Below, piece after piece: positions 1 to 64,000 of a DNA stretch of 64,000 bases. Source of the DNA: Odontocerum albicorne (lineage: Eukaryota; Arthropoda; Insecta; Trichoptera; Odontoceridae); NCBI GenBank assembly GCA_949825065.1, contig OX463856.1, forward strand, positions 348,702-412,701. The letters run 5' to 3'. How positions within the stretch are numbered: position 1 is the stretch's first letter; every line of letters begins with the position of its first letter. Both the position numbers and the translations under genes were made by a program. The notes beneath the pieces are model-generated. The model worked only from the letters and a program-made list of their open reading frames with translations, was not told the origin of the DNA and searched no databases.

Positions 1-171
1 TAAGACATTCTTACCATGGAGTATAGCTTCCTAGATCCTCCAATAATAGCTGACTACTAAGACATTCTTACTATGGAGTATAGCTTCCTAGATCCTCCAA
101 TAATAACTGACTACTAAGACATTGTTACTATGGAACATGGCTTCCTAGATCCTCCAATAATAGCTGACTAC
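1..171. repeat. 57-bp minisatellite, 3 copies
   Basis: The unit starting taagacattcttac repeats at 1, 58 and 115 with a few substitutions. The array is cut by the left edge of the window, so the true copy number is unknown. Confidence 0.95.
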
Positions 172-221
172 TGTAGTTAAAGTATTAAGAGATACTTAGT
201 TACATACTATCACGCCACATG

Positions 222-345
222 CATACATACTATCACGCCATTTCCCTGTCGGGGTAGGCCGAGAGATCAGATTTTCCCCCTCTAATACTTTCATACACCT
301 TTTCATAGAACTTCTACAATTATCTAATATTACAATATGAAAGGT
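222..345 (-). mobile_element. 3' tail of WFGH-type RTE LINE
   Basis: Read on the minus strand, this ends in a ccctgacagg/ggcgtgata/gtatgtatg sequence shared with fragments at 4740, 46360, 47040 and 58200. It is the non-coding 3' end of a LINE whose C-terminal coding part is seen at 4735-5110. The clade assignment (RTE-like) rests on the C-terminal WFGH...RGRPR pattern of the longer copies. Confidence 0.6.
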
Positions 346-714
346 TATGGATAACTCAATGAGGCTATATTGTTTAATATGACCAACAAGCTCGCAGGGG
401 TATCAGGTTTGATTTCTCGTCTATGATTTTAATTTTTAATCATCGTCTTAAGATTTCCCTTTTTGAACTTCATGTTATATCATAAAAGATCATTCGTAGT
501 TAATACTATAGTTAATACTTTTGTAGTTCAAAGTGCCAACGTTTCCACAGGGTTGTAACTTTCACCATCTATAAGAACGCTCGGTGGTTATCATTATCGT
601 AACATACCATAATGATTGAATTCTCCAAAACACTAACAAGCTGATGATGATGATGGCCAGATGGGGGAGGTTTGACAAACACTCTCTTCTAATCTTTCTA
701 CTTGATATCAATTT
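346..714. other. No gene seen; AT-rich spacer
   Basis: Only short open frames interrupted by stops, and no repeat or transposon similarity I can recognise. Confidence 0.5.
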
Positions 715-718
715 ATGT

Positions 719-805
719 TATATAGCCGTGCACATATCTACATTTTCTGTCCAATGCAATTTATATAGCCAAGCACATATCTACATTTACAATCCAATAC
801 GATTT
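719..805. repeat. 43-bp tandem duplication
   Basis: Two imperfect copies starting tatagcc (721 and 764), each followed by gcacatatctacatt. Confidence 0.7.
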
Positions 806-1068
806 AAATAGTTAGTACTACAGTGGTTTCTTACATATTCTCACACTTTCCATTTCCTTTAAAAAAAATGACAAATAATCCTCTCAATAGGATGGATTGC
901 TTAATTTACTTAGAATTATAATAATATGATTTATAATTGACGATTTAATAAATCCAGAAAATATTTCAAAAGAGTGATGACTCCTGACAAACGTGTTGAT
1001 GTTCCGTATATTTTTTTTTCGCTAGTCATTGAGATAAAATATGATATTTGCCATTCGGATATTAATTT

Positions 1069-1186
1069 ACTTTTAAATAAAACATCTGATATACTCGTAA
1101 GTGCGTTACTTTTAAATAAAACATCTGATATCCTCGTAAGTGCGTTACTTTTAAATAAAACATCTGATATACTCGTAAACGCGTTA
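1069..1186. repeat. 39-bp minisatellite, 3 copies
   Basis: Copies begin acttttaaataaaac at 1069, 1108 and 1147. Each unit contains TACTCGTA, the octamer over-represented throughout the window. Because 39 is divisible by three the array is open in several frames, but nothing suggests translation. Confidence 0.95.
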
Positions 1187-1394
1187 CAACAGAATTTCTT
1201 AGATACATACAATTTATATCAGAATTTAAATAAAAAATATTTACCTTTCAGGTATGTATGCGTTGATAGCCTTATTTTTTTAATTGATGCTTATATCTTC
1301 TACACAGTTTATACCTGAAATAAAAGGAAATATTTATTACATAGGTTAATATAAAAAAAATGTTATTCATTAGTTATCATCAGCACTATTATCA

Positions 1395-1597
1395 CGCTAT
1401 ACGTTCTATCAGGAACATATAAAAAAACATCTTTGCACAGGTCGGTCCACAGTCCGGCACACATCCATAGCCGAACCAGTTCCGCGGTTGACGCGATTCA
1501 TTAATTCTTATGACACCCTTGAAAAAACACATTGAAGAGCGTCGCAACATTGTCTTCAGCCCCATGAATCTTGCCTTTCGGTTTAGAACCACTCGAG
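1395..1597 (-). mobile_element. Possible hAT-type fragment
   Basis: On the minus strand the sequence starts near 1597 with gagtggttctaaaccgaaag and later carries a 'caagggtgtcat' stretch, both reminiscent of hAT terminal regions (CAGTGGTTCT-type ends). A related terminus lies at 24858-24893. No opposite end or target duplication was found and the open frame across it resembles nothing I know. Confidence 0.25.
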
Positions 1598-1699
1598 TAA
1601 GCATATTACAAGTTGTTTAAACTACTCCACGGGTTAAGAGGGCAACATCAATAGTAAACATCTAGCACGTGTCAGTAGTGTTATCTCGAAGCTCTCTTA

Positions 1700-1800
1700 C
1701 TAGATAGAAGTTATTTTTTTGGGTGCCATGAGGAATTGAACCCGAAGCCCCGGGTAGTCGAGCGTTTTACCAAAAAGGCCACAGAGACGATGTTGTCGTT
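1700..1800 (-). mobile_element. tRNA-like head of SINE, fragment
   Basis: The minus strand reads as a tRNA-like promoter module: a Box A-like region near 1780 and a gggttcaattcc Box B near 1735. It is homologous in layout to the full SINE at 29875-30090, with the tail missing. Confidence 0.6.
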
Positions 1801-1810
1801 AAATTAAAGA

Positions 1811-1850
1811 GCAATGGTAAAGGTAAAGGTAAAGGTAATGGTAAAGGGTG
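1811..1850. repeat. (GGTAAA)n microsatellite
   Basis: About six imperfect copies of ggtaaa/ggtaat. Confidence 0.85.
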
Positions 1851-2610
1851 GTAGTATAATTATAATAGAATACGACCATTTCTTTCTTAGTATATAAAAA
1901 CCAGATATCAACAAATGAGTCTTAATGATGAACCGTCTTTAGAATTTCCCCCAGGTCTCTGGACCGTTGAGTTAATCATTGTTATGGGCTCAATTAATGA
2001 ACTTAATGCCAACGTTATACCCGATTATGCTTTCCAACATATCCATATTCTCGCAGCGGGTAATAACCAATGAACAGCCTTATATTAGTTGAATGATAAA
2101 AATGTTCAGATTGAAAATGAAATAAAAATATTTGCAAAATAGGACAAAGAAAAATGAAATAAAATATTTACAGAATAGGACAAAGAAGAAACGCTGGCTA
2201 CTTTGCAGCTATCGGAGACTGTGCATGCAAATAGAAAAAAATACAATCTGGATTATTCGACATCAGCTGCCGTGCAACCAGCAAAACACATCTTCCATAA
2301 TCCTTGACCACTTGTGACGTTTGCAATACTAACATACTCGTACACCTACTCGTACTCGTGCCTAGTCAAAGAGGATAGAAAATACAATAAAAATCAATGA
2401 GATTCACTTAGACTGGGTTAACTCCAGATGTGAGGATATTTATAATATTTAAAAACAAGTGACTTGGGCCGGTTCCTAACTGTAGACTTGAGAAATTTGT
2501 TTGCTTTCTTTAAGTTCTGCTCGCAGAACTCTCTCTTTAATAAATACAGCACAGTGCGAGCGTTACTCGCGCCGATCCTCGCTACGCCCCTCCTCCGGCA
2601 CTTGTTCTGA
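1851..2610. other. Spacer with one short duplication
   Basis: A roughly 41-bp duplication (aaatgaaataaa...ataggacaaagaa) lies at 2114-2192. TACTCGTA octamers occur at 2335 and 2347. No gene is recognisable. Confidence 0.5.
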
Positions 2611-2637
2611 TTAGCATTAGCATTAGCATTAGCATTC
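2611..2637. repeat. (GCATTA)n microsatellite
   Basis: Four to five tandem hexamers. On the minus strand this gives a short Asn-Ala run in a chance open frame. Confidence 0.85.
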
Positions 2638-2844
2638 ATAGCCCGCTAAACATTTCCTCCGAACTTACCTACAAAATTAACAAAAATACTCTTAAGGCCT
2701 AATCATATTTCCATCCCTCTTCACTAAAAGTGGTCTCCGTAAATTTATTTCAAGTGAAACGCTTTATATGAAAATATTTTAAGTTAAACACTTTTTTAAA
2801 TCCCTATCAATTTATTATGAAAACGGAATATCCCTAAGTGTATT

Positions 2845-3395
2845 CATAACATAGACAACACCTTCTTGATAGGGGTGCGTTATCAGTCGTGGATCTTAGT
2901 ATTTTTTTAAAACATAGTATCAAATAACTTGTGTTTATTTTGATAGTCTACTCTCCTTCGATAGGCAAATAGATTAGACTTTTTTTTAACATTTAATTAT
3001 CTTGATAGTCAACTCACCATTGGTTGGCAAATAGATTATATTGTTTTTATAAAAATATAGCACCCAATTACTTGGTATTTGTCTTGATAGTCAACTCACC
3101 ATTGGTTGGCAAATCGATTATATTGTTTTTATCAAAAGATAGCACCCAATTACTTGGTATTTGTCTTGATAGTCAACTTTCCTTTAATAGACAAATGTCC
3201 CCCGATAGGTAAAAATAGTTTAAATGTATTTTTTTTAAATAACATCTAGATGGATATACTTCTTGATGAGGATGCTTTATCAATTATGGGCGTTAGTTTT
3301 CTTTTTCAAAAGAAAGCATAACATTACTGAGTGTTTATCGTGAAAGTCTACTCTCGTTCGATAGGCCAATAGGTAAGACAGTTTTACACTGTTAC
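2845..3395. repeat. Diverged tandem repeat family, period about 80 bp
   Basis: The phrase cttgatagtcaactcac/ttggcaaatag recurs near 2938, 3000, 3083, 3164 and 3333. A longer variant with 'gggcgttagt' appears at 2870 and 3280 and again as an isolated piece at 28740-28850. The copies are diverged, so the array is old. Confidence 0.75.
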
Positions 3396-3484
3396 ATATA
3401 ATGAGTGCTAGATACTATTAAAAAATTGCATGTAACATAAGTTTTAAATATGTGGTGTAAAAAAATATGTACTCACTTTTACAC

Positions 3485-3975
3485 CGTGACGTTTACTTGA
3501 ACTTGCTGGAGGAAGTCATCATACCACGTGGTCTTGAGGGATAAAAGGAACTTTGGTTCCAGAAAATGCACCTCTTCACTTCCATTATGATGTGATCTAA
3601 TCTTAGTGACAAGTTGCCGGACAGATGGATTGGACGTAGATGTACGAGTATGTTAGCATTGTACATGTATGGTATGTTATATCCTCCGCACTCCCCAGAG
3701 CTCACGCCAATGAACTTTTTTTTATCGGCAACAATTAATTGAGATCATTAAAAGAAAATGCGCCCAAATACCAAAACAAATTATTCGTGATGTTTACGAC
3801 TGCACGTTATCAGCAGCGTATGAACAATAACGGCCTTTAATTTGAGCACTTGCGAATGCTTTGAAAATTTACGTTTGTTTTCTTTCATTTGAAGTTTTAA
3901 TATCGGACATATCTTCATAAAAACTGAATTTATAATATGTACTCGTATTTTAAAGTGTGCATACATTTTTGAAAC
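3485..3975 (+). pseudogene. Degenerate IS630/Tc1-mariner-superfamily transposase
   Basis: The plus-strand translation, in pieces, reads LPDRWIGRR then, after an insertion, PPHSPELTPMNFFL. That is the layout around the second and third catalytic positions of DDE_3-type transposases (cf. RWIGRR...PPRSPDLTPLDFFLW). Frameshifts and stops interrupt it. The insertion between the two blocks includes a TACGAGTA octamer at 3643. The exact family is not resolved; no terminal repeats were identified. Confidence 0.55.
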
Positions 3976-4064
3976 AGCCTGTATTTATTTGTTTTATTCA
4001 TCCACATTCGATGGTGACCTCCAAATAGTATCCTACATTTTTTACGTCATCAGCCACTAATCTT

Positions 4065-4200
4065 CGTGTCCTAGTTGGTAAGACTCCTATCTTCCGATCC
4101 GGTGGTTACAGGTTTGATTCCTGTTAGTACACAATTTCCCGGCCACGCATTTAAATATTTCCGCGTCGCTAATTTAGAAGTGTTGAGGTGTACATATCAC
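4065..4200 (+). mobile_element. SINE head fragment
   Basis: A tRNA-like module: Box A-like tcctagttggtaagac and Box B-like ggtttgattcc. Same arrangement as the SINE at 29875-30090; the LINE-like tail is absent. Confidence 0.6.
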
Positions 4201-4734
4201 ACTAATGAATAAAAAAGAAATTAGTTTTCGCAAACCTTACGTTTACCTTCCCATTATTCTCAGCCTACTTGATAACATTTAAATTGTATCTTCATCTCTA
4301 TTACAAAGGTAATCAATTAATCGTGATCGAAAAACGAAACGAATAAATAACAAAAAAACTCAATGTATGAAAAAATTTGAACCAATCTGACTAAAAATGC
4401 TTGAGAGCAAACACCGTGATTAATTCACTGTGTCCAGAGCACTCTGTATTGGTTGGCTACAAATCATCCAGCCAGCCTCCGCCGCACATGATCCCAGCCG
4501 AGATCCCATCTCGTGCCAGTGGACACGGACACATTCAATACGGTGATCGCCACTGTAGATAGCCGAGTCAGGGGCCGCTCTCAACTACCACGCTGTTTAT
4601 TTGGTGCTTTGTGTATTCGTACAAAACATTCACCAAATATTCGAGCAAATCTAGGCAATGTTGTACAAGTATATTGGAGGCATGTTCACGTCCGATGGTC
4701 GCGTGAAACGTGATATTGAAAGTAGAGGCAATGA

Positions 4735-5110
4735 ATTCATATACATACAAACACACCATCTCCCTGCCAGGGTAGGCAGAGAGAAGAAAGCGCAACACTG
4801 TCATATCGCGATACACGTGTTTTGCCTCTTCTACAATCATACAGCTCGTATGATTTATAGGCTTTTTACATTTCATTCTTTCAAAATAATCGTATACTCG
4901 ATCCAATAGTAGTTTCCTTGGTCTACCTCTACTACGTCTTCTACTCACTCGTCTACTACCTCTTCTACTCATTTGCACTATCTTTGCATATTTTGTTAAT
5001 CTTTCTTCAATCATTTGTTCTATGCGCCCAAACCATCTCAGAGAGACATTCTTCATCTCACACAACACACCAGTCTTAAGTTCACATTCATCCTTAATCC
5101 CTTAATATAT
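4735..5110 (-). pseudogene. C-terminal region of WFGH-type RTE LINE
   Basis: The minus strand encodes, in one frame, a block with VSLRWFGRIEQMIEERLTK, then SRGRPRK..LDRVYDYFER, then EAKHVYRD and LLSAYPG before the non-coding tail. This order (WFGH...RLTK...RGRPR...D.V...SAYP) is the C-terminus after the reverse transcriptase in RTE-type LINEs. It is only the last ~110 codons; no RT or endonuclease is present. The open frame runs on to 4568 by chance. The fragment continues upstream across the 21-bp array and an inserted second LINE to 6480. Confidence 0.7.
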
Positions 5111-5124
5111 TTTTACCACATAAA

Positions 5125-5300
5125 AATACTTGTTCATATGTATAGGTATACTTGTTCATATGTATAGGTTATACTTGTTCATATGTATAGGTATACCTGT
5201 TCATATGTACAGGTATACTAACCTGTTCATATGTACAGGTACACTTGTTCATATGTATAGGTATACTTGTTAATATGTATAGGTATACTTGTTTATTTAT
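5125..5300. repeat. 21-22-bp minisatellite (cttgttcatatgtataggta)
   Basis: About seven copies. The reverse complement of the same unit forms the array at 13480-13615. Both lie inside WFGH-LINE 3' fragments, so the unit is probably an old part of that lineage. LINE-A is inserted in this array at about 5285. Confidence 0.9.
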
Positions 5301-6333
5301 TTATTTATTTAACACTTTTATTGTAATACAATCTGGCGGGCTTATTGTCAGGTGGCAATCTCTTCCAACCAACCAGACAAAAGTAAATGAAGCAAGTTAC
5401 GTGGTCGCATAAATCATTCAAATGACTATCCATCCCCACGAAATTCATAAACATATACGCGAGAACATGCCCACGAACCCCACAAAGACGGACAATCACC
5501 CGAACATTATTTTTCATATAAAATGAGATATCATCAATCAAATGGAAAGGAAAGGATGGTGAAGAGGAAAGGAAAAGAAAAATCAGGAATGAAACACGTT
5601 ATTTTACTGCCTAGAAATTAAGAGTTTTTTCAGTCGCTTCTTAAAGCATGCCAAGGACGGAGCGAGTCTTATATTGGTTTGTAACTGATTCCAAAGTCTC
5701 ACTGCATGGACAGTAAACGACGACGTAAAGAAAGAAGAGCGATGAACTGGAAAGGCCAATAAACAATCTCTGTTTGAGCGTAGCGCTAATCCATGATTGG
5801 AAAGACGCTGAAAATTTTCGGCGAGATAAGAGGGTGCGGCGGGACAGTTAAGGATATTATACAATAGAGACAGTATGTGAATTTGGCGTCTATTTCTAAC
5901 ATTCAACCAGTTCAATGCCTTCTGGTATGAAGTTATATGATCGTACTTTCGTAGGTTGAAAATAAATCTTAGACACACATTTTGAAGACGCTGTAATTTG
6001 TCCAGCTGTTCCTCTGTAACATACGTCCGCATAGTCCAGAATCGGAAAGAGCAGAGACTGTACGAGTAAAATTTTGGTTTTAGTTGGTAGGAATCTTTGC
6101 AACACTTTAAGGGAATGAAGGCTGAAGAAGATCCTTCGGCTTACCTCATTTATTTGATCTCGCCATGAGAGAGTGTTATCTATTAGCACTCCTAGGTTTT
6201 TAACAGTTTTATGTAATGGTATGATAGAGCCATCAAGTAATATTGGAGGAAGTAAGTCAGTGTTGAATTTACCGAGAAGCTGAGGGCTGCCAACGAGGAT
6301 CGCTTGAGACTTCTTAGGATTTATGAGTAATAT
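5285..6333 (-). mobile_element. LINE-A copy 1, 5'-truncated non-LTR retrotransposon
   Basis: Near-identical over its length to LINE-A copy 2 at 27440-28705, in the opposite orientation. It starts (5' side, minus strand) at ataaatcctaagaag and ends with a gcaataagcccgccag tail, an aataaaa-like signal and a (TAAA)n run at 5290-5310. It sits between two parts of a 21-bp minisatellite, so it inserted after that array existed. Superfamily is CR1/Jockey/I-like; clade not assigned. Confidence 0.85.
5604..6189 (-). pseudogene. LINE-A reverse transcriptase C-terminus, frameshifted
   Basis: Two minus-strand frames cover one protein: 6189 to about 6035 (VLIDNTLSWRDQINEVSRR ... LDYADVCY) and about 6032 to 5604 (VTEEQLDKLQRLQNVCLRF ... 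FKKRLKKLLISRQ). This is the thumb/C-terminal part of a non-LTR retrotransposon RT; the catalytic YADD block is lost by 5' truncation. Compared with copy 2, 11 bases are missing between two GTTAC repeats near 6025, which causes the frameshift. Not functional. Confidence 0.85.
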
Positions 6334-6338
6334 GTGTT

Positions 6339-6480
6339 ATGAGTAATATGTTGTTCATATGTGTACACGTATATCTGTTACGTCTTACCTTTATTTCTTC
6401 CAAAATGTTATTGACTCGGTCCAATCACACTTTTCTCGGTCGTCCGTTATCATGACTTCCATTCATGCCATCCACCATCA
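6339..6480 (-). mobile_element. WFGH LINE fragment upstream of LINE-A insertion
   Basis: The minus strand reads ...GRPRK..LDRVNNILEEIKV after the 50-bp array, continuing the C-terminal coding stretch. The closest relative in the window is the inverted copy at 13375-13480, which shares the same gtccaatcac and cttccattcatg landmarks. Confidence 0.6.
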
Positions 6481-7000
6481 CTCATCCATTCATGCTTGCA
6501 TTGTAAATTTGCTCAGTCGGTAAACCATCACTCACCCATTCATGCTTGCATTGTAAATTTGCTCAGTCGGTATACCATCACTCATCCATTCATGCTTGCA
6601 TTGTAAATTTGTTCAGTCGGTATACCATCACTCATCCATTCTACTTGCATTATAAATTTGCTCAGTCGGTATACCATCACTCATCCATTCAAGCTTGCAT
6701 TGTAAATTTGCTCAGTCGGTATACCATCACTCATCCATTCATATTTGCATTGTAAATTTGCTCAGTCAGTATACCATCACTCATCCATTCATGCTTGCAT
6801 TGTAAATTTGTTCAGTCGGTATACCATCACTCATCCATTCATATTTGCATTGTAAATTTGCTCAGTCGGTATACCATCACTCACCCATTCATGCTTGCAT
6901 TGTAAATTTGCTCAGTCGGTATACCATCACTCATCCATTCATGATTGCATTGTACATTTGCTCCTTCGGTATACCATCACTCATCCATTCAACATATCCA
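6471..7000. repeat. 50-bp minisatellite, about 10 copies
   Basis: The unit ccattcatgcttgcattgta... recurs at 6491, 6541, 6591 and on to about 6990. Its reverse complement makes up much of 12000-13370. On the minus strand one unit encodes a variant of the LINE segment RM..G.P.TEQIYNASMNG, so the array is an expansion of LINE coding sequence (inference from the translation). Confidence 0.9.
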
Positions 7001-7032
7001 TACCATATCAGATTATTCTTTTTCATCCTACT

Positions 7033-7700
7033 AGGCTAGTCAAAAAGTTTTGAAAGCGGAAATGAAAATACATTGTTTTTGGGGGGAAATCACTTTTATT
7101 GCTCAGTATAGTCTCCCATAAGATCAATACACTTAGTCCAACGATCTTCCAACTTTGTTGTCCTATCACGGAAGTGACTTTCTGGAAGGCCTTCAAAATA
7201 CTCCTCTACGACGGCTATAACCTCTTAGTTTGATGAAAAATGCTTTCTACGAAGGAATTTTTTGAGGTGTGAGAACAGCCAGAAGTCAGAGGGAGCTAAA
7301 TCTGGCGAATAGGGTGGATGCTGCAACAATTCGTACCCCAATTCACTGATTTTCGCGATGGTTTTTTGAGCTGTGTGAGCAGGTGCATTGCCCATTTTTT
7401 TGAAACCCAAAACTTCAGCCAAAATATGCCATGTTGTTCCATGTGAGATGCCTATGGTGTCAGCTATCACATCCACAGTCGATCGATGATCTTCCAAAAC
7501 CATATCCTGTATTTTCGCTATGATTTCTGGTGTTGATGCACTATTTGGACGTCCTGAGCGTGGATCGTCTTCAACGCTTGTACGGCCACGCTTAAACTCC
7601 AAAACCCATCGGTGAACGGTTGGAAATGAAGGAGAAGACTTCTTTAATACTTTCACCATCTTTGCATGGATCTCAGTAGCCGATAAATATTACTGTCGAA
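7033..7700 (-). mobile_element. Internally deleted mariner
   Basis: The low-coordinate end starts near ctagtcaaaaagttttgaaag, a mariner-type terminal sequence. The element encodes the start and end of a mariner transposase with the middle missing. I could not confirm the opposite terminal repeat near 7700. Confidence 0.7.
7225..7659 (-). pseudogene. mariner transposase, central deletion
   Basis: Residues 1-70 match the helix-turn-helix region of mariner transposases (VHRWVLEFKRGRTSVEDDP, RSGRPNSA, ADTIGISHGTTWHIL). At about residue 83 the protein jumps from LGFKKM directly to GNAPAHTAQK, removing the first catalytic Asp region, and the second (usually DNAPAH) has Gly in place of Asp at the junction. 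The last block YSPDLAPSDFWLF keeps the third Asp. A stop lies just upstream of the start, in a segment that still looks like the family (YLSATEIHAK). Catalytically dead. Confidence 0.85.
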
Positions 7701-8921
7701 CTCTTTATACATTGTATTGTACATTTATGTATACTAACCATTTTCATTTAAGAGCTCAAATTTAGTTGCTTTATATGACTTATCTCGCTTGTTGTTTTTT
7801 AATCAATCAGACTAGCAATTGTTTAGCGTTCTTGAAAACTTCCCATTTCAAAGGCGAAATATTGTCTTATACGATAAATAACTTCCTTACAAAATTGTTT
7901 GCACTTTCATTCAATTCAGATATCACTTGATCGATTGATCCGATTTATATTTTGCGCATTTTATTTTATTTTTGTCAATTATCGTTCTCTCGTCGCCGCA
8001 GAATACTCCCAACACACTCGTAGTACCTCAGCTATAGTGTCGTGATAAAATATTTCGGAGAATCCACCTAATTCAGACTACTAGGTACAGGTACTCGTAT
8101 AATCGTTTGATATTTCTTAATCAATCATTATCGTTGAATTTTCACGAACGTTCATGTTTTTTATTGTTTCAATTCAAGATTGTGTTAAATAGTTTTAAAT
8201 TCTCGCTGTTATATTATCGATGTTCATATTTATATTCAAATCTCCGTGAACGATGAATAAATCATTTTCAACATTTATTCTGTGGCACCAATCTACAAAA
8301 TATTTCAAAATTATAAGTCATTTGAAAAACGATACAGAATCTCTTTTATTCCCTTTTCCGAACCTTTTATATTTCTATGGCTTCAATCGAAACATTAATA
8401 GGATACAGCTTCAAAATATACAAATACCTGCACCATACGGCCAATGATTACCTATAGCCCATTCACCCTTCACCCGTCACCCGTCACCCGTGTGTTGTCT
8501 GAGCGAAATGTGACTAGTATGTTACAATGGTGGTGTGGCTGTGGCTTTGGAAGGAGATTCACTTTTATCCTATATTCTCAGTAACACAAGTCAAACTGAG
8601 GAAGACAATATGTGGTTAATAAATACGCGAACGTGTAAAAGTACTTCTAGGCCCGCTGAATGTGCCAGCAAGCTAGAAATATTTAAATAAAACACCTTTT
8701 CAAACGTCCATCAAACAAAAATCTTCAGAGAGCAACTTTTTATTAAGCACTGGGCATCCCTTAATCCCCATTGAGAGCTCCACATTCCGTCGAATGGTCG
8801 AGCGCTTATTTGTTATATTACAATTCAAGAGAAGTTGTTCTGAAAAAAAAAGGTTTACTCGAAGAAGATTGAGATAAAAAATAATAAAAAATACAATATT
8901 ATTGAATATCGCCAATATCGT
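7701..8921. other. AT-rich spacer without recognisable gene
   Basis: One TACTCGTA at 8092 and a short (CACCCGT)n run at 8465-8490. Open frames are short and match nothing I know. Confidence 0.5.
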
Positions 8922-9383
8922 GAATATTTCCCATACTCGTATCATGTAGGCGGCTCTGCCCTTTGCGGTGTACCTGATGAATATTTCCCATACTCGTATC
9001 ATGTAGGCGGCTCTGCCCTTTGCGGTGTACCTGATGAATATTTCCCATACTCGTATCATGTAGGCGGCTCTGCCCTTTGCGGTGTACCTGATGAATATTT
9101 CCCATACTCGTATCATGTAGGCGGCTCTGCCCTTTGCGGTGTACCTGATGAATATTTCCCATACTCGTATCATGTAGGCGGCTCTGCCCTTTGCGGTGTA
9201 CCTGATGAATATTTCCCATACTCGTATCATGTAGGCGGCTCTGCCCTTTGCGGTGTACCTGATGAATATTTCCCATACTCGTATCATGTAGGCGGCTCTG
9301 CCCTTTGCGGTGTACCTGATGAATATTTCCCATACTCGTATCATGTAGGCGGCTCTGCCCTTTGCGGTGTACCTGATGAATTG
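8922..9383. repeat. 57-bp minisatellite, about 8 near-identical copies
   Basis: Units start gaatatttcccatactcg at 8922, 8979 and every 57 bases. Copies look identical, so the array is young. Each unit carries TACTCGTA. The period is divisible by three, so two long open frames of 19-residue repeats appear on the minus strand; I regard them as by-products. Confidence 0.97.
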
Positions 9384-10639
9384 TGGTGAATTTCGTTTAT
9401 TTCAAAACCGAAAATAAGCGTACCGAAATCCTTTTTTCCGTGGAAAAGGCCGATCATTTGAGTAAATAACATGCGATGCCTATCAAAGGTCCAAAGTAAA
9501 CATTAAAAATAATTCGGTGGAATTTGCTTCGCCTCGTTTTTTATTTATTCCTAGAAAATTGAGCGCCTCGTTAGAGGAACAGCGCACAACGCACAACGCA
9601 CAACGCACAACGCACAACGCACTTGTAGTGGATTCCAGCCGGAAAAGCTATCGAGCAGTTATTCAACTTGTTTACACTTTATAGAATTGTTTAACGATTT
9701 TATTACTTTATTCTCCTCTCGTATTCTTTTTCCATTCTTTTAATGATAATTGCATCAGTGTTATTAAGGTTATAGATATTTTATATCCCTCGAGTTTGAT
9801 TTCGTGCGCGTATTAATTCATCATCATCATTACCATCGTTCTTTGAAACTGTTTTTTATTATAAGTTTTATAAAAACTAATTTGCCAAACGAACAGTTTC
9901 CTGGTAATGGTAATGGTAATAACTTCAAAGAAAATTTTAAAATTTTAATTACATTCATTTTCATTATTTCGTGTACACGGTTAACCATGGTACATCTGGC
10001 AGACTTATTTGATATACAACAATTTTATCCAACCAACCAGATCATCTTGATAACATTAAACTGTTTGAATCCATGAAAGATTTACAAAAAAATATCCTTT
10101 TAAATTTGAACAAAAAAACAAGTAAAATAATAATCTTACAATAATCTTACAATAATGGCAGAATTAGAAAAAAAGGAAATTTATTCAACGATTAGGAGAA
10201 TAATAAAAAAAATGTTATGGAATAATTTAATAAGTGTATAATATATTGTTTACTCTCTCTTAAACATAAATAATGTCGGTACTCATCTGATAAATCTTGG
10301 AAATACAATCCCCAGTCGCTCCGACTGAACCGCAAATGAAATGTGTATAATGTGGAGTGATGTGTTGGTATGCGAAGGAATCTCCCATCACCTGATGGAA
10401 GAAAACGTCCGTGTTTTGAAAGTATTGGAATTTTCCCAAATATATGAAGGAGAATTGTGATCGTAAAGCTCGAAAAATAATGGCAACAGAATGTGAAAGC
10501 TCCAAAAAATAAATGCAATAATCCAATACAATGTTCAAAATCCACACTAATATAATAACAGATAACTTGACAATCGTACAAAGTCTAATCGATATTATTT
10601 TCTCATACGTTGAAGTGTCAATGTCAAATGTCACCATCT
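9384..10639. other. AT-rich spacer with simple repeats
   Basis: Holds a (GCACAAC)n heptamer run at 9582-9624 and a short (GGTAAT)n at 9902-9925. Minus-strand open frames at 10192-10637 are unremarkable. Confidence 0.5.
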
Positions 10640-11560
10640 AAGCCGTCCAACTGATGCGAGTATAGCCGAGTAGCCATAACTTGTATACATACACGTATTA
10701 ATTCTCGCGACCCTCGTAAGCCGTCCAACTGATACGAGTATAGTCGAGTAGCCATAACTTGTATACATACACATATTAATTCTCGCGACCCTCGTAAGCC
10801 GTCCAACTGATACGAGTATAGCCGAGTAGCCATAACTTGTATACATACACATATTAATTCTCGCGACCCTAGTAAGCCGTCCAACTGATACGAGTATAGT
10901 CGAGTAGCCATAACTTGTATACATACACTTAGTAATCTCGCGACCCTCGTAAGCCGTCCAACTGATACGAGTATAGTCGAGTAGCCATAACTTGTATACA
11001 TACACATAGTAATCTCGCGACCCTCGTAAGCCGTCCAACTGATACGAGTATAGCCGAGTAGCCATAACTTGTATACATACACATAGTAATCTCGCGACCC
11101 TCGTAAGCCGTCCAACTGATACGAGTATAGCCGAGTAGCCATAACTTGTATACATACACATATTAATTCTCGCGACCCTCGTAAGCCGTCCAACTGATAC
11201 GAGTATAGTCGAGTAGCCATAACTTGTATACATACACATAGTAATCTTGCGACCCTCGTAAGCCGTCCAACTGATACGAGTATAGCCGAGTAGCCATAAC
11301 TTGTATACATACACATATTAATTCTCGCGACCCTCGTAAGCCGTCCAACTGATACGAGTATAGTCGAGTAGCCATAACTTGTATACATACACATAGTAAT
11401 CTCGCGACCCTCGTAAGCCGTCCAACTGATACCAGTATAGCCGAGTAGCCATAACTAGTATAAATACACATATTAATTCTCGCGACCCTCGTAAGCCGTC
11501 CAACTGATACGAGCATAGCCGAGTAGCGATAACTTGTATACCATACATACACGTATTAAT
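10640..11560. repeat. 78-bp minisatellite, about 12 copies
   Basis: Units begin aagccgtccaactgata and contain TACGAGTA. Two length variants alternate (attaattctcgcg and the shorter agtaatctcgcg), together with a C/T variant in tagccgag/tagtcgag, giving an irregular higher-order pattern. Long minus-strand open frames across the array are repeat by-products. Confidence 0.95.
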
Positions 11561-11749
11561 TTTTTTTCAAACAATTTTTTTAAATAATTTTTAATAATAT
11601 ATATTCATTCAATGATAGAATTTTACACATCTTAAACAGATTTTCGTTACTTTTTTATTTGTTCGCTTTTGACTTCCGAAACATTTTTTTCCAAGATGAA
11701 TAATTGCGTCGTATTAAACTTTGGTTGTATACAAATGAAACGTAGACGA

Positions 11750-13370
11750 AAGAAATGAATTGAAGATGCCGAATAAACGCGATGAATATACATGCACTAA
11801 GATTGCGTGCTGTGTTGATGACTGACTGAATTGAAGATGCCGGATAAACGCGATGAACATGCATGCACTAAGATTGCGTGCTGTGTTGATGACTGACAAT
11901 AAAAAAAAATGATTCTTAAGGATTAATGTTAACTGAAAACTGGTGTGGTAAGTAGATTGGAAATAATAATTTAAGATTGTATGGATGTGTTTAATGGATG
12001 AGTGTTGATATACCGACTTAACCAATTTACAATGCAAGCATGAATGTATGAGTGATGGTATACCGACATAACCAATTTACAATGCAAGCATGAATGTATG
12101 AGTGATGGTATACCGACATAACCAATTTACAATGCAAGCATGAATGGATGAGTGATGGTGTACCGACTTAACTAATTTACAATGCATGCAATAAGATTGC
12201 GTGCTGTGTTGATGACTGACTGAATTGAAGTTGCCGGATAAATGCGATTAACATGCATGCACTAAGATTGCGTGCTGTGTTGATGACTGACAATAAAAAA
12301 AAATGATTCTTAAGGATTAATGTTAACTGAAAACTGGTGTGGTAAGTAGATTGGAAATAATAATTTAAGATTGTATGGATGTGTTTAATGGATGAGTGTT
12401 GATATACCGACTTAACCAATTTACAATGCAAGCATGAATGTATGAGTGATGGTATACCGACATAACCAATTTACAATGCAAGCATGAATGTATGAGTGAT
12501 GGTATACCGACATAACCAATTTACAATGCAAGCATGAATGGATGAGTGATGGTATACCGACTTAACTAATTTACAATGCATGCAATAAGATTGCGTGCTG
12601 TGTTGATGACTGACTGAATTGAAGATGCCGGATAAATGCGATTAACATGCATGCACTAAGATTGCGTGCTGTGTTGATCACTCACTGAATTGAAGATGCC
12701 GGATAAACGCGATGAACATTCATGCACTAAGATTGCGTGCTGTGTTGATGACTCACTGAATTGAAGATGCCGGATAAACGCGATGAACATGCATGCACTA
12801 AGATTGCGTGCTGTGTTGATGACTGACAATAAAAAAAAATGATTCTTAAGGATTAATGTTAACTGAAAACTGGTGTGGTAAGTAGATTGGAAATAATAAT
12901 TTAAGATTGTATGGATGTGTTTAATGGATGAGTGTTGATATACCGACTTAACCAATTTACAATGCAAGCATGAATGTATGAGTGATGGTATACCGACATA
13001 ACCAATTTACAATGCAAGCATGAATGGATGAGTGATGGTATACCGACTTAACTAATTTACAATGCAAGCATGAATGGATGAGTGTTCGTATACCGACTTA
13101 ACGAATTTACAATGCAAGCATGAATGGATTAGTGATGGTATACCGACTTAACTAATTTACAATGCAAGCATGAATGGATGAGTGTTGGTATACCGGCTTA
13201 ACCAATTTACAATGCAAGCATGAATGGATTAGTGATGGTATACCGACTTAACTAGTTTACAATGCAAGCATGAATGGATTAGTGATGGTATACCGACACT
13301 AATTTACAATGCAAGCATGAATGGATTAGTGATGGTATACCGACACTAATTTACAATGCAAGCATGAATG
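11750..13370. repeat. Composite higher-order satellite (units A, B, C)
   Basis: Three module types occur. A is about 72 bp (gaagatgccggataaacgcg ... gtgttgatgactgact). B is a unique block of about 110 bp starting gacaataaaaaaaaatgatt, present three times near 11896, 12287 and 12824. C is about 50 bp (gtataccgac ... gcaagcatgaatg), in runs after each B. The order A-B-C(n) occurs three times, with extra A copies before the third and a long C run to 13370. C is the reverse complement of the 50-bp unit at 6471-7000. Confidence 0.9.
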
Positions 13371-13374
13371 GAAG

Positions 13375-13480
13375 TCGTGAGCTAGGATGACCGAGAAAAG
13401 TGATTGGACCAAGTTAATAACATTTTGAAAGAATTATAAGAAAGACGTAAGATATATGAAAGGAAATATTTGAAAAGACA
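13375..13480 (+). mobile_element. WFGH LINE fragment after the C-unit run
   Basis: Plus-strand counterpart of 6339-6480: cgagaaaagtgattggacc then a gaaagacgtaag stretch. It encodes remnants of the RGRPR...D.V region with stops. Confidence 0.55.
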
Positions 13481-13615
13481 AGAGTGGTACCTATACATAT
13501 GAACAAGATATATACCTATACATATGAACAAGATATATACCTATACATATGAACAAGGTATATACCTATCCTATACATATGAACAAAATATATACATATA
13601 CATATGAACAAGAAT
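13480..13615. repeat. 21-23-bp minisatellite, inverted relative of 5125-5300
   Basis: About five copies of acctatacatatgaacaag, the reverse complement of the unit at 5125-5300. Confidence 0.9.
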
Positions 13616-13619
13616 TTTT

Positions 13620-13935
13620 AATGTTTCTTATACGGTAAAAAAATATATGGATTGATTAATTATGAATGTGAATTTAAGGGTGATATGTTGAGTTAGATGA
13701 AGATGAGCTCTGTGAGGTGTTTTGGATGCATGAATCAAATGATTGAATAAGGACTAACAAAATATGCGAAAACAGTGCAAATGTGAGTGAAAGGCGAGGT
13801 AGAGAAAAATACTATTGGATCAAGTACGAGTATATGATATTAAAAAAGGAAATATAAAAAAAATGTGAAATCTGTATGAGAAGGTGTATGGATGTAGGAG
13901 AAGCGAAAAAAGTCTAACGAACTCCCTTTTCTGTT
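13620..13935 (+). pseudogene. WFGH LINE C-terminal fragment
   Basis: Aligns by eye with the reverse complement of 4735-5110: gaatgtgaatttaagggtgatatgtt, then a degenerate gaggtgttttggatgcatg (WFGH region), then gactaacaaaatatgcg (LTKYAK) and ggatcaagta (LDQV). It is interrupted by stops and by a TACGAGTA at 13825. Confidence 0.7.
13825..13832. other. TACGAGTA octamer behaving as a 6-bp insertion
   Basis: The relative at 4735-5110 reads ...GATCGAGTATACGAT (minus strand), where this copy has ...GATCAAGTACGAGTATATGAT. Leaving out CGAGTA here brings the reading frame back into register with LDRVYD of the other copy. Confidence 0.6.
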
Positions 13936-13959
13936 TACATTGATACAAGTATCTGTGTA

Positions 13960-16900
13960 CATAATTTCAAGAGTAATAATGTATGCCAGAATACGGAATG
14001 AAGTGATACGGGATGAAGTGTGAAATTAAGGCCGATGTGTTAAACAAGATGAAGAATAGTACGTTGGGATGGTTTGGACATATGGAAGATATGAACGAAG
14101 ACAGGCTAACAAAACAAGATGAAGAATAGTACGTTGGGATGGTTTGGACATATGGAAGATATGAACGAAGACAGGCTAACAAAACAAGATGAAGAATAGT
14201 ACGTTGGGATGGTTTGGACATATGGAAGATATGAACGAAGACAGGCTAACAAAACAAGATGAAGAATAGTACGTTGGGATGGTTTGGACATATGGAAGAT
14301 ATGAACGAAGACAGGCTAACAAAACAAGATCAAGAATAGTACGTTGGGATGGTTTGGACATATGGAAGATATGAACGAAGACAGGCTAACAAAACAAGAT
14401 GAAGAATAGTACGTTGGGATGGTTTGGACATATGGAAGATATGAACGAAGACAGGCTAACAAAACAAGATGAAGAATAGTACGTTGAGATGGTTTGGACA
14501 TATGGAAGATATGAACGAAGACAGGCTAACAAAACAAGATGAAGAATAGTACGTTGGGATGGTTTGGACATATGGAAGATATGAACGAAGACAGGCTAAC
14601 AAAACAAGATGAAGAATAGTACGTTGGGATGGTTTGGACATATGGAAGATATGAACGAAGACAGGCTAACAAAACAAGATGAAGAATAGTACGTTGGGAT
14701 GGTTTGGACATATGGAAGATATGAACGAAGACAGGCAAACAAAACAAGATGAAGAATAGTACGTTGGGATGGTTTGGACATATGGAAGATATGAACGAAG
14801 ACAGGCTAACAAAACAAGATGAAGAATAGTACGTTGAGATGGTTTGGACATATGGAAGATATGAACGAAGACAGGCTAACAAAACAAGATGAAGAATAGT
14901 ACGTTGGGATGGTTTGGACATATGGAAGATATGAACGAAGACAGGCTAACAAAACAAGATGAAGAATAGTACGTTGGGATGGTTTGGACATATGGAAGAT
15001 ATGAACGAAGACAGGCTAACAAAACAAGATGAAGAATAGTACGTTGGGATGGTTTGGACATATGGAAGATATGAACGAAGACAGGCTAACAAAACAAGAT
15101 GAAGAATAGTACGTTGGGATGGTTTGGACATATGGAAGATATGAACGAAGACAGGCTAACAAAACAAGATGAAGAATAGTACGTTGGGATGGTTTGGACA
15201 TATGGAAGATATGAACGAAGACAGGCTAGCAAAACAAGATGAAGAATAGTACGTTGGGATGGTTTGGACATATGGAAGATATGAACGAAGACAGGCTAAC
15301 AAAACAAGATGAAGAATAGTACGTTGGGATGGTTTGGACATATGGAAGATATGAACGAAGACAGGCTAACAAAACAAGATGAAGAATAGTACGTTGGGAT
15401 GGTTTGGACATATGGAAGATATGAACGAAGACAGGCTAACAAAACAAGATGAAGAATAGTACGTTGAGATGGTTTGGACATATGGAAGATATGAACGAAG
15501 ACAGGCTAACAAAACAAGATGAAGAATAGTACGTTGGGATGGTTTGGACATATGGAAGATATGAACGAAGACAGGCTAACAAAACAAGATGAAGAATAGT
15601 ACGTTGGGATGGTTTGGACATATGGAAGATATGAACGAAGACAGGCTAACAAAACAAGATGAAGAATAGTACGTTGGGATGGTTTGGACATATGGAAGAT
15701 ATGAACGAAGACAGGCTAACAAAACAAGATGAAGAATAGTACGTTGGGATGGTTTGGACATATGGAAGATATGAACGAAGACAGGCTAACAAAACAAGAT
15801 GAAGAATAGTACGTTGGGATGGTTTGGACATATGGAAGATATGAACGAAGACAGGCTAACAAAACAAGATGAAGAATAGTACGTTGGGATGGTTTGGACA
15901 TATGGAAGATATGAACGAAGACAGGCTAACAAAACAAGATGAAGAATAGTACGTTGAGATGGTTTGGACATATGGAAGATATGAACGAAGACAGGCTAAC
16001 AAAACAAGATGAAGAATAGTACGTTGGGATGGTTTGGACATATGGAAGATATGAACGAAGACAGGCTAACAAAACAAGATGAAGAATAGTACGTTGGGAT
16101 GGTTTGGACATATGGAAGATATGAACGAAGACAGGCTAACAAAACAAGATGAAGAATAGTACGTTGGGATGGTTTGGACATATGGAAGATATGAACGAAG
16201 ACAGGCTAACAAAACAAGATGAAGAATAGTACGTTGGGATGCTTTGGACATATGGAAGATATGAACGAAGACAGGCTAACAAAACAAGATGAAGAATAGT
16301 ACGTTGGGATGGTTTGGACATATGGAAGATATGAACGAAGACAGGCTAACAAAACAAGATGAAGAATAGTACGTTGGGATGGTTTGGACATATGGAAGAT
16401 ATGAACGAAGACAGGCTAACAAAACAAGATGAAGAATAGTACGTTGGGATGGTTTGGACATATGGAAGATATGAACGAAGACAGGCTAACAAAACAAGAT
16501 GAAGAATAGTACGTTGGGATGGTTTGGACATATGGAAGATATGAACGAAGACAGGCTAACAAAACAAGATGAAGAATAGTACGTTGGGATGGTTTGGACA
16601 TATGGAAGATATGAACGAAGACAGGCTAACAAAACAAGATGAAGAATAGTACGTTGGGATGGTTTGGACATATGGAAGATATGAACGAAGACAGGCTAAC
16701 AAAACAAGATGAAGAATAGTACGTTGGGATGGTTTGGACATATGGAAGATATGAACGAAGACAGGCTAACAAAACAAGATGAAGAATAGTACGTTGGGAT
16801 GGTTTGGACATATGGAAGATATGAACGAAGACAGGCTAACAAAACAAGATGAAGAATAGTACGTTGAGATGGTTTGGACATATGGAAGATATGAACGAAG

Positions 16901-17765
16901 ACAGGCTAACAAAACAAGATGAAGAATAGTACGTTGGGATGGTTTGGACATATGGAAGATATGAACGAAGACAGGCTAACAAAACAAGATGAAGAATAGT
17001 ACGTTGGGATGGTTTGGACATATGGAAGATATGAACGAAGACAGGCTAACAAAACAAGATGAAGAATAGTACGTTGGGATGGTTTGGACATATGGAAGAT
17101 ATGAACGAAGACAGGCTAACAAAACAAGATGAAGAATAGTACGTTGGGATGGTTTGGACATATGGAAGATATGAACGAAGACAGGCTAACAAAACAAGAT
17201 GAAGAATAGTACGTTGGGATGGTTTGGACATATGGAAGATATGAACGAAGACAGGCTAACAAAACAAGATGAAGAATAGTACGTTGGGATGGTTTGGACA
17301 TATGGAAGATATGAACGAAGACAGGCTAACAAAACAAGATGAAGAATAGTACGTTGAGATGGTTTGGACAGATGGAAGATATGAACGAAGACAGGCTAAC
17401 AAAACAAGATGAAGAATAGTACGTTGGGATGGTTTGGACATATGGAAGATATGAACGAAGACAGGCTAACAAAACAAGATGAAGAATAGTACGTTGGGAT
17501 GGTTTGGACATATGGAAGACAGGCTAACAAAACAAATGTACAGTGCAGAATGTTAGGAAAACGAAGAAAAGTATTATTGGATCAAGTATAATATGGTACA
17601 TGATATAAATTATATTCTCAATTGAGGAAACATAGAAAGTTAGAGGAATCGTAGGAGTTGTACGGATGTGGAAGAGACTAAATATGTTTATCGAGATAGG
17701 AAAATATGCCGTTTTGTCCTCTCTACCCATCCCGACAGAAAAATGTATTTAATATCCGTTTTTTT
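13960..17765 (+). mobile_element. WFGH LINE 3' fragment carrying an internal 70-bp expansion
   Basis: Left flank 13990-14041 encodes IRNEVIRDE and, after one frameshift, CEIKADVLNK. The array itself encodes KNSTLGWFGHMEDMNEDRLT. The right flank from 17536 continues with a decayed coding region (tattattggatcaagta) and ends near 17760 with the minus-complement of the common tail (cccatcccgacag). The LINE segment is otherwise only about 350 bp; the array has stretched it to 3.8 kb. Confidence 0.8.
14042..17535. repeat. 70-bp minisatellite, 50 copies, born in LINE coding sequence
   Basis: The unit runs from one AAACAA (14042) to the next. The last AAACAA (17530-17535) joins directly to LINE sequence. 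The length equals 50 x 70 minus 12; the missing 12 bases are in the last copy, between two GAAGA repeats. Copies are almost identical. A G-to-A variant (acgttgagat) sits at 14481, 14831, 15461, 15951, 16861 and 17351, always a whole number of units apart. The many 61-residue minus-strand open frames are artefacts. Confidence 0.98.
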
Positions 17766-19735
17766 AGCACAGTACAACAATATTATTTTGTTACCCGAAG
17801 GTAAAGGTAAGGTCTGAAACGAATGAATGGAGCCGAAATCTTAAATGGAATACCATATTTTTGCCAAAAGGTCCATAATATGTCGATAAACTTCCACACA
17901 CTTCGATTGCAATACAATAACAATGCCGCAACACAGTGCAGGTATAGTGCAGGTATAGTGCAGGTATAGCATTGGCAATATTAGAATTATATAAGGAGGA
18001 GAAGGAGCGGCCGAGAACGATGTATTACAATATATAATATTTAATGTAAACGCTTTTGCAAGGAGCGGCCTACCCGTGGAGATTTATAGCTTCATTTGTT
18101 CCTCACTCTATCCTATCCCCAAAGGCCGTGGCTGAGGGAAAGAAATTAATATTGCCACCCTACATAATACATAATACGCGCAATATATTATATTATAGAA
18201 CAGACCAGACAACACTGAGGACCGATCTTCGGCGTATAGTTATGAAATTCTTAAAATATTTAATAAGAAAAATACTGTCATAAATCATGTAAAAACATCT
18301 TAACGCAGATCATCGTCATTTAAATAAATAAAGATTTATTGATAGTAATATAAGATATCAATGTATAGCTTAATAATGCACATATATTTTAAAATAATAA
18401 AAAAGAAAATATATTTGGAAGAGGAGCTATCAAAGGGTCTAGGTTTGCCTCGTAGCATATTCCCCAACGAGATACACCCCTAACACCAAGTCAGATGTGT
18501 TCAACCCTCACCCCACACCCTTGTATACGTAAACTATAATACAAAAAATAAATAACAATAAAGAAGCAGTTAATGCAATTATGTTAGTGTCACCGCCGGA
18601 AAAAGAATCCTTTTGTCCAGTTTGTTCTTCGTCTCTAAGTGACGTTGCGCTCATAAGAAAAGAAAATTTAGTTCGCTACTGTAGATCGCGCTGTATGGAC
18701 TTATTTATCGTCAATGAGAGCGTGGATAGTTATAAAAGATCGAATGGAACTGAACAAACTGGTTATAAATATAAACGAAAATACTGGAGAAATAAGTTTT
18801 CTAGATATTTATTGGACAACATCAAAAGAATTTCATCACGAAAGCTGTTGATTTCTAACATTTGTGAGTCATTTATAAAAGTCTACCCAGATCGTGTGAA
18901 ATATCCATAAAAAAGACAGGGATTTTGCGATTCGTGAAAAATACATAAAATACAATGTTTGACTCTGATCAGAAGGAGTAAAGCAGAGTTCAAGATTTTA
19001 TTGATGTCCCGTATGATATCCCGTTTAAAAATAATAAAACACGTCACGTGAGCGGGAATATCCTGGCCGGAGGGATTTGTTTCCTCGTGCAGCTTTATGG
19101 ATATAATAAAGGTCCTGCTTCGCTGCCCATAAATATTTATAGCAGCTGATCAACCCCCACTCCGGCACCTCGATCCCTTCCTCCTTATCCCAGTTACCAG
19201 TGGCATATCTAGATTATAGCGAAATAGGTTTCTTAGTCTTATAAAAAAAAGGATCTTAGTCTGATAAGAGACATCGTCCGGTAACTCGGTGTAAGTTAAA
19301 TATTTGTCTGCGTGTATATTGAGTCATTCGTCTCGTTATTCGAGTTGATTAATTATAACCCTCTCATCTCTCTCCGCAGATTTTGTCATCGCGTCACGCA
19401 AACGTCGATCACAGTTGTTAGTGATGACCTAATTTAAAGACGTATATTCGCATGTCTGTCTTATGGCTGGACGATCCTGCCAAGGTTATGCAAAGACCCA
19501 CTCTATTCTTCTACTTTTTTCTCAATTTTGTTTAGATTCATCCTATATTATCCCCACCGACCACATTCAGGAACACGTCAAGATGTAGGTTTTAAGCTAT
19601 TATTTGATATTTAATCACGAATGAGAACCTCGACCATAATTCTAGCTTGGTTCATTGTTGTGTTTATCATTTTCAATACATATAATATTATACTAAGTGC
19701 ATTTTCCTTTCTTGTCGGTGTTTCGATTTGTGGAG
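17766..19735. other. Spacer, no recognisable gene
   Basis: Contains a 12-bp triplicate (gtgcaggtatag) at 17938-17968. An open frame at 18581-18910 (109 codons, CPVC and RYCRSRC near its start) has no family I recognise. A G+C-richer, unique-looking block lies at 19040-19200 (cacgtcacgtgagcgggaat onward) and could be conserved non-coding DNA. Confidence 0.45.
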
Positions 19736-19737
19736 AA

Positions 19738-20158
19738 GTATTGACAAAGAGACTTGTTGTTTAAGGAACAAAGTATTGACAGAGAGACTTGTTGTTTAAG
19801 GAACAAAGTATTGACAGAGAGACTTGTTGTTTAAGGAACAAAGTATTGACAGAGAGACTTGTTGTTTAAGGAACAAAGTATTGACAGAGAGACTTGTTGT
19901 TTAAGGAACAAAGTATTGACAGAGAGACTTGTTGTTTAAGGAACAAAGTATTGACAGAGAGACTTGTTGTTTAAGGAACAAAGTATTGACAGAGAGACTT
20001 GTTGTTTAAGGAACAAAGTATTGACAGAGAGACTTGTTGTTTAAGGAACAAAGTATTGACAGAGAGACTTGTTTTTTAAGAAGCAAAGTATTGACAGATT
20101 GACTTGTTGTTTAAGGAACAAAGTATTGACAGAGAGACTTGTTGTTTAAGGAACAAAG
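19738..20158. repeat. 35-bp minisatellite, 12 copies
   Basis: The unit gtattgacagagagacttg... repeats at 19738, 19773, 19808 and on. One internal copy (about 20054-20090) has several changes; the others are nearly identical. Confidence 0.97.
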
Positions 20159-20743
20159 AAAAATCCGTAGTTTTTCTTCCTCTCCTTGATGTTATGTTGC
20201 GGAAATCATTCCAGTGAAGAAATCACCTTTTAGGTGCACTTCCTGGAATGCGAAATTCTACAATACATGGATCTCGAGTGCTACTACGTGTAATATATAT
20301 AGAATCCTGTCACTGCCCATCTTATACCATACACATGGGTCACACTAGCACCGCCTTTTCTTTCTTCTCTCTCTCTGACTGTATTCTGTTTTGGGTGTTT
20401 CATATCTGTTGCATTAAATCATTTATAACCTTACCTCGCAGAGATTTTTACGCGATGGTTCGTAGCATTTTCATCTCATGTTTTCTAATTGTATTGGCTC
20501 TGGTTTTAACCAAATCATTATATTATAAGTCATATTGGGTCTAACGCAAACTTTACAAATTTTGTCTTTGTTGTCAATTCACTGTTCATTTAATATTTTG
20601 TTCAGATTATTTCTCTTAGATTACCAGATATTGAGCTGCCTATTATTAAATATGATGGTAGTTATTTGACGTATTTCGGACAGTACTATATATTACGAGT
20701 ATTGATTCCGGGAATAAGAATTTGGAGAAATGTTTAATTGAAA
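20159..20743. other. Spacer with one unremarkable open frame
   Basis: The 98-codon plus frame at 20248-20544 is hydrophobic in places but has no recognisable motif or neighbouring exon; I do not call it a gene. One TACGAGTA occurs at 20694. Confidence 0.4.
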
Positions 20744-20978
20744 AAATATCAGAGATGCTACCTTAATTCTAAATTTCGTTATACTATAAAGTGGTTCCCC
20801 AAATATCAGAGATGCCACCTTAATTCTAAATTTCGTTATACTACAAAGTGGTTCCCCAAATATCAGAGATGCCACCTTAATTCTAAATTTCGTTATACTA
20901 TAAAGTGGTTCCCCAAATATCAGAGATGCCACCTTAATTCTAAATTTCGTTATACTATAAAGTGGTTCCCCAAATAAA
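20744..20978. repeat. 57-bp minisatellite, 4 copies
   Basis: The unit aatatcagagatgccacctt... repeats every 57 bases (20746, 20803, 20860, 20917). Open on both strands because the period is divisible by three. Confidence 0.95.
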
Positions 20979-21477
20979 AACGAGTAAATACAGTTTAAAA
21001 AGCTTGATCTGGAGGTAAGATCAAATGACAGAATTATAGTATTAGACTTATACTACTATATATGACTCGAGCTAGAATATATAACAGTGGAAGTGGATTA
21101 TACAGTTAATGTTAACTATTATTATCGAATGTACACATTCACAAAAGTTAGCAGTGAAGGGGAAAGAAACGGTTAATTAAAAAATATTTAATCCAAATTA
21201 TTAATAATTTTATACCATCAGTCTACTTACTGATAACCTTCGGGGCTGGGAAAGGGAAATTTAAAATAAAACGATAAAAAACGTTTTGATAAACGTATGG
21301 TATTTATTTATTACTGCAGTAAGCCAAAGATTTATGACATTTCGACATACATACTCATACATACACGTATAGTGTCACATGTCTTGCATTTACACGTCCA
21401 AGTCTCGCATTTTAAATTGCGAAAACCGCAGTTGAGAATCGATGTCCATTAACAACGTGCAGCTCAAGTATTGTATT

Positions 21478-21712
21478 GTATTAAACTTTCGTTAATCAAG
21501 GTACTTGGTGGGCTTCATACGTTAATCGAGGTACTCGGTGGGCTTCATACCATATGGCAATTTCTTCCAGCCAATCAGTTATTTGTTATAGGACTTGAGT
21601 GGAAACCAGACTGGAAACCTTTTTAAAATTAATCTTGGTTCCAACCGGAATCTAACCCACAACTCTCAAGTTGGGAGTGTTACCAACTTGGCGACGGATG
21701 TCCTGGTTAAAA
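21478..21712 (-). mobile_element. SINE, nearly complete
   Basis: Read on the minus strand: a tRNA-like head (Box A around 21700, ggttagattcc Box B near 21655), a body with aggtttccagtctggtttcc, then the tail ggctggaagaaattgccata. The tail end is a 30-bp tandem duplication (gtactt/cggtgggcttcatac) at 21490-21550. Confidence 0.75.
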
Positions 21713-21939
21713 GTACACGTTCACTTTAAAATGTAACCAGTTAACACTGTAGTTCACAGTCACTAATTACTTTAGTGAAAGTTTACATTAATTCGTAATA
21801 GTTTACGTTCACTGACCGCCCGTTTCCACTGTAACTAAAACGCCAAATAAAAATAAATCTAGATTTAGCTTTGGAGCAATCTTGATCTATTCAACGCATC
21901 AGATTCTTATGATATATTTACCAATAAAATCAATGTTAG

Positions 21940-22110
21940 TTTCGGCCTCTCCGAGGTGAATTACCGCCACTGAGCCCGTGTCCCGTTTGCCTGTCACCCC
22001 AATCAGACTTCATTTGTCTCCTTCCGGCGGGGCGGAAGCAGAGAGAACCCCATCCGGGGAGGTCCTTCCTCTGCCTCCTGAAGGATATTCTATTGTTGGC
22101 GTGGGAAATG
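21940..22110. other. G+C-rich block
   Basis: A unique-looking segment around tccttccggcggggcggaag, unlike the AT-rich surroundings. Overlapping open frames on both strands are short. Function unknown. Confidence 0.35.
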
Positions 22111-22140
22111 AAAACCATCGCGGAGAAAAATATACGTCAC

Positions 22141-22385
22141 TTTTGAGCACTTGTCAACTCGTTACGGAAGAATGGGAAAAAATACGTACTTTATGAGCAC
22201 TTGTCAACTCGTTACGGAAGAATGGGAAAGTATACATCACTTTATAAGCACTTGTCAACTCGTTACGGAAGAATGGGAAAGTATACATCTTTTTATGAGC
22301 ACTTGTCAACTCGTTACGGAAGAATGGGGAAAAATACGTCACTTTATGAGCACTTGTCAACTCATTACGGAAGTATGGGAAAATA
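22141..22385. repeat. 50-51-bp minisatellite, 5 copies
   Basis: The unit gagcacttgtcaactcgtta... recurs at 22145, 22195, 22246 and on; the last copy is diverged. Confidence 0.95.
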
Positions 22386-22424
22386 AAAAGCATTTAACGT
22401 ACGTTTTGATAAAACAGAAAAGTG

Positions 22425-22640
22425 ACAAACTCCGTGGTCTTGTTAGTGAGACAGTTGTTAGTGTTTAGATCGGGAGGTCGTGGGTTTGATTTTTGTCGGA
22501 ACTCAAACCTTAAAAAAAAACAAAAGAGGATTCCAGTTTAGTTTTCATTTCAGAGCTATTTAACATTTTTATTGGTTGGAATGTATAGCTACATGGCAAT
22601 AATCCTGCCAGGCTGTACTGTACTGGTTGCAACGAATCCA
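22425..22640 (+). mobile_element. SINE, nearly complete
   Basis: Head ccgtggtcttgttagtgaga, Box B gtgggtttgatttt, body with gaggattccagtttagtttt, and a tail containing attggttggaatg...catggcaataatcctgcc. Same architecture as 29875-30090 but diverged. Confidence 0.7.
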
Positions 22641-22944
22641 TTCGTATTCCAAAACTACTAATAATGGGAAGGAAAAAACAGTAATAGTAAATTATTATTT
22701 CATTTGGAATTTATATTGGATTAAGTGTTAACATAAGTTGTGTCCGTTTTTTTTTTCAATTTAAAAATGAGCACCAAAAGTAAAACAAAATGGTAAATGT
22801 TATACGTCATTCGAAAGAAAATTTTCTGCTCTACAAGATATTGTGTTTGCTTTTACGTTACATATATTATTTTATTTGATAACAAGCCTTCAAAATCGAA
22901 TGCCAAGTAGACGAAAGTGAGCATTTTTAACACCTCCTTCTGTT

Positions 22945-23270
22945 CGCGTTCAATCGAGGGAATAAAGCTGCTCGCGATATTTGCGAAGTGTAGGGGGAAG
23001 ATGCTATGAATTAAAGGACAGCTTTTTTGCGTTTCAAAGACGGTAATTTCGACCTGAAAGACATCGAGCGTTCCGGATGACCAGTGGTCTTCGATGGGGG
23101 CCGCTTAAACTATATTATTCATGAAGATCCCCTTCGAACCAACGTAGAATTGGCTGAGCAGATGAATTGCAGTCACATGACTGTATACCGCCATCTTAAA
23201 TCAATGGGAAAAGTCCAGAAGTTCGGCGCTTGGGTTCCACATGTTTTGAGTGAAAAGTACACTTAAATTA
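22945..23270 (+). pseudogene. mariner transposase N-terminal fragment
   Basis: Translation in pieces: DLKDIERSG, stop, PVVFDGGRLN, then IHEDPLRTNVELAEQMNCSH and MTVYRHLKSMGKVQKFGAWV, the two-helix DNA-binding region and linker (WVPH) of mariner transposases. The catalytic domain is absent; after LSEKY the sequence is unrelated. Confidence 0.8.
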
Positions 23271-23309
23271 AAGTGACAGTAAAGATATTATTGTATTTTT
23301 AAAGTTCTA

Positions 23310-23430
23310 TGACGGTTTGTCGTTTAAAAGTGAAGGCTATTTATTAGGGCTGATAGTTTAAAAGTGAGGGGTATTTATGAGGGCTGATCGTTTAAAAGTG
23401 AGGGCTATTTATGAGGGCTGGTCGTTTTTG
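23310..23430. repeat. About 37-bp repeat, 3 copies
   Basis: gtttaaaagtgagggctatt...gagggctg recurs three times with small differences. Confidence 0.85.
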
Positions 23431-23558
23431 TCAGTCACAAGAGGCCTGTTAATTGAATTTACGTTTGTTGTGTATATTTTTTTTATATTTAAGTTTTAAA
23501 TTATTCTACATAAAAGTAAAGCCTTAACTGCAATATCGTTACAAAAAAGTCTGTAATT

Positions 23559-23640
23559 CTTCAGGAGCAGACAACCTCTTCAGGAGCAGACAACCTCTTC
23601 AGGAGCAGACAACCTCTTCAGGAGCAGACAACCTCTTCTC
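23559..23640. repeat. 19-bp minisatellite, 4 copies
   Basis: ttcaggagcagacaacctc repeated perfectly four times. Confidence 0.95.
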
Positions 23641-23818
23641 AAAGCAATTGAATATGTCATAAATTAGCCATTGAAGAGTTCACTTTATAATTGATACACT
23701 TTATAATTGATCACAAAATAATTCTAAAAAAAGCGCAATGTAAATACTTAAAAATGCGTGTCCGTATATTGAAAAGCCTTTTTTAATGTACGAAAATAAA
23801 TCCTTTGCACTCTTCTTT

Positions 23819-24807
23819 CGTACAGTACCTTTCAATATATCCAAAATGGTGATTCTGACACATTGAGGAACGTACAGTACCTTTCAATATATCCAAATTG
23901 GTGATTCTGAAACATTGAGGAACGTACAGTACCTTTCAATATATCCAAATTGGTGATTCTGACACATTGAGGAACGTACAGTACCTTTCAATATATCCAA
24001 ATTGGTGATTCTGACACATTGAGGAACGTACAGTACCTTTCAATATATCCAAATTGGTGATTCTGACACATTGAGGAACGTACAGTACCTTTCAATATAT
24101 CCAAATTGGTGATTCTGACACATTGAGAAACGTACAGTACCTTTCAATATATCCAAATGGGTGATTCTGACATATTCAGGAACGTACAGTACCTTTCAAT
24201 ATATCCAAATTGGTGATTCTGAAACATTGAGGAACGTACAGTACCTTTCAAAATATCCGAATTGGTGATTCTGACACATTGAGGAACGTACAGTGCCTTT
24301 CAATATATCCAAATTGGTGATTCTGACACATTGAGGAACGTACAGTACCTTTCAATATATCCAAATTGGTGATTCTGACACATTGAAGAACGTACAGTAC
24401 CTTTCAATATATCCAAATTGGTGATTCTGACACATTGAGGAACGTACAGTACCTTTCAATATATCCAAATTGGTGATTCTGAAACATTGAGGAACGTACA
24501 GTACCTTTCAATATATCCGAATTGGTGATTCTGACACATTGAGGAACGTACAGTGCCTTTCAATATATCCAAATTGGTGATTCTGACACATTGAGGAACG
24601 TACAGTACCTTTCAATATATCCGAATTGGTGATTCTGACACATTGAGGAACGTACAGTGCCTTTCAATATATCCAAATTGGTGATTCTGACACATTGAGG
24701 AACGTACAGTACCTTTCAATATATCCAAATTGGTGATTCTGACACATTGAAGAACGTACAGTACCTTTCAATATATCCAAATTGGTGATTCTGACACATT
24801 GAGGAAT
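23819..24807. repeat. 52-bp minisatellite, 19 copies
   Basis: The unit cgtacagtacctttcaatat... starts at 23819 and repeats every 52 bases. Variants (ccgaattgg, cagtgcc, gaaacattg) recur in the same order in places, consistent with block duplication. Confidence 0.97.
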
Positions 24808-24834
24808 GTTGTCGGTCGGTAGACAATGTTATCT

Positions 24835-24912
24835 TTGGCTCTTGTTATCGATCTTTCGGGTTATGAACCACTGGAGTAGGCATTCTTATGAACCACTGGA
24901 GTAGGCGTGAAA
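24835..24912 (-). mobile_element. Possible hAT terminus, partly duplicated
   Basis: On the minus strand cagtggttcataacccgaaa resembles hAT terminal repeats and the end at 1571-1597. A 20-bp piece (tatgaaccactggagtaggc) is tandemly duplicated. No second end or 8-bp target duplication was confirmed. Confidence 0.3.
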
Positions 24913-25024
24913 CTTACGGTTTATAGGACCATCACATTTAAAGACACAACATTAGCACACATACTCGATGCGTTTGAGTAATGTCACCTTACGTACTATT
25001 TTACCAGGCTGGGACACTTTTTAT

Positions 25025-25115
25025 GTTTATTAAGGTTTTTGAGTACTCTTGAAAATAAAACTCAAAATCCCCGAGTGAATGTCAAGTGTCTAACCAACTG
25101 GGCCACGGAGGTAAT
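25025..25115 (-). mobile_element. SINE head fragment
   Basis: Minus strand: cctccgtggcccagttggtt (Box A region) and a gggattttgagttt Box B-like remnant, followed by the start of the body. Confidence 0.6.
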
Positions 25116-25989
25116 TTTAAACGTTGAAAAGATAGTTAGGTGCAAAAAAAAGGTAAAACACATTAATTGCAAAGATCGTTTAGTATAACAGTATAACAAT
25201 AATAATGTAAGAGTAAATAATTATATGTTAGAAGAAGGAAAGCGTTTCTAAATGATTAATTTTATTACAAAAATTGAGAAATAATTCTAAAATAATTGGA
25301 TTTCTCGCAAAAATATAACCGACATATGGCACACGTTCCATACGTGTGCCATATATTCGAACCTTCTCCGTTAGTTCTAAGCCCAAAGACTCACTCGTTC
25401 GTTTTGTGTCAGATACACTAAACCGCATTAAACCGCTTTGGCCCAAAATGTTGCCATGTCCACTGCGGATTTGTTTATCTCCAGCAGATTACTGTACTGT
25501 ATGCACGCGATGCAAGGCTGGATGCTGGACAGTTAAGATGATGAGATGTGGTGTGTTATTTTTCTGATGTTAAAATTTGGTTCTCGATATTTCAGGTATA
25601 TGACTTTATTCATACCATCTGAAGGTTTTTTTCTTTATCTTTAGAAATATATCTTTATCTTTAGCAATATATATATTTATCTTTAGCAATATATCTTTAT
25701 CTTTAGCAATATATCTTTGTTTAAACTACATATATTGTAGTTATACATATTTGGAAATTATTGTCGACATCCAAACACTAAGGCAGTTATGCACTTGGAT
25801 GGATTTCTTCTTTGATTTCTTACCAATATGTCAAGACTCTCAACAAAAGAAACCTAATGATGTACGAGTAGTAATATCAAAAGTTACCCAGATCAGTATT
25901 TTATAGATTTTAGCTGAGTATTTGAAAGATTGGGCTTAAATAATAAATATCTCAGTTCAAAGCCAAACTAACGATATTCTATTATTGTA
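25116..25989. other. AT-rich spacer
   Basis: Contains a (tctttatctttagcaatata)-type AT repeat at 25640-25715 and TACGAGTA at 25863. The plus frame at 25346-25567 has several Cys residues but no recognisable domain. Confidence 0.4.
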
Positions 25990-26145
25990 TACACTTTCAC
26001 TGTATTGTGGACTTATTGTCATTTGGCGATCTCTTTGAAGCACTCACAAAATATTATGGAGTAGCCAGACTGAAAACCGTTTTAAAATTCAGATACCAAC
26101 GGAACTCGAAGCCGCAGCCCGCGAGCTGCAAGACAAACATTTACT
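25990..26145 (-). mobile_element. SINE, nearly complete
   Basis: Minus strand: Box B-like gcttcgagttccgt, body aaaacggttttcagtctggc, tail ctccaaagagatcgccaaat then gacaataagtccac. Matches the order in the SINE at 29875-30090. Confidence 0.7.
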
Positions 26146-26449
26146 GACCAACGTATGGGAGTCGTCCATTCGTTTAAACTTTATTAAAATATTTTACCTC
26201 ATTGTTCAATACGAGAACACCATAACACGAGATGACCTAAAACAAACATAATTTTGATTGAGAGTTATCTGCGGCATCTATTCTGGTAAGGCGGCGGCTT
26301 ATCAGGATGGACGCATGTAGTCAATACTCGTACTCCCTCTAGAGGAGAATTGTTTCATCCTGTACGATATTGTTGAACTGACATGAAATAGATTATCATA
26401 TTTGCATGTTCTCCGTACTCCACTCCACTCTCACCACGAGCAAAGTAAA

Positions 26450-26825
26450 ATATATATTATTTATAGTTAAGGTGTTATGTTAACAAACACTGTTTTGCCA
26501 CTAAATTTAATGGTATAGCCCTACCGATTTCAAAGTTTTCAATTCATCATCAGGGGAGCACAAACAAGACTGAGTTATGCCCAGACTGGGTGAAGATTGT
26601 GGGTGGAGAGAGGCACGATATAACAGGCCAGGGTGAACAGCAGTGAGACCTTGGGAACGTGTCCACCAGGCGTTCATCCCTCATCCCAATGCACTGACTT
26701 TGTTTTTTCTAGGGCCTCTAATCGGTTCAATGTACTTCTTTATGCGAAAATTCGGCATCACCGATAGAACATTTATGATTTTCTCGGTTACAATGATTAG
26801 CAATTTTAGAAGAAATTAATACAGT
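26450..26825 (-). mobile_element. Penelope-like element, 3' end
   Basis: The minus strand is similar to the longer copy at 54520-55160: the stretch around NHCNRE (cgaatggctaatcattgt-like), the end of the GIY-YIG protein (VPKVSLLF...), then cccctgatgatgaattgaaa ... atcggtagggctatacc. Too decayed to code. Only the last ~350 bp is present. Confidence 0.65.
26512..26560 (-). ncRNA. Hammerhead ribozyme-like motif of Penelope element
   Basis: Minus strand shows CTGATGA followed 15 bases later by GAAA and then a ggtaggg segment able to pair with the preceding tcccc. CUGANGA...GAAA is the hammerhead core, and Penelope-like elements are known to carry such motifs. Stem II pairing looks weak in this copy, so it may be inactive. 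Confidence 0.4.
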
Positions 26826-27439
26826 ATATTGAGATGAACTCTTGAAAATACATACGTTTCCAAGGTCCACTGTTCATCGAAATCATCTCCTGCATCCCCT
26901 CTCCCACAATTTCTACTCCATATAATAATGCATAGTCTATCGGGTCAGCTACGGCAGAATTTAACCTCGTTTCCTTGATAATGAAGTGAAAAACTTGAAA
27001 CTGGTAAAGTCGTACCTTCATCTTAAACGGAAAAAAAAACGTTTTATTAAATTAATTATAAGATCAAGGATACATAAAGTTGATAGAACAGAGATGCGTT
27101 AAACGCATAATGGATCTAAATACATTACATTCCCAGTACAGATAGAAAGAAAAGAGAACCGTACAAAGGGAGACCTTTAGTTAATCGGTATCTTTCAATG
27201 TCTCAGTTTGGTGTCATATTATCCATATGTTTCGATAAAAATATCTCTCAAATAGGATATCTAAGCATAAATAGACTTTGTTTGATCTGCTGTAGACTTT
27301 GATCTGCTTATGGCTGAACTGTAGAATTTGATCTGTTTATGGTTCGAATGCGTTCATTACGATTCTCTGAATCGGTCATTGTCTGGTTTTCGAGCTATTT
27401 AAAGGGAAACCCCCAATCCTGTAGATACCAGGAGCGTAT
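26826..27439. other. Spacer, nothing recognised
   Basis: No repeats or coding similarity seen. A near-duplicated phrase (gatctg.ttatggtt/ctgaac) occurs at 27285-27345. Confidence 0.4.
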
Positions 27440-27499
27440 ATATGAATGGACTGATCTCTCTGCAGGCGTTCCTTAAGGTGGAATTCTCTCTCTACTCCT

Positions 27500-28395
27500 T
27501 TTTTCTATATTCATCAACCCAATGTTCTTATCATCTGTATGCGGATGACCTGCATATACGAGTATATATTCATTTTGATCCAAATTTCTTTCACGCGGCT
27601 TTGAACAATTTAAATGCGGACTTTCAATCGATCTCGGAGTGGACTGGGGAGCATGGCTTATTCATAAATCCTAAGAAGTCTCAAGCGATCGTCGTTGGCA
27701 GCCCTCAGCTTCTCGGTAAATTCAACACTGACTTACTTCCTCCAATATTACTTGATGGCTTTATCATACCATTACATAAAACGGTTAAAAACCTAGGAGT
27801 GCTAATAGATAACACTCTCTCATGGTGAAATCAAGTAAATGAGGTAAGCCGATGGATCTTCTTCAGCCTTCATTCCCTTAAAGTGTTGCAAAGATTCCTT
27901 CCAACCAAAACCAAAATTTTACTCGTACAATCTCTGCTCTTTCCGATTCTAGACTATGTGGACGTATGTTACTTGGATGTTACAGAGGAACAGCTGGACA
28001 AATTACAGCGTCTTCAAAATGTGTATCTAAGGTTCATTTTCAACCTACGTAAGTACGATCATATAATTTCATACCAGAAAGCATTGAACTGGTTGAATGT
28101 TAGAAATAGACGCCAAATTCACATAGTGTCTCTATTGTATAATATCCTTAACTGTCCCGCCGCCCCCTCTTATCTCGCCGAGAATTTTCAGCGTCTCTCC
28201 AATCATGGATTAGCGCAACGCTCAAACAGAGATAGTTTATTGGCCTTTCCAGTTCACTGCTCCTCTTTCTTTACGTCGTCCTTTACTGTCCATGCAGTGA
28301 GACCCTGGAATCAGTTACAAACCAATATAAGACTCGCTCCGTCCTTGGCATGCTTTAAGAAGCGACTGAAAAACCTCTTAATTTCTAGTCAGTAA
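27500..28395 (+). pseudogene. LINE-A reverse transcriptase, central and C-terminal part
   Basis: The frame opens with CSYHLYADDLHI, holding the YADD catalytic motif, followed by the palm/thumb (FINPKKSQAIVVGSPQLL, LDGFIIPLHKTVKNLGVLID) and the C-terminal part (LPTKTKILLVQSLLFPILDY, LDKLQRLQNVYLRFIFNLRK, FKKRLKNLLISSQ). A CGA-to-TGA change at about 27826 puts a stop after LSW, where copy 1 has an Arg. Directly after YADDLHI two extra residues (RV) come from a TACGAGTA insertion. The start of the RT and any endonuclease are missing. Confidence 0.85.
27557..27564. other. TACGAGTA octamer inserted next to the RT active site
   Basis: Related LINEs read YADDLQIY.x.FDP; here it reads YADDLHI-RV-YIHFDP. 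The two extra codons equal a 6-base insertion that turns a TA into TACGAGTA. Confidence 0.55.
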
Positions 28396-28739
28396 AATAA
28401 CGTGTTACATTCCTGATTTTTCTTTTCGTTTCCTCTCCACCATCCCTTCTTTTCCTTTTGATTGATGATATCTCACTTTATATGAAAAAGAATGTTCGGG
28501 TGACTGTCCATCTTTGTGGGGTTCGTGGGCATGTGCTCACGTATATGTTTATGGATTTTGTGAGGATGGATAGTCATTTAAATGATTTATGTGACCACGT
28601 AACTTGCTTCATTTACTTTTGTCTGGTTGGTTGGAAGAGATTGCCGCCTGGCAATAAGCCCGCCAGATTGTATTTGCAATAAAAGTGTTAAATAAATAAA
28701 TAGAAATAGAATGATGGGATTCACCTATAAGATTACATA

Positions 28740-28850
28740 TGTTATATTGACGGGGATGCGGTCATGGGCGTTAGTCATTTTTACATAAGAAGAAGAAAAC
28801 ATACAATCCTTCGATGTACATCTTGATAGTCAAATAGGTTATGGATGTTT
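28740..28850. repeat. Isolated copy of the 2845-3395 repeat family
   Basis: Shares ggggatgcggtcatgggcgt / ttagtca and cttgatagtcaaatagg with the long variants at 2870 and 3260. Confidence 0.55.
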
Positions 28851-29874
28851 CCACTACAAGTGTTTGTATCTCCTTTACCGAGGATCTCTTCAGGGGCAAT
28901 CATCCCGATTCGTCACGAGAGTGGTGCTGGGTGCTGAGCTTACCTTAGACTGGTCCCGTGTACTCGTAACCTTAAATCACTCTCAGGTAGGAAGTGTGTC
29001 TAGTCTATTGGTCTGAAGGAAAAATGTATCAAGATATGTGAAACCTTTCGCATTATTTAGTTATTGATTATGGCTTTGCGTATCTCTAATGTTTTTGTTT
29101 ATGGCTTTGTGTATCTCTAATGTTTCAAAATTCATTGTTTTTATATATTTTTTAAAACAAACTATACTATCTTTGAAATTACGATTTGTCTCTATTATAT
29201 AGTTTGCCAAATAATTTTTATTTATTAGATAGATAACACTTGCGTTCTTGTATTGTCAAATATTCTAAAATGATTAAAAAAATATTTTCAGTGGCTTGAG
29301 TCTCTTTTACATAATAACGTCCATATTTGTTTGTAATTCATCCCCCCATGACCAGCCCCATCGGCTCCCGTCGGCTCCCGTTCTCCTTCGGAACAGGATT
29401 ATTCTCCAGCAAATTTCATTTTACAAATCAATTACAACAGCAATCACCGGGAATCTTGTGCGCGCCCCGCCCCAACCCTCGTGGCCAGGGGTGGGTGAGA
29501 GATCTGCTCACTGCGACCTCTTTGATTAATTTTTTTTTTTCAATTCCTCGAGACAAGATGTAAGAAATGTTGCGCTTTTTAACACAAATAGTTTCAATGA
29601 AAAGGCGAGTGACTAAACGAGAGTCGGAGTACTTCTTAATTAAATTTCCAAGTACTTTTTCATTACCATTTTTTTATACAAATATGTAAAACATAGTTTT
29701 GTACACCTGTTTTTTTTCATTAATTAGTAATTGTTTGTAGTAATTGTTTAAAAAAAAAATATCAATTCTGTCTTTTTGTAATGTTTGAAGCATTCACTAT
29801 TGTTTATTATTAGTGTTATTATTAGGCCATCGTACGATTTGAAAGTAAATAAATCCAGCAATACTGACGGTCAC
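28851..29874. other. Spacer with a G+C-richer block
   Basis: 29335-29525 is unique and richer in G+C (cggctcccgtcggctcccgt; gcgcgccccgccccaaccct), flanked by AT-rich DNA. Could be regulatory or conserved non-coding; no evidence beyond composition. TACTCGTA at 28961. Confidence 0.4.
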
Positions 29875-30090
29875 CTCCATGGCCTATTTGGTAAGACGCT
29901 TGTCTCCCAGTCCAGGGGTTGCGGGTTCGATATGCGCTAGAACCGATTTTTTTAAAAAGGATTTCTGTCCGGTGATTTTCACTTAAGGTCTCTGTCACTT
30001 GAGACTTTCTGGTTGATTAGAAGAGATTGCCGTATGGTCATAAGAGTAATACTGTATACAAACAAAGTGTAATAAAATACAATATGATGA
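29875..30090 (+). mobile_element. tRNA-derived SINE, reference full copy
   Basis: Head: cctccatggcctatttggta fits a Pol III Box A (TGGCCTATTTGG), and gggttgcgggttcgatatgc fits Box B (GGTTCGA). Body: a central aggatttctgtccggtgatt / cacttaaggtctctgtcact block. Tail: tggttgattagaagagattg then a ggtcataag region and an aataaaata end, related to the LINE-A 3' UTR. The arrangement (tRNA head plus LINE tail) is that of a SINE mobilised by a partner LINE. Confidence 0.85.
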
Positions 30091-30429
30091 TTTGTGCTAT
30101 AACTATTAAAGTCAAACACGCTATAATAAGAGTGTGAAAAAAATTCAATAAAAGTACGTAAAAAAATATATATTTTTAAACGATTTAACTTCTAAAATGT
30201 AACAATCGATCTATAAGTGGAAAAGTTCTTCAAAGAAATAAAAAAAACATAACACTCATTAATCAAATATGTTATGGCATATAACATATGGTAAAGAGCG
30301 ACAGAAAAACGCATGATCTACTATTGTATATACTCGTATATCATATAGTATCACTATCCATACTAGACTCTACAATACACGCTCAGTATATGTGACTAGC
30401 CGTTTAGAAAAAATCACACAGACACCTTG

Positions 30430-30645
30430 ACACGCTCTTTTCTACTTCGGACCACATGGTTCATATACCATCATAAATTTCAATAAGACTTCCCGAAAAC
30501 GATTGTCTTCAAGTGATTCCTAAAGCTGCATACACCACCCGTATCTATAACACTAAGAGGTAGACTATTCTACGCTACAGGACCAGCAACGGCAAAAACA
30601 CTATCATAATATCCCGCCGTATTGGATTGACTTCAAACTGACATC
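30430..30645 (-). pseudogene. LINE-V C-terminus
   Basis: The minus strand encodes VFAVAGPVA-stop-NSLPLS, then CSFRNHLKTIVFGKSY, a typical C-terminal end of a non-LTR retrotransposon protein (FSVAGPxxWNSLP...F+xHLKT). The Trp codon in the middle is now TAG. Related copies lie at 47370, 49180, 53290 and 61340. Confidence 0.65.
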
Positions 30646-30787
30646 AAAATTTTCCTGCTCTCGGAAGGAACACCTCTCGAACACTTCGAAATATTGTATA
30701 TTATACCATATATTGGAGATATCGTATACAAGAACTTGAATACGAAGTGACAAAGTGTGTCCGTCCAAAAGAGACAGAAATCAATCT

Positions 30788-31208
30788 GTTCGTGTAACTT
30801 GCACCGTTGCATGTTGTTCTTTTAGAAACGTTCGTGTAACTTGCACCGTTGCATGTTGTTCTTTTAGAAACGTTCGTGTAACTTGCACCGTTGCATGTTG
30901 TTCTTTTAGAAACGTTCGTGTAACTTGCACCGTTGCATGTTGTTCTTTTAGAAACGTTCGTGTAACTTGCACCGTTGCATGTTGTTCTTATAGAAACGTT
31001 CGTGTAACTTGCACCGTTGCATGTTGTTCTTTTAGAAACGTTCGTGTAACTTGCACCGTTGCATGTTGTTCTTTTAGAAACGTTCGTGTAACTTGCACCG
31101 TTGCATGTTGTTCTTTTAGAAACGTTCGTGTAACTTGCACCGTTGCATGTTGTTCTTTTAGAAACGTTCGTGTAACTTGCACCGTTGCATGTTGTTCTTT
31201 TAGAAACG
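30788..31208. repeat. 42-bp minisatellite, 10 copies
   Basis: The unit gttcgtgtaacttgcaccgt... repeats exactly from 30788; copies differ at one base only. Open on both strands (14-residue periods) because 42 is divisible by three. Confidence 0.97.
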
Positions 31209-31479
31209 AACTAATATGACAATATTAATGACTACAATGTATCAGAAAATAGACTGGAAATTAGCGGATCAGGAGAACCGGCATAAACAGAAATATAATA
31301 ATCCAATTGCGAAATTATATTTAGAATTATAAATAAACTTGAATTAAGCTTTCTTTAAACGGGGAATAAATAGTAAACATTTATGGTGCAGACGAACAAT
31401 TCGGAGTTATAATTTAGAGACGGATAATTTGCAGTCGAAATTTTTTTTTAAATCAGATTACAGCCATAAAGCTATAGGG
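31209..31479. other. AT-rich spacer
   Basis: No feature seen. Confidence 0.4.
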
Positions 31480-31900
31480 AGTGAAGGTCTAAGGGCCGAG
31501 TTCCGGAGGCGGCAATTCTAATCTGGAGTAATGAAATACGCGCTCCAGGACCCCGAAGCAGCAACTCTCAGCCGGAGTGGTGAAATATGTGCCCGAGCCA
31601 CAAGATAAATCGCCAACTTAGCGACCCGGCACGGCGCACGGCACTTTTTACGGCCGGGTCCGTCTGCGGCCCGGTCACATTCCCGGCGGCCGCCCTAAAT
31701 CATCTCGGCCCGCTGTGAAATTAGAATGTGCCACCGGCCGCGCCGCGCCTTGCCGCGTGACGGGTAATGAACCGAACTAATTCAACGGGTGATTCCGACC
31801 TTTAAAATTGAGTTAGGACTGGAATGAAAAATGGTGAATCTCCTGATCCCATTCTGATTTTCTGCCATTGCCGAGCCTATCGCTAGCCCCGCGCTATCCA
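31480..31900. other. CpG-rich, G+C-rich unique island
   Basis: The block 31600-31770 is dense in CG dinucleotides (gacccggcacggcgcacggc; cccggcggccgccctaaatc; ccaccggccgcgccgcgcct) in otherwise AT-rich DNA. It is not tandemly repeated and encodes no open frame. It could be a conserved regulatory element or promoter-type island of a neighbouring gene; this is inference from composition only. Confidence 0.4.
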
Positions 31901-34384
31901 ATCCGCTTTGAGTGATTGTTTAAAAAAATCCATCTGTTATCCCCGAGATTCACGGGACTGGTCCGTAATGAAGGTAAATGGAAGAGAAATATGAGGGAAC
32001 CTTCATTCCTTCATTCCTACACATCGTTAAGCAAAGTGCTAAAGAATTTGTCTTGACAGGAAAGTGATTTTAATAACTTCGGTTAATTCGAATGATTTGA
32101 CATAAAACAATTTAGATATTTTTAATATAAGTATATATAGTATTCACCAGAATATTACAACAATATTTAGAAATAGCTACTAACTTTGTGCTCTCCTTTA
32201 TTAATATAAATAGCGTAATACAAACCAAATATTAAGGACAATATTTAGCCTCTGGAGTTGAGTAACCCTGCATCAGCACGTGTGAAGCTTTTAATTCTGC
32301 AAAGCAACTTTCATCTCGTCCCACTAATGAGGCCATGTGTTTTCTATATCTCAATATATATCCATAAAATTCCCACAAAATTCTCAAAGATTATTAAATA
32401 ATTTTAAAACGATGACTGTAATTTATTCTACTGCTTTTTGTATCTTCATGTTAGTTTAAGATAAAGTTGTATTATTTGTCAATAATTTTAAGTAATTTAT
32501 AACCTGACACATGTTCATTTGTATATAAAGACACTGCTGTGTCGTTAATTAAATAAATAAAAAAATAAATAAAAAAATATAAACACATTACAGTTTATTT
32601 GTTCTTGTTTTTGACATTGACAAACTCACAAGCTGTTCAATAACCGTGCAGTACACTGAGATTTAATCCTTTTGGTTACTTTAAATTTGACCCATTTAAG
32701 GAGTAACTTGAATTGTTTTTTTACCACCAGAGAGTTTTACATAAAATATATTGTTTTGTTTTAAACACTGACAACCTTACAAACAAGTCATTATTTAACA
32801 TACATAACATTTGTGATCTACTCAGATTTTATCGTTTTGATTGTTTTAAATTTGACCCATTTAATGAATAAATTTTATTTTTTTTGCCATCAGAGTTTTT
32901 ATTTTATATTGACAATCTAATAAATAAGTAAATAAGTTAGGAAACAACATTACTTTTAACCCTATTAATCGAGCCTTTGTATTAAGAATTATTAACCCGT
33001 CCTTCCCTGTGATGTGTAACTAGTACACATTGCTTCTTAACACTTTAATATCCTATAAATATAACAAATACTGGCTTCAGATTTTAGGTATTCCTCCGTA
33101 ATACATTTACGAGATATTTTGTGAAAATCGGGAATAAATTCACCAATACAATCAAACGTGTGCCAGTGTGTGACGTAGGTATATTCATTCTAAAAAAAAC
33201 CACTATGGGTGAGGAAGTGACGCTATTCACGTCTCACTCTCACTCTGCTTCGGTATATGGGAACGCAAGAAATAGAATCTCAGTTCGCTCGCTTCAGTAG
33301 CTCGCAAGCTTTCGTTTGAGGTGGTCGCTTCGCCCGTTTTGTGAACGTCGGCTGATGTTTTTTTTTTATGTTTTCAGCAATTAAATTTCAATTATTATCA
33401 CTTTCGACCTCAAATTTAATTAATTTAAGCGGTTGGCTATGAATATTCCTATTTTTCCGATTTAAAATCGCTCATTTTCACATGTGTGTATTGAATACAC
33501 AGCATAGGAACGCGCGGATTTTTTTAGCACAGAAAGGAAAAGGTTAAAATAGGTACGAAACTCGATTTTAAGTTAAATGGAATATGTCTGTACCTGTAAT
33601 TCAGTATGTGATGTAACTGTCAACTCACACGCCAAATTTTTCAACACAAAGGACTGTTTGTCCAAAAACTTCCTTTAATGTTGTTATATTTCTTTTCAGC
33701 TTTAAAACTTTAAAACTCACCCGACTTATCTTTATAATTATCAAGGGTAGGCCATATCCCATATCACCACCCATTCGATTCCAAGAATAGAAAACCAATG
33801 TTGACGCCCATATTTAAGGGGGTAAATTATCAATGAAAATCTCGAATGTAATTGTGGAATTTATACACTAATGGAGCTTCCTAGAAATCTTAAACAATAT
33901 TTATCCAGCTTCCCACATATTGAATTTTATAGGACTTGATTAAAATGTAAAAAAATATCTTTGTGTGTATTTTAAGTTTAATATAAAACATAAAAAGATG
34001 CCATTTTATTTTATTTGAATAAACTTTCAAGACAAAATAATGATATTTGGACTAAAAAATGAAATGGCGTTTGTAAATACGAAGTTCGTAAAGAAAGTGG
34101 ATTTTATATTCTGAAGATAAAAGAATATCAATATCAAACGGAAAAATGGGGTAAGTCAGTGGGATAAATTTTATTGGATTTAATTCAGATAAAATAAGTC
34201 TAAACCATTTAAATAACATCGTTCAAAAGTATGTTGCTAGTGTAAATAAATGAATTTTACTTTTGTTATGAAATACATCTGAAATAATTTTACTTTCGTT
34301 GCATATAACCCGGCGTGTTCATTGTTACGTGACCATCTCTCACGATCAACCAGAAATATGTTAAAGAGACCGAAAACCAAAATA
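31901..34384. other. Long AT-rich spacer, one CpG-rich block
   Basis: No coding similarity. 33160-33360 is richer in CG (gaggaagtgacgctattcac; cagttcgctcgcttcagtag) and could be part of an unclassified transposon; I found no terminal repeats. A taaataaataaa-type run sits at 32550-32580. Confidence 0.35.
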
Positions 34385-34480
34385 ATGTTTTATAAAAAAA
34401 AGTATCAATGGGAATCGAGCACGCACTCTCCGTGTCGGAAGGCGGGTCGCTTATCGACTAGACCACGGAGGCTGTCCACT
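34385..34480 (-). mobile_element. SINE head fragment
   Basis: Minus strand: cctccgtggtctagtcgata (Box A region) and tgctcgattccc (Box B-like). Body and tail missing; followed directly by the 47-bp array. Confidence 0.6.
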
Positions 34481-34520
34481 GTGTTAGAAGTGTTTAAGCA
34501 GGTCGTGTTCTGTTCACAAC

Positions 34521-35038
34521 ACTTTAGACTAGCTACCGCGACAGTTGTCATATACCTCTTGTTAAACACTTTAGACTAGCTACCGCGACAGTTGTCATAT
34601 ACCTCTTGTTAAACACTTTAGACTAGCTACCGCGACAGTTGGCATATACCTCTTGTTAAACACTTTAGACTAGCTACCGCGACAGTTGTCATATACCTCT
34701 TGTTAAACACTTTAGACTAGCTACCGCGACAGTTGTCATATACCTCTTGTTAAACACTTTAGACTAGCTACCGCGACAGTTGTCATATACCTCTTGTTAA
34801 ACACTTTAGACTAGCTACCGCGACAGTTGTCATATACCTCTTGTTAAACACTTTAGACTAGCTACCGCGACAGTTGGCATATACCTCTTGTTAACCACTT
34901 TAGACTAGCTACCGCGACAGTTGTCATATACCTCTTGTTAAACACTTTTGATTAGCTACCGCGACAGTTGTCATATACCTCTTGTTAAACACTTTAGACT
35001 AGCTACCGCGACAGTTGTCATATACCTCTTGTTAAACA
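34521..35038. repeat. 47-bp minisatellite, 11 copies
   Basis: The unit actttagactagctaccgcg... repeats every 47 bases from 34521; variants ggcatat and aaccac appear in two or three copies. Confidence 0.97.
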
Positions 35039-35490
35039 AACGATTTGAGCCTCAGCCTTTTTTTGCTCTATTTGGTTTAGTTCATTTGATTGTATTCTTG
35101 GCAGTACCTATACTTTGTTACTCTATTAAGGGCAAATGGGAATTTCCTCATTTGCCCTTAAAGAGCAGATTGTTATAAAAACAGATTGTTCTAAAGCTTC
35201 TTAAAACAGGTTGTTCAAAAAAGCTAAGCTTTTTCTGCCATGTAATGGGAGAAGAAAGGCTAATAAAAAGACTTCATGAACGGTGTGTGATGACGACACC
35301 CGCAAAACCAACATCTAGTGACCCGACCTAGATATCCTGCATTGGGAGAAGCAATCCGAAAACGGGAACCTACCAAGAATTAGTAGGTAAGAAATGTTCA
35401 CGGAAAGCAGTTCGTTATCAACTAAGATCGACCAGCTAACCTATGTGAAAATAATAGGTATTGCATAATACTTTTTTTTATAAACGTTAC
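35039..35490. other. Spacer
   Basis: A ctctattaagggcaaatggg / catttgcccttaaagag inverted repeat (about 35120-35165) can form a hairpin. Nothing else recognised. Confidence 0.4.
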
Positions 35491-35494
35491 AACC

Positions 35495-35660
35495 TGATGG
35501 ATTTATTGCCGTGTGACAGTCTCTTCCAACCAATTTGAAAGATGTTAAGTGAAAACCAGTTTGGATTTGTTTTTTTCATTCGAGTACAGACGGAAATTGG
35601 CAGCCCTCGGGCTGGAAGATAAGCTTTCTCACCAACTAGGCGCTACAAACGTCGTCTCAG
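35495..35660 (-). mobile_element. SINE, nearly complete
   Basis: Minus strand: head ctagttggtgagaaagctta, a degenerate Box B, body aaactggttttcacttaaca, tail tggttggaagagactgtcac ... ggcaataaatccatc. Same order as 29875-30090. Confidence 0.75.
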
Positions 35661-36427
35661 GAGGTACGAGTACACGAGGTTTTGAATGGTTCTGTCTTTA
35701 CGTACTCGTACTGTCGATGTGGAAGAGATGTGGTTCAAGTTCAAGTCTCCAGATCCAGAAAGTGAAATGTGTCGCTGCATCAGTTGGTCGTCTCTTTTAG
35801 ACTGGAAAAGACCATAAAAACACGTGGACTTAGTACATATCTGGTCTAATTTTACATCTACTGAAAACAATTTAAGGTACTGTAAAATAAAACTATGGGT
35901 TATCATATAAACTCTCAATTTAGGTAATTAACCAGTTATTGTATTCCGTTGACAGTTAAGTAAGATGCCAACTTTGGATTGAGTCTATTTGATTTGTTAT
36001 AATAATTTCCTTACATATGAATATACGAGTAAAAGAGCTTAAGTAAATAAAGCCACTGATGTTTCCGATATATGTGGCTTAAAGATGCGGTTTCTAACGT
36101 AATAACAAAAAGTTTATAAATTTGACAGTAAAGTCAAAATGTACATAACATATGTGAAGACAATCATGACTTATGGAATAAAGCAAAGATATGGCATAAC
36201 AAACACAAAATCTATGCTGAGAACTAATGAAATGAAACCTTCCGAGTTGTGGGCAATATTTAAAGATCGAGTTAGAAATTTGTATCTGAGAATTGTGGAA
36301 ATTAGAATAAATTGATTAATTCGTGTGACACCCGTGACCATATCATGCGTACTCGTATATATTGGAGAGCGTAACCGGACCGGCCGGCAATATTGTCTCG
36401 AGTCCCACTGATTGAACCTCCGTATCA
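35661..36427. other. Spacer with four octamer sites
   Basis: TACGAGTA/TACTCGTA occur at 35665, 35703, 36024 and 36350. No gene. Confidence 0.45.
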
Positions 36428-36463
36428 TGTATCACGTATCACGTATCACGTATCACGTATCAT
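36428..36463. repeat. (TATCACGTA)n, 4-5 copies
   Basis: A 9-bp perfect tandem repeat. Confidence 0.9.
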
Positions 36464-36589
36464 GAGCCGGTAGAGTAGGCAAATACTCGTAACTCTCAGT
36501 TCCAGTTCACCATCACGCGCGTTGTACGAGTAAATACAAGTACGAGTACTACCGTACGTCGACAAGCAACAGAACTCTTATATTTGTTT

Positions 36590-36760
36590 CTAGCATTGAG
36601 ATTCGATCCCAAAACGCCCGTTGGAAGACCAGCGTTTCACCAACTCAGCAATGGAGGGGAGAGGTGGAAGGAGACACTGGCGATGGAAAACGCCAGTTGG
36701 AAGACCAGCGTTTCACCAACTCAGCAATGGAGGGGAGATGTGGAAGGAGACACTTGCGAT
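36590..36760 (-). repeat. SINE head, tandemly duplicated (76 bp)
   Basis: Minus strand: ctccattgctgagttggtga (Box A region) occurs twice, 76 bases apart; one copy still has a gggatcgaatctc Box B. The flanking ggaaggagacact is included in the duplication. Confidence 0.7.
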
Positions 36761-37511
36761 GAACTACTCGTAGGTTTCTTTAATTATACAATTGGTATAT
36801 ATGATACAAATAATGTCACTAGTCTATTACGATTTGTGGATTGTCTATGTGAAATTCATTAGGTGTCTGGCAATCCACAATGATGCTTGTTAAAGTGGAT
36901 GATGGGTGCATTAAAATAAAAGTGCAAGAAACTTTTATTTCATTTATTGTTGTTAAACATACTCGTGCGAGCCTTGTAGAGGTCAAAAGCGAGATCTGAG
37001 TTGATCACGTTGAAAATTGAACAACAAATTCTACTATAAAAATCTTGAAATGAGTAATAAAACAATTTATTCGAAGAGCTCCCTTGCAGCCAGCACTAAC
37101 GACTTCAATTATCGCCGCTATTGGAAATCTGATAGTGCTCGAAGCTGCTAACAGCGGAAGTGGAGCGAGCAGGACGTGCGCGGAGGCGATAGGAGGAGGA
37201 AGCTTCCGAGCTGCAGAAGTATAGTACTCGTAGATACGGAGGTATCTAATGCCAGAATATTATGGCGTCATCTGTTCGTAATCAGATAACCTAAGGGCAA
37301 ATTTGTTGAGCAGTTGAAATAACGACAGCGAAGAAAAGATCAGGAACCGAAATAGTAAAAGAGAAACGTTCCTAATTAAAATAAAATATTGACCTCTACC
37401 TTCCGTTTGTCAGAGTCTTTAGGGCACTTATCATAAATATTAAATATTCTTAGTTTTCAGACACCTCGCACTCTAGTTTTTTCTTAACGGTTTTGTTTGC
37501 GGAATAATTTT
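36761..37511. other. Spacer with octamer sites
   Basis: TACTCGTA at 36765 and 37225. 37080-37250 is G+C-richer with gcggaagtggagcgagcagg; no open frame of note. Confidence 0.4.
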
Positions 37512-37826
37512 TTTTACTTTTCTAAGAGTCGAAGCTCGTGATTTACTTAAAGATACGTCAGTTTTTACTTTTCTAAGAGTTGAAGCTCGTGATTTACTTA
37601 AAGATACGGTAGTTTTTACTTTTCTAAGAGTTGAAGCTCGTAATTTACTTAAAGATACGGTAGTTTTTACTTTTCTAAGAGTTGAAGCTCGTGATTTACT
37701 TAAAGATACGTCAGTTTTTACTTTTCTAAGAGTTGAAGCTCGTGATTTACTTAAAGATACGGTAGTTTTTACTTTTCTAAGAGTTGAAGCTCGTGATTTA
37801 CTTAAAGACGCGGCAGTTTTTCATCC
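37512..37826. repeat. 51-bp minisatellite, 6 copies
   Basis: The unit acttttctaagagttgaagc... repeats at 37516, 37567, 37618 and on. Immediately followed by a SINE Box B remnant (ttttcgattcccggtagcac, 37838). Confidence 0.95.
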
Positions 37827-37942
37827 GGTGGTTTTATTTTCGATTCCCGGTAGCACCCAGAAAGCAAAAATAAAAACGTCCAGTTAAAGCATGGTTTTAA
37901 CCTATGTATGGGTCACGACCCAAAATTAAGTTCTATAATTAT

Positions 37943-38288
37943 ATTGTTCTCTGTATGTTGTAGTATTGGGTATGGATGCTATTGTTCTCTGTATGTTGTA
38001 GTATTGGGTATGGATGCTATTGTTCTCTGTATGTTGTAGTATTGGGTATGGATGCTATTGTTCTCTGTATGTTGTAGTATTGGGTATGGATGCTATTGTT
38101 CTCTGTATGTTGTAGTATTGGGTATGGATGCTATTGTTCTCTGTATGTTGTAGTATTGGGTATGGATGCTATTGTTCTCTGTATGTTGTAGTATTGGGTA
38201 TGGATGCTATTGTTCTCTGTATGTTGTAGTATTGGGTATGGATGCTATTGTTCTCTGTATGTTGTAGTATTGGGTATGGATGCTATTG
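37943..38288. repeat. 38-bp minisatellite, 9 copies
   Basis: The unit attgttctctgtatgttgta... repeats perfectly every 38 bases. Confidence 0.97.
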
Positions 38289-38524
38289 ATATAACTGGGT
38301 ACAGACGCTATTTAATTTTGTGACTTATGTCTTGTGCGAAGATTTTGTCAATATTAACCTACAAGGACAAACTCATAGAATTTCTAATTAACAAAATCAG
38401 GTGATTTGCTATAGTTTTAACAAAATCACCAATTCTTTCAGTAGATTATAATTGATGAATAAAAGCGTAAAGGCAAAATGAACAAACCAAGAACTAAAAG
38501 TAGTACGAGTACTATATGTAGATA

Positions 38525-38740
38525 CTGACGTTTGTTTGCTGAAACTTACCCCTATTTTGAAACTAAAGATAAATCGTTCTACACGGCTGCCATAGAAAAG
38601 TTAGGAAAGCGTTGGAATGAATGTATCGCTCTTGAAGGAGACTATGCTGACGAATAAAGATGAATTTTTGCAAACAAATGTTGTTTTAGTAGTTAGTCCC
38701 ACGACTTATTGATCGCTGTGTTATGTGTATGTGAATACTA
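38525..38740 (+). pseudogene. mariner 3' end
   Basis: The plus strand encodes FETKDKSFYTAAIEKLGKRW and NECIALEGDYADE followed by a stop, the canonical C-terminus of mariner transposases (YF...GI..L..RW..CI...GDYVE). The remaining ~80 bp to about 38740 is the 3' untranslated region and probable terminal repeat (agtcccacgacttattgatc). Confidence 0.8.
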
Positions 38741-39329
38741 TTTACACGTCTGAAAAAACTCGAAGTGAACCAGTTTGAGAGGAGAGGGTTATAAGGTGAT
38801 GAGGTTATGAACTGGTTTCACTGCCAGATATAATACTCGTATTTGCTATGCCACGAGTACGATGTTCTGGAAAGCTCGAATAAAGCGCAGCGCAGCTTCA
38901 GAAACAACTTGACGCAGCGCGCAGCGCTCTGGAAATGTTTGATTGGCCGTTAATAAAGAGGGGAAAGTACTCGTATTTTAACACCCCATTAGCATTACCA
39001 CCCAGGTAGAATACACACTTTTTACTTTTGGCTTATTACTCTCAAAAACAAGGTTTATAGAAATCTAATTATTGTTAACTTTTTGAAAAACTAAAATTAA
39101 TATTTACCGTTTATTTAAAAAATAAACGACACTTAAGTGGCGTTTCAGTAATGCAGTAAAATTTAAAATACTCGTAAAATATATCAACATTTTACAAAAC
39201 CGAACTAACAATCCAGGATACACAGACGTAACGTACATAACATATTTCAAAATAAGATGCATAAACATTTCATAGTATAGTACAACTAGGACAGTTCAAA
39301 AAAACATATTATACATGCATACCATAACG
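38741..39329. other. Spacer with octamer sites
   Basis: TACTCGTA at 38834, 38968 and 39169. Nothing else recognised. Confidence 0.45.
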
Positions 39330-39690
39330 CTATTTTCTTATCAGGCTAGGCATAGTGGACATACTTTGCTAACCAGGAAAAAAAATAGCCTCTTCTAAAG
39401 CCATAAACCTTCTCATAAAATTTCTACGAATTATCCGACTTTCTACGTTTCGTTCTTTCAGAATATAATTTACTTGACCCAACCGTACTTTCATTTGTCT
39501 TTCTCTCGCACACTTCCCACTCATATTTACGCTATGTATTTATTTTGTTAGACTTTCGTCATTCATTCTTTCCACATGTTCAAACCATCTCAGCGTGCTT
39601 TTCTACAGCTCATGTTACCTAACTCATCACCATTAACTTCACATTCATCCCTTATCACTTTATTCCGTATTCTGTCATAATGTCATAATG
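39330..39690 (-). mobile_element. WFGH LINE 3' fragment
   Basis: Minus strand: a decayed C-terminal frame with gatgaatgtgaagttaatgg (DECE), gctgagatggtttgaacatg (LRWFEH) and a tail without the usual tgtcccta block. Homologous to 4735-5110 and 58190-58440. Confidence 0.65.
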
Positions 39691-39869
39691 TACATAAAAA
39701 TAATCAAATACAATTAATTAAATTCAATCAACAATACAAGACACAAAATATATTGAAATTTAAAAATAAGTCTCTACCAATGGGATATCATAGGGTGAGT
39801 TTCGGAACAAATATCAATGACTGAAGCTCAGGCAACGAGTAACTTTCGCATTCTGTGACATTACTTTGC

Positions 39870-41165
39870 GTGATTAATCCTCGACCGTCTCTCGACCGAA
39901 ACATACTCGCGTAACGTCCTTCCAGAATCACAACACGGATTTATACCGATGCACTCGACCAACCATCAGCTTCTTCGCGTTGTAGAACATATCATCAGAT
40001 CCTTTAGAACCAAAGGGCTCACGACTCTCCTTTCACTAGACGGGGCGAAAGCCTTCGATACCGTCTGGCACAACGGATTCGTATACAAGCTGCACAAGAC
40101 GAGCATTCCCCTTAGACTAGTGCAAATCATCGCATCCTTTTTAAAAAATCGCTCTCTTTCCGTCAAAATATACGGTATAAACTCCTCCCCTCGCCCCATT
40201 CTGGCAGGTGTGCCCCAAGATGCACTCCTGTCCCCAAACCTGTACAATATATACACGAGCGATATGCCCAAACTTTCTAACACACACTGTATCACCGCGA
40301 AATACGCCGACGGCACAGCCTTCCTCTCTTCATCAAAATACGAGTCCGATTCCCACAACAGACTGCAAGACTTCATTCCCGTTCTCCACAGAATGGAAGA
40401 TCAAAATAAATCCCTCCAAAAGCACCACAGTCCGCTTTGCCCGCAAATATATCGCACCCGTCAGAACTCTAAAAACTCTTCGGCCAGAGCGTCCCATGGA
40501 CCAAGCACGTGAAATACTTAGGCCTCACCTTAGACAGTAGCCTCACGTGGCGCAAACATGCCCTCATTGTAAAATCAAAAGCTCTCGGAACACTAAAATC
40601 ATTATTCCCCTTGGTCGGTAAATTCAGTAAATTAAGTCCGCGCACTAAACTCCATCTTTACAAAGCGGTCGTCAGACCGCAATTGACATGCGCCCTTCCG
40701 GTCTGGGGCTACGCGCCGGTAACTGCGATAAACCACATTCAAGTCGTCCAAAACAAAGCCCTCCGCATGATCTTAAACGCCCCCTACATAGTTCGTAACT
40801 CTAGACTCCACGCAGATACCGCACTTCGAACAATCCCCGAACACATGCGCGCTGTGGCCGAAAGGCTTTACAGTTCTATATCCAGACATCCCAACCCCGT
40901 CATAAAAGCTCTAGGAAACTACAACGCGAACACCAAATTTAGGCACCCACGTCCGAAATCTATTCTCCGCGCCCCCCAACTGTAAACGTCCCCGCCACTC
41001 TGAACGCCCCCCAACTACAAATGACCCCGTCACCGACACCTCGACACCTACACCGACACCGACACCCCCACAGGCAGACGACAGCCTTCCTCCATAGGCA
41101 ATCGTGTATCTCCCATATTTATCATATATATGTATTAATATTTTTAAAAATTCACACACGTCTCC
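39870..41165 (+). mobile_element. Jockey-like LINE, RT 3' half
   Basis: A decayed element encoding the RT palm through C-terminus, followed by a ~180-bp G+C-rich tail with cacc/gacacc repeats (41035-41080). Its base composition is much richer in G+C than the surroundings. Confidence 0.8.
39900..40985 (+). pseudogene. Jockey-like reverse transcriptase, broken
   Basis: Three frames tile one protein: 39949-40370 (HSTNHQLLRVVEHI; DGAKAFDTVWHNGFVYKL; SSPRPILAGVPQDALLSP; YADGTAF), about 40390-40500 (WKIKINPSKSTTVRFARK), and 40509-40985 (KYLGLTLDSSLTWRKH ... VRPQLTCALPVWG ... NKALRMILNAP). This order is the Jockey-clade RT. Two key changes are visible: the catalytic YADD is YADG, and the GVPQGS motif is GVPQDA. 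With at least two frameshifts it cannot be active. Confidence 0.85.
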
Positions 41166-41184
41166 CCACATACCTATATATTGG

Positions 41185-41660
41185 GAGTACAAATTAGTTC
41201 GGTCCGTATCCAAAAGATGGCTCTGGCTGTTATGAATGGTTCATAGTGACAGCCGATTTAGGCGGTTTCAGAGAGGTTAGATATCTGCCAATAATATTCA
41301 GTTTATATCGCTTTGAGCTTCATGTAAAAGCCTTGTTTTGTACTGTGTTGAAAATGTCGAATTTTGTGTTAACCAAGCAGCATTTGCGGGAGGTTTTAAT
41401 TTTCTGCTTTAATTGGAAGAAAAGTGCAGCTGAAGCCCATCGAATGCTTGTCGAAGTTTATGGTGACGCTGCTCCAACTGATAAATCACGTAGGGAATGG
41501 TTTCGATGTTTTTCTCATAATCACTCATCAAAAATTCAAAAAAATTATCGTTCCCCGTTTCCTAAAACATAACCAAAATATCCAACTAAATATCATAACA
41601 GTCAGAAGTTACCCGATGAAGCAGTAAGGCGTCCTACCATTGGACCGAGACTCCGAACGA
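41185..41660 (+). pseudogene. mariner 5' fragment
   Basis: Begins with a terminal-repeat-like ttgggagtacaaattagttc, then MSNFVLTKQHLREVLIFCF, NWKKSAAEAHRMLVEVYGDA and DKSRREWFRCF from 41356: the first helix-turn-helix of a mariner transposase. A frameshift follows, then a remnant KLPDEAVRRP / TIGPRL-like stretch. The catalytic domain is absent. Confidence 0.75.
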
Positions 41661-41889
41661 GATATTCATCACTTGGCTGAATGTTGTCCACTGTAGACCA
41701 CGAAACATACAATCAACAGCTGCCGCATTCATGCCTTCATTGAAAGAATTCAGGATGTGCACAGGACCACACCGGAAGCTTTAAACTGGCTGAACCATCT
41801 GAGAGATTTTCTCCCACACGCCAAGGGTCACCACACACATGACACACGAACACGAACTTGGCACGTGCGAGTATTGTTACCTGAAGAAA

Positions 41890-41965
41890 CCTTTTTACTT
41901 TTTTTTTGCCAGGACCCTAATTTTCAGCGAAACGTTTTACCAACTAGACTACAGGAAACGCTATG
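41890..41965 (-). mobile_element. SINE head fragment
   Basis: Minus strand: ctgtagtctagttggtaaaa (Box A region) followed by a decayed Box B. Confidence 0.5.
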
Positions 41966-42694
41966 AATTTTAAAACGTGCAAACAAAAAAAATACAAACG
42001 TTTAGAAAGAAAAAATAACATTTTTGTGTAAAAAAATCTTCGGTACAGAAATTTTCGTATTAATTTTCATAAAATTTAAAACAAAAACACGCGTTTTTGA
42101 CGAAGATTTATTTTATGTTTTAATTTGAGCTCAGTTGTTATTTATTTCTCCGTTCAACAATACTATATATCAGCTGTCTCACTAAGCTAACTGCCTGTTC
42201 TCAGGCAGTCAACTCACCCCCTACCCCCGACGTATGAAAAGTGACTTCTGGAATTCGCATATCTGTACAAACACCGCAAAGTCACATTAATCAACCTCAA
42301 ATGAACGCTTGCTTACAAGATACTGGCTTTGGATTGGAGTTTAATGTGAATAGTCTGGAAAAGAATATTTATGATAAGTTTAACATAAGTTTTAGTAACA
42401 TTGATCAACATTCACTCAAGTGTTATATTGCAAGAAGAGTAGCAGCAGGATTGAATGGAGTGAGTGCTGGGATATAAAATGAATACAACCGAGAGGAGCA
42501 GCCCCTACATTGGGATAAGTAATTTAATCTTAGACGAAAGTTAGATAAATGCGGTAGAATATACGTTAATCATTAAATGATTCCCGAGTTATTTTTATCT
42601 TACAATTCTGTCTATCATTTTTTACTTCGCACAATACAAAGCTTTAACGTAAATCTTTCACCCAACTTTGGAAACTAAATTGCTTAACAAATTT
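41966..42694. other. Spacer; unassigned 78-codon frame
   Basis: A plus frame at 42241-42474 contains NQPQMNACLQDTGFGLEFNV; I recognise no family. It could be a remnant of another element or chance. Confidence 0.35.
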
Positions 42695-42760
42695 CGGGTT
42701 GGCTAGAAGATATTGCCATTTAGCAAATTACTCATCAAACGGTTCATTGTAAAGTTAAAA
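42695..42760 (+). mobile_element. SINE/LINE-A-type tail
   Basis: gggttggctagaagatattg then ccatttagcaaatta: the stem-loop region of the shared tail, decayed. No head nearby. Confidence 0.5.
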
Positions 42761-43109
42761 GGTTAAACATACTCGTATATATAAATAAATATTTTTGAGG
42801 GAAAAACAATGTAAACGAGAATAAAGAATGAGGACGTAAGGAAATAATGCAGATTGAAAGAAGATACAAGGAAGGGGAGTAGTATTCGTAGCAGGACCAA
42901 ATTCAGGAAGCAGAAAGAATGAAAACCTTTTATTGTGTTTAAGGAGATACTCGTATACATGATGACGTGTACGAACGTGGCAAAAGCGAAATATATATAT
43001 CGGTATTGAATGAAATAAAGATATATTTTCTCTGCATATCTCAAAAAGAATTAATATATTGATTATTGGCATTCAAGCTTATTTAATCAGTTTAGTATTG
43101 AACGTACCG

Positions 43110-43197
43110 AGCCCCGAGACCTAGTGAGTAAGATATCCGACTTCCAGCCCGAGGGTTGCGGTTGTGGGTTAGGTTTCCGTTAGTAACCGAATATTTC
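43110..43197 (+). mobile_element. SINE head interrupted by mariner
   Basis: gagacctagtgagtaagata (Box A region) and gcggttgtgggttaggtttc (Box B-like). The mariner starts three bases after the last recognisable SINE-like base, so it probably inserted here. Confidence 0.6.
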
Positions 43198-43199
43198 TA

Positions 43200-44149
43200 C
43201 GAGGCGTATCCAGAAAGTAAGTGTACTGAAGCTCTCACGACCGGATGGATTTTATTTTCGACATGTTGGCTACATTTCCGTGTAGCCTGACCCTTCCCCT
43301 CCACAATGAGACCGGTTCGAGGTCAGTACGTTGAGAAGTGTCGACGCGACAACACGTTTTGTGAAAAATGTCAACCCAATCTCCGCCAAGTGCGAAATTT
43401 TGTAAAAAGGCAAGAGTTTTTGAGGCGCTGCAAACTCCATGGAGATGAATTTCTCCGCTCGATCGTTACTGGAGATGAAACTTGGGTTGCACACTACACG
43501 CCTGAAACCAAAAGGCAGTCTCAACAGTGGCGTCACACCTCTTCACCCTCCGCCAAAAAGTTCAAAACCACAATTTCAGCCAAGAAAATCATGGCATCCG
43601 TGTTTTGAGACTGTCAAGGCATAATTTTAATTGAATATATGCCTCAAGGGGAGACCATCAACTCTGCAAGATACTGTGAGACCTTAAAAAAATTGCGTAG
43701 GGCGATTCAGAACAAGAGGAGAGGCATGCTGACAAAGGGAGTCTGCCTGCTGCATGACAATGCAAGACCACACACGGCCAACGCCACGAAGGAACTGCTC
43801 GCCTCGTTTAAATGGGATTTCCTGAACCATCCCGCGCATTCCCCTGACCTAGCACCTTCAGATTACTATCTCTTTACCTCCCTGAAGCTGTACATGGGTG
43901 GAAAAAGGTTTTCAACCGACGAGGAGGTAAAGGAGGAGGGGGAGAAGTGGACGGAGGGGTTGGCGGGAAACTACTTCGAGGAGGGCATCAAAAAGTTTAT
44001 ACCCTGCTTCACCACCTGCATTGAGAGGAATGGCGACTATGTCGAAAAATAGCTTACATATGTACTACGGTAACCCGTAATTTTTTTGTTTAAATAAAAA
44101 AAATGTAACCTACAAAAATTCAGTACACTTACTTTGTGGATATGCCTCG
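43200..44149 (+). mobile_element. mariner with both terminal inverted repeats
   Basis: Left end CGAGGCGTATCCAGAAAGTA and right end (complement) CGAGGCATATCCACAAAGTA match at all but two of the first 29 positions. TA lies on each side (43198-43199, 44150-44151), as expected for TA target duplication. 950 bp is shorter than the usual ~1.3 kb because the transposase N-terminus is deleted. The ends with flanking TA read TACGAG...CTCGTA. Confidence 0.9.
43306..44052 (+). pseudogene. mariner transposase, N-terminally deleted, one stop
   Basis: Two same-element frames: 43306-43608 (FEDKCQ-like CEKCQPNLRQV; IVTGDETWVAHYTPETK with the first catalytic Asp) and 43639-44052 (LLHDNARPHTA with the second Asp; HSPDLAPSDYYLFTSLK with the third; ends NGDYVEK). 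The spacing between second and third Asp fits DD34D mariner. A TGG-to-TGA change after KKIMASVF separates the two parts. The helix-turn-helix region is missing, so the copy is inactive, but the catalytic triad is intact in sequence. Confidence 0.88.
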
Positions 44150-44618
44150 TACAATAGGATTCAGTCTGGTTTCATTAACCGCGTCTGTAACATATTTCTG
44201 GCTGGCTGGATCCGCATTACAATAGACCAGGTTGGATATGCCTCGTACAATAGGATTCAGTCTGGTTTCATTAACCGCCTCTGTAACATATTTCTGGCTG
44301 GCTGGATCCGCATTACAATAGACCAGGTTGGATATGCCTCGTACAATAGGATTCAGTCTGGTTTCATTAACCGCCTCTGTAAAATATTTCTGGCTGGCTG
44401 GATCCGCATTACAATAGACCAGGTTGGATATGCCTCGTACAATAGGATTCAGTCTGGTTTCATTAACCGCCTCTGTAACATATTTCTGGCTGGCTGGATC
44501 CGCATTACAATAGACCAGGTTGGATATGCCTCGTACAATAGGATTCAGTCTGGTTTCATTAACCGCCTCTGTAACATATTTCTGGCTGGCTGGATCCGCA
44601 TTACAATAGACCAGGTTG
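44138..44618. repeat. 96-bp minisatellite, 5 copies, containing a mariner end
   Basis: The unit starts ggatatgcctcgtacaatag at 44138 and repeats every 96 bases to 44618. The first 12 bases of each unit are the last 12 bases of the mariner (43200-44149), followed by genomic flank. The array therefore arose after the mariner had inserted. Confidence 0.95.
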
Positions 44619-44724
44619 GTTTCGTATAAATTGAAAATTTAATAAAATACTAGTTTAATATAAAACAGCGTAATTTGTACAAGATCTCAATAATGTTTAT
44701 AACTACTCGTGATGTTTGTTTGTC

Positions 44725-46009
44725 AATGTAGAAGATGTAACATATGTTAGTAGCAATGTAGAAGATGTAACATATGTTAGGAGCAATGTAGAAGATGTAA
44801 CATATGTTAGGAGCAATGTAGAAGATTTAACATATGTTAGGAGCAATGTAGAAGATGTAACATATGTTAGTTGCAATGTAGAAGATGTAACATATGTTAG
44901 TTGCAATGTAGAAGATGTAACATATGTAAGTTTTAATGTAGAAGATGTAACATATGCTAGGAGCAATGTAGAAGATGTAACATATGTTAGTTGCAATGTA
45001 GAAGATGTAACATATGTTAGGAGCAATGTAGAAGATGTAACATATGTTAGTTGCAATGTAGAAGATGTAACATATGTTAGGAGCAATGTAGAAGATGTAA
45101 CATATGTTAGTTGCAATGTAGAAGATGTAACATATGTTAGTTGCAATGTAGAAGATGTAACATATGTTAGGAGCAATGTAGAAGATGTAACATATGTTAG
45201 TTGCAATGTAGAAGATGTAACATATGTTAGGAGCAATGTAGAAGATGTAACATATGTTAGTTGCAATGTAGAAGATGTAACATATGTTAGGAGCAATGTA
45301 GAAGATGTAACATATGTTAGTTGCAATGTAGAAGATGTAACATATGTTAGGAGCAATGTAGAAGATGTAACATATGTTAGTTGCAATGTAGAAGATGTAA
45401 CATATGTTAGGAGCAACGTAGAAGATGTAACATATGTTAGTTGCAATGTAGAAGATGTAACATATGTTAGTTGCAATGTAGAAGATGTAACATATGTTAG
45501 TTGCAATGTAGAAGATGTAACATATGTTAGTTGCAATGTAGAAGATGTAACATATGTTAGTTGCAATGTAGAAGATGTAACATATGTTAGGAGCAACGTA
45601 GAAGATGTAACATATGTTAGTTGCAATGTAGAAGATGTAACATATGTTAGTTGCAATGTAGAAGATGTAACATATGTTAGGAGCAACGTAGAAGATGTAA
45701 CATATGTTAGTTGCAATGTAGAAGATGTAACATATGTTAGTTGCAATGTAGAAGATGTAACATATGTTAGGAGCAACGTAGAAGATGTAACATATGTTAG
45801 TTGCAATGTAGAAGATGTAACATATGTTAGTTGCAATGTAGAAGATGTAACATATGTTAGTTGCAATGTAGAAGATGTAACATATGTTAGTTGCAATGTA
45901 GAAGATGTAACATATGTTAGGAGCAACGTAGAAGATGTAACATATGTTAGTTGCAATGTAGAAGATGTAACATATGTTAGTTGCAATGTAGAAGATGTAA
46001 CATATGTTC
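44725..46009. repeat. 30-bp minisatellite, 43 copies, with higher-order structure
   Basis: The unit aatgtagaagatgtaacata... has two main forms ending ttaggagc or ttagttgc. The first half mostly alternates them (60-bp super-unit). In the second half a third form ending gagcaacgta recurs at 45411, 45591, 45681, 45771 and 45921, i.e. every 90-180 bases. Each unit contains the palindrome TAACATATGTTA. All six frames stay largely open because 30 is divisible by three. Confidence 0.98.
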
Positions 46010-46339
46010 ATTTCATTAACTGTATCTTCCCCGATTTCTCAAAAACTCTCCCGACGGCACCAAATTAAATATTCTTACAGTCAGAATTTATCGAATGAAG
46101 AAATCATGTATTGACAGGCTCACACACACACACACACACATACACAAACCATCGCACCATGTTTCGAGGCAGGCGAATATAACAGATTTCATATTTTTCA
46201 ATCTATCAAATAATTTGTTCATCTTGTGTGTTGATCCACGAATTAGTCTAACAAGATCATGTCTCAATATACTATATACTCAATATTGTGTTTAAGCCGT
46301 GCTGATCCAAACTAAGCAAAATCCTACGAAGTGAACGGA
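46010..46339. other. Spacer with (CA)n
   Basis: A (CA)12-like run at 46118-46142. Nothing else recognised. Confidence 0.5.
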
Positions 46340-46500
46340 TAAAATAACATTTGTCGCACATACCGTCACGGTATTTCCCTGTCGGGACAAGCAGAGAAGA
46401 CAGAGCGCCTGACTCTCCTATCTCGAAACATATCCTGCGGCTATTCTACGTACATACACGTATATAATATATTCTCATATAACTCCAACCAGAACATTTT
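46340..46500 (-). mobile_element. WFGH LINE tail
   Basis: Contains tatttccctgtcgggacaag and gcagagaagacagagcgcct, shared with 222-345 and 58190-58440. Confidence 0.6.
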
Positions 46501-46739
46501 GTTATCAATAATTATCATAAATGAAAATAAGATAGGTATTGTTTTCAATATTTTCCATGACATAAAAACCATGAAATAAATATTGAAAAAACATATTTCT
46601 TTAACCTTTATTCAATGTTTATAAAATCTATTTCTCTTTAGTCTTTTCCAATGTTCCGCTCGTACATATTCATTGCAAAGGTCAAATTTATGTAGACATA
46701 AAGTCAGATAAGTCCTCAATAATTCGCTCCCGCCCCCAC

Positions 46740-47030
46740 CCACATTGGGCGGGAGCGGGGGCTGACGGGACGGGAGGGGCTTTCCCGAAACCATTATCCT
46801 TTATGGGGATTCCTTCATAATTCCATAATAATTCCTGCATGGAAATATCGTGCCAGGATTCCAGCTCCGGATGCCGGATACTTTGGCACTGTCCAGGTAG
46901 GTCCAGGACACATACAGATCAAAGGACAGAATCTGCCTTGACCTAATGGCGAAGAATTCTTTCAAAGTGGTGTCGAACTGGCGAAACGCGAGCCGCATCT
47001 GGTTAGCAGTCATATCGAACGGGTCACATG
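46740..47030 (-). other. Open, unrecognised minus-strand frame in a unique G+C-richer block
   Basis: The frame from about 47030 to 46801 reads DPFDMTANQMRLAFRQFDTT, LKEFFAIRSRQILSFDLYVS and WTYLDS. Amino-acid composition looks protein-like and the block is unique, so it might be an exon. No clear splice acceptor is visible because a LINE tail abuts it at 47035. The adjacent 46725-46770 has a gcccccaccc / gggcgggagcgggggc inverted repeat. I do not recognise the protein. Confidence 0.25.
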
Positions 47031-47034
47031 GGTA

Positions 47035-47085
47035 CATACATACCATCACGCCGTGTCCCTGTTAGGGTAGATAGGCAGGAGAATG
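47035..47085 (-). mobile_element. WFGH LINE tail, short
   Basis: ataccatcacgccgtgtccc then tgttagggtaga: the terminal ~45 bp of the tail only. Confidence 0.55.
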
Positions 47086-47144
47086 CACGAGAATTTTCTA
47101 TAGTGACACAAATTTTCTTAGATTTCTCTAATATTTTAATTTTT

Positions 47145-47365
47145 TTTCGGACAATATAGCAATAAGGCGGGGTATTATGATATACGAATAAGGCGGAGTA
47201 TTATGATATAGCAATAAGGCGGGATATTATGATATAGCAATAAGGCGGGGTATTATGATATAGCAATAAGGCGGGGTATTATGATATAGCAATAAGGTGG
47301 GGTATTATGATATAGCAATAATGCGGGGTATTATGATATAGCAATAAAACGGGTTATTGTGATAT
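47145..47365. repeat. 26-bp minisatellite, 8 copies
   Basis: The unit aataaggcggggtattatga... repeats from 47161; the last two copies diverge. Confidence 0.95.
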
Positions 47366-47367
47366 AG

Positions 47368-47735
47368 CTTTTGCCGTTGATGATCCTGTGGCATGGACAT
47401 GGTCTACCTTTTGGTATGGGAGATATGAACTTCGTATGTAGATTTCGGAAGCACTTGTTAATATCCCATATCGGAAGATCTACAAAGGTTTCTTTGTAGT
47501 TCGTCTTTCCTTGATAAATTTTCTGCGATTTTCTAAAATATATTTTTTCTGAACATGTGTTGTTTCTAAACAACAATTGCGAGAATATACCCAATTTAAT
47601 GGCCACATCCACTACATTCCACTCCCTTATTTAAATATTATTTTTGTAATACTTGTGAGCTCGAGTCCTCACTTAGAATTTAGGAAAGTTTGCTCTCTAA
47701 ACCGTGCTATATAAATTGTCATTTCATTTTTATTT
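47368..47735 (+). pseudogene. LINE-V 3' end
   Basis: Starts with a frame reading FAVDDPVAWTWSTF (cf. FAVAGPVAWNSLP in the 30430 copy), followed by a 3' UTR ending aaaccgtgctatataaattg, the same end as at 49400-49440. Confidence 0.6.
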
Positions 47736-47756
47736 TTACTACCTCAAATTTATCTG

Positions 47757-47872
47757 ATGACGATGGCAGTGATAATGATGACAATGATGATGACGGTAAT
47801 GGTGATGATTATGACGGTGAAGGAGACGGTGACGATGACGGTGATAATGATGTTGATGATGACGACTTTTTG
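47757..47872. repeat. GAY-rich cryptic repeat
   Basis: A run of gat/gac/gtgat trinucleotides encoding Asp/Asn/Gly in one frame. It looks like an imperfect microsatellite rather than a coding acidic domain. Confidence 0.7.
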
Positions 47873-48564
47873 GCTGCAGGCATACTCGTACATAAAGTTT
47901 GCAACCACTGTCCTACTCAATACAGAAACCGGCCGAAATAAAATTATTCCTTCCGCAAATCCTCACTCGGAAATAACGTTCAATTCTTGCAGATAATCAG
48001 TTCAAAAGGCCCTCAGATCTCGGGAATAGTGCGGCAGCTCCTTAAAATTCCCTTCAGCGCAGCGCAGGGCAGATCTTCAGGAAATATAATGAGACTGTCC
48101 TTCCGGAAACATTTCCCTCTCCCTTTTCCATCGTTTTGTAGCTGCCCGATAGCATTTTGGAAAAGTGTTGAACCCGAAAATAAGTAGGTACTTATTTAAT
48201 ATTTCCAGCTAACGGCGGGATCCCGGGAGCGGGAGTCCGGGCTAATCAAGTCGCCGCCAGACAACCGTCAAATCAGCGTTACATATAAGAAAAACCTTAA
48301 TGACTTAACATATTTGATAAAACGATTACAATTATATTCCACTAGAACTACAATAGAACTAGAGGGTTTTGTATTTGATTCTCTTTCGAATCTTGAAAAA
48401 AAGGGCACTGAGTCAAAGTTGCCATTAATCCATGAAGTGTTGTTTACAGAACAACCTAACGGGCTTATTGCTCTGTTACGAGTAAACGCTCTTCCAAATA
48501 ACGATAAAGATGTTCAATAGGCCGTAATTAAAAATCAGACTAGAATGGATTTTAAAAAATAGTG
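47873..48564. other. Unique spacer with G+C-richer pieces
   Basis: 48000-48290 (cagcgcagcgcagggcagat; ggcgggatcccgggagcggg) is compositionally distinct. An open frame at 48314-48517 has no recognisable motif. Octamers at 47883 and 48477. Confidence 0.4.
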
Positions 48565-48635
48565 TTCCAATAGAAATCGGACACGAAACCCTCGAGAGAC
48601 AGGCGTCTTACAAACTAAACCATGGAGGTGATTAA
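48565..48635 (-). mobile_element. SINE head fragment
   Basis: Minus strand: cctccatggtttagtttgta (Box A region) and gagggtttcgtgtccg (degenerate Box B). Confidence 0.55.
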
Positions 48636-49179
48636 AATATATCCCGAGACACTCTGATCCTAAACAAACCAGCAAAAAATTTGACTATGGCTCCAACAAA
48701 GGCATTCAATTAATAATGATTGCTGATCAGGAAAATATGAGACGAGAAATGGTATCCGATCGCCGTCTCCCTACTTTGGAGTAGCCTCTAAAGACGTGCC
48801 GCCTCCTCAGCTCTCAGCTATCCGTCCAAGAACCCCAGACTCCAGGCCTCAGACCGTCTGCCTTCAGTACCGATGCTTAGCTATTGCCACATTCACTCCC
48901 TAATTGAATATTCCGGTTTCGGCACGATGAATCCCAATAACATACTCGTAATATAATCCCACCCTTTAGTTTGCTTCTTACTATAAAGTTTTTCATAAAA
49001 ATTAAAAATATCAAATCTAAGTACGTCCTGTGTCATGGAGTGGTTTCCTCTTAGTGTTAAAGATATGGGGGGCGTGTGGAGCTCTACAAAATGCTTAAAG
49101 ACAGTCTTTTTTGGAGATCTTATAAAAAATTAAGATGCTATATGAACACTACACTACACCTAATACAGAATGTGTTAAA
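48636..49179. other. Spacer
   Basis: One TACTCGTA at 48943. 48775-48885 is richer in C with several ctcag repeats. No gene. Confidence 0.4.
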
Positions 49180-49445
49180 ATAACTTGTCGAAGGTCTATA
49201 AAGGTGTCTTTATAGTCTACTCTTCGTAGGTTTTCTGCGGTTTTCTCACCAGATATGTTTTTCTGAACAGATACAGGGAAGTATTCAATCTAATGGGAGT
49301 GGCCTTTTTATCTTTTCATTATACTTCTATATTTTAATCTGTCAATAACAGTGACAAAGTTTGAGTTCCGAGCTGCAACAGCCTTGAGAAGAAGAGTTTG
49401 TCCTCTGAACTGCGCTATATAAATTATCTATTTATTATTATTATC
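49180..49445 (+). mobile_element. LINE-V 3' UTR with (TTA)n end
   Basis: gaaggtctataaaggtgtct, ggttttctgcggttttctca and a terminal ctgaactgcgctatataaat followed by tatttattattatta. The microsatellite marks the 3' end of the LINE and fixes its orientation as plus. Confidence 0.65.
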
Positions 49446-49627
49446 AGTTTTTCTTCTTAAAAAGCTTCAATTAACGTGTTCAGTGGGAACTTAATCATAC
49501 AAGTTTTTACCCTATAAAATTTAAAATAATAAAATTTCCACTTAAGTCTAAGATATGTCATAATAATGCTATGTCATAATAAACAAATATCTATTCTTAC
49601 AAAACATCAACTTAATCTTCAATCAAG

Positions 49628-49697
49628 AAGTGTCCTAATCGGTAAGTGTCCTAATCGGTAAGTGTCCTAATCGGTAAGTGTCCTAATCGGTAAGACC
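49628..49697. repeat. 16-bp minisatellite, 4 copies
   Basis: gtgtcctaatcggtaa repeated perfectly. Confidence 0.95.
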
Positions 49698-49954
49698 CTT
49701 CGATTCACATTAATGTTCGGATATGTTTATAAAAATGGTTCCAGTCTGGTATTCACTTCGTCGTCGTTGCTCGGCCTCGTCAAGTTGAGGGTCTTCTCGT
49801 CATTCCAACGTCAATTCAGTTGAAAAGCGAAGCTCTGACAAGGAGTTTATGTTTTACGTGAGTGAGCTGCTGCACGCCAGCAAACTCACCAGCCTCAATG
49901 TTGTACTAGATCCGATGTCTCACCGAAGTTACACGATTGGAGCACACCGACATG

Positions 49955-50112
49955 GTTTTTCCTTTTTTTTTTTTTTTTTTTCAAAAAATAGATATGACCA
50001 AAGTCATAGGTGCCCTTATACTCCCGAAGTAGCACAGCGCGAGGTTCGAACCGTCGACCTTCCCCGCGAAAGTCCAGAGCGTTACCGCGCGGCCATGCGC
50101 CTCCATATTCAC
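49955..50112 (-). mobile_element. Second SINE type with poly(A) tail
   Basis: Minus strand from about 50112: tggaggcgcatggccgcgcg (Box A), gtcgacggttcgaacctcgc (Box B), a short body (gggcacctatgactttggtc) and a long A-run (the T-run at 49963-49981). Its head and poly(A) end differ from the SINE at 29875. It abuts the 3' half of that other SINE on the opposite strand. Confidence 0.75.
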
Positions 50113-50235
50113 TCCGGCATTCACTTAAGGTTCCTCTAACTCCTCTCTGGTTGGCTGGAAAAGATTGCCACATGGCAATAAATCACCACGTTATACCGTT
50201 TACAACGAAAGTTAAACTACAATACAATAATATCT
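50112..50235 (+). mobile_element. SINE 3' half (body and tail)
   Basis: cactccggcattcacttaag aligns with the body at 29970, then tggttggctggaaaagattg and ccacatggcaataa form the tail stem-loop, then an acaatacaata end. The head is missing or was displaced by the poly(A) SINE to the left. Confidence 0.7.
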
Positions 50236-50850
50236 AAGATCTCAAATTTGACTAGATTTCGGTGTTCGATTGTATAAAATAATATTATCAAATAACGACA
50301 TCATAACAAGAATTCAATTTAAAAGTAGTAAAAAGTTGAAAGCTTGTTTCAATTCAATATTAACATGTTATTCAAATTGATTTGATACCGTAAATATTAT
50401 CAAATCCATCACTTGTGATAATAGAAAATCCTATAAAGCCTTTTTATCACCGTACAAAGGAAAATACTTATAAAGCCCGCGCGTGCTTTATATCGAAAGT
50501 AGATTTTACCACCGGGAAATAATGGGATAAATATTGATGGGGAAATTTGACCTTTCTTCTCCTGACATGTTTACTTCTATTGATCGATATTAATTCTAGC
50601 ATTTATATTCCTCAGAGTCCACTGAAAGTCCATCAAGGTCCATTAGTGATGAAGAGCCATAGACTATGGGCTATGAAGGAATACCCGAAAATGGGGATTA
50701 GCGAAGCTGCAGAAGTGGCTGATCCTCCAAATGGACCTCGACTTCCCGTGTAACACCTCACCAAGTGGGTATAAAACAGTGTATTTCTCTTAAAACGGTT
50801 TCCACGCGTGAGTTTTCCCATATTATTAATCCAAATGTATGCTAACGATA
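50236..50850. other. Spacer
   Basis: Short open frames at 50547-50821 on both strands; no motif recognised. Confidence 0.4.
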
Positions 50851-51463
50851 AAAGCTTTCTTTATGAAAACATCGTTATCATCATCGAAAGCTTTTTTTAT
50901 GAAAACATCGTTATCATCATCGAAAGCTTTCTTTATGAAAACATCGTTATCATCATCGAAAGCTTTCTTTATGAAAACATCGTTATCATCATCGAAAGCT
51001 TTCTTTATGAAAACATCGTTATCATCATCGAAAGCTTTCTTTACGAAAACATCGTTATCATCATCGAAAGCTTTCTTTATGAAAACATCGTTATCATCAT
51101 CGAAAGCTTTCTTTATGAAAACATCGTTATCATCATCGAAAGCTTTCTTTATGTAAACATCGTTATCATCATCGAAAGCTTTCTTTATGAAACATCGGTA
51201 TCACCATCGAAAGCTTTCTTTATGAAAACATCGTTATCATCATCGAAAGCTTTCTTTATGAAAACATCGTTATCATCATCGAAAGCTTTCTTTATGAAAA
51301 CATCGTTATCATCATCGAAAGCTTTCTTTATGAAAACATCGTTATCATCATCGAAAGCTTTCTTTATGATAACATCGTGATCATCATCGAAAGCTTTCTT
51401 TATGAAAACATCGTTATCATCATCGAAAGCTTTCTTTATGAAAACATCGTTATCATCATCGAA
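50851..51463. repeat. 36-bp minisatellite, 17 copies
   Basis: The unit aaagctttctttatgaaaac... repeats from 50851. One copy (about 51187) has lost a base, which shifts the frame of the long repeat open frames. gaaagctttc in each unit is palindromic. Confidence 0.97.
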
Positions 51464-52389
51464 AAAAAATCTAAAAAGTGACATAATTAATTGAAATTCT
51501 GTTTGATTTTTAGATTCAGGTCTCGGAATAAATTAAAACATCAGCACTTATGTATACGTTGACAACATTTTATGAACGTTATTAAAAAATATAAGCTAAT
51601 ATATTAAACATCTATAATTATAGTACTCGAGGCAAAAAAAAATATGAAAACTGTAATTACTAGCAAGAAAAAATACAAAAGTCGGGTTTTTATCGAATCT
51701 TATAGAATGTTATGTATTGTGCTATGTAGATATTATTCTTCCTTACGAATATGTAGCAAAATAAAAAAAAACAGTCCCGTAGCGCCAATACGGGATATGG
51801 CCGCGGAGTGACTAAGTGACTATAGCGGAGAAGAGCTCCTTGTTATTCCGGTTGTACCGTATATGTACATCGTTTATAAATCATATAATTAATTATTTTA
51901 TATTTAATTATGTACTTTTAAAGATGTTTCCACAGCATAATTCTGCACGATTTGTAGTTTCCTCAATTAAGCTTCATTACTTAGAAAAAAGAACACTTAA
52001 AAACATAATAAAACTATAATTATATCATATAGCAATTAAGATGAGTTTCGACATAACTTTCTGTCACTATATTAATTATTTATGGCACACTAAATCGATG
52101 GGAAGAATATCAACTTGAAAAAAAAACTTCGTTTTTAAGAAATGCGACATAAATAAATTTGACATTTATTATTGAGTGAGTGCACTCGTATGTGTAATGC
52201 CCGTAAATTTTTAAAATACCTCTTAAAAGTGATGCCATACTATAATGTTCCCTGATATCGTGCACGCAATATTGATATACTCGTATTTATTTTGCAGACA
52301 AAATCCCGCTTATTTCACAGACCCTCCGTCCTTCCTACAGTTCTTTATTTTTTATAAATATATCGGTACCCCCGGGGGAAACTGACTAG
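51464..52389. other. AT-rich spacer
   Basis: One TACTCGTA at 52278. No gene recognised. Confidence 0.45.
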
Positions 52390-52500
52390 AAAAAAAAATG
52401 AAATTTTTATCAGAGGGATAACTCTCATTGAATTTCAAACCGACGACCTTTCACACTGAAGTTCATTGAGTTAACCTCGAGGCCAAGTTTGTTATTTTCT
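52390..52500 (-). mobile_element. SINE head fragment
   Basis: Minus strand: cctcgaggttaactcaatga (Box A region) and cgtcggtttgaaattc (Box B-like), then tgagagttatccctctgata. Confidence 0.5.
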
Positions 52501-53168
52501 ACAGCTCCATACATACACAATCAGGTCATTTGTTTGACGGAGTTGGAAAGAAAGTGAATATGTTTGATTCCTTAATCTAATAAGACTATTTTATTTCAAG
52601 TTTTGACCTTTGAAATAATAGAGCGGTAATTTTCGACACTTTTATTTTATTTATTTATAAACGTAATAAAACGGGTGAACACTTTAAACATTACAAAGAT
52701 AGAATGTGTAAATAAAACAAATTATTACAACAAAAAAACGCAAAGAAACATATGTGCGAGCGTACACAATACGCGTCCATCCAAAGGTGGACAGGTCGCA
52801 CTGCACCAAACCGGGCATCACTCTTGACATCAATTGTGTCCTCCAGATCACTTAGTGATATGATATTTCTCACGTTATGGAGCCCTTAGACTACAATGAG
52901 CAATTTTTTACACTTTTGTGTCTTTTACAAAGCGAATTGTATTTTGGACACTTTATCTTTCGTATTTTGCTTCTCTTAGAGTCTTTTTACCTGTTTTTCC
53001 CCATTTTGTTCTGTATCTTCGGACATAACCGTGGATATGACAGCCTTGGCTTTGTTAGTAAAACGCATTTCTTAGAACTCTTAGAATATAGAAAAAAAAC
53101 AGTAAAGATAAAATCACATTTGTGAACTGAGAGTTGCCAGAGTCAAATCCTCAAATTTGACAGACTCG
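52501..53168. other. Spacer
   Basis: Hydrophobic plus frame at 52877-53122 has no recognised motif. No repeat seen. Confidence 0.4.
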
Positions 53169-53248
53169 GTATAAATTCTAATAGTATAATTCCAATAGTA
53201 TAATTCCAATAGTATAATTCCAATAGTATAATTCCAATAGTATAATTC
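53169..53248. repeat. 14-bp minisatellite, 5 copies
   Basis: aatagtataattcc repeated five times. Confidence 0.95.
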
Positions 53249-53289
53249 ACCTTTCTCAGAATATGTATTGTACTAAGCCTGATATGTAT

Positions 53290-53775
53290 CGGCTAATAAT
53301 TATTATAATTATAAAGCGCCGTCTGGAGAGCAAATTATTTTCAAGGGTACCATTAGGAGCCAACTTATGTCCACAGATTAAAAATATTATAAAATAAATA
53401 AATGTAAGTTCAGTGTTAGGAAGGTAGTGGCTGCGCCTTATAGATTAATACTTATCCACATCTGTATATTGAAAAAAACATATTTGGTAAGAAAACCGCT
53501 GAAAACTTACCAAGGGAAAACGAACCACAAAGAAACCTTTGTAGACCTTCCAATATTTGATAGTGAAACACACTCGACTTTAAGCGTAGTGAAGTTTATG
53601 TGTGTAGTGTTCATATACCATCACACATTTTGATAAATCCTCCCAAAAAAAGTTATCTTCAAGTGATTCCTAAAGCTGCACACGTCACCCTTATCTCTAA
53701 GATGTAGACCATCCTACGCCATAGGACCAGCTACCGCAAAAGCTTCACTGCAGACCACAGATTGGGAAAGCCCGC
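53290..53775 (-). pseudogene. LINE-V C-terminus and 3' UTR
   Basis: The minus strand encodes AFAVAGPMA-stop-DGLHLRD then CSFRNHLKITFFGRIYQNV, followed by the UTR (ggaaggtctacaaaggtttc; gcggttttcttaccaaatat) and the aaataatttgctctccagac / gcgctttataattat end. The longest LINE-V copy in the window. Confidence 0.7.
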
Positions 53776-54519
53776 TGTCCGCTTGAGGAAGAAGGCTCGT
53801 ATCTACTATAACGCAATAATTGGAAGCGTATTTAATACGGAATGACCATATTTTCGGATAATCTGACTACGGAAACGGAAACGCTACAGCGGAGACGTCT
53901 TAATGTACATACCAATTCAATTGCCCGAGATGAAACTTTAATCGCTGCTAAAATTAACAAATAATGGAACTGTTTTTCGGAATAATTAAAAATATTTCTC
54001 CAGCACTCCTCGTCTCTCTGTATAGAAATTGAATGGAAAAAGTTACAATTTGGAAAGTAACGCCGGCCATTAGAACTACGAATAAAGCGGCCGCTTTAGG
54101 ATTTTTAATTAAAATCGACAATTAAATTAGCCAACTCACGGGAGCAGTGATGCTGTGATGGCGAACTTATTCATTATTGTTTCATACCGGCTGATGAATT
54201 CTCTGAAAGTATTACAATAAAGTTGTTTGATCTCGAGGAATTATATCATAAGCCGTTGCGTCTGTTCGGTCGATTCGTACCCCTCTTGAAAATCTTGTTC
54301 AATTCTAAGTTAGTTTCAGTAAGAATAATATCATCTAAGTATACAGATTAGAAAGTCATGTATACGAGTGGTATGTAATTAAGAATCGATAACACGCAGG
54401 GATAAGAACTTCACACCAAAGACTTTTTCATCTGATTCATATAAGAAATATATTATATTGTATATGATGATCTAAGTAGCCTTACCAATACTTGATGTGA
54501 TGGTAACTAAAATTATTTA
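53776..54519. other. Unique spacer
   Basis: 54045-54150 combines gcggccgctttaggattttt and several taattaaa/aattaaatta sites typical of homeodomain binding; it may be conserved regulatory DNA but could equally be chance in AT-rich sequence. Confidence 0.3.
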
Positions 54520-54610
54520 TATTGTTTATAGTTAAGGCATTAACGTTGCGGAGGTTTAAAGACATTGTAATTTATTTTTATCAAATAATGTTAATTCTAC
54601 TTTTTGTAAC

Positions 54611-54660
54611 GGTATAACCCTATCGGTTTCAAGGTGTTCACCTCATCTTCAGGGGAGCAC
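54611..54660 (-). ncRNA. Hammerhead ribozyme-like motif
   Basis: Minus strand order: CCC-CTGAAGA, then a hairpin (AGGTG-AA-CACCT) in the stem II position, then GAAA, then ACC-GATAG-GGT as a short stem III and a GTT cleavage-type triplet. One extra base lies between CTGAAGA and the hairpin. Penelope-like elements are known carriers of such ribozymes; the folding here is by eye. Confidence 0.5.
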
Positions 54661-54700
54661 AAACAAGACTAAATTCTGTTCGAACTGGTACCGATATACT

Positions 54701-55159
54701 TCAACGGTTGGGGGCTGAGGGGTGAGGGAGGCATGGGACTGTTTCGGCCAAGAGCGGAGAGATTTTTAGGATATAACTGTTTACCAGATGTTCCGTTCGA
54801 TGTACTGACTTAGAAATTTCTAGGGCCTCTAATCTGTCCAATTTATTTCCGTTACTACTGATATGTAAGAATTTGGCATCATCGATAGAAAAAGTATGGT
54901 TTTCACGGTGACAATGATTAGCCATTTCAGAATAAATTAGAGAATTTGTTAAGGCGGATTTGTGTTCACGAAATCTCTTTTCAAAAGATCTTCCTGTCTT
55001 TCCTATATAGAAATTATCACAGTCAGCACTTAAAAGTTTATACACATCACTGTTGCTAAGTATTCCATTTTTGCCTTTCCCATTAAATAAGAGTCTCCGG
55101 AGATTAAAATTGAGATGTCTACATATAAAGGAGTGGGGAAAAGTATGTTGTGATAACAA
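54701..55159 (-). pseudogene. GIY-YIG endonuclease domain of Penelope-like element
   Basis: A 152-codon open frame. After a ~30-residue lead, NSDVYKLLSADCDNFYIGKT is the GIY-YIG start (VYKL...C..FYIG.T), followed by GRSFEKRFREHKSAL with the conserved Arg and His, and NHCHRENHTFS. In Penelope-like elements this domain follows the RT and nicks the target. The upstream RT has been lost, so this is a 5'-truncated copy whose remaining frame happens to be open. Confidence 0.85.
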
Positions 55160-55160
55160 A

Positions 55161-55598
55161 CAGCATAATGATGTGAATGTTTGATTTATTACGAGTATGG
55201 TAAGAACAATGTAACGTCAGTACTAATGCCCCTCCTAGCGGCCATTTAAATACGAGTAGTAACAGCTGGAAGGTTTATGACTAAATATACGCCAAAGTAT
55301 TTGTATGAAAAGAAACCTTAAAGCCAGGGGCGCGGGGTGGAGAGGCTCGTATAATGCGGTCATTAGGACATTCTGCTAAGACCAGCCCCCGCCCCCTCGT
55401 TTCCGGGCCACCTACCTGCCCGCACACCGGTCAGCGGTCCAGAAAAGGGCTGATCTCGTGTCACTACACAGGAATGTATCAAGACTGGAAATCCGATGAT
55501 TTAAATAAATATCTCAGTTCATGTGATCAGCATCATCCTTAGATTTTCTCATTTATATAGAGACTGCGTGATGAGTCATCGCTCTCTTCTTCTAGAAT
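55161..55598. other. Spacer with G+C-rich piece
   Basis: 55325-55450 is G+C-rich (gccaggggcgcggggtggag; cagcccccgccccctcgttt) and unique. Octamers at 55190 and 55251. Confidence 0.4.
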
Positions 55599-57327
55599 AA
55601 TTACCGTGAACTCATGTAACATATGTTACATGAAGGAGTATATTCCAATATCAAGTGATGTGCACATTATAATTACCGTGAACTCATGTAACATATGTTA
55701 CACGAAGGAGTATATTCCAATATCAAGTGATGTGCACATTATAATTACCGTGAACTCATGTAACATATGTTACATGAAGGAGTATATTCCAATATCAAGT
55801 GATGTGCACATTATAATGACCGTGAACTCATGTAACATATGTTACATGAAGGAGTATATTCCAATATCAAGTGATGTGCACATTATAATAGCCGTGAACT
55901 CATGTAACATATGTTACACGAAGGAGTATATTCCAATATCAAGTGATGTGCACATTATAATTACCGTGAACTCATGTAACATATGTTACATGAAAGAGTA
56001 TATTCCAATATCAAGTGATGTGCACATTATAATTACCGTGAACTCATGTAACATATGTTACATGAAGGAGTATATTCCAATATCAAGTGATGTGCACATT
56101 ATAATTACCGTGAACTCATGTAACATATGTTACATGAAGGAGTATATTCCAATATCAAGTGATGTGCACATTATAATTACCGTGAACTCATGTAACATAT
56201 GTTACACGAAGGAGTATATTCCAATATCAAGTGATGTGCACATTATAATTACCGTGAACTCATGTAACATATGTTACACGAAGGAGTATATTCCAATATC
56301 AAGTGATGTGCACATTATAATTACCGTGAACTCATGTAACATGTTACATGAAGGAGTATATTCCAATATCAAGTGATGTGCACATTATAATTACCGTGAA
56401 CTCATGTAACATATGTTACACGAAGGAGTATATTCCAATATCAAGTGATGTGCACATTATAATGACCGTGAACTCATGTAACATATGTTACACGAAGGAG
56501 TATATTCCAATATCAAGTGATGTGCACATTATAATTACCGTGAACTCATGTAACATATGTTACACGAAGGAGTATATTCCAATATCAAGTGATGTGCACA
56601 TTATAATTACCGTGAACTCATGTAACATATGTTACATGATGTAGTATATTCCAATATCAAGTGATGTGCACATTATAATTACCGTGAACTCATGTAACAT
56701 ATGTTACACGAAGGAGTATATTCCAATATCAAGTGATGTGCACATTATAATTACCGTGAACTCATGTAACATATGTTACACGAAGGAGTATATTCCAATA
56801 TCAAGTGATGTGCACATTATAATTACCGTGAACTCATGTAACATATGTTACATGAAGGAGTATATTCCAATATCAAGTGATGTGCACATTATAATTACCG
56901 TGAACTCATGTAACATATGTTACACGAAGGAGTATATTCCAATATCAAGTGATGTGCACATTATAATTACCGTGAACTCATGTAACATATGTTACACGAA
57001 GGAGTATATTCCAATATCAAGTGATGTGCACATTATAATTACCGTGAACTCATGTAACATATGTTACACGAAGGAGTATATTCCAATATCAAGTGATGTG
57101 CACATTATAATTACCGTGAACTCATGTAACATATGTTACACGAAGGAGTATATTCCAATATCAAGTGATGTGCACATTATAATTACCGTGAACTCATGTA
57201 ACATATGTTACATGAAGGAGTATATTCCAATATCAAGTGATGTGCACATTATAATTACCGTGAACTCATGTAACATATGTTACACGAAGGAGTATATTCC
57301 AATATCAAGTGATGTGCACATTATAAT
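55599..57327. repeat. 72-bp minisatellite, 24 copies, with 20-bp palindrome
   Basis: The unit aattaccgtgaactcatgta... repeats from 55599. About a third of units carry the perfect palindrome CATGTAACATATGTTACATG; the others have ACACG at the end, which breaks its outer arm. Copy at 56332 lacks two bases. Long plus-strand frames of 24-residue repeats result from the period being divisible by three. Confidence 0.98.
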
Positions 57328-57814
57328 ATATTATTTCGGTAATTCTATTAACATGCGACGCATAACAGTTTAACACTCTCTATCATGCTCTGTCCAGGAC
57401 CATCCCGGAGTCAGGTTCAGATCCCTCTTTTCTTGGTTAATGCCTTCCTTCCATCGTTTCTTTGGACGACCTCTTCCACTTTTCCGGAGACTTCCATTTC
57501 CAGTGTCTGGTTTCCCACATATTCAGCAGTTTTATTTGTACGAGTATATGATCCTACTACTTTCAAATTCTGGTTATTTCTCACAAATTGGGCCTATCTT
57601 GCTTAGCATTCCTGGAATCCATCGCAGCAAGCGCATTTCGGTAACATGCTATTACTATATATGTTCTTGGGTTTTAGTTGTTGCCTAGCGCTCAACTCTA
57701 TACTAAGTTCTGTCTTACGACACAAATACCGAAATAACTCCCAACATATGAAGAGAAAATTTTACCTAAAATTTCAGCTTTAACTTTGTGAAACTTCAAA
57801 TTAAAATATTTATC
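57328..57814. other. Spacer
   Basis: 57385-57600 resembles decayed coding sequence: ctcttccacttttccggaga and gacgacctcttccac could be the complement of an RGRPR-type LINE C-terminus, but the match is too weak to call. TACGAGTA at 57539. Confidence 0.35.
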
Positions 57815-57979
57815 AATAAATTACTTTGTTATTCCACTAATTCGCGCTACACGTGTTTCTGTTTCTACCTCATTTTCCGAGGTTCAAGCGAAATTTGGAC
57901 TGAAGCAAACTTCGAGTTAGGAGGTAGAAACTCATATAGGAGAGATTAATGTAATTCGTGGAATAACAAAATAATTTAT
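57815..57979. mobile_element. Fold-back element (165 bp)
   Basis: 57815-57841 (ataaattactttgttattcc...) and 57952-57979 are inverted repeats matching at about 25 of 27 positions. A second inverted pair, gtttctacct (57861) and aggtagaaac (57922), lies inside. The whole can form one long hairpin. Could be a miniature transposon; no target duplication was established. Confidence 0.55.
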
Positions 57980-58189
57980 GGTTATATATTCCATGGAAGA
58001 AATAATAATTTTAGGAGGCGCTAAAAGGACAATGCACACGTATCACTGGTGCTGGAGAAGAACAGCTAACGACAATTGGGATCGCGATCCTCAGATTTAA
58101 GGAAAGGATAAAAAAGAAACATATTGCTTTTCAATTATTTGAACAACTTTCTTATTCCAAATTAACGGCGCAGAGCACCGCTCTAACTA

Positions 58190-58440
58190 ATACATACAAA
58201 CCATTACGCCGTTCCCTGTTAGAGTACACAGAGAAGGTAGAACACCTGACTTTCCTATCTTAACGCATATACTTCGCCTCTTCCACATCCTTACGCCTTC
58301 TCATACAACTCCTACCATTTCTCTGACTTGTTACATTTCTTTCTTTCAGAATATAATTCACTTGATCTCACTATACACTGGCCTTAGTATTCCTCTACCA
58401 CACACTACATATTTGCATTGCCAGTATTTCTTCGTTCATT
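58190..58440 (-). mobile_element. WFGH LINE 3' fragment
   Basis: ccattacgccgttccctgtt, gagaaggtagaacacctgac and tttctttcagaatataattc match the tail and C-terminal region at 39330-39690 and 46340-46500. It directly adjoins the 3' end of the RTE at 58445-60650. Confidence 0.65.
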
Positions 58441-58444
58441 CATT

Positions 58445-60650
58445 TATTTTATACTTCTACTTCCTGGCACTGTCCCAACTCATTGCCTAGATAGGCTGTT
58501 GGGGTCGGCTCTCCTCGTTCTCAGGCTGTATATTCTTCGGTTCTGGGTGTCGCTTTTATCAAGGCCGTTTCTCTGCACGATTTTGGAACATTGAGTCATT
58601 CAGAAGTTTTTTGGTCTTCCTCTGGATGGCTGTCGAGGAAGATCCACAGACATTGCCTGATTTACAGTATGGTCTGGTGGTTTCCGTCTTATGTGCCCGT
58701 ACCATCTCAGCTGTAGCTCTTCCCGCTTACTATTTATGTCAGTGACCCCCAGGCTACCACGAATGCGTGAACTCTTGATTTTATCTTTCAGTGATACTCC
58801 TGCCAACCACCTAAACATTCGCATTTCTGTTGTTTCAAGTTGCCTAGAGTAGGAGCTATACATAGTCCAGCATTCTGAGCCAAACATAATTGCGGGTCTA
58901 ACGATAGTCTGGTATACCTTTCCTTTCAGTTTTATAGGCATTTTTGGGTCACACAAGACTCCTGTTACCGATCTTAATTTCATCCATCCCACACTTATTC
59001 TATGGTCAACATCCGCGGCGCACCCTCCGTCTTTGTGAATGAGTGATCCCAGATACTTAAATGAGTCACAGCCGGCTAATATCTCTCCATACAGTTGCAT
59101 TGAAGGAGATGTAGCATTTGGGTCTTCAAATGGCAGGTACAGATAGTCTGTCTTTTTCCTACTCATTTTTAAGCCGTTTTCCTCCATGATCTTTCTCCAT
59201 CTCTCCAGGCTGCTCTGCAAGTCATAATGGTTTTCTGATATCAGTGCTACATCATCTGCAAAAAGCATGGTCTTGAAGATACCGTTCATTTCATGATTTG
59301 TTAGACAATTCATGACAATTATGAACAGCGGTGGACTGAGGACAGATCCTTGGTGCCCCCCCACTTTGATTGGAAATTCATGTGATGTTCCCGACGTGCA
59401 TCTTATTTGTGTTTTTCCATTGGTATACATATCTTGTATGGTAAGCACATATCCTTCCGGTACGTCATGAGATAGATCTCAATGCTGCCCAAATCAGGCT
59501 TCGGGGTACCCTGTCAAATGCCTTTTCTAGGTCTATAAATACAATGTGTAGGTCTTTTTTGGAATCTCGATATTTTTCGACTAGGATTCTGACAGCTTGA
59601 ATTGCATCTATAATTGATTTTCCCGACACGAAGCCGCATTGATCGTCGTGAATATTGACAACATTCCTTATTCGGGTGTTGATAATCCTCTCGTATATTT
59701 TCGTGGTGTGGGACATAATCTTTATCCCTCTATAATTGTCGCACTTTCTGGTGTCTCCCTTATTTTTATAGAACGGGAGAAGATAGCTCATTCCTAAAGC
59801 TTTCTGGCATTGGTACTCCAGTCAGTATTTTATTATAGAGGTTGCACAGCCATTTATGGCCCACTTCACCACACTCTTTCCACAACTCCGCTGGAATATT
59901 GTCTGGTCCCGCAGCTTTCCCCTTTTCCATTTGTGATATGGACACTTTAATTTCTATCGGAGTGGTTTCTTCAACTGGCCCAAGCACTGGTCGCTCTGAC
60001 GCATAAGTTGTTAGTGTAAATTCCTCATTTAGTAATGTAGAATAATAATCTTTCCATCTATCGCATATTTTGATTTCCTCTGTGATCAACATACCGTCCG
60101 CGTCTTCTATGTATTTGGGTGTTCTAATAGATTTGGCCCTTTCTTTTCTGTACGCTGCGATTTTGTATCTTCTTTGTGCTCCCTTAGGTGTTTCTAGGTC
60201 ATCATAAAGATCTTTCAATGACTCATGCTGTGCACAGGCCACCAATTTCTTTGCTGTCTTTTTGGTTTGCCTGTACGATGTCCGAAGTTCATTTTTCTCG
60301 CTATCGCACTTACAGTTGGACCAGTTTCTGAAAGCGATTTTCTTCTCATTTAGACACTTCTGCACGTCATCTGTCCACCACCATGATTCCTTCCTCAATT
60401 TACCTTTGGAGACCTCCAGATGCTGTTTGGCCTCCTGCAAACATACCTGTTCAAACGCATTCCACATTTCAATTGGGTTTTGTGAGTCGTCATTTTGGAG
60501 ATTCTCTATCACCCAATGTTGGATTTTGGACGTTAATTGTTTTCCGTTTTCCTTTGAGATATTGAACCATTTTATTTTCATTGTTGGTTTTCGATCGTAC
60601 GAAAATCGTACAAAGATAAGATAAAACCAACAATCATTCATTTTGTACTG
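58445..60650 (-). mobile_element. RTE-type LINE, 5'-truncated
   Basis: The longest transposon coding region in the window (about 2.2 kb). It contains the linker after the endonuclease, the complete RT, and the C-terminal WYGHIRR...RGRP region. The apurinic-like endonuclease is missing. Base composition (about 43% G+C by impression) is above that of the surroundings. Confidence 0.88.
58600..60641 (-). pseudogene. RTE reverse transcriptase, three frames
   Basis: 60641-59780: linker and RT start (IKVSISQMEKGKAAGPDNIP, then AELWKECG). A frameshift near 59780 leads to 59770-59470: LPFYKNKGDTRKCDNYRGI, then LHIVFIDLEKAFDRVPRSLI. A second frameshift near 59460 leads to 59448-58600: GGHQGSVLSPPLF, LFADDVALI with the intact catalytic Asp pair, CDSFKYLGSLIHKDGG, LKGKVYQTIVRPAIMFGSEC, then LQLRWYGHIRRKP and SRGRPKNF. 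A third shift follows before the family's usual last ~40 residues (QRNGLDKSD). Only two or three frameshifts and an intact FADD indicate a fairly recent death. Confidence 0.88.
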
Positions 60651-60743
60651 ACAAACTTCATCAGAGTGATATTACTTAATACATCAGCCTTAAATTCACA
60701 TTCATCCCTAATGAATTAAATCCATTTATTCGGTATTCTATCG

Positions 60744-60751
60744 TACGAGTA
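60744..60751. other. TACGAGTA octamer, apparent 6-bp insertion
   Basis: See the comparison with 39670-39690: removal of CGAGTA here restores gtacata. Confidence 0.5.
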
Positions 60752-60753
60752 CA

Positions 60754-60761
60754 TACTCGTA
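60754..60761. other. TACTCGTA octamer, apparent 6-bp insertion
   Basis: Second insertion in the same fragment, in the opposite orientation; removal of CTCGTA restores cataa. Confidence 0.5.
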
Positions 60762-60969
60762 ACTCCACGTAATCTTCTAAGTGCACGCATTTGTACAGCC
60801 TATTTTCAGCTTATTTCATTATTATATTTCATTAAAATTAATTATCCTAATATGACGAGTACAACGGGAAACATTTTGAATTATTGATTTTTTTTGATAT
60901 GGTGAAAATAAAATTTGACTTGATAATTGCAACAGAAGTGCGGCTCGAAGACAGATCTTTTCCCAAAAT

Positions 60970-61145
60970 TGCTGATAGATACAGTATCGATACAACGAAA
61001 ACAGATCGTCTCCCGGAACTGCTGATAGATACAGTAGCGGTACAACGAAAACAGGGATACAGTATTATTAATACAACGAAACTATCGGGATACAGTATTA
61101 TTAATACAATGAAAACAGGGATACAGATAATACAACGAAAAATTC
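60970..61145. repeat. Irregular tandem repeat (gatacagta...acaacgaaaac)
   Basis: Five to six imperfect copies of a 30-50 bp unit with the shared phrase gatacagtat...atacaacgaaa. Confidence 0.8.
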
Positions 61146-61239
61146 TAAAATCTTATTGGACCTTTTATTCGGCTCATTTCAGTTATTTTTCACGTCTACA
61201 TTTCACTTCCATATATACAATAATAATAAAATTCAGCGG

Positions 61240-61320
61240 CGTTTAGAAAGCACTCTCCTCAAGGGTGCTTTAACTTGGAATTCGAACCCACATTATTGAC
61301 GAATTAATAATATTTCAAAA
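61240..61320 (-). mobile_element. SINE head fragment
   Basis: Minus strand: gtgggttcgaattccaagtt is a good Box B; the Box A side is decayed. Confidence 0.45.
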
Positions 61321-61339
61321 AAATAATTCAAATTGAGTG

Positions 61340-61660
61340 TAAGGACAGAAAGGTAGTGGATGCGGCGATGATGTGAGGAACTTCTCCGCATCTGCACATG
61401 GCTAGAAAAACAAATTTGGTAATAAAACTGACCGAAGGAAGACGGACTACAAATACTTTTGTAGATCTTCTGATATTTGATAGTAACACATTTAGCATTA
61501 GCTGGAATGTATAGTAGTGCTCATATCAATTATACATTTAGCATTAGCTGGAATGTAGTGCTCATATCAATTATACATTTTGATGACTACCCAATACTGA
61601 TTATCTACAAGTGCTTCTAAAAGCTGCACAAGCAACCCTTTTCTCTAAAAGTTTGAGGCA
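61340..61660 (-). mobile_element. LINE-V 3' fragment, partly duplicated
   Basis: aaggtagtggatgcggcgat and tttgtagatcttctgatatt match the 53290-53775 copy. A ~50-bp piece (acatttagcattagctggaa) is duplicated at 61488 and 61537. Confidence 0.55.
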
Positions 61661-62054
61661 TACAAAATGACAACTGAAATGATACCATGAATTCTAGTTT
61701 TTTATGAATAAATAATTTAACTATTTGGTTTAAGTTCTATATAACATTTTACATCAATAAAAATTGACGAAATATAAATATTATTCAAGAAAACAAACAT
61801 TCACCCAAAAATTTTAATAAATTGTCGCGCCAATTTTTAAAACAATTCGAAAAACCAATCCTTGAAACTTCCGAGGGTAACACTTAAGTATGCACAACAT
61901 TTAAACTCTTCGCAAATAACCTTGAAAGAAATTAGACAGGTTCCTTTTCCGTAGAGATGAACAAGGATTCAGAATGAAGAGTCCACCACTGATACCACAC
62001 ATACAGATTAGATACATAGTTTTGATTAACCTACCGTATCACCATAGCCTAGAT
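61661..62054. other. Spacer
   Basis: AT-rich; no feature recognised. Confidence 0.45.
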
Positions 62055-62210
62055 CAGTGGTTCTTAACCGGTGCTCCGCGAGGATGTTACAAGTACTCCG
62101 TGAATATGAAACATTTGATCGAAGTTTGTCGAATTACTGTTGAATGCGAATTGCTGTTGGTAACGCAGCCGAGGCGCGGCCCAATATCCTACGTTCGCAT
62201 TATTGTGTAA
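62055..62210 (+). mobile_element. hAT-type terminus
   Basis: cagtggttcttaaccggtgc followed by tccgcgagg is the typical look of hAT (Charlie/SPIN-like) terminal repeats with the 'gtgctccgcga' sub-terminal region. No matching right end was found in the following few hundred bases, so this is a fragment or a solo end. Confidence 0.5.
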
Positions 62211-62264
62211 TATGTAATTTTTATTTATAAATAAAAGTGATGTTCATGCAGTTTTCTTAGCATA

Positions 62265-62345
62265 TTTTTGATGGTTGAAAGATATTTCCACATGGCAATA
62301 AGCCAGCCAAATTACACCACATAAAAAGAAAGTGTAATACATCCA
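62265..62345 (+). mobile_element. SINE tail
   Basis: gatggttgaaagatatttcc and acatggcaataagccagcc followed by gtgtaatac: the shared LINE-A/SINE tail including its stem-loop. Confidence 0.6.
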
Positions 62346-63389
62346 GGTCTAAAATATATTTTTACAAAATATTATAATTCATTTATTAAAATTGAAATCT
62401 TTCCGTAAATATGCCGGACACGATTTCATTGTGGAATGTCCATAGTAAAGTGAGTGACTCACCACTCACCAGTCTGATAGATAAGCACTGTTGTTCTCGT
62501 AACACCGAGATCGTTCTGCCTGAAGAGGGTCTAGGGTAGAGGAAGAAACACTTAATATATTGTTAATAAAATAGTGAAATCACAAAGTAACATTTGGTCA
62601 AATATTGTAAAAATCGATTATTAGTTATTTTTATTTTGTAAACTATCATTAAAGAGTTCTACAAATAAAAATCCAAAACATTTTTTAAGCAAATTGTTTT
62701 GAAACTTGTGTAAATTAAACAAATGAATTGTATGTAGATAAATAAATAGGTTGTGGACTGAGAAACATCTGACGTCCTCGCGACAGATCTCGCCCTCCTT
62801 TGGTGGACATATTTATCGACAGAGGGAATATGACGAGATGAGCCCAGATATTTTGATAGCTTCTCTCTTATTGTCTTTTCCATTGCTTTGAAATATAAGT
62901 GTAACTTCAGGATATAAATGTACGAGTATATGCACATACCATGTTGTTATCAATAAGCCTAATAAGAATTATTTTCGTATTTGACATTAAAAAAAATATA
63001 TTTTGGTTTTATTTAACTCGTTTTTTTTTAAATAATGGCCACACAAAACTCTGAAAAGAATAAATCGAGAACTTCAAGGAGACAGAAAATTCGGGAACTG
63101 TCGCAAATAACATTGGAGATAGAGACAAAAACGAGGACAGTAGAGGCTGTACAGAGAGATAAATACTTTCAGATAACTGCACAAAACAACACGAAGAACT
63201 GAAAAAGGAACGGAAATAGTTAAAAAGAAATTTGGGTTGAAAATTCAAATCAAGTAAATCATCTAGATACGTAAATTCGAAAACCAGATCCAAAAAAATT
63301 ACATCTTCCTTAAATAAAAACTCGCGTTAAAAACTTGCTCTTGAAGGCTTACTCCCTGAGTGGAACCGATTTGAAGAGGGATGCTACTA
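62346..63389. other. AT-rich spacer
   Basis: TACGAGTA at 62921. No gene recognised. Confidence 0.45.
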
Positions 63390-63960
63390 CTCGTTATTGA
63401 GACATTGTCACCATCAACTACTCGACTCAGGATTGGGCTTGGCTGATTGCAACATTCTCTACCACTTGTCTGTCTCAGCAGCGTCTTCCCTTCAACTGGT
63501 TATACCTAGTCTGTGGCAGTTCTCTATCAAACTATTCTGCCATATCAGCGTGCCATCCAGTCTCCCCACTCTGCCACGTCCCATTAGATCACTGAATAAA
63601 CCTTTCCTTGCACGGTCAATGTTCTACGTTTTTATAACTTTTGCTGCGCTAGCTTCGCCAAACGGGGTGTGGAGCTCTTCGTTACACCTCTGTTTCGTGT
63701 CGACCTCTGTGTCGTCAATTGGAAGTCGAATAATTGGAATAACCATCACATATGTTCCCAAGGTTTCACCCTTGTTTGCCGAAGTCATTTCCTGTCTTTC
63801 TATTCCCATAACCCTACCTCTGATGTTTTACTATTAGATGCATCGTGTCTGTCGGGCTAACCCGAACATAATTCAGTCCCCTGATAATGGGATAAAAACC
63901 TCGAAGCGGGTGGAATAACACTTTTATCTGAAGTTGAAAAAATATTTTATTTAACCAATT
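63390..63960 (+). mobile_element. Penelope-like element, 3' end, diverged
   Basis: The plus frame ends VPKVSPLFAEVISCLSIPIT, alignable with ILKISPLLAETVPCLPHPSA of the 54701-55159 protein. It is followed by a cccctgataatgggataaaa ... cctcgaagcgggtggaataa segment corresponding to the hammerhead-like region. The GIY-YIG core itself is no longer recognisable. Confidence 0.5.
63875..63918 (+). ncRNA. Decayed hammerhead-like motif
   Basis: CTGATAA...CGAAG in place of CTGANGA...GAAA: same layout as 54611-54660 but with core changes that would abolish cleavage. Confidence 0.3.
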
Positions 63961-64000
63961 GCAGAATGTAATTCTCTCTAAAAATATCGAAAAACTTTTG

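Follow-up and report, generated by a model that had tools for sequence, protein, structure and literature searches.

A strongly over-represented octamer in Odontocerum albicorne DNA as the probable excision footprint of a Minos-type transposon

Transposon excision scars have mostly been observed singly, in laboratory assays. Tc1/mariner elements prefer to insert where the target TA lies in a context resembling AYATATRT, and Mos1 leaves the three-base footprint of the mariner family. Minos (Drosophila hydei) is a Tc1-like element whose end reads TA-CGAGCCCC, as taken from a primer beginning TACGAGCCCCAACC (PMC3680223), and whose excision footprint is six bp (PMC3386967). Sleeping Beauty and Frog Prince likewise leave TA, end bases and TA, with either strand as the template (C(A/T)GTA, in a table of PMC3878927), but from a three-base overhang, against four bases in the scar proposed here. 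The mariner Hsmar1 (same table) also has TA as its target, and a mariner with similar ends is present in our sequence, but its three-base scar is unlike the octamer described below. No report of Minos scars en masse in nature was found among the matches listed from the open-licence literature, which does not prove their absence, and nothing on Minos footprints was found in PMC8472432 and PMC3979674.

We analysed a 64-kb stretch of O. albicorne DNA (hereafter the window), in which the octamer TACGAGTA/TACTCGTA occurs 58 times (26 TACGAGTA and 32 TACTCGTA) against 1.7 expected, a ~35-fold excess; 100 dinucleotide shuffles of the whole window gave a mean of 1.73 and a maximum of 6. Nineteen copies lie in tandem arrays: two in a 39-bp array at 1067..1187 (two of three units, at 1092 and 1170), eight in units of a 57-bp array at 8921..9381, and nine in a 78-bp array at 10639..11547 (nine of 12 units, the other three differing by one base). 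The remaining 39, 17 as TACGAGTA and 22 as TACTCGTA, amount to ~1 per 1.2 kb, and this exactly reproduces the count and split made by hand in an earlier note on this DNA, whose 15 example positions were all present in our program scan. The note had expected two or three copies; in the 46,770 bases left after masking the arrays the expectation is lower still, 1.11 (order-1 Markov) or 1.31 (order-2 Markov), with 39 found. The near-equal numbers of the two forms, offered there as evidence for a mechanism, are uninformative, as any word shows near-equal counts on both strands.

Outside the arrays the octamer has the highest z of all 8-mers with at least 8 copies, and amongst TA-NNNN-TA words its z is 33, whilst the runner-up (words with at least 4 copies) reaches 3.2. 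The comparison with composition- and CpG-matched controls proposed in the note was carried out within the window and bore the excess out: 420 letter-matched 8-mer classes with one CpG average 1.64 copies (the octamer counted in) against the octamer's 39, the next four classes (20, 15, 10 and 7) are the octamer motif shifted, and the top unrelated class has 7. The over-representation in this window is real, and chance or base composition as its source is ruled out by the shuffles, the Markov expectations and the matched-class counts. The enrichment has exact 8-bp limits, and words with one mismatch to the octamer stand at background level (35 vs. 31.1 expected). Copies located by the word scan include 20694..20701, 25863..25870, 38504..38511, 55190..55197, 55251..55258 and 57539..57546 on the forward strand, and 3940..3947, 8092..8099, 26325..26332, 28961..28968, 30331..30338, 38834..38841, 38968..38975, 47883..47890, 48943..48950 and 52278..52285 on the reverse strand. 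Nine more cluster within 1.6 kb (35665-37232), a density matched in 0 of 2000 random placements: 35665..35672 (+) opens the cluster, followed by 35703..35710 (−), 36024..36031 (+), 36350..36357 (−), 36484..36491 (−), 36525..36532 (+), 36541..36548 (+), 36765..36772 (−) and, closing it, 37225..37232 (−).

We consider it likely that most of the dispersed octamers were left behind when a cut-and-paste transposon of Minos type (Tc1-like), with CGAG ends, excised. Such an element would insert at a TA and duplicate it; on excision, the transposase would cut the 5′-ended strands four bases inside the element, leaving a CGAG 3′ overhang on each flank; the overhangs would pair at their outer C-G bases around two central G-A mismatches, and repair off one strand would give TACGAGTA or TACTCGTA, six bp longer than the empty TA. 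The note had reasoned that a four-base stagger in the cutting of CGAG...CTCG ends would yield the octamer, and we agree. Minos shares with the proposed source the TA target, the CGAG end and the six-bp footprint, and a TA-CGAG end together with a six-bp footprint would yield the octamer, and Minos fits it without special assumption; the letters of the Minos footprint, as derived here, would be those of the octamer. Minos differs in that its scars are single laboratory events, whereas in this natural sequence the octamer recurs every 1.2 kb or so, and no parent element is seen in this window. We infer that the element was Minos-like, how cutting and repair proceeded, and that the reading extends to the remaining sites. 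The 14-base start of Minos, counted with its TA, has three matches in the 64-kb window against 1.67 expected, which is chance level, and inspection by eye of its TACGAG sites, and of the best (longest) 25 of 571 inverted repeats, showed no parent element except a mariner; the scars would have been written by few but very mobile copies.

A four-base stagger fits the word counts, as the shorter products of CGAG ends are not enriched: the two-base product TACGTA occurs 7 times against 10.3 expected, and TACGATA/TATCGTA, the 3-nt scar of CGA ends, 5 times against 6.7-6.9. The Sleeping Beauty type scar TACAGTA/TACTGTA is near background (8 vs. 6.0-7.5), the words expected if the two mismatches were mended separately, TACGCGTA and TACTAGTA, occur 0 and 0 times, and the double-overhang words TACGAGCTCGTA and TACTCGAGTA 0 times each. 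The octamer flanks score a mean of 3.05 of 6 against AYATATRT, compared with 2.43 at all TA sites (z 3.3, with the flanks already inspected when the comparison was made). The flanks are slightly palindromic, 0.33, 0.38 and 0.38 vs. 0.27-0.30 at the three nearest positions and not at all further out, and A+T around the octamers is not raised (0.622 vs. 0.634).

If the octamer is a scar, relatives lacking it should be six bp shorter, and here the comparison of repeat families bears on few sites, as most of the 39 octamers have no usable relative. The best case is the octamer at 48477..48484 (+), in a repeat tail family of 13 copies: net indels are 0 in ten, −1 in one and +1 in one, whilst this copy alone carries +6. 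In nhmmer alignments 58 of its bases fall on 52 positions of a hand-entered seed and 54 on 48 positions of the family model, a surplus of six in each case, and the form with the octamer collapsed outscores the octamer form against four of four relatives; the six extra bases were aligned as GTTTAC, adjoining and partly overlapping the octamer, not as CTCGTA, and when the family model was built without this copy, the alignment covered no more than the right part of the copy (hmm 27-51, E 0.047). Three further octamers point the same way, less firmly. At 13825..13832 (+), inside an RTE-like 3′ repeat, nhmmer favours the collapsed form against three of four relatives, BLAST the uncollapsed form against two of three, and the MAFFT alignment of the relatives is ambiguous around the insertion. 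At 42770..42777 (−) the octamer is part of a retrotransposon 3′ end, in its A+T-rich tail, and relatives span it only if it is collapsed (weak, low-complexity matches). The reverse transcriptase frame YADDLHI(RV)YIHF contains the octamer at 27557..27564 (+), and RV seems to be two extra codons, six bp added in frame, departing from what we take to be the usual spacing after the YADD box; this frame gave one chance-level match to PDB sequences, and the R2/LINE-1 matches of another fragment end short of the YADD box.

Weaker comparisons come from octamers whose relatives match in the collapsed form only: 36350..36357 (one marginal relative, E 0.007), 39169..39176 (−; a weak, A+T-rich BLAST relative), 42948..42955 (−; a weak, low-complexity BLAST relative), the pair 60744..60751 (+) and 60754..60761 (−) (marginal relatives) and 62921..62928 (+; one BLAST relative, at 18336-18464); at 36525..36532 the one marginal relative scores 14.3 bits with the octamer kept vs. 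13.5 collapsed. In a blind test, albeit on a small sample, collapsing gave the better match at five of the eight octamers with relatives and at 22 of 78 control sites. The claim of the earlier note that the octamer is an excision scar is supported, on few sites: the six-bp gain at 48477 speaks for it, with weaker signs at 13825, 42770 and 27557, but it fails at 6061..6068 (+) and 27920..27927 (−), where the octamer is probably native coding sequence (frame KILLVQSLLF) of a retrotransposon represented by two copies, 94% identical to each other. Codon usage accounts for the octamer at these two positions only. The two are not independent, nor are 2335..2342 (−) and 3643..3650 (+), which lie in a 26-bp inverted match with 24 identical bases, the octamer included, and are perhaps a single copied event; another octamer, 2347..2354 (−), lies 4 bp from the former.

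Three other sources were weighed. The note had named as the source the mariner copy at 43200..44149 (+), which has TA-CGAGGC...GCCTCG-TA ends, hence TA-CGAG...CTCG-TA, 36-nt arms that are 92% complementary and a mariner-type transposase fragment; scars from its family would require a cut at four bases instead of the usual three. We judge this unlikely because a review (PMC3878927) puts Tc1/mariner overhangs at 2 or 3 bp and the 3-nt scar of such ends, as counted above, stays at background. A functional DNA motif (a protein-binding site, insulator or similar) whose exactness is held by selection would account for the sharp 8-bp limits and the few decayed copies, its flanks lean to ATR-TACGAGTA-YAT, and a regulatory motif could also cluster as the nine octamers do; point mutation, however, would not give a six-bp gain at TA, some octamers lie inside retrotransposon fragments and repeat tails, and in repeat-rich DNA it would be hard to sustain selection on a site every ~1.2 kb; we regard this origin as distinctly improbable.

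That the octamers belong to a short repeat family, as its terminal repeats or as pieces of it, and are not scars at all, is barely credible: the inverted match of 2335 and 3643 and the presence of the octamer in three tandem arrays speak for it, but, leaving aside 6061/27920 and 2335/3643, the 39 copies have no common flanking sequence beyond the weak preference, and self-comparison of the window revealed no shared family among the matches listed. Terminal repeats of one family were dropped, with flanks shared in two pairs only.

Returning to the Minos-type footprint, decayed octamers are hardly seen (the one-mismatch count above), so the scars would be young or still forming, and a recent or continuing process is needed. 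We suggest, tentatively and with some reserve, that a very mobile Minos-type element, present in few copies, has recently and frequently left near-identical scars that became the most over-represented word of the genome; on the same reading a simple age model gives roughly one scar per 30 to 125 substitutions. If this is true, the genome holds a readable tally of past jumps, a transposition odometer in which the ancestral state is known at every site, so that the scars would also make population markers of known ancestral state. With one near-undecayed scar per 1.2 kb, an assembly could reveal excision rates, how old the activity is, which insertion sites are preferred and whether end joining is chosen over copying in repair, even in genomes that have lost the transposon or retain few copies of it. 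Scars could also insert six bp in frame into coding sequence, seemingly so at 27557.

Searches for relatives of the window's proteins found none in viral contigs and none in genome contigs, and a pattern search with the repeat tail had no match; a Pfam scan of the window returned reverse transcriptase and transposase fragments. A scan of IMG/VR for three close octamers gave 48 stretches, in contigs classed as viral, which were counted and set aside. The octamers at 60744 and 60754 together read TACGAGTA-CA-TACTCGTA, as though adjacent TAs had each been hit.

The octamer TACGAGTA/TACTCGTA, the two strands of one 8-bp word, occurred 58 times in the window against 1.73 in shuffles. Of these, 39 copies fell beyond the TRF arrays, split 17 to 22 between the strands, and the hand count in the earlier note was identical. 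In the masked sequence it had the highest z of all 8-mers present eight or more times (39 vs. 1.11, z 36), and among TA-N4-TA words with at least four copies it reached z 33, the runner-up only 3.2; across 420 8-mer classes matched for letters and CpG the mean count was 1.64. The enrichment was confined to the eight bases, the 24 one-mismatch words summing to 35 against 31.1 expected. The 64-kb window is A+T-rich (36.6% G+C outside arrays) and contains non-LTR retrotransposon and mariner fragments and numerous tandem arrays (63 TRF rows), and ARAGORN found no tRNA in it. Its repeats suggest eukaryotic, perhaps arthropod, DNA. Long, nearly identical minisatellite arrays are numerous, including those at 14042-17519, 44724-46008 and 55597-57327 (70-, 30- and 72-bp units, respectively, with 94-99% matches).

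Most of the dispersed octamers are probably excision footprints of a Minos-type (Tc1-like) transposon. A TA-targeting element with CGAG ends, cut on one strand four bases inside, would leave CGAG overhangs that pair at their outer bases with the inner two mismatched; repair from one strand would give the two octamers. Were each mismatch repaired separately, TACGCGTA or TACTAGTA would result, and neither occurs in the masked window sequence. A Minos inverted-repeat primer reads TACGAGCCCCAACCACTATTAATTC in a passage of PMC3680223, therefore placing CGAG after the TA at the Minos end, and a passage of a Drosophila paper describes a six-bp footprint as characteristic of Minos and frequent (PMC3386967, citing Arca et al. 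1997). Another paper records Minos excisions that left insertions of 4, 6 and 8 bp, so footprint variants occur (PMC6980720). TA plus the four end bases would give TACGAGTA/TACTCGTA as the derived Minos footprint. The letters of the Minos footprint presumably agree with this derived word. The earlier note had instead named the mariner at 43200-44149 as the source; this element does begin CGAGGC, but its 3-nt product is at background in the window and Tc1/mariner overhangs are given as 2 or 3 bp in part of a review (PMC3878927), which argues against it.

The terminal 14 bases of Minos, counting the TA, did not exceed the chance level in the window. Because each end-joined jump leaves a mark, only a few highly mobile elements might be needed, and finding no parent in 64 kb would not be contradictory. 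At a mean per-base divergence of 5%, 38 scars would give 47 one-mismatch words (P(35 or fewer) = 0.04), and at 8% the probability of 35 or fewer falls to 0.001; the observed excess fits ~1% divergence. Assuming 0.8 scars per kb, formed evenly across twice the mean age, a new scar would have arisen about every 30 (at 1.3% divergence) to 125 (at 5%) substitutions.

Relatives of octamer-bearing DNA were sought within the window to measure the net gain at TA. The best case is the octamer at 48477, which sits in a repeat tail, GGTTGGNTGGAAGAGATTGCCA...GCAATAAGCCCGCC, with 13 recognisable copies (22571-22618, 28623-28672, 50147-50195 and ten others); one copy of this tail lies immediately downstream of a reverse transcriptase frame. 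The 48477 copy has 58 bases across 52 positions of the typed seed and 54 across 48 positions of the family model, whilst the other 12, under a model made without it, had net indels of 0 (10 copies), -1 and +1. That model aligned the right part of the 48477 copy alone, and nhmmer places the gap at GTTTAC, adjoining and partly overlapping the octamer. Our own reading of the insertion is TTTA[CTCGTA]AC, because the collapsed form (octamer reduced to plain TA) aligns gap-free over 58 bp to 35489-35546 and, for each of the four relatives, scores above the uncollapsed one. The net 6-bp gain at TA, which the earlier note had named as a test of its proposal, was found at 48477 (+6 by both measures). 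It fails at 6061 and 27920, in two copies of one retrotransposon (94% identical); the octamer of each falls in a frame that translates as KILLVQSLLFPILDY and is therefore coding sequence with no insertion.

Other cases are weaker. At 13825, in an RTE-like 3' repeat, the collapsed form outscores the uncollapsed in nhmmer against 5076-4768, 39613-39386 and 58418-58217, but scores below it against 17477-17697, a relative with its own insertion; with BLAST, two of three relatives align better to the uncollapsed form. The site went against insertion in the blind test. In that test, scoring both forms against relatives, the collapsed form was better for 5/8 octamers with relatives vs. 22/78 other TA-N4-TA sites. 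Relatives of 42770 span the site in collapsed form only, in A+T-rich sequence. Marginal or low-complexity relatives of 36350, 60744/60754, 62921, 39169 and 42948 likewise show up in collapsed form only; a marginal relative of 36525 favours the octamer kept. In a reverse transcriptase frame, the 27557 octamer supplies the residues R-V, which separate the YADD box from the next tyrosine; this spacing is presumably two residues shorter as a rule. At best, insertion would be directly evidenced at ~4 of the 39 sites, the remainder resting on the sharp shared word; ~36 sites remain with 6061/27920 removed and 2335/3643 taken as one. The sequences at 2317-2349 and 3636-3668 form an inverted repeat, its arms 1.3 kb apart with an octamer in each and a 26-bp core (24 identical), and no transposon was recognised between them.

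Nine octamers fall within 35665-37232, part of which is higher in G+C; 0/2000 random TA placements gave nine in 1.6 kb, and neighbouring pairs <50 bp apart number five vs. 1.6 expected (p 0.02). This is possibly an insertion hot spot or a promoter-like region, and on one reading the cluster marks open chromatin favoured for insertion. A regulatory cluster is the rival explanation, which however leaves a 6-bp gain in a repeat unaccounted for. Octamer flanks tend toward ATR-...-YAT and fit the insertion-site preference AYATATRT better than ordinary TA sites (z 3.3, tested once the flanks had been viewed); their palindromy is slight and their A+T is not elevated (0.622 vs. 0.634).

In the unmasked window, TATCAAATA/TATTTGATA occurs 10 times vs. 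1.6-1.7 expected and TACATA/TATGTA 75 times vs. 37-47; the latter would fit a Tc1-type element whose CA ends leave a 2-nt footprint, or could instead stem from simple A+T-rich repeats. Seven IMG/VR contigs classed as viral (L015, L021, L024, L029, L030, L038 and L041; 42-43% G+C) carry 8-11 copies of TACGAGTA vs. 0.5-1.1 expected, in six or seven separate clusters, perhaps a phage motif unconnected with the window.
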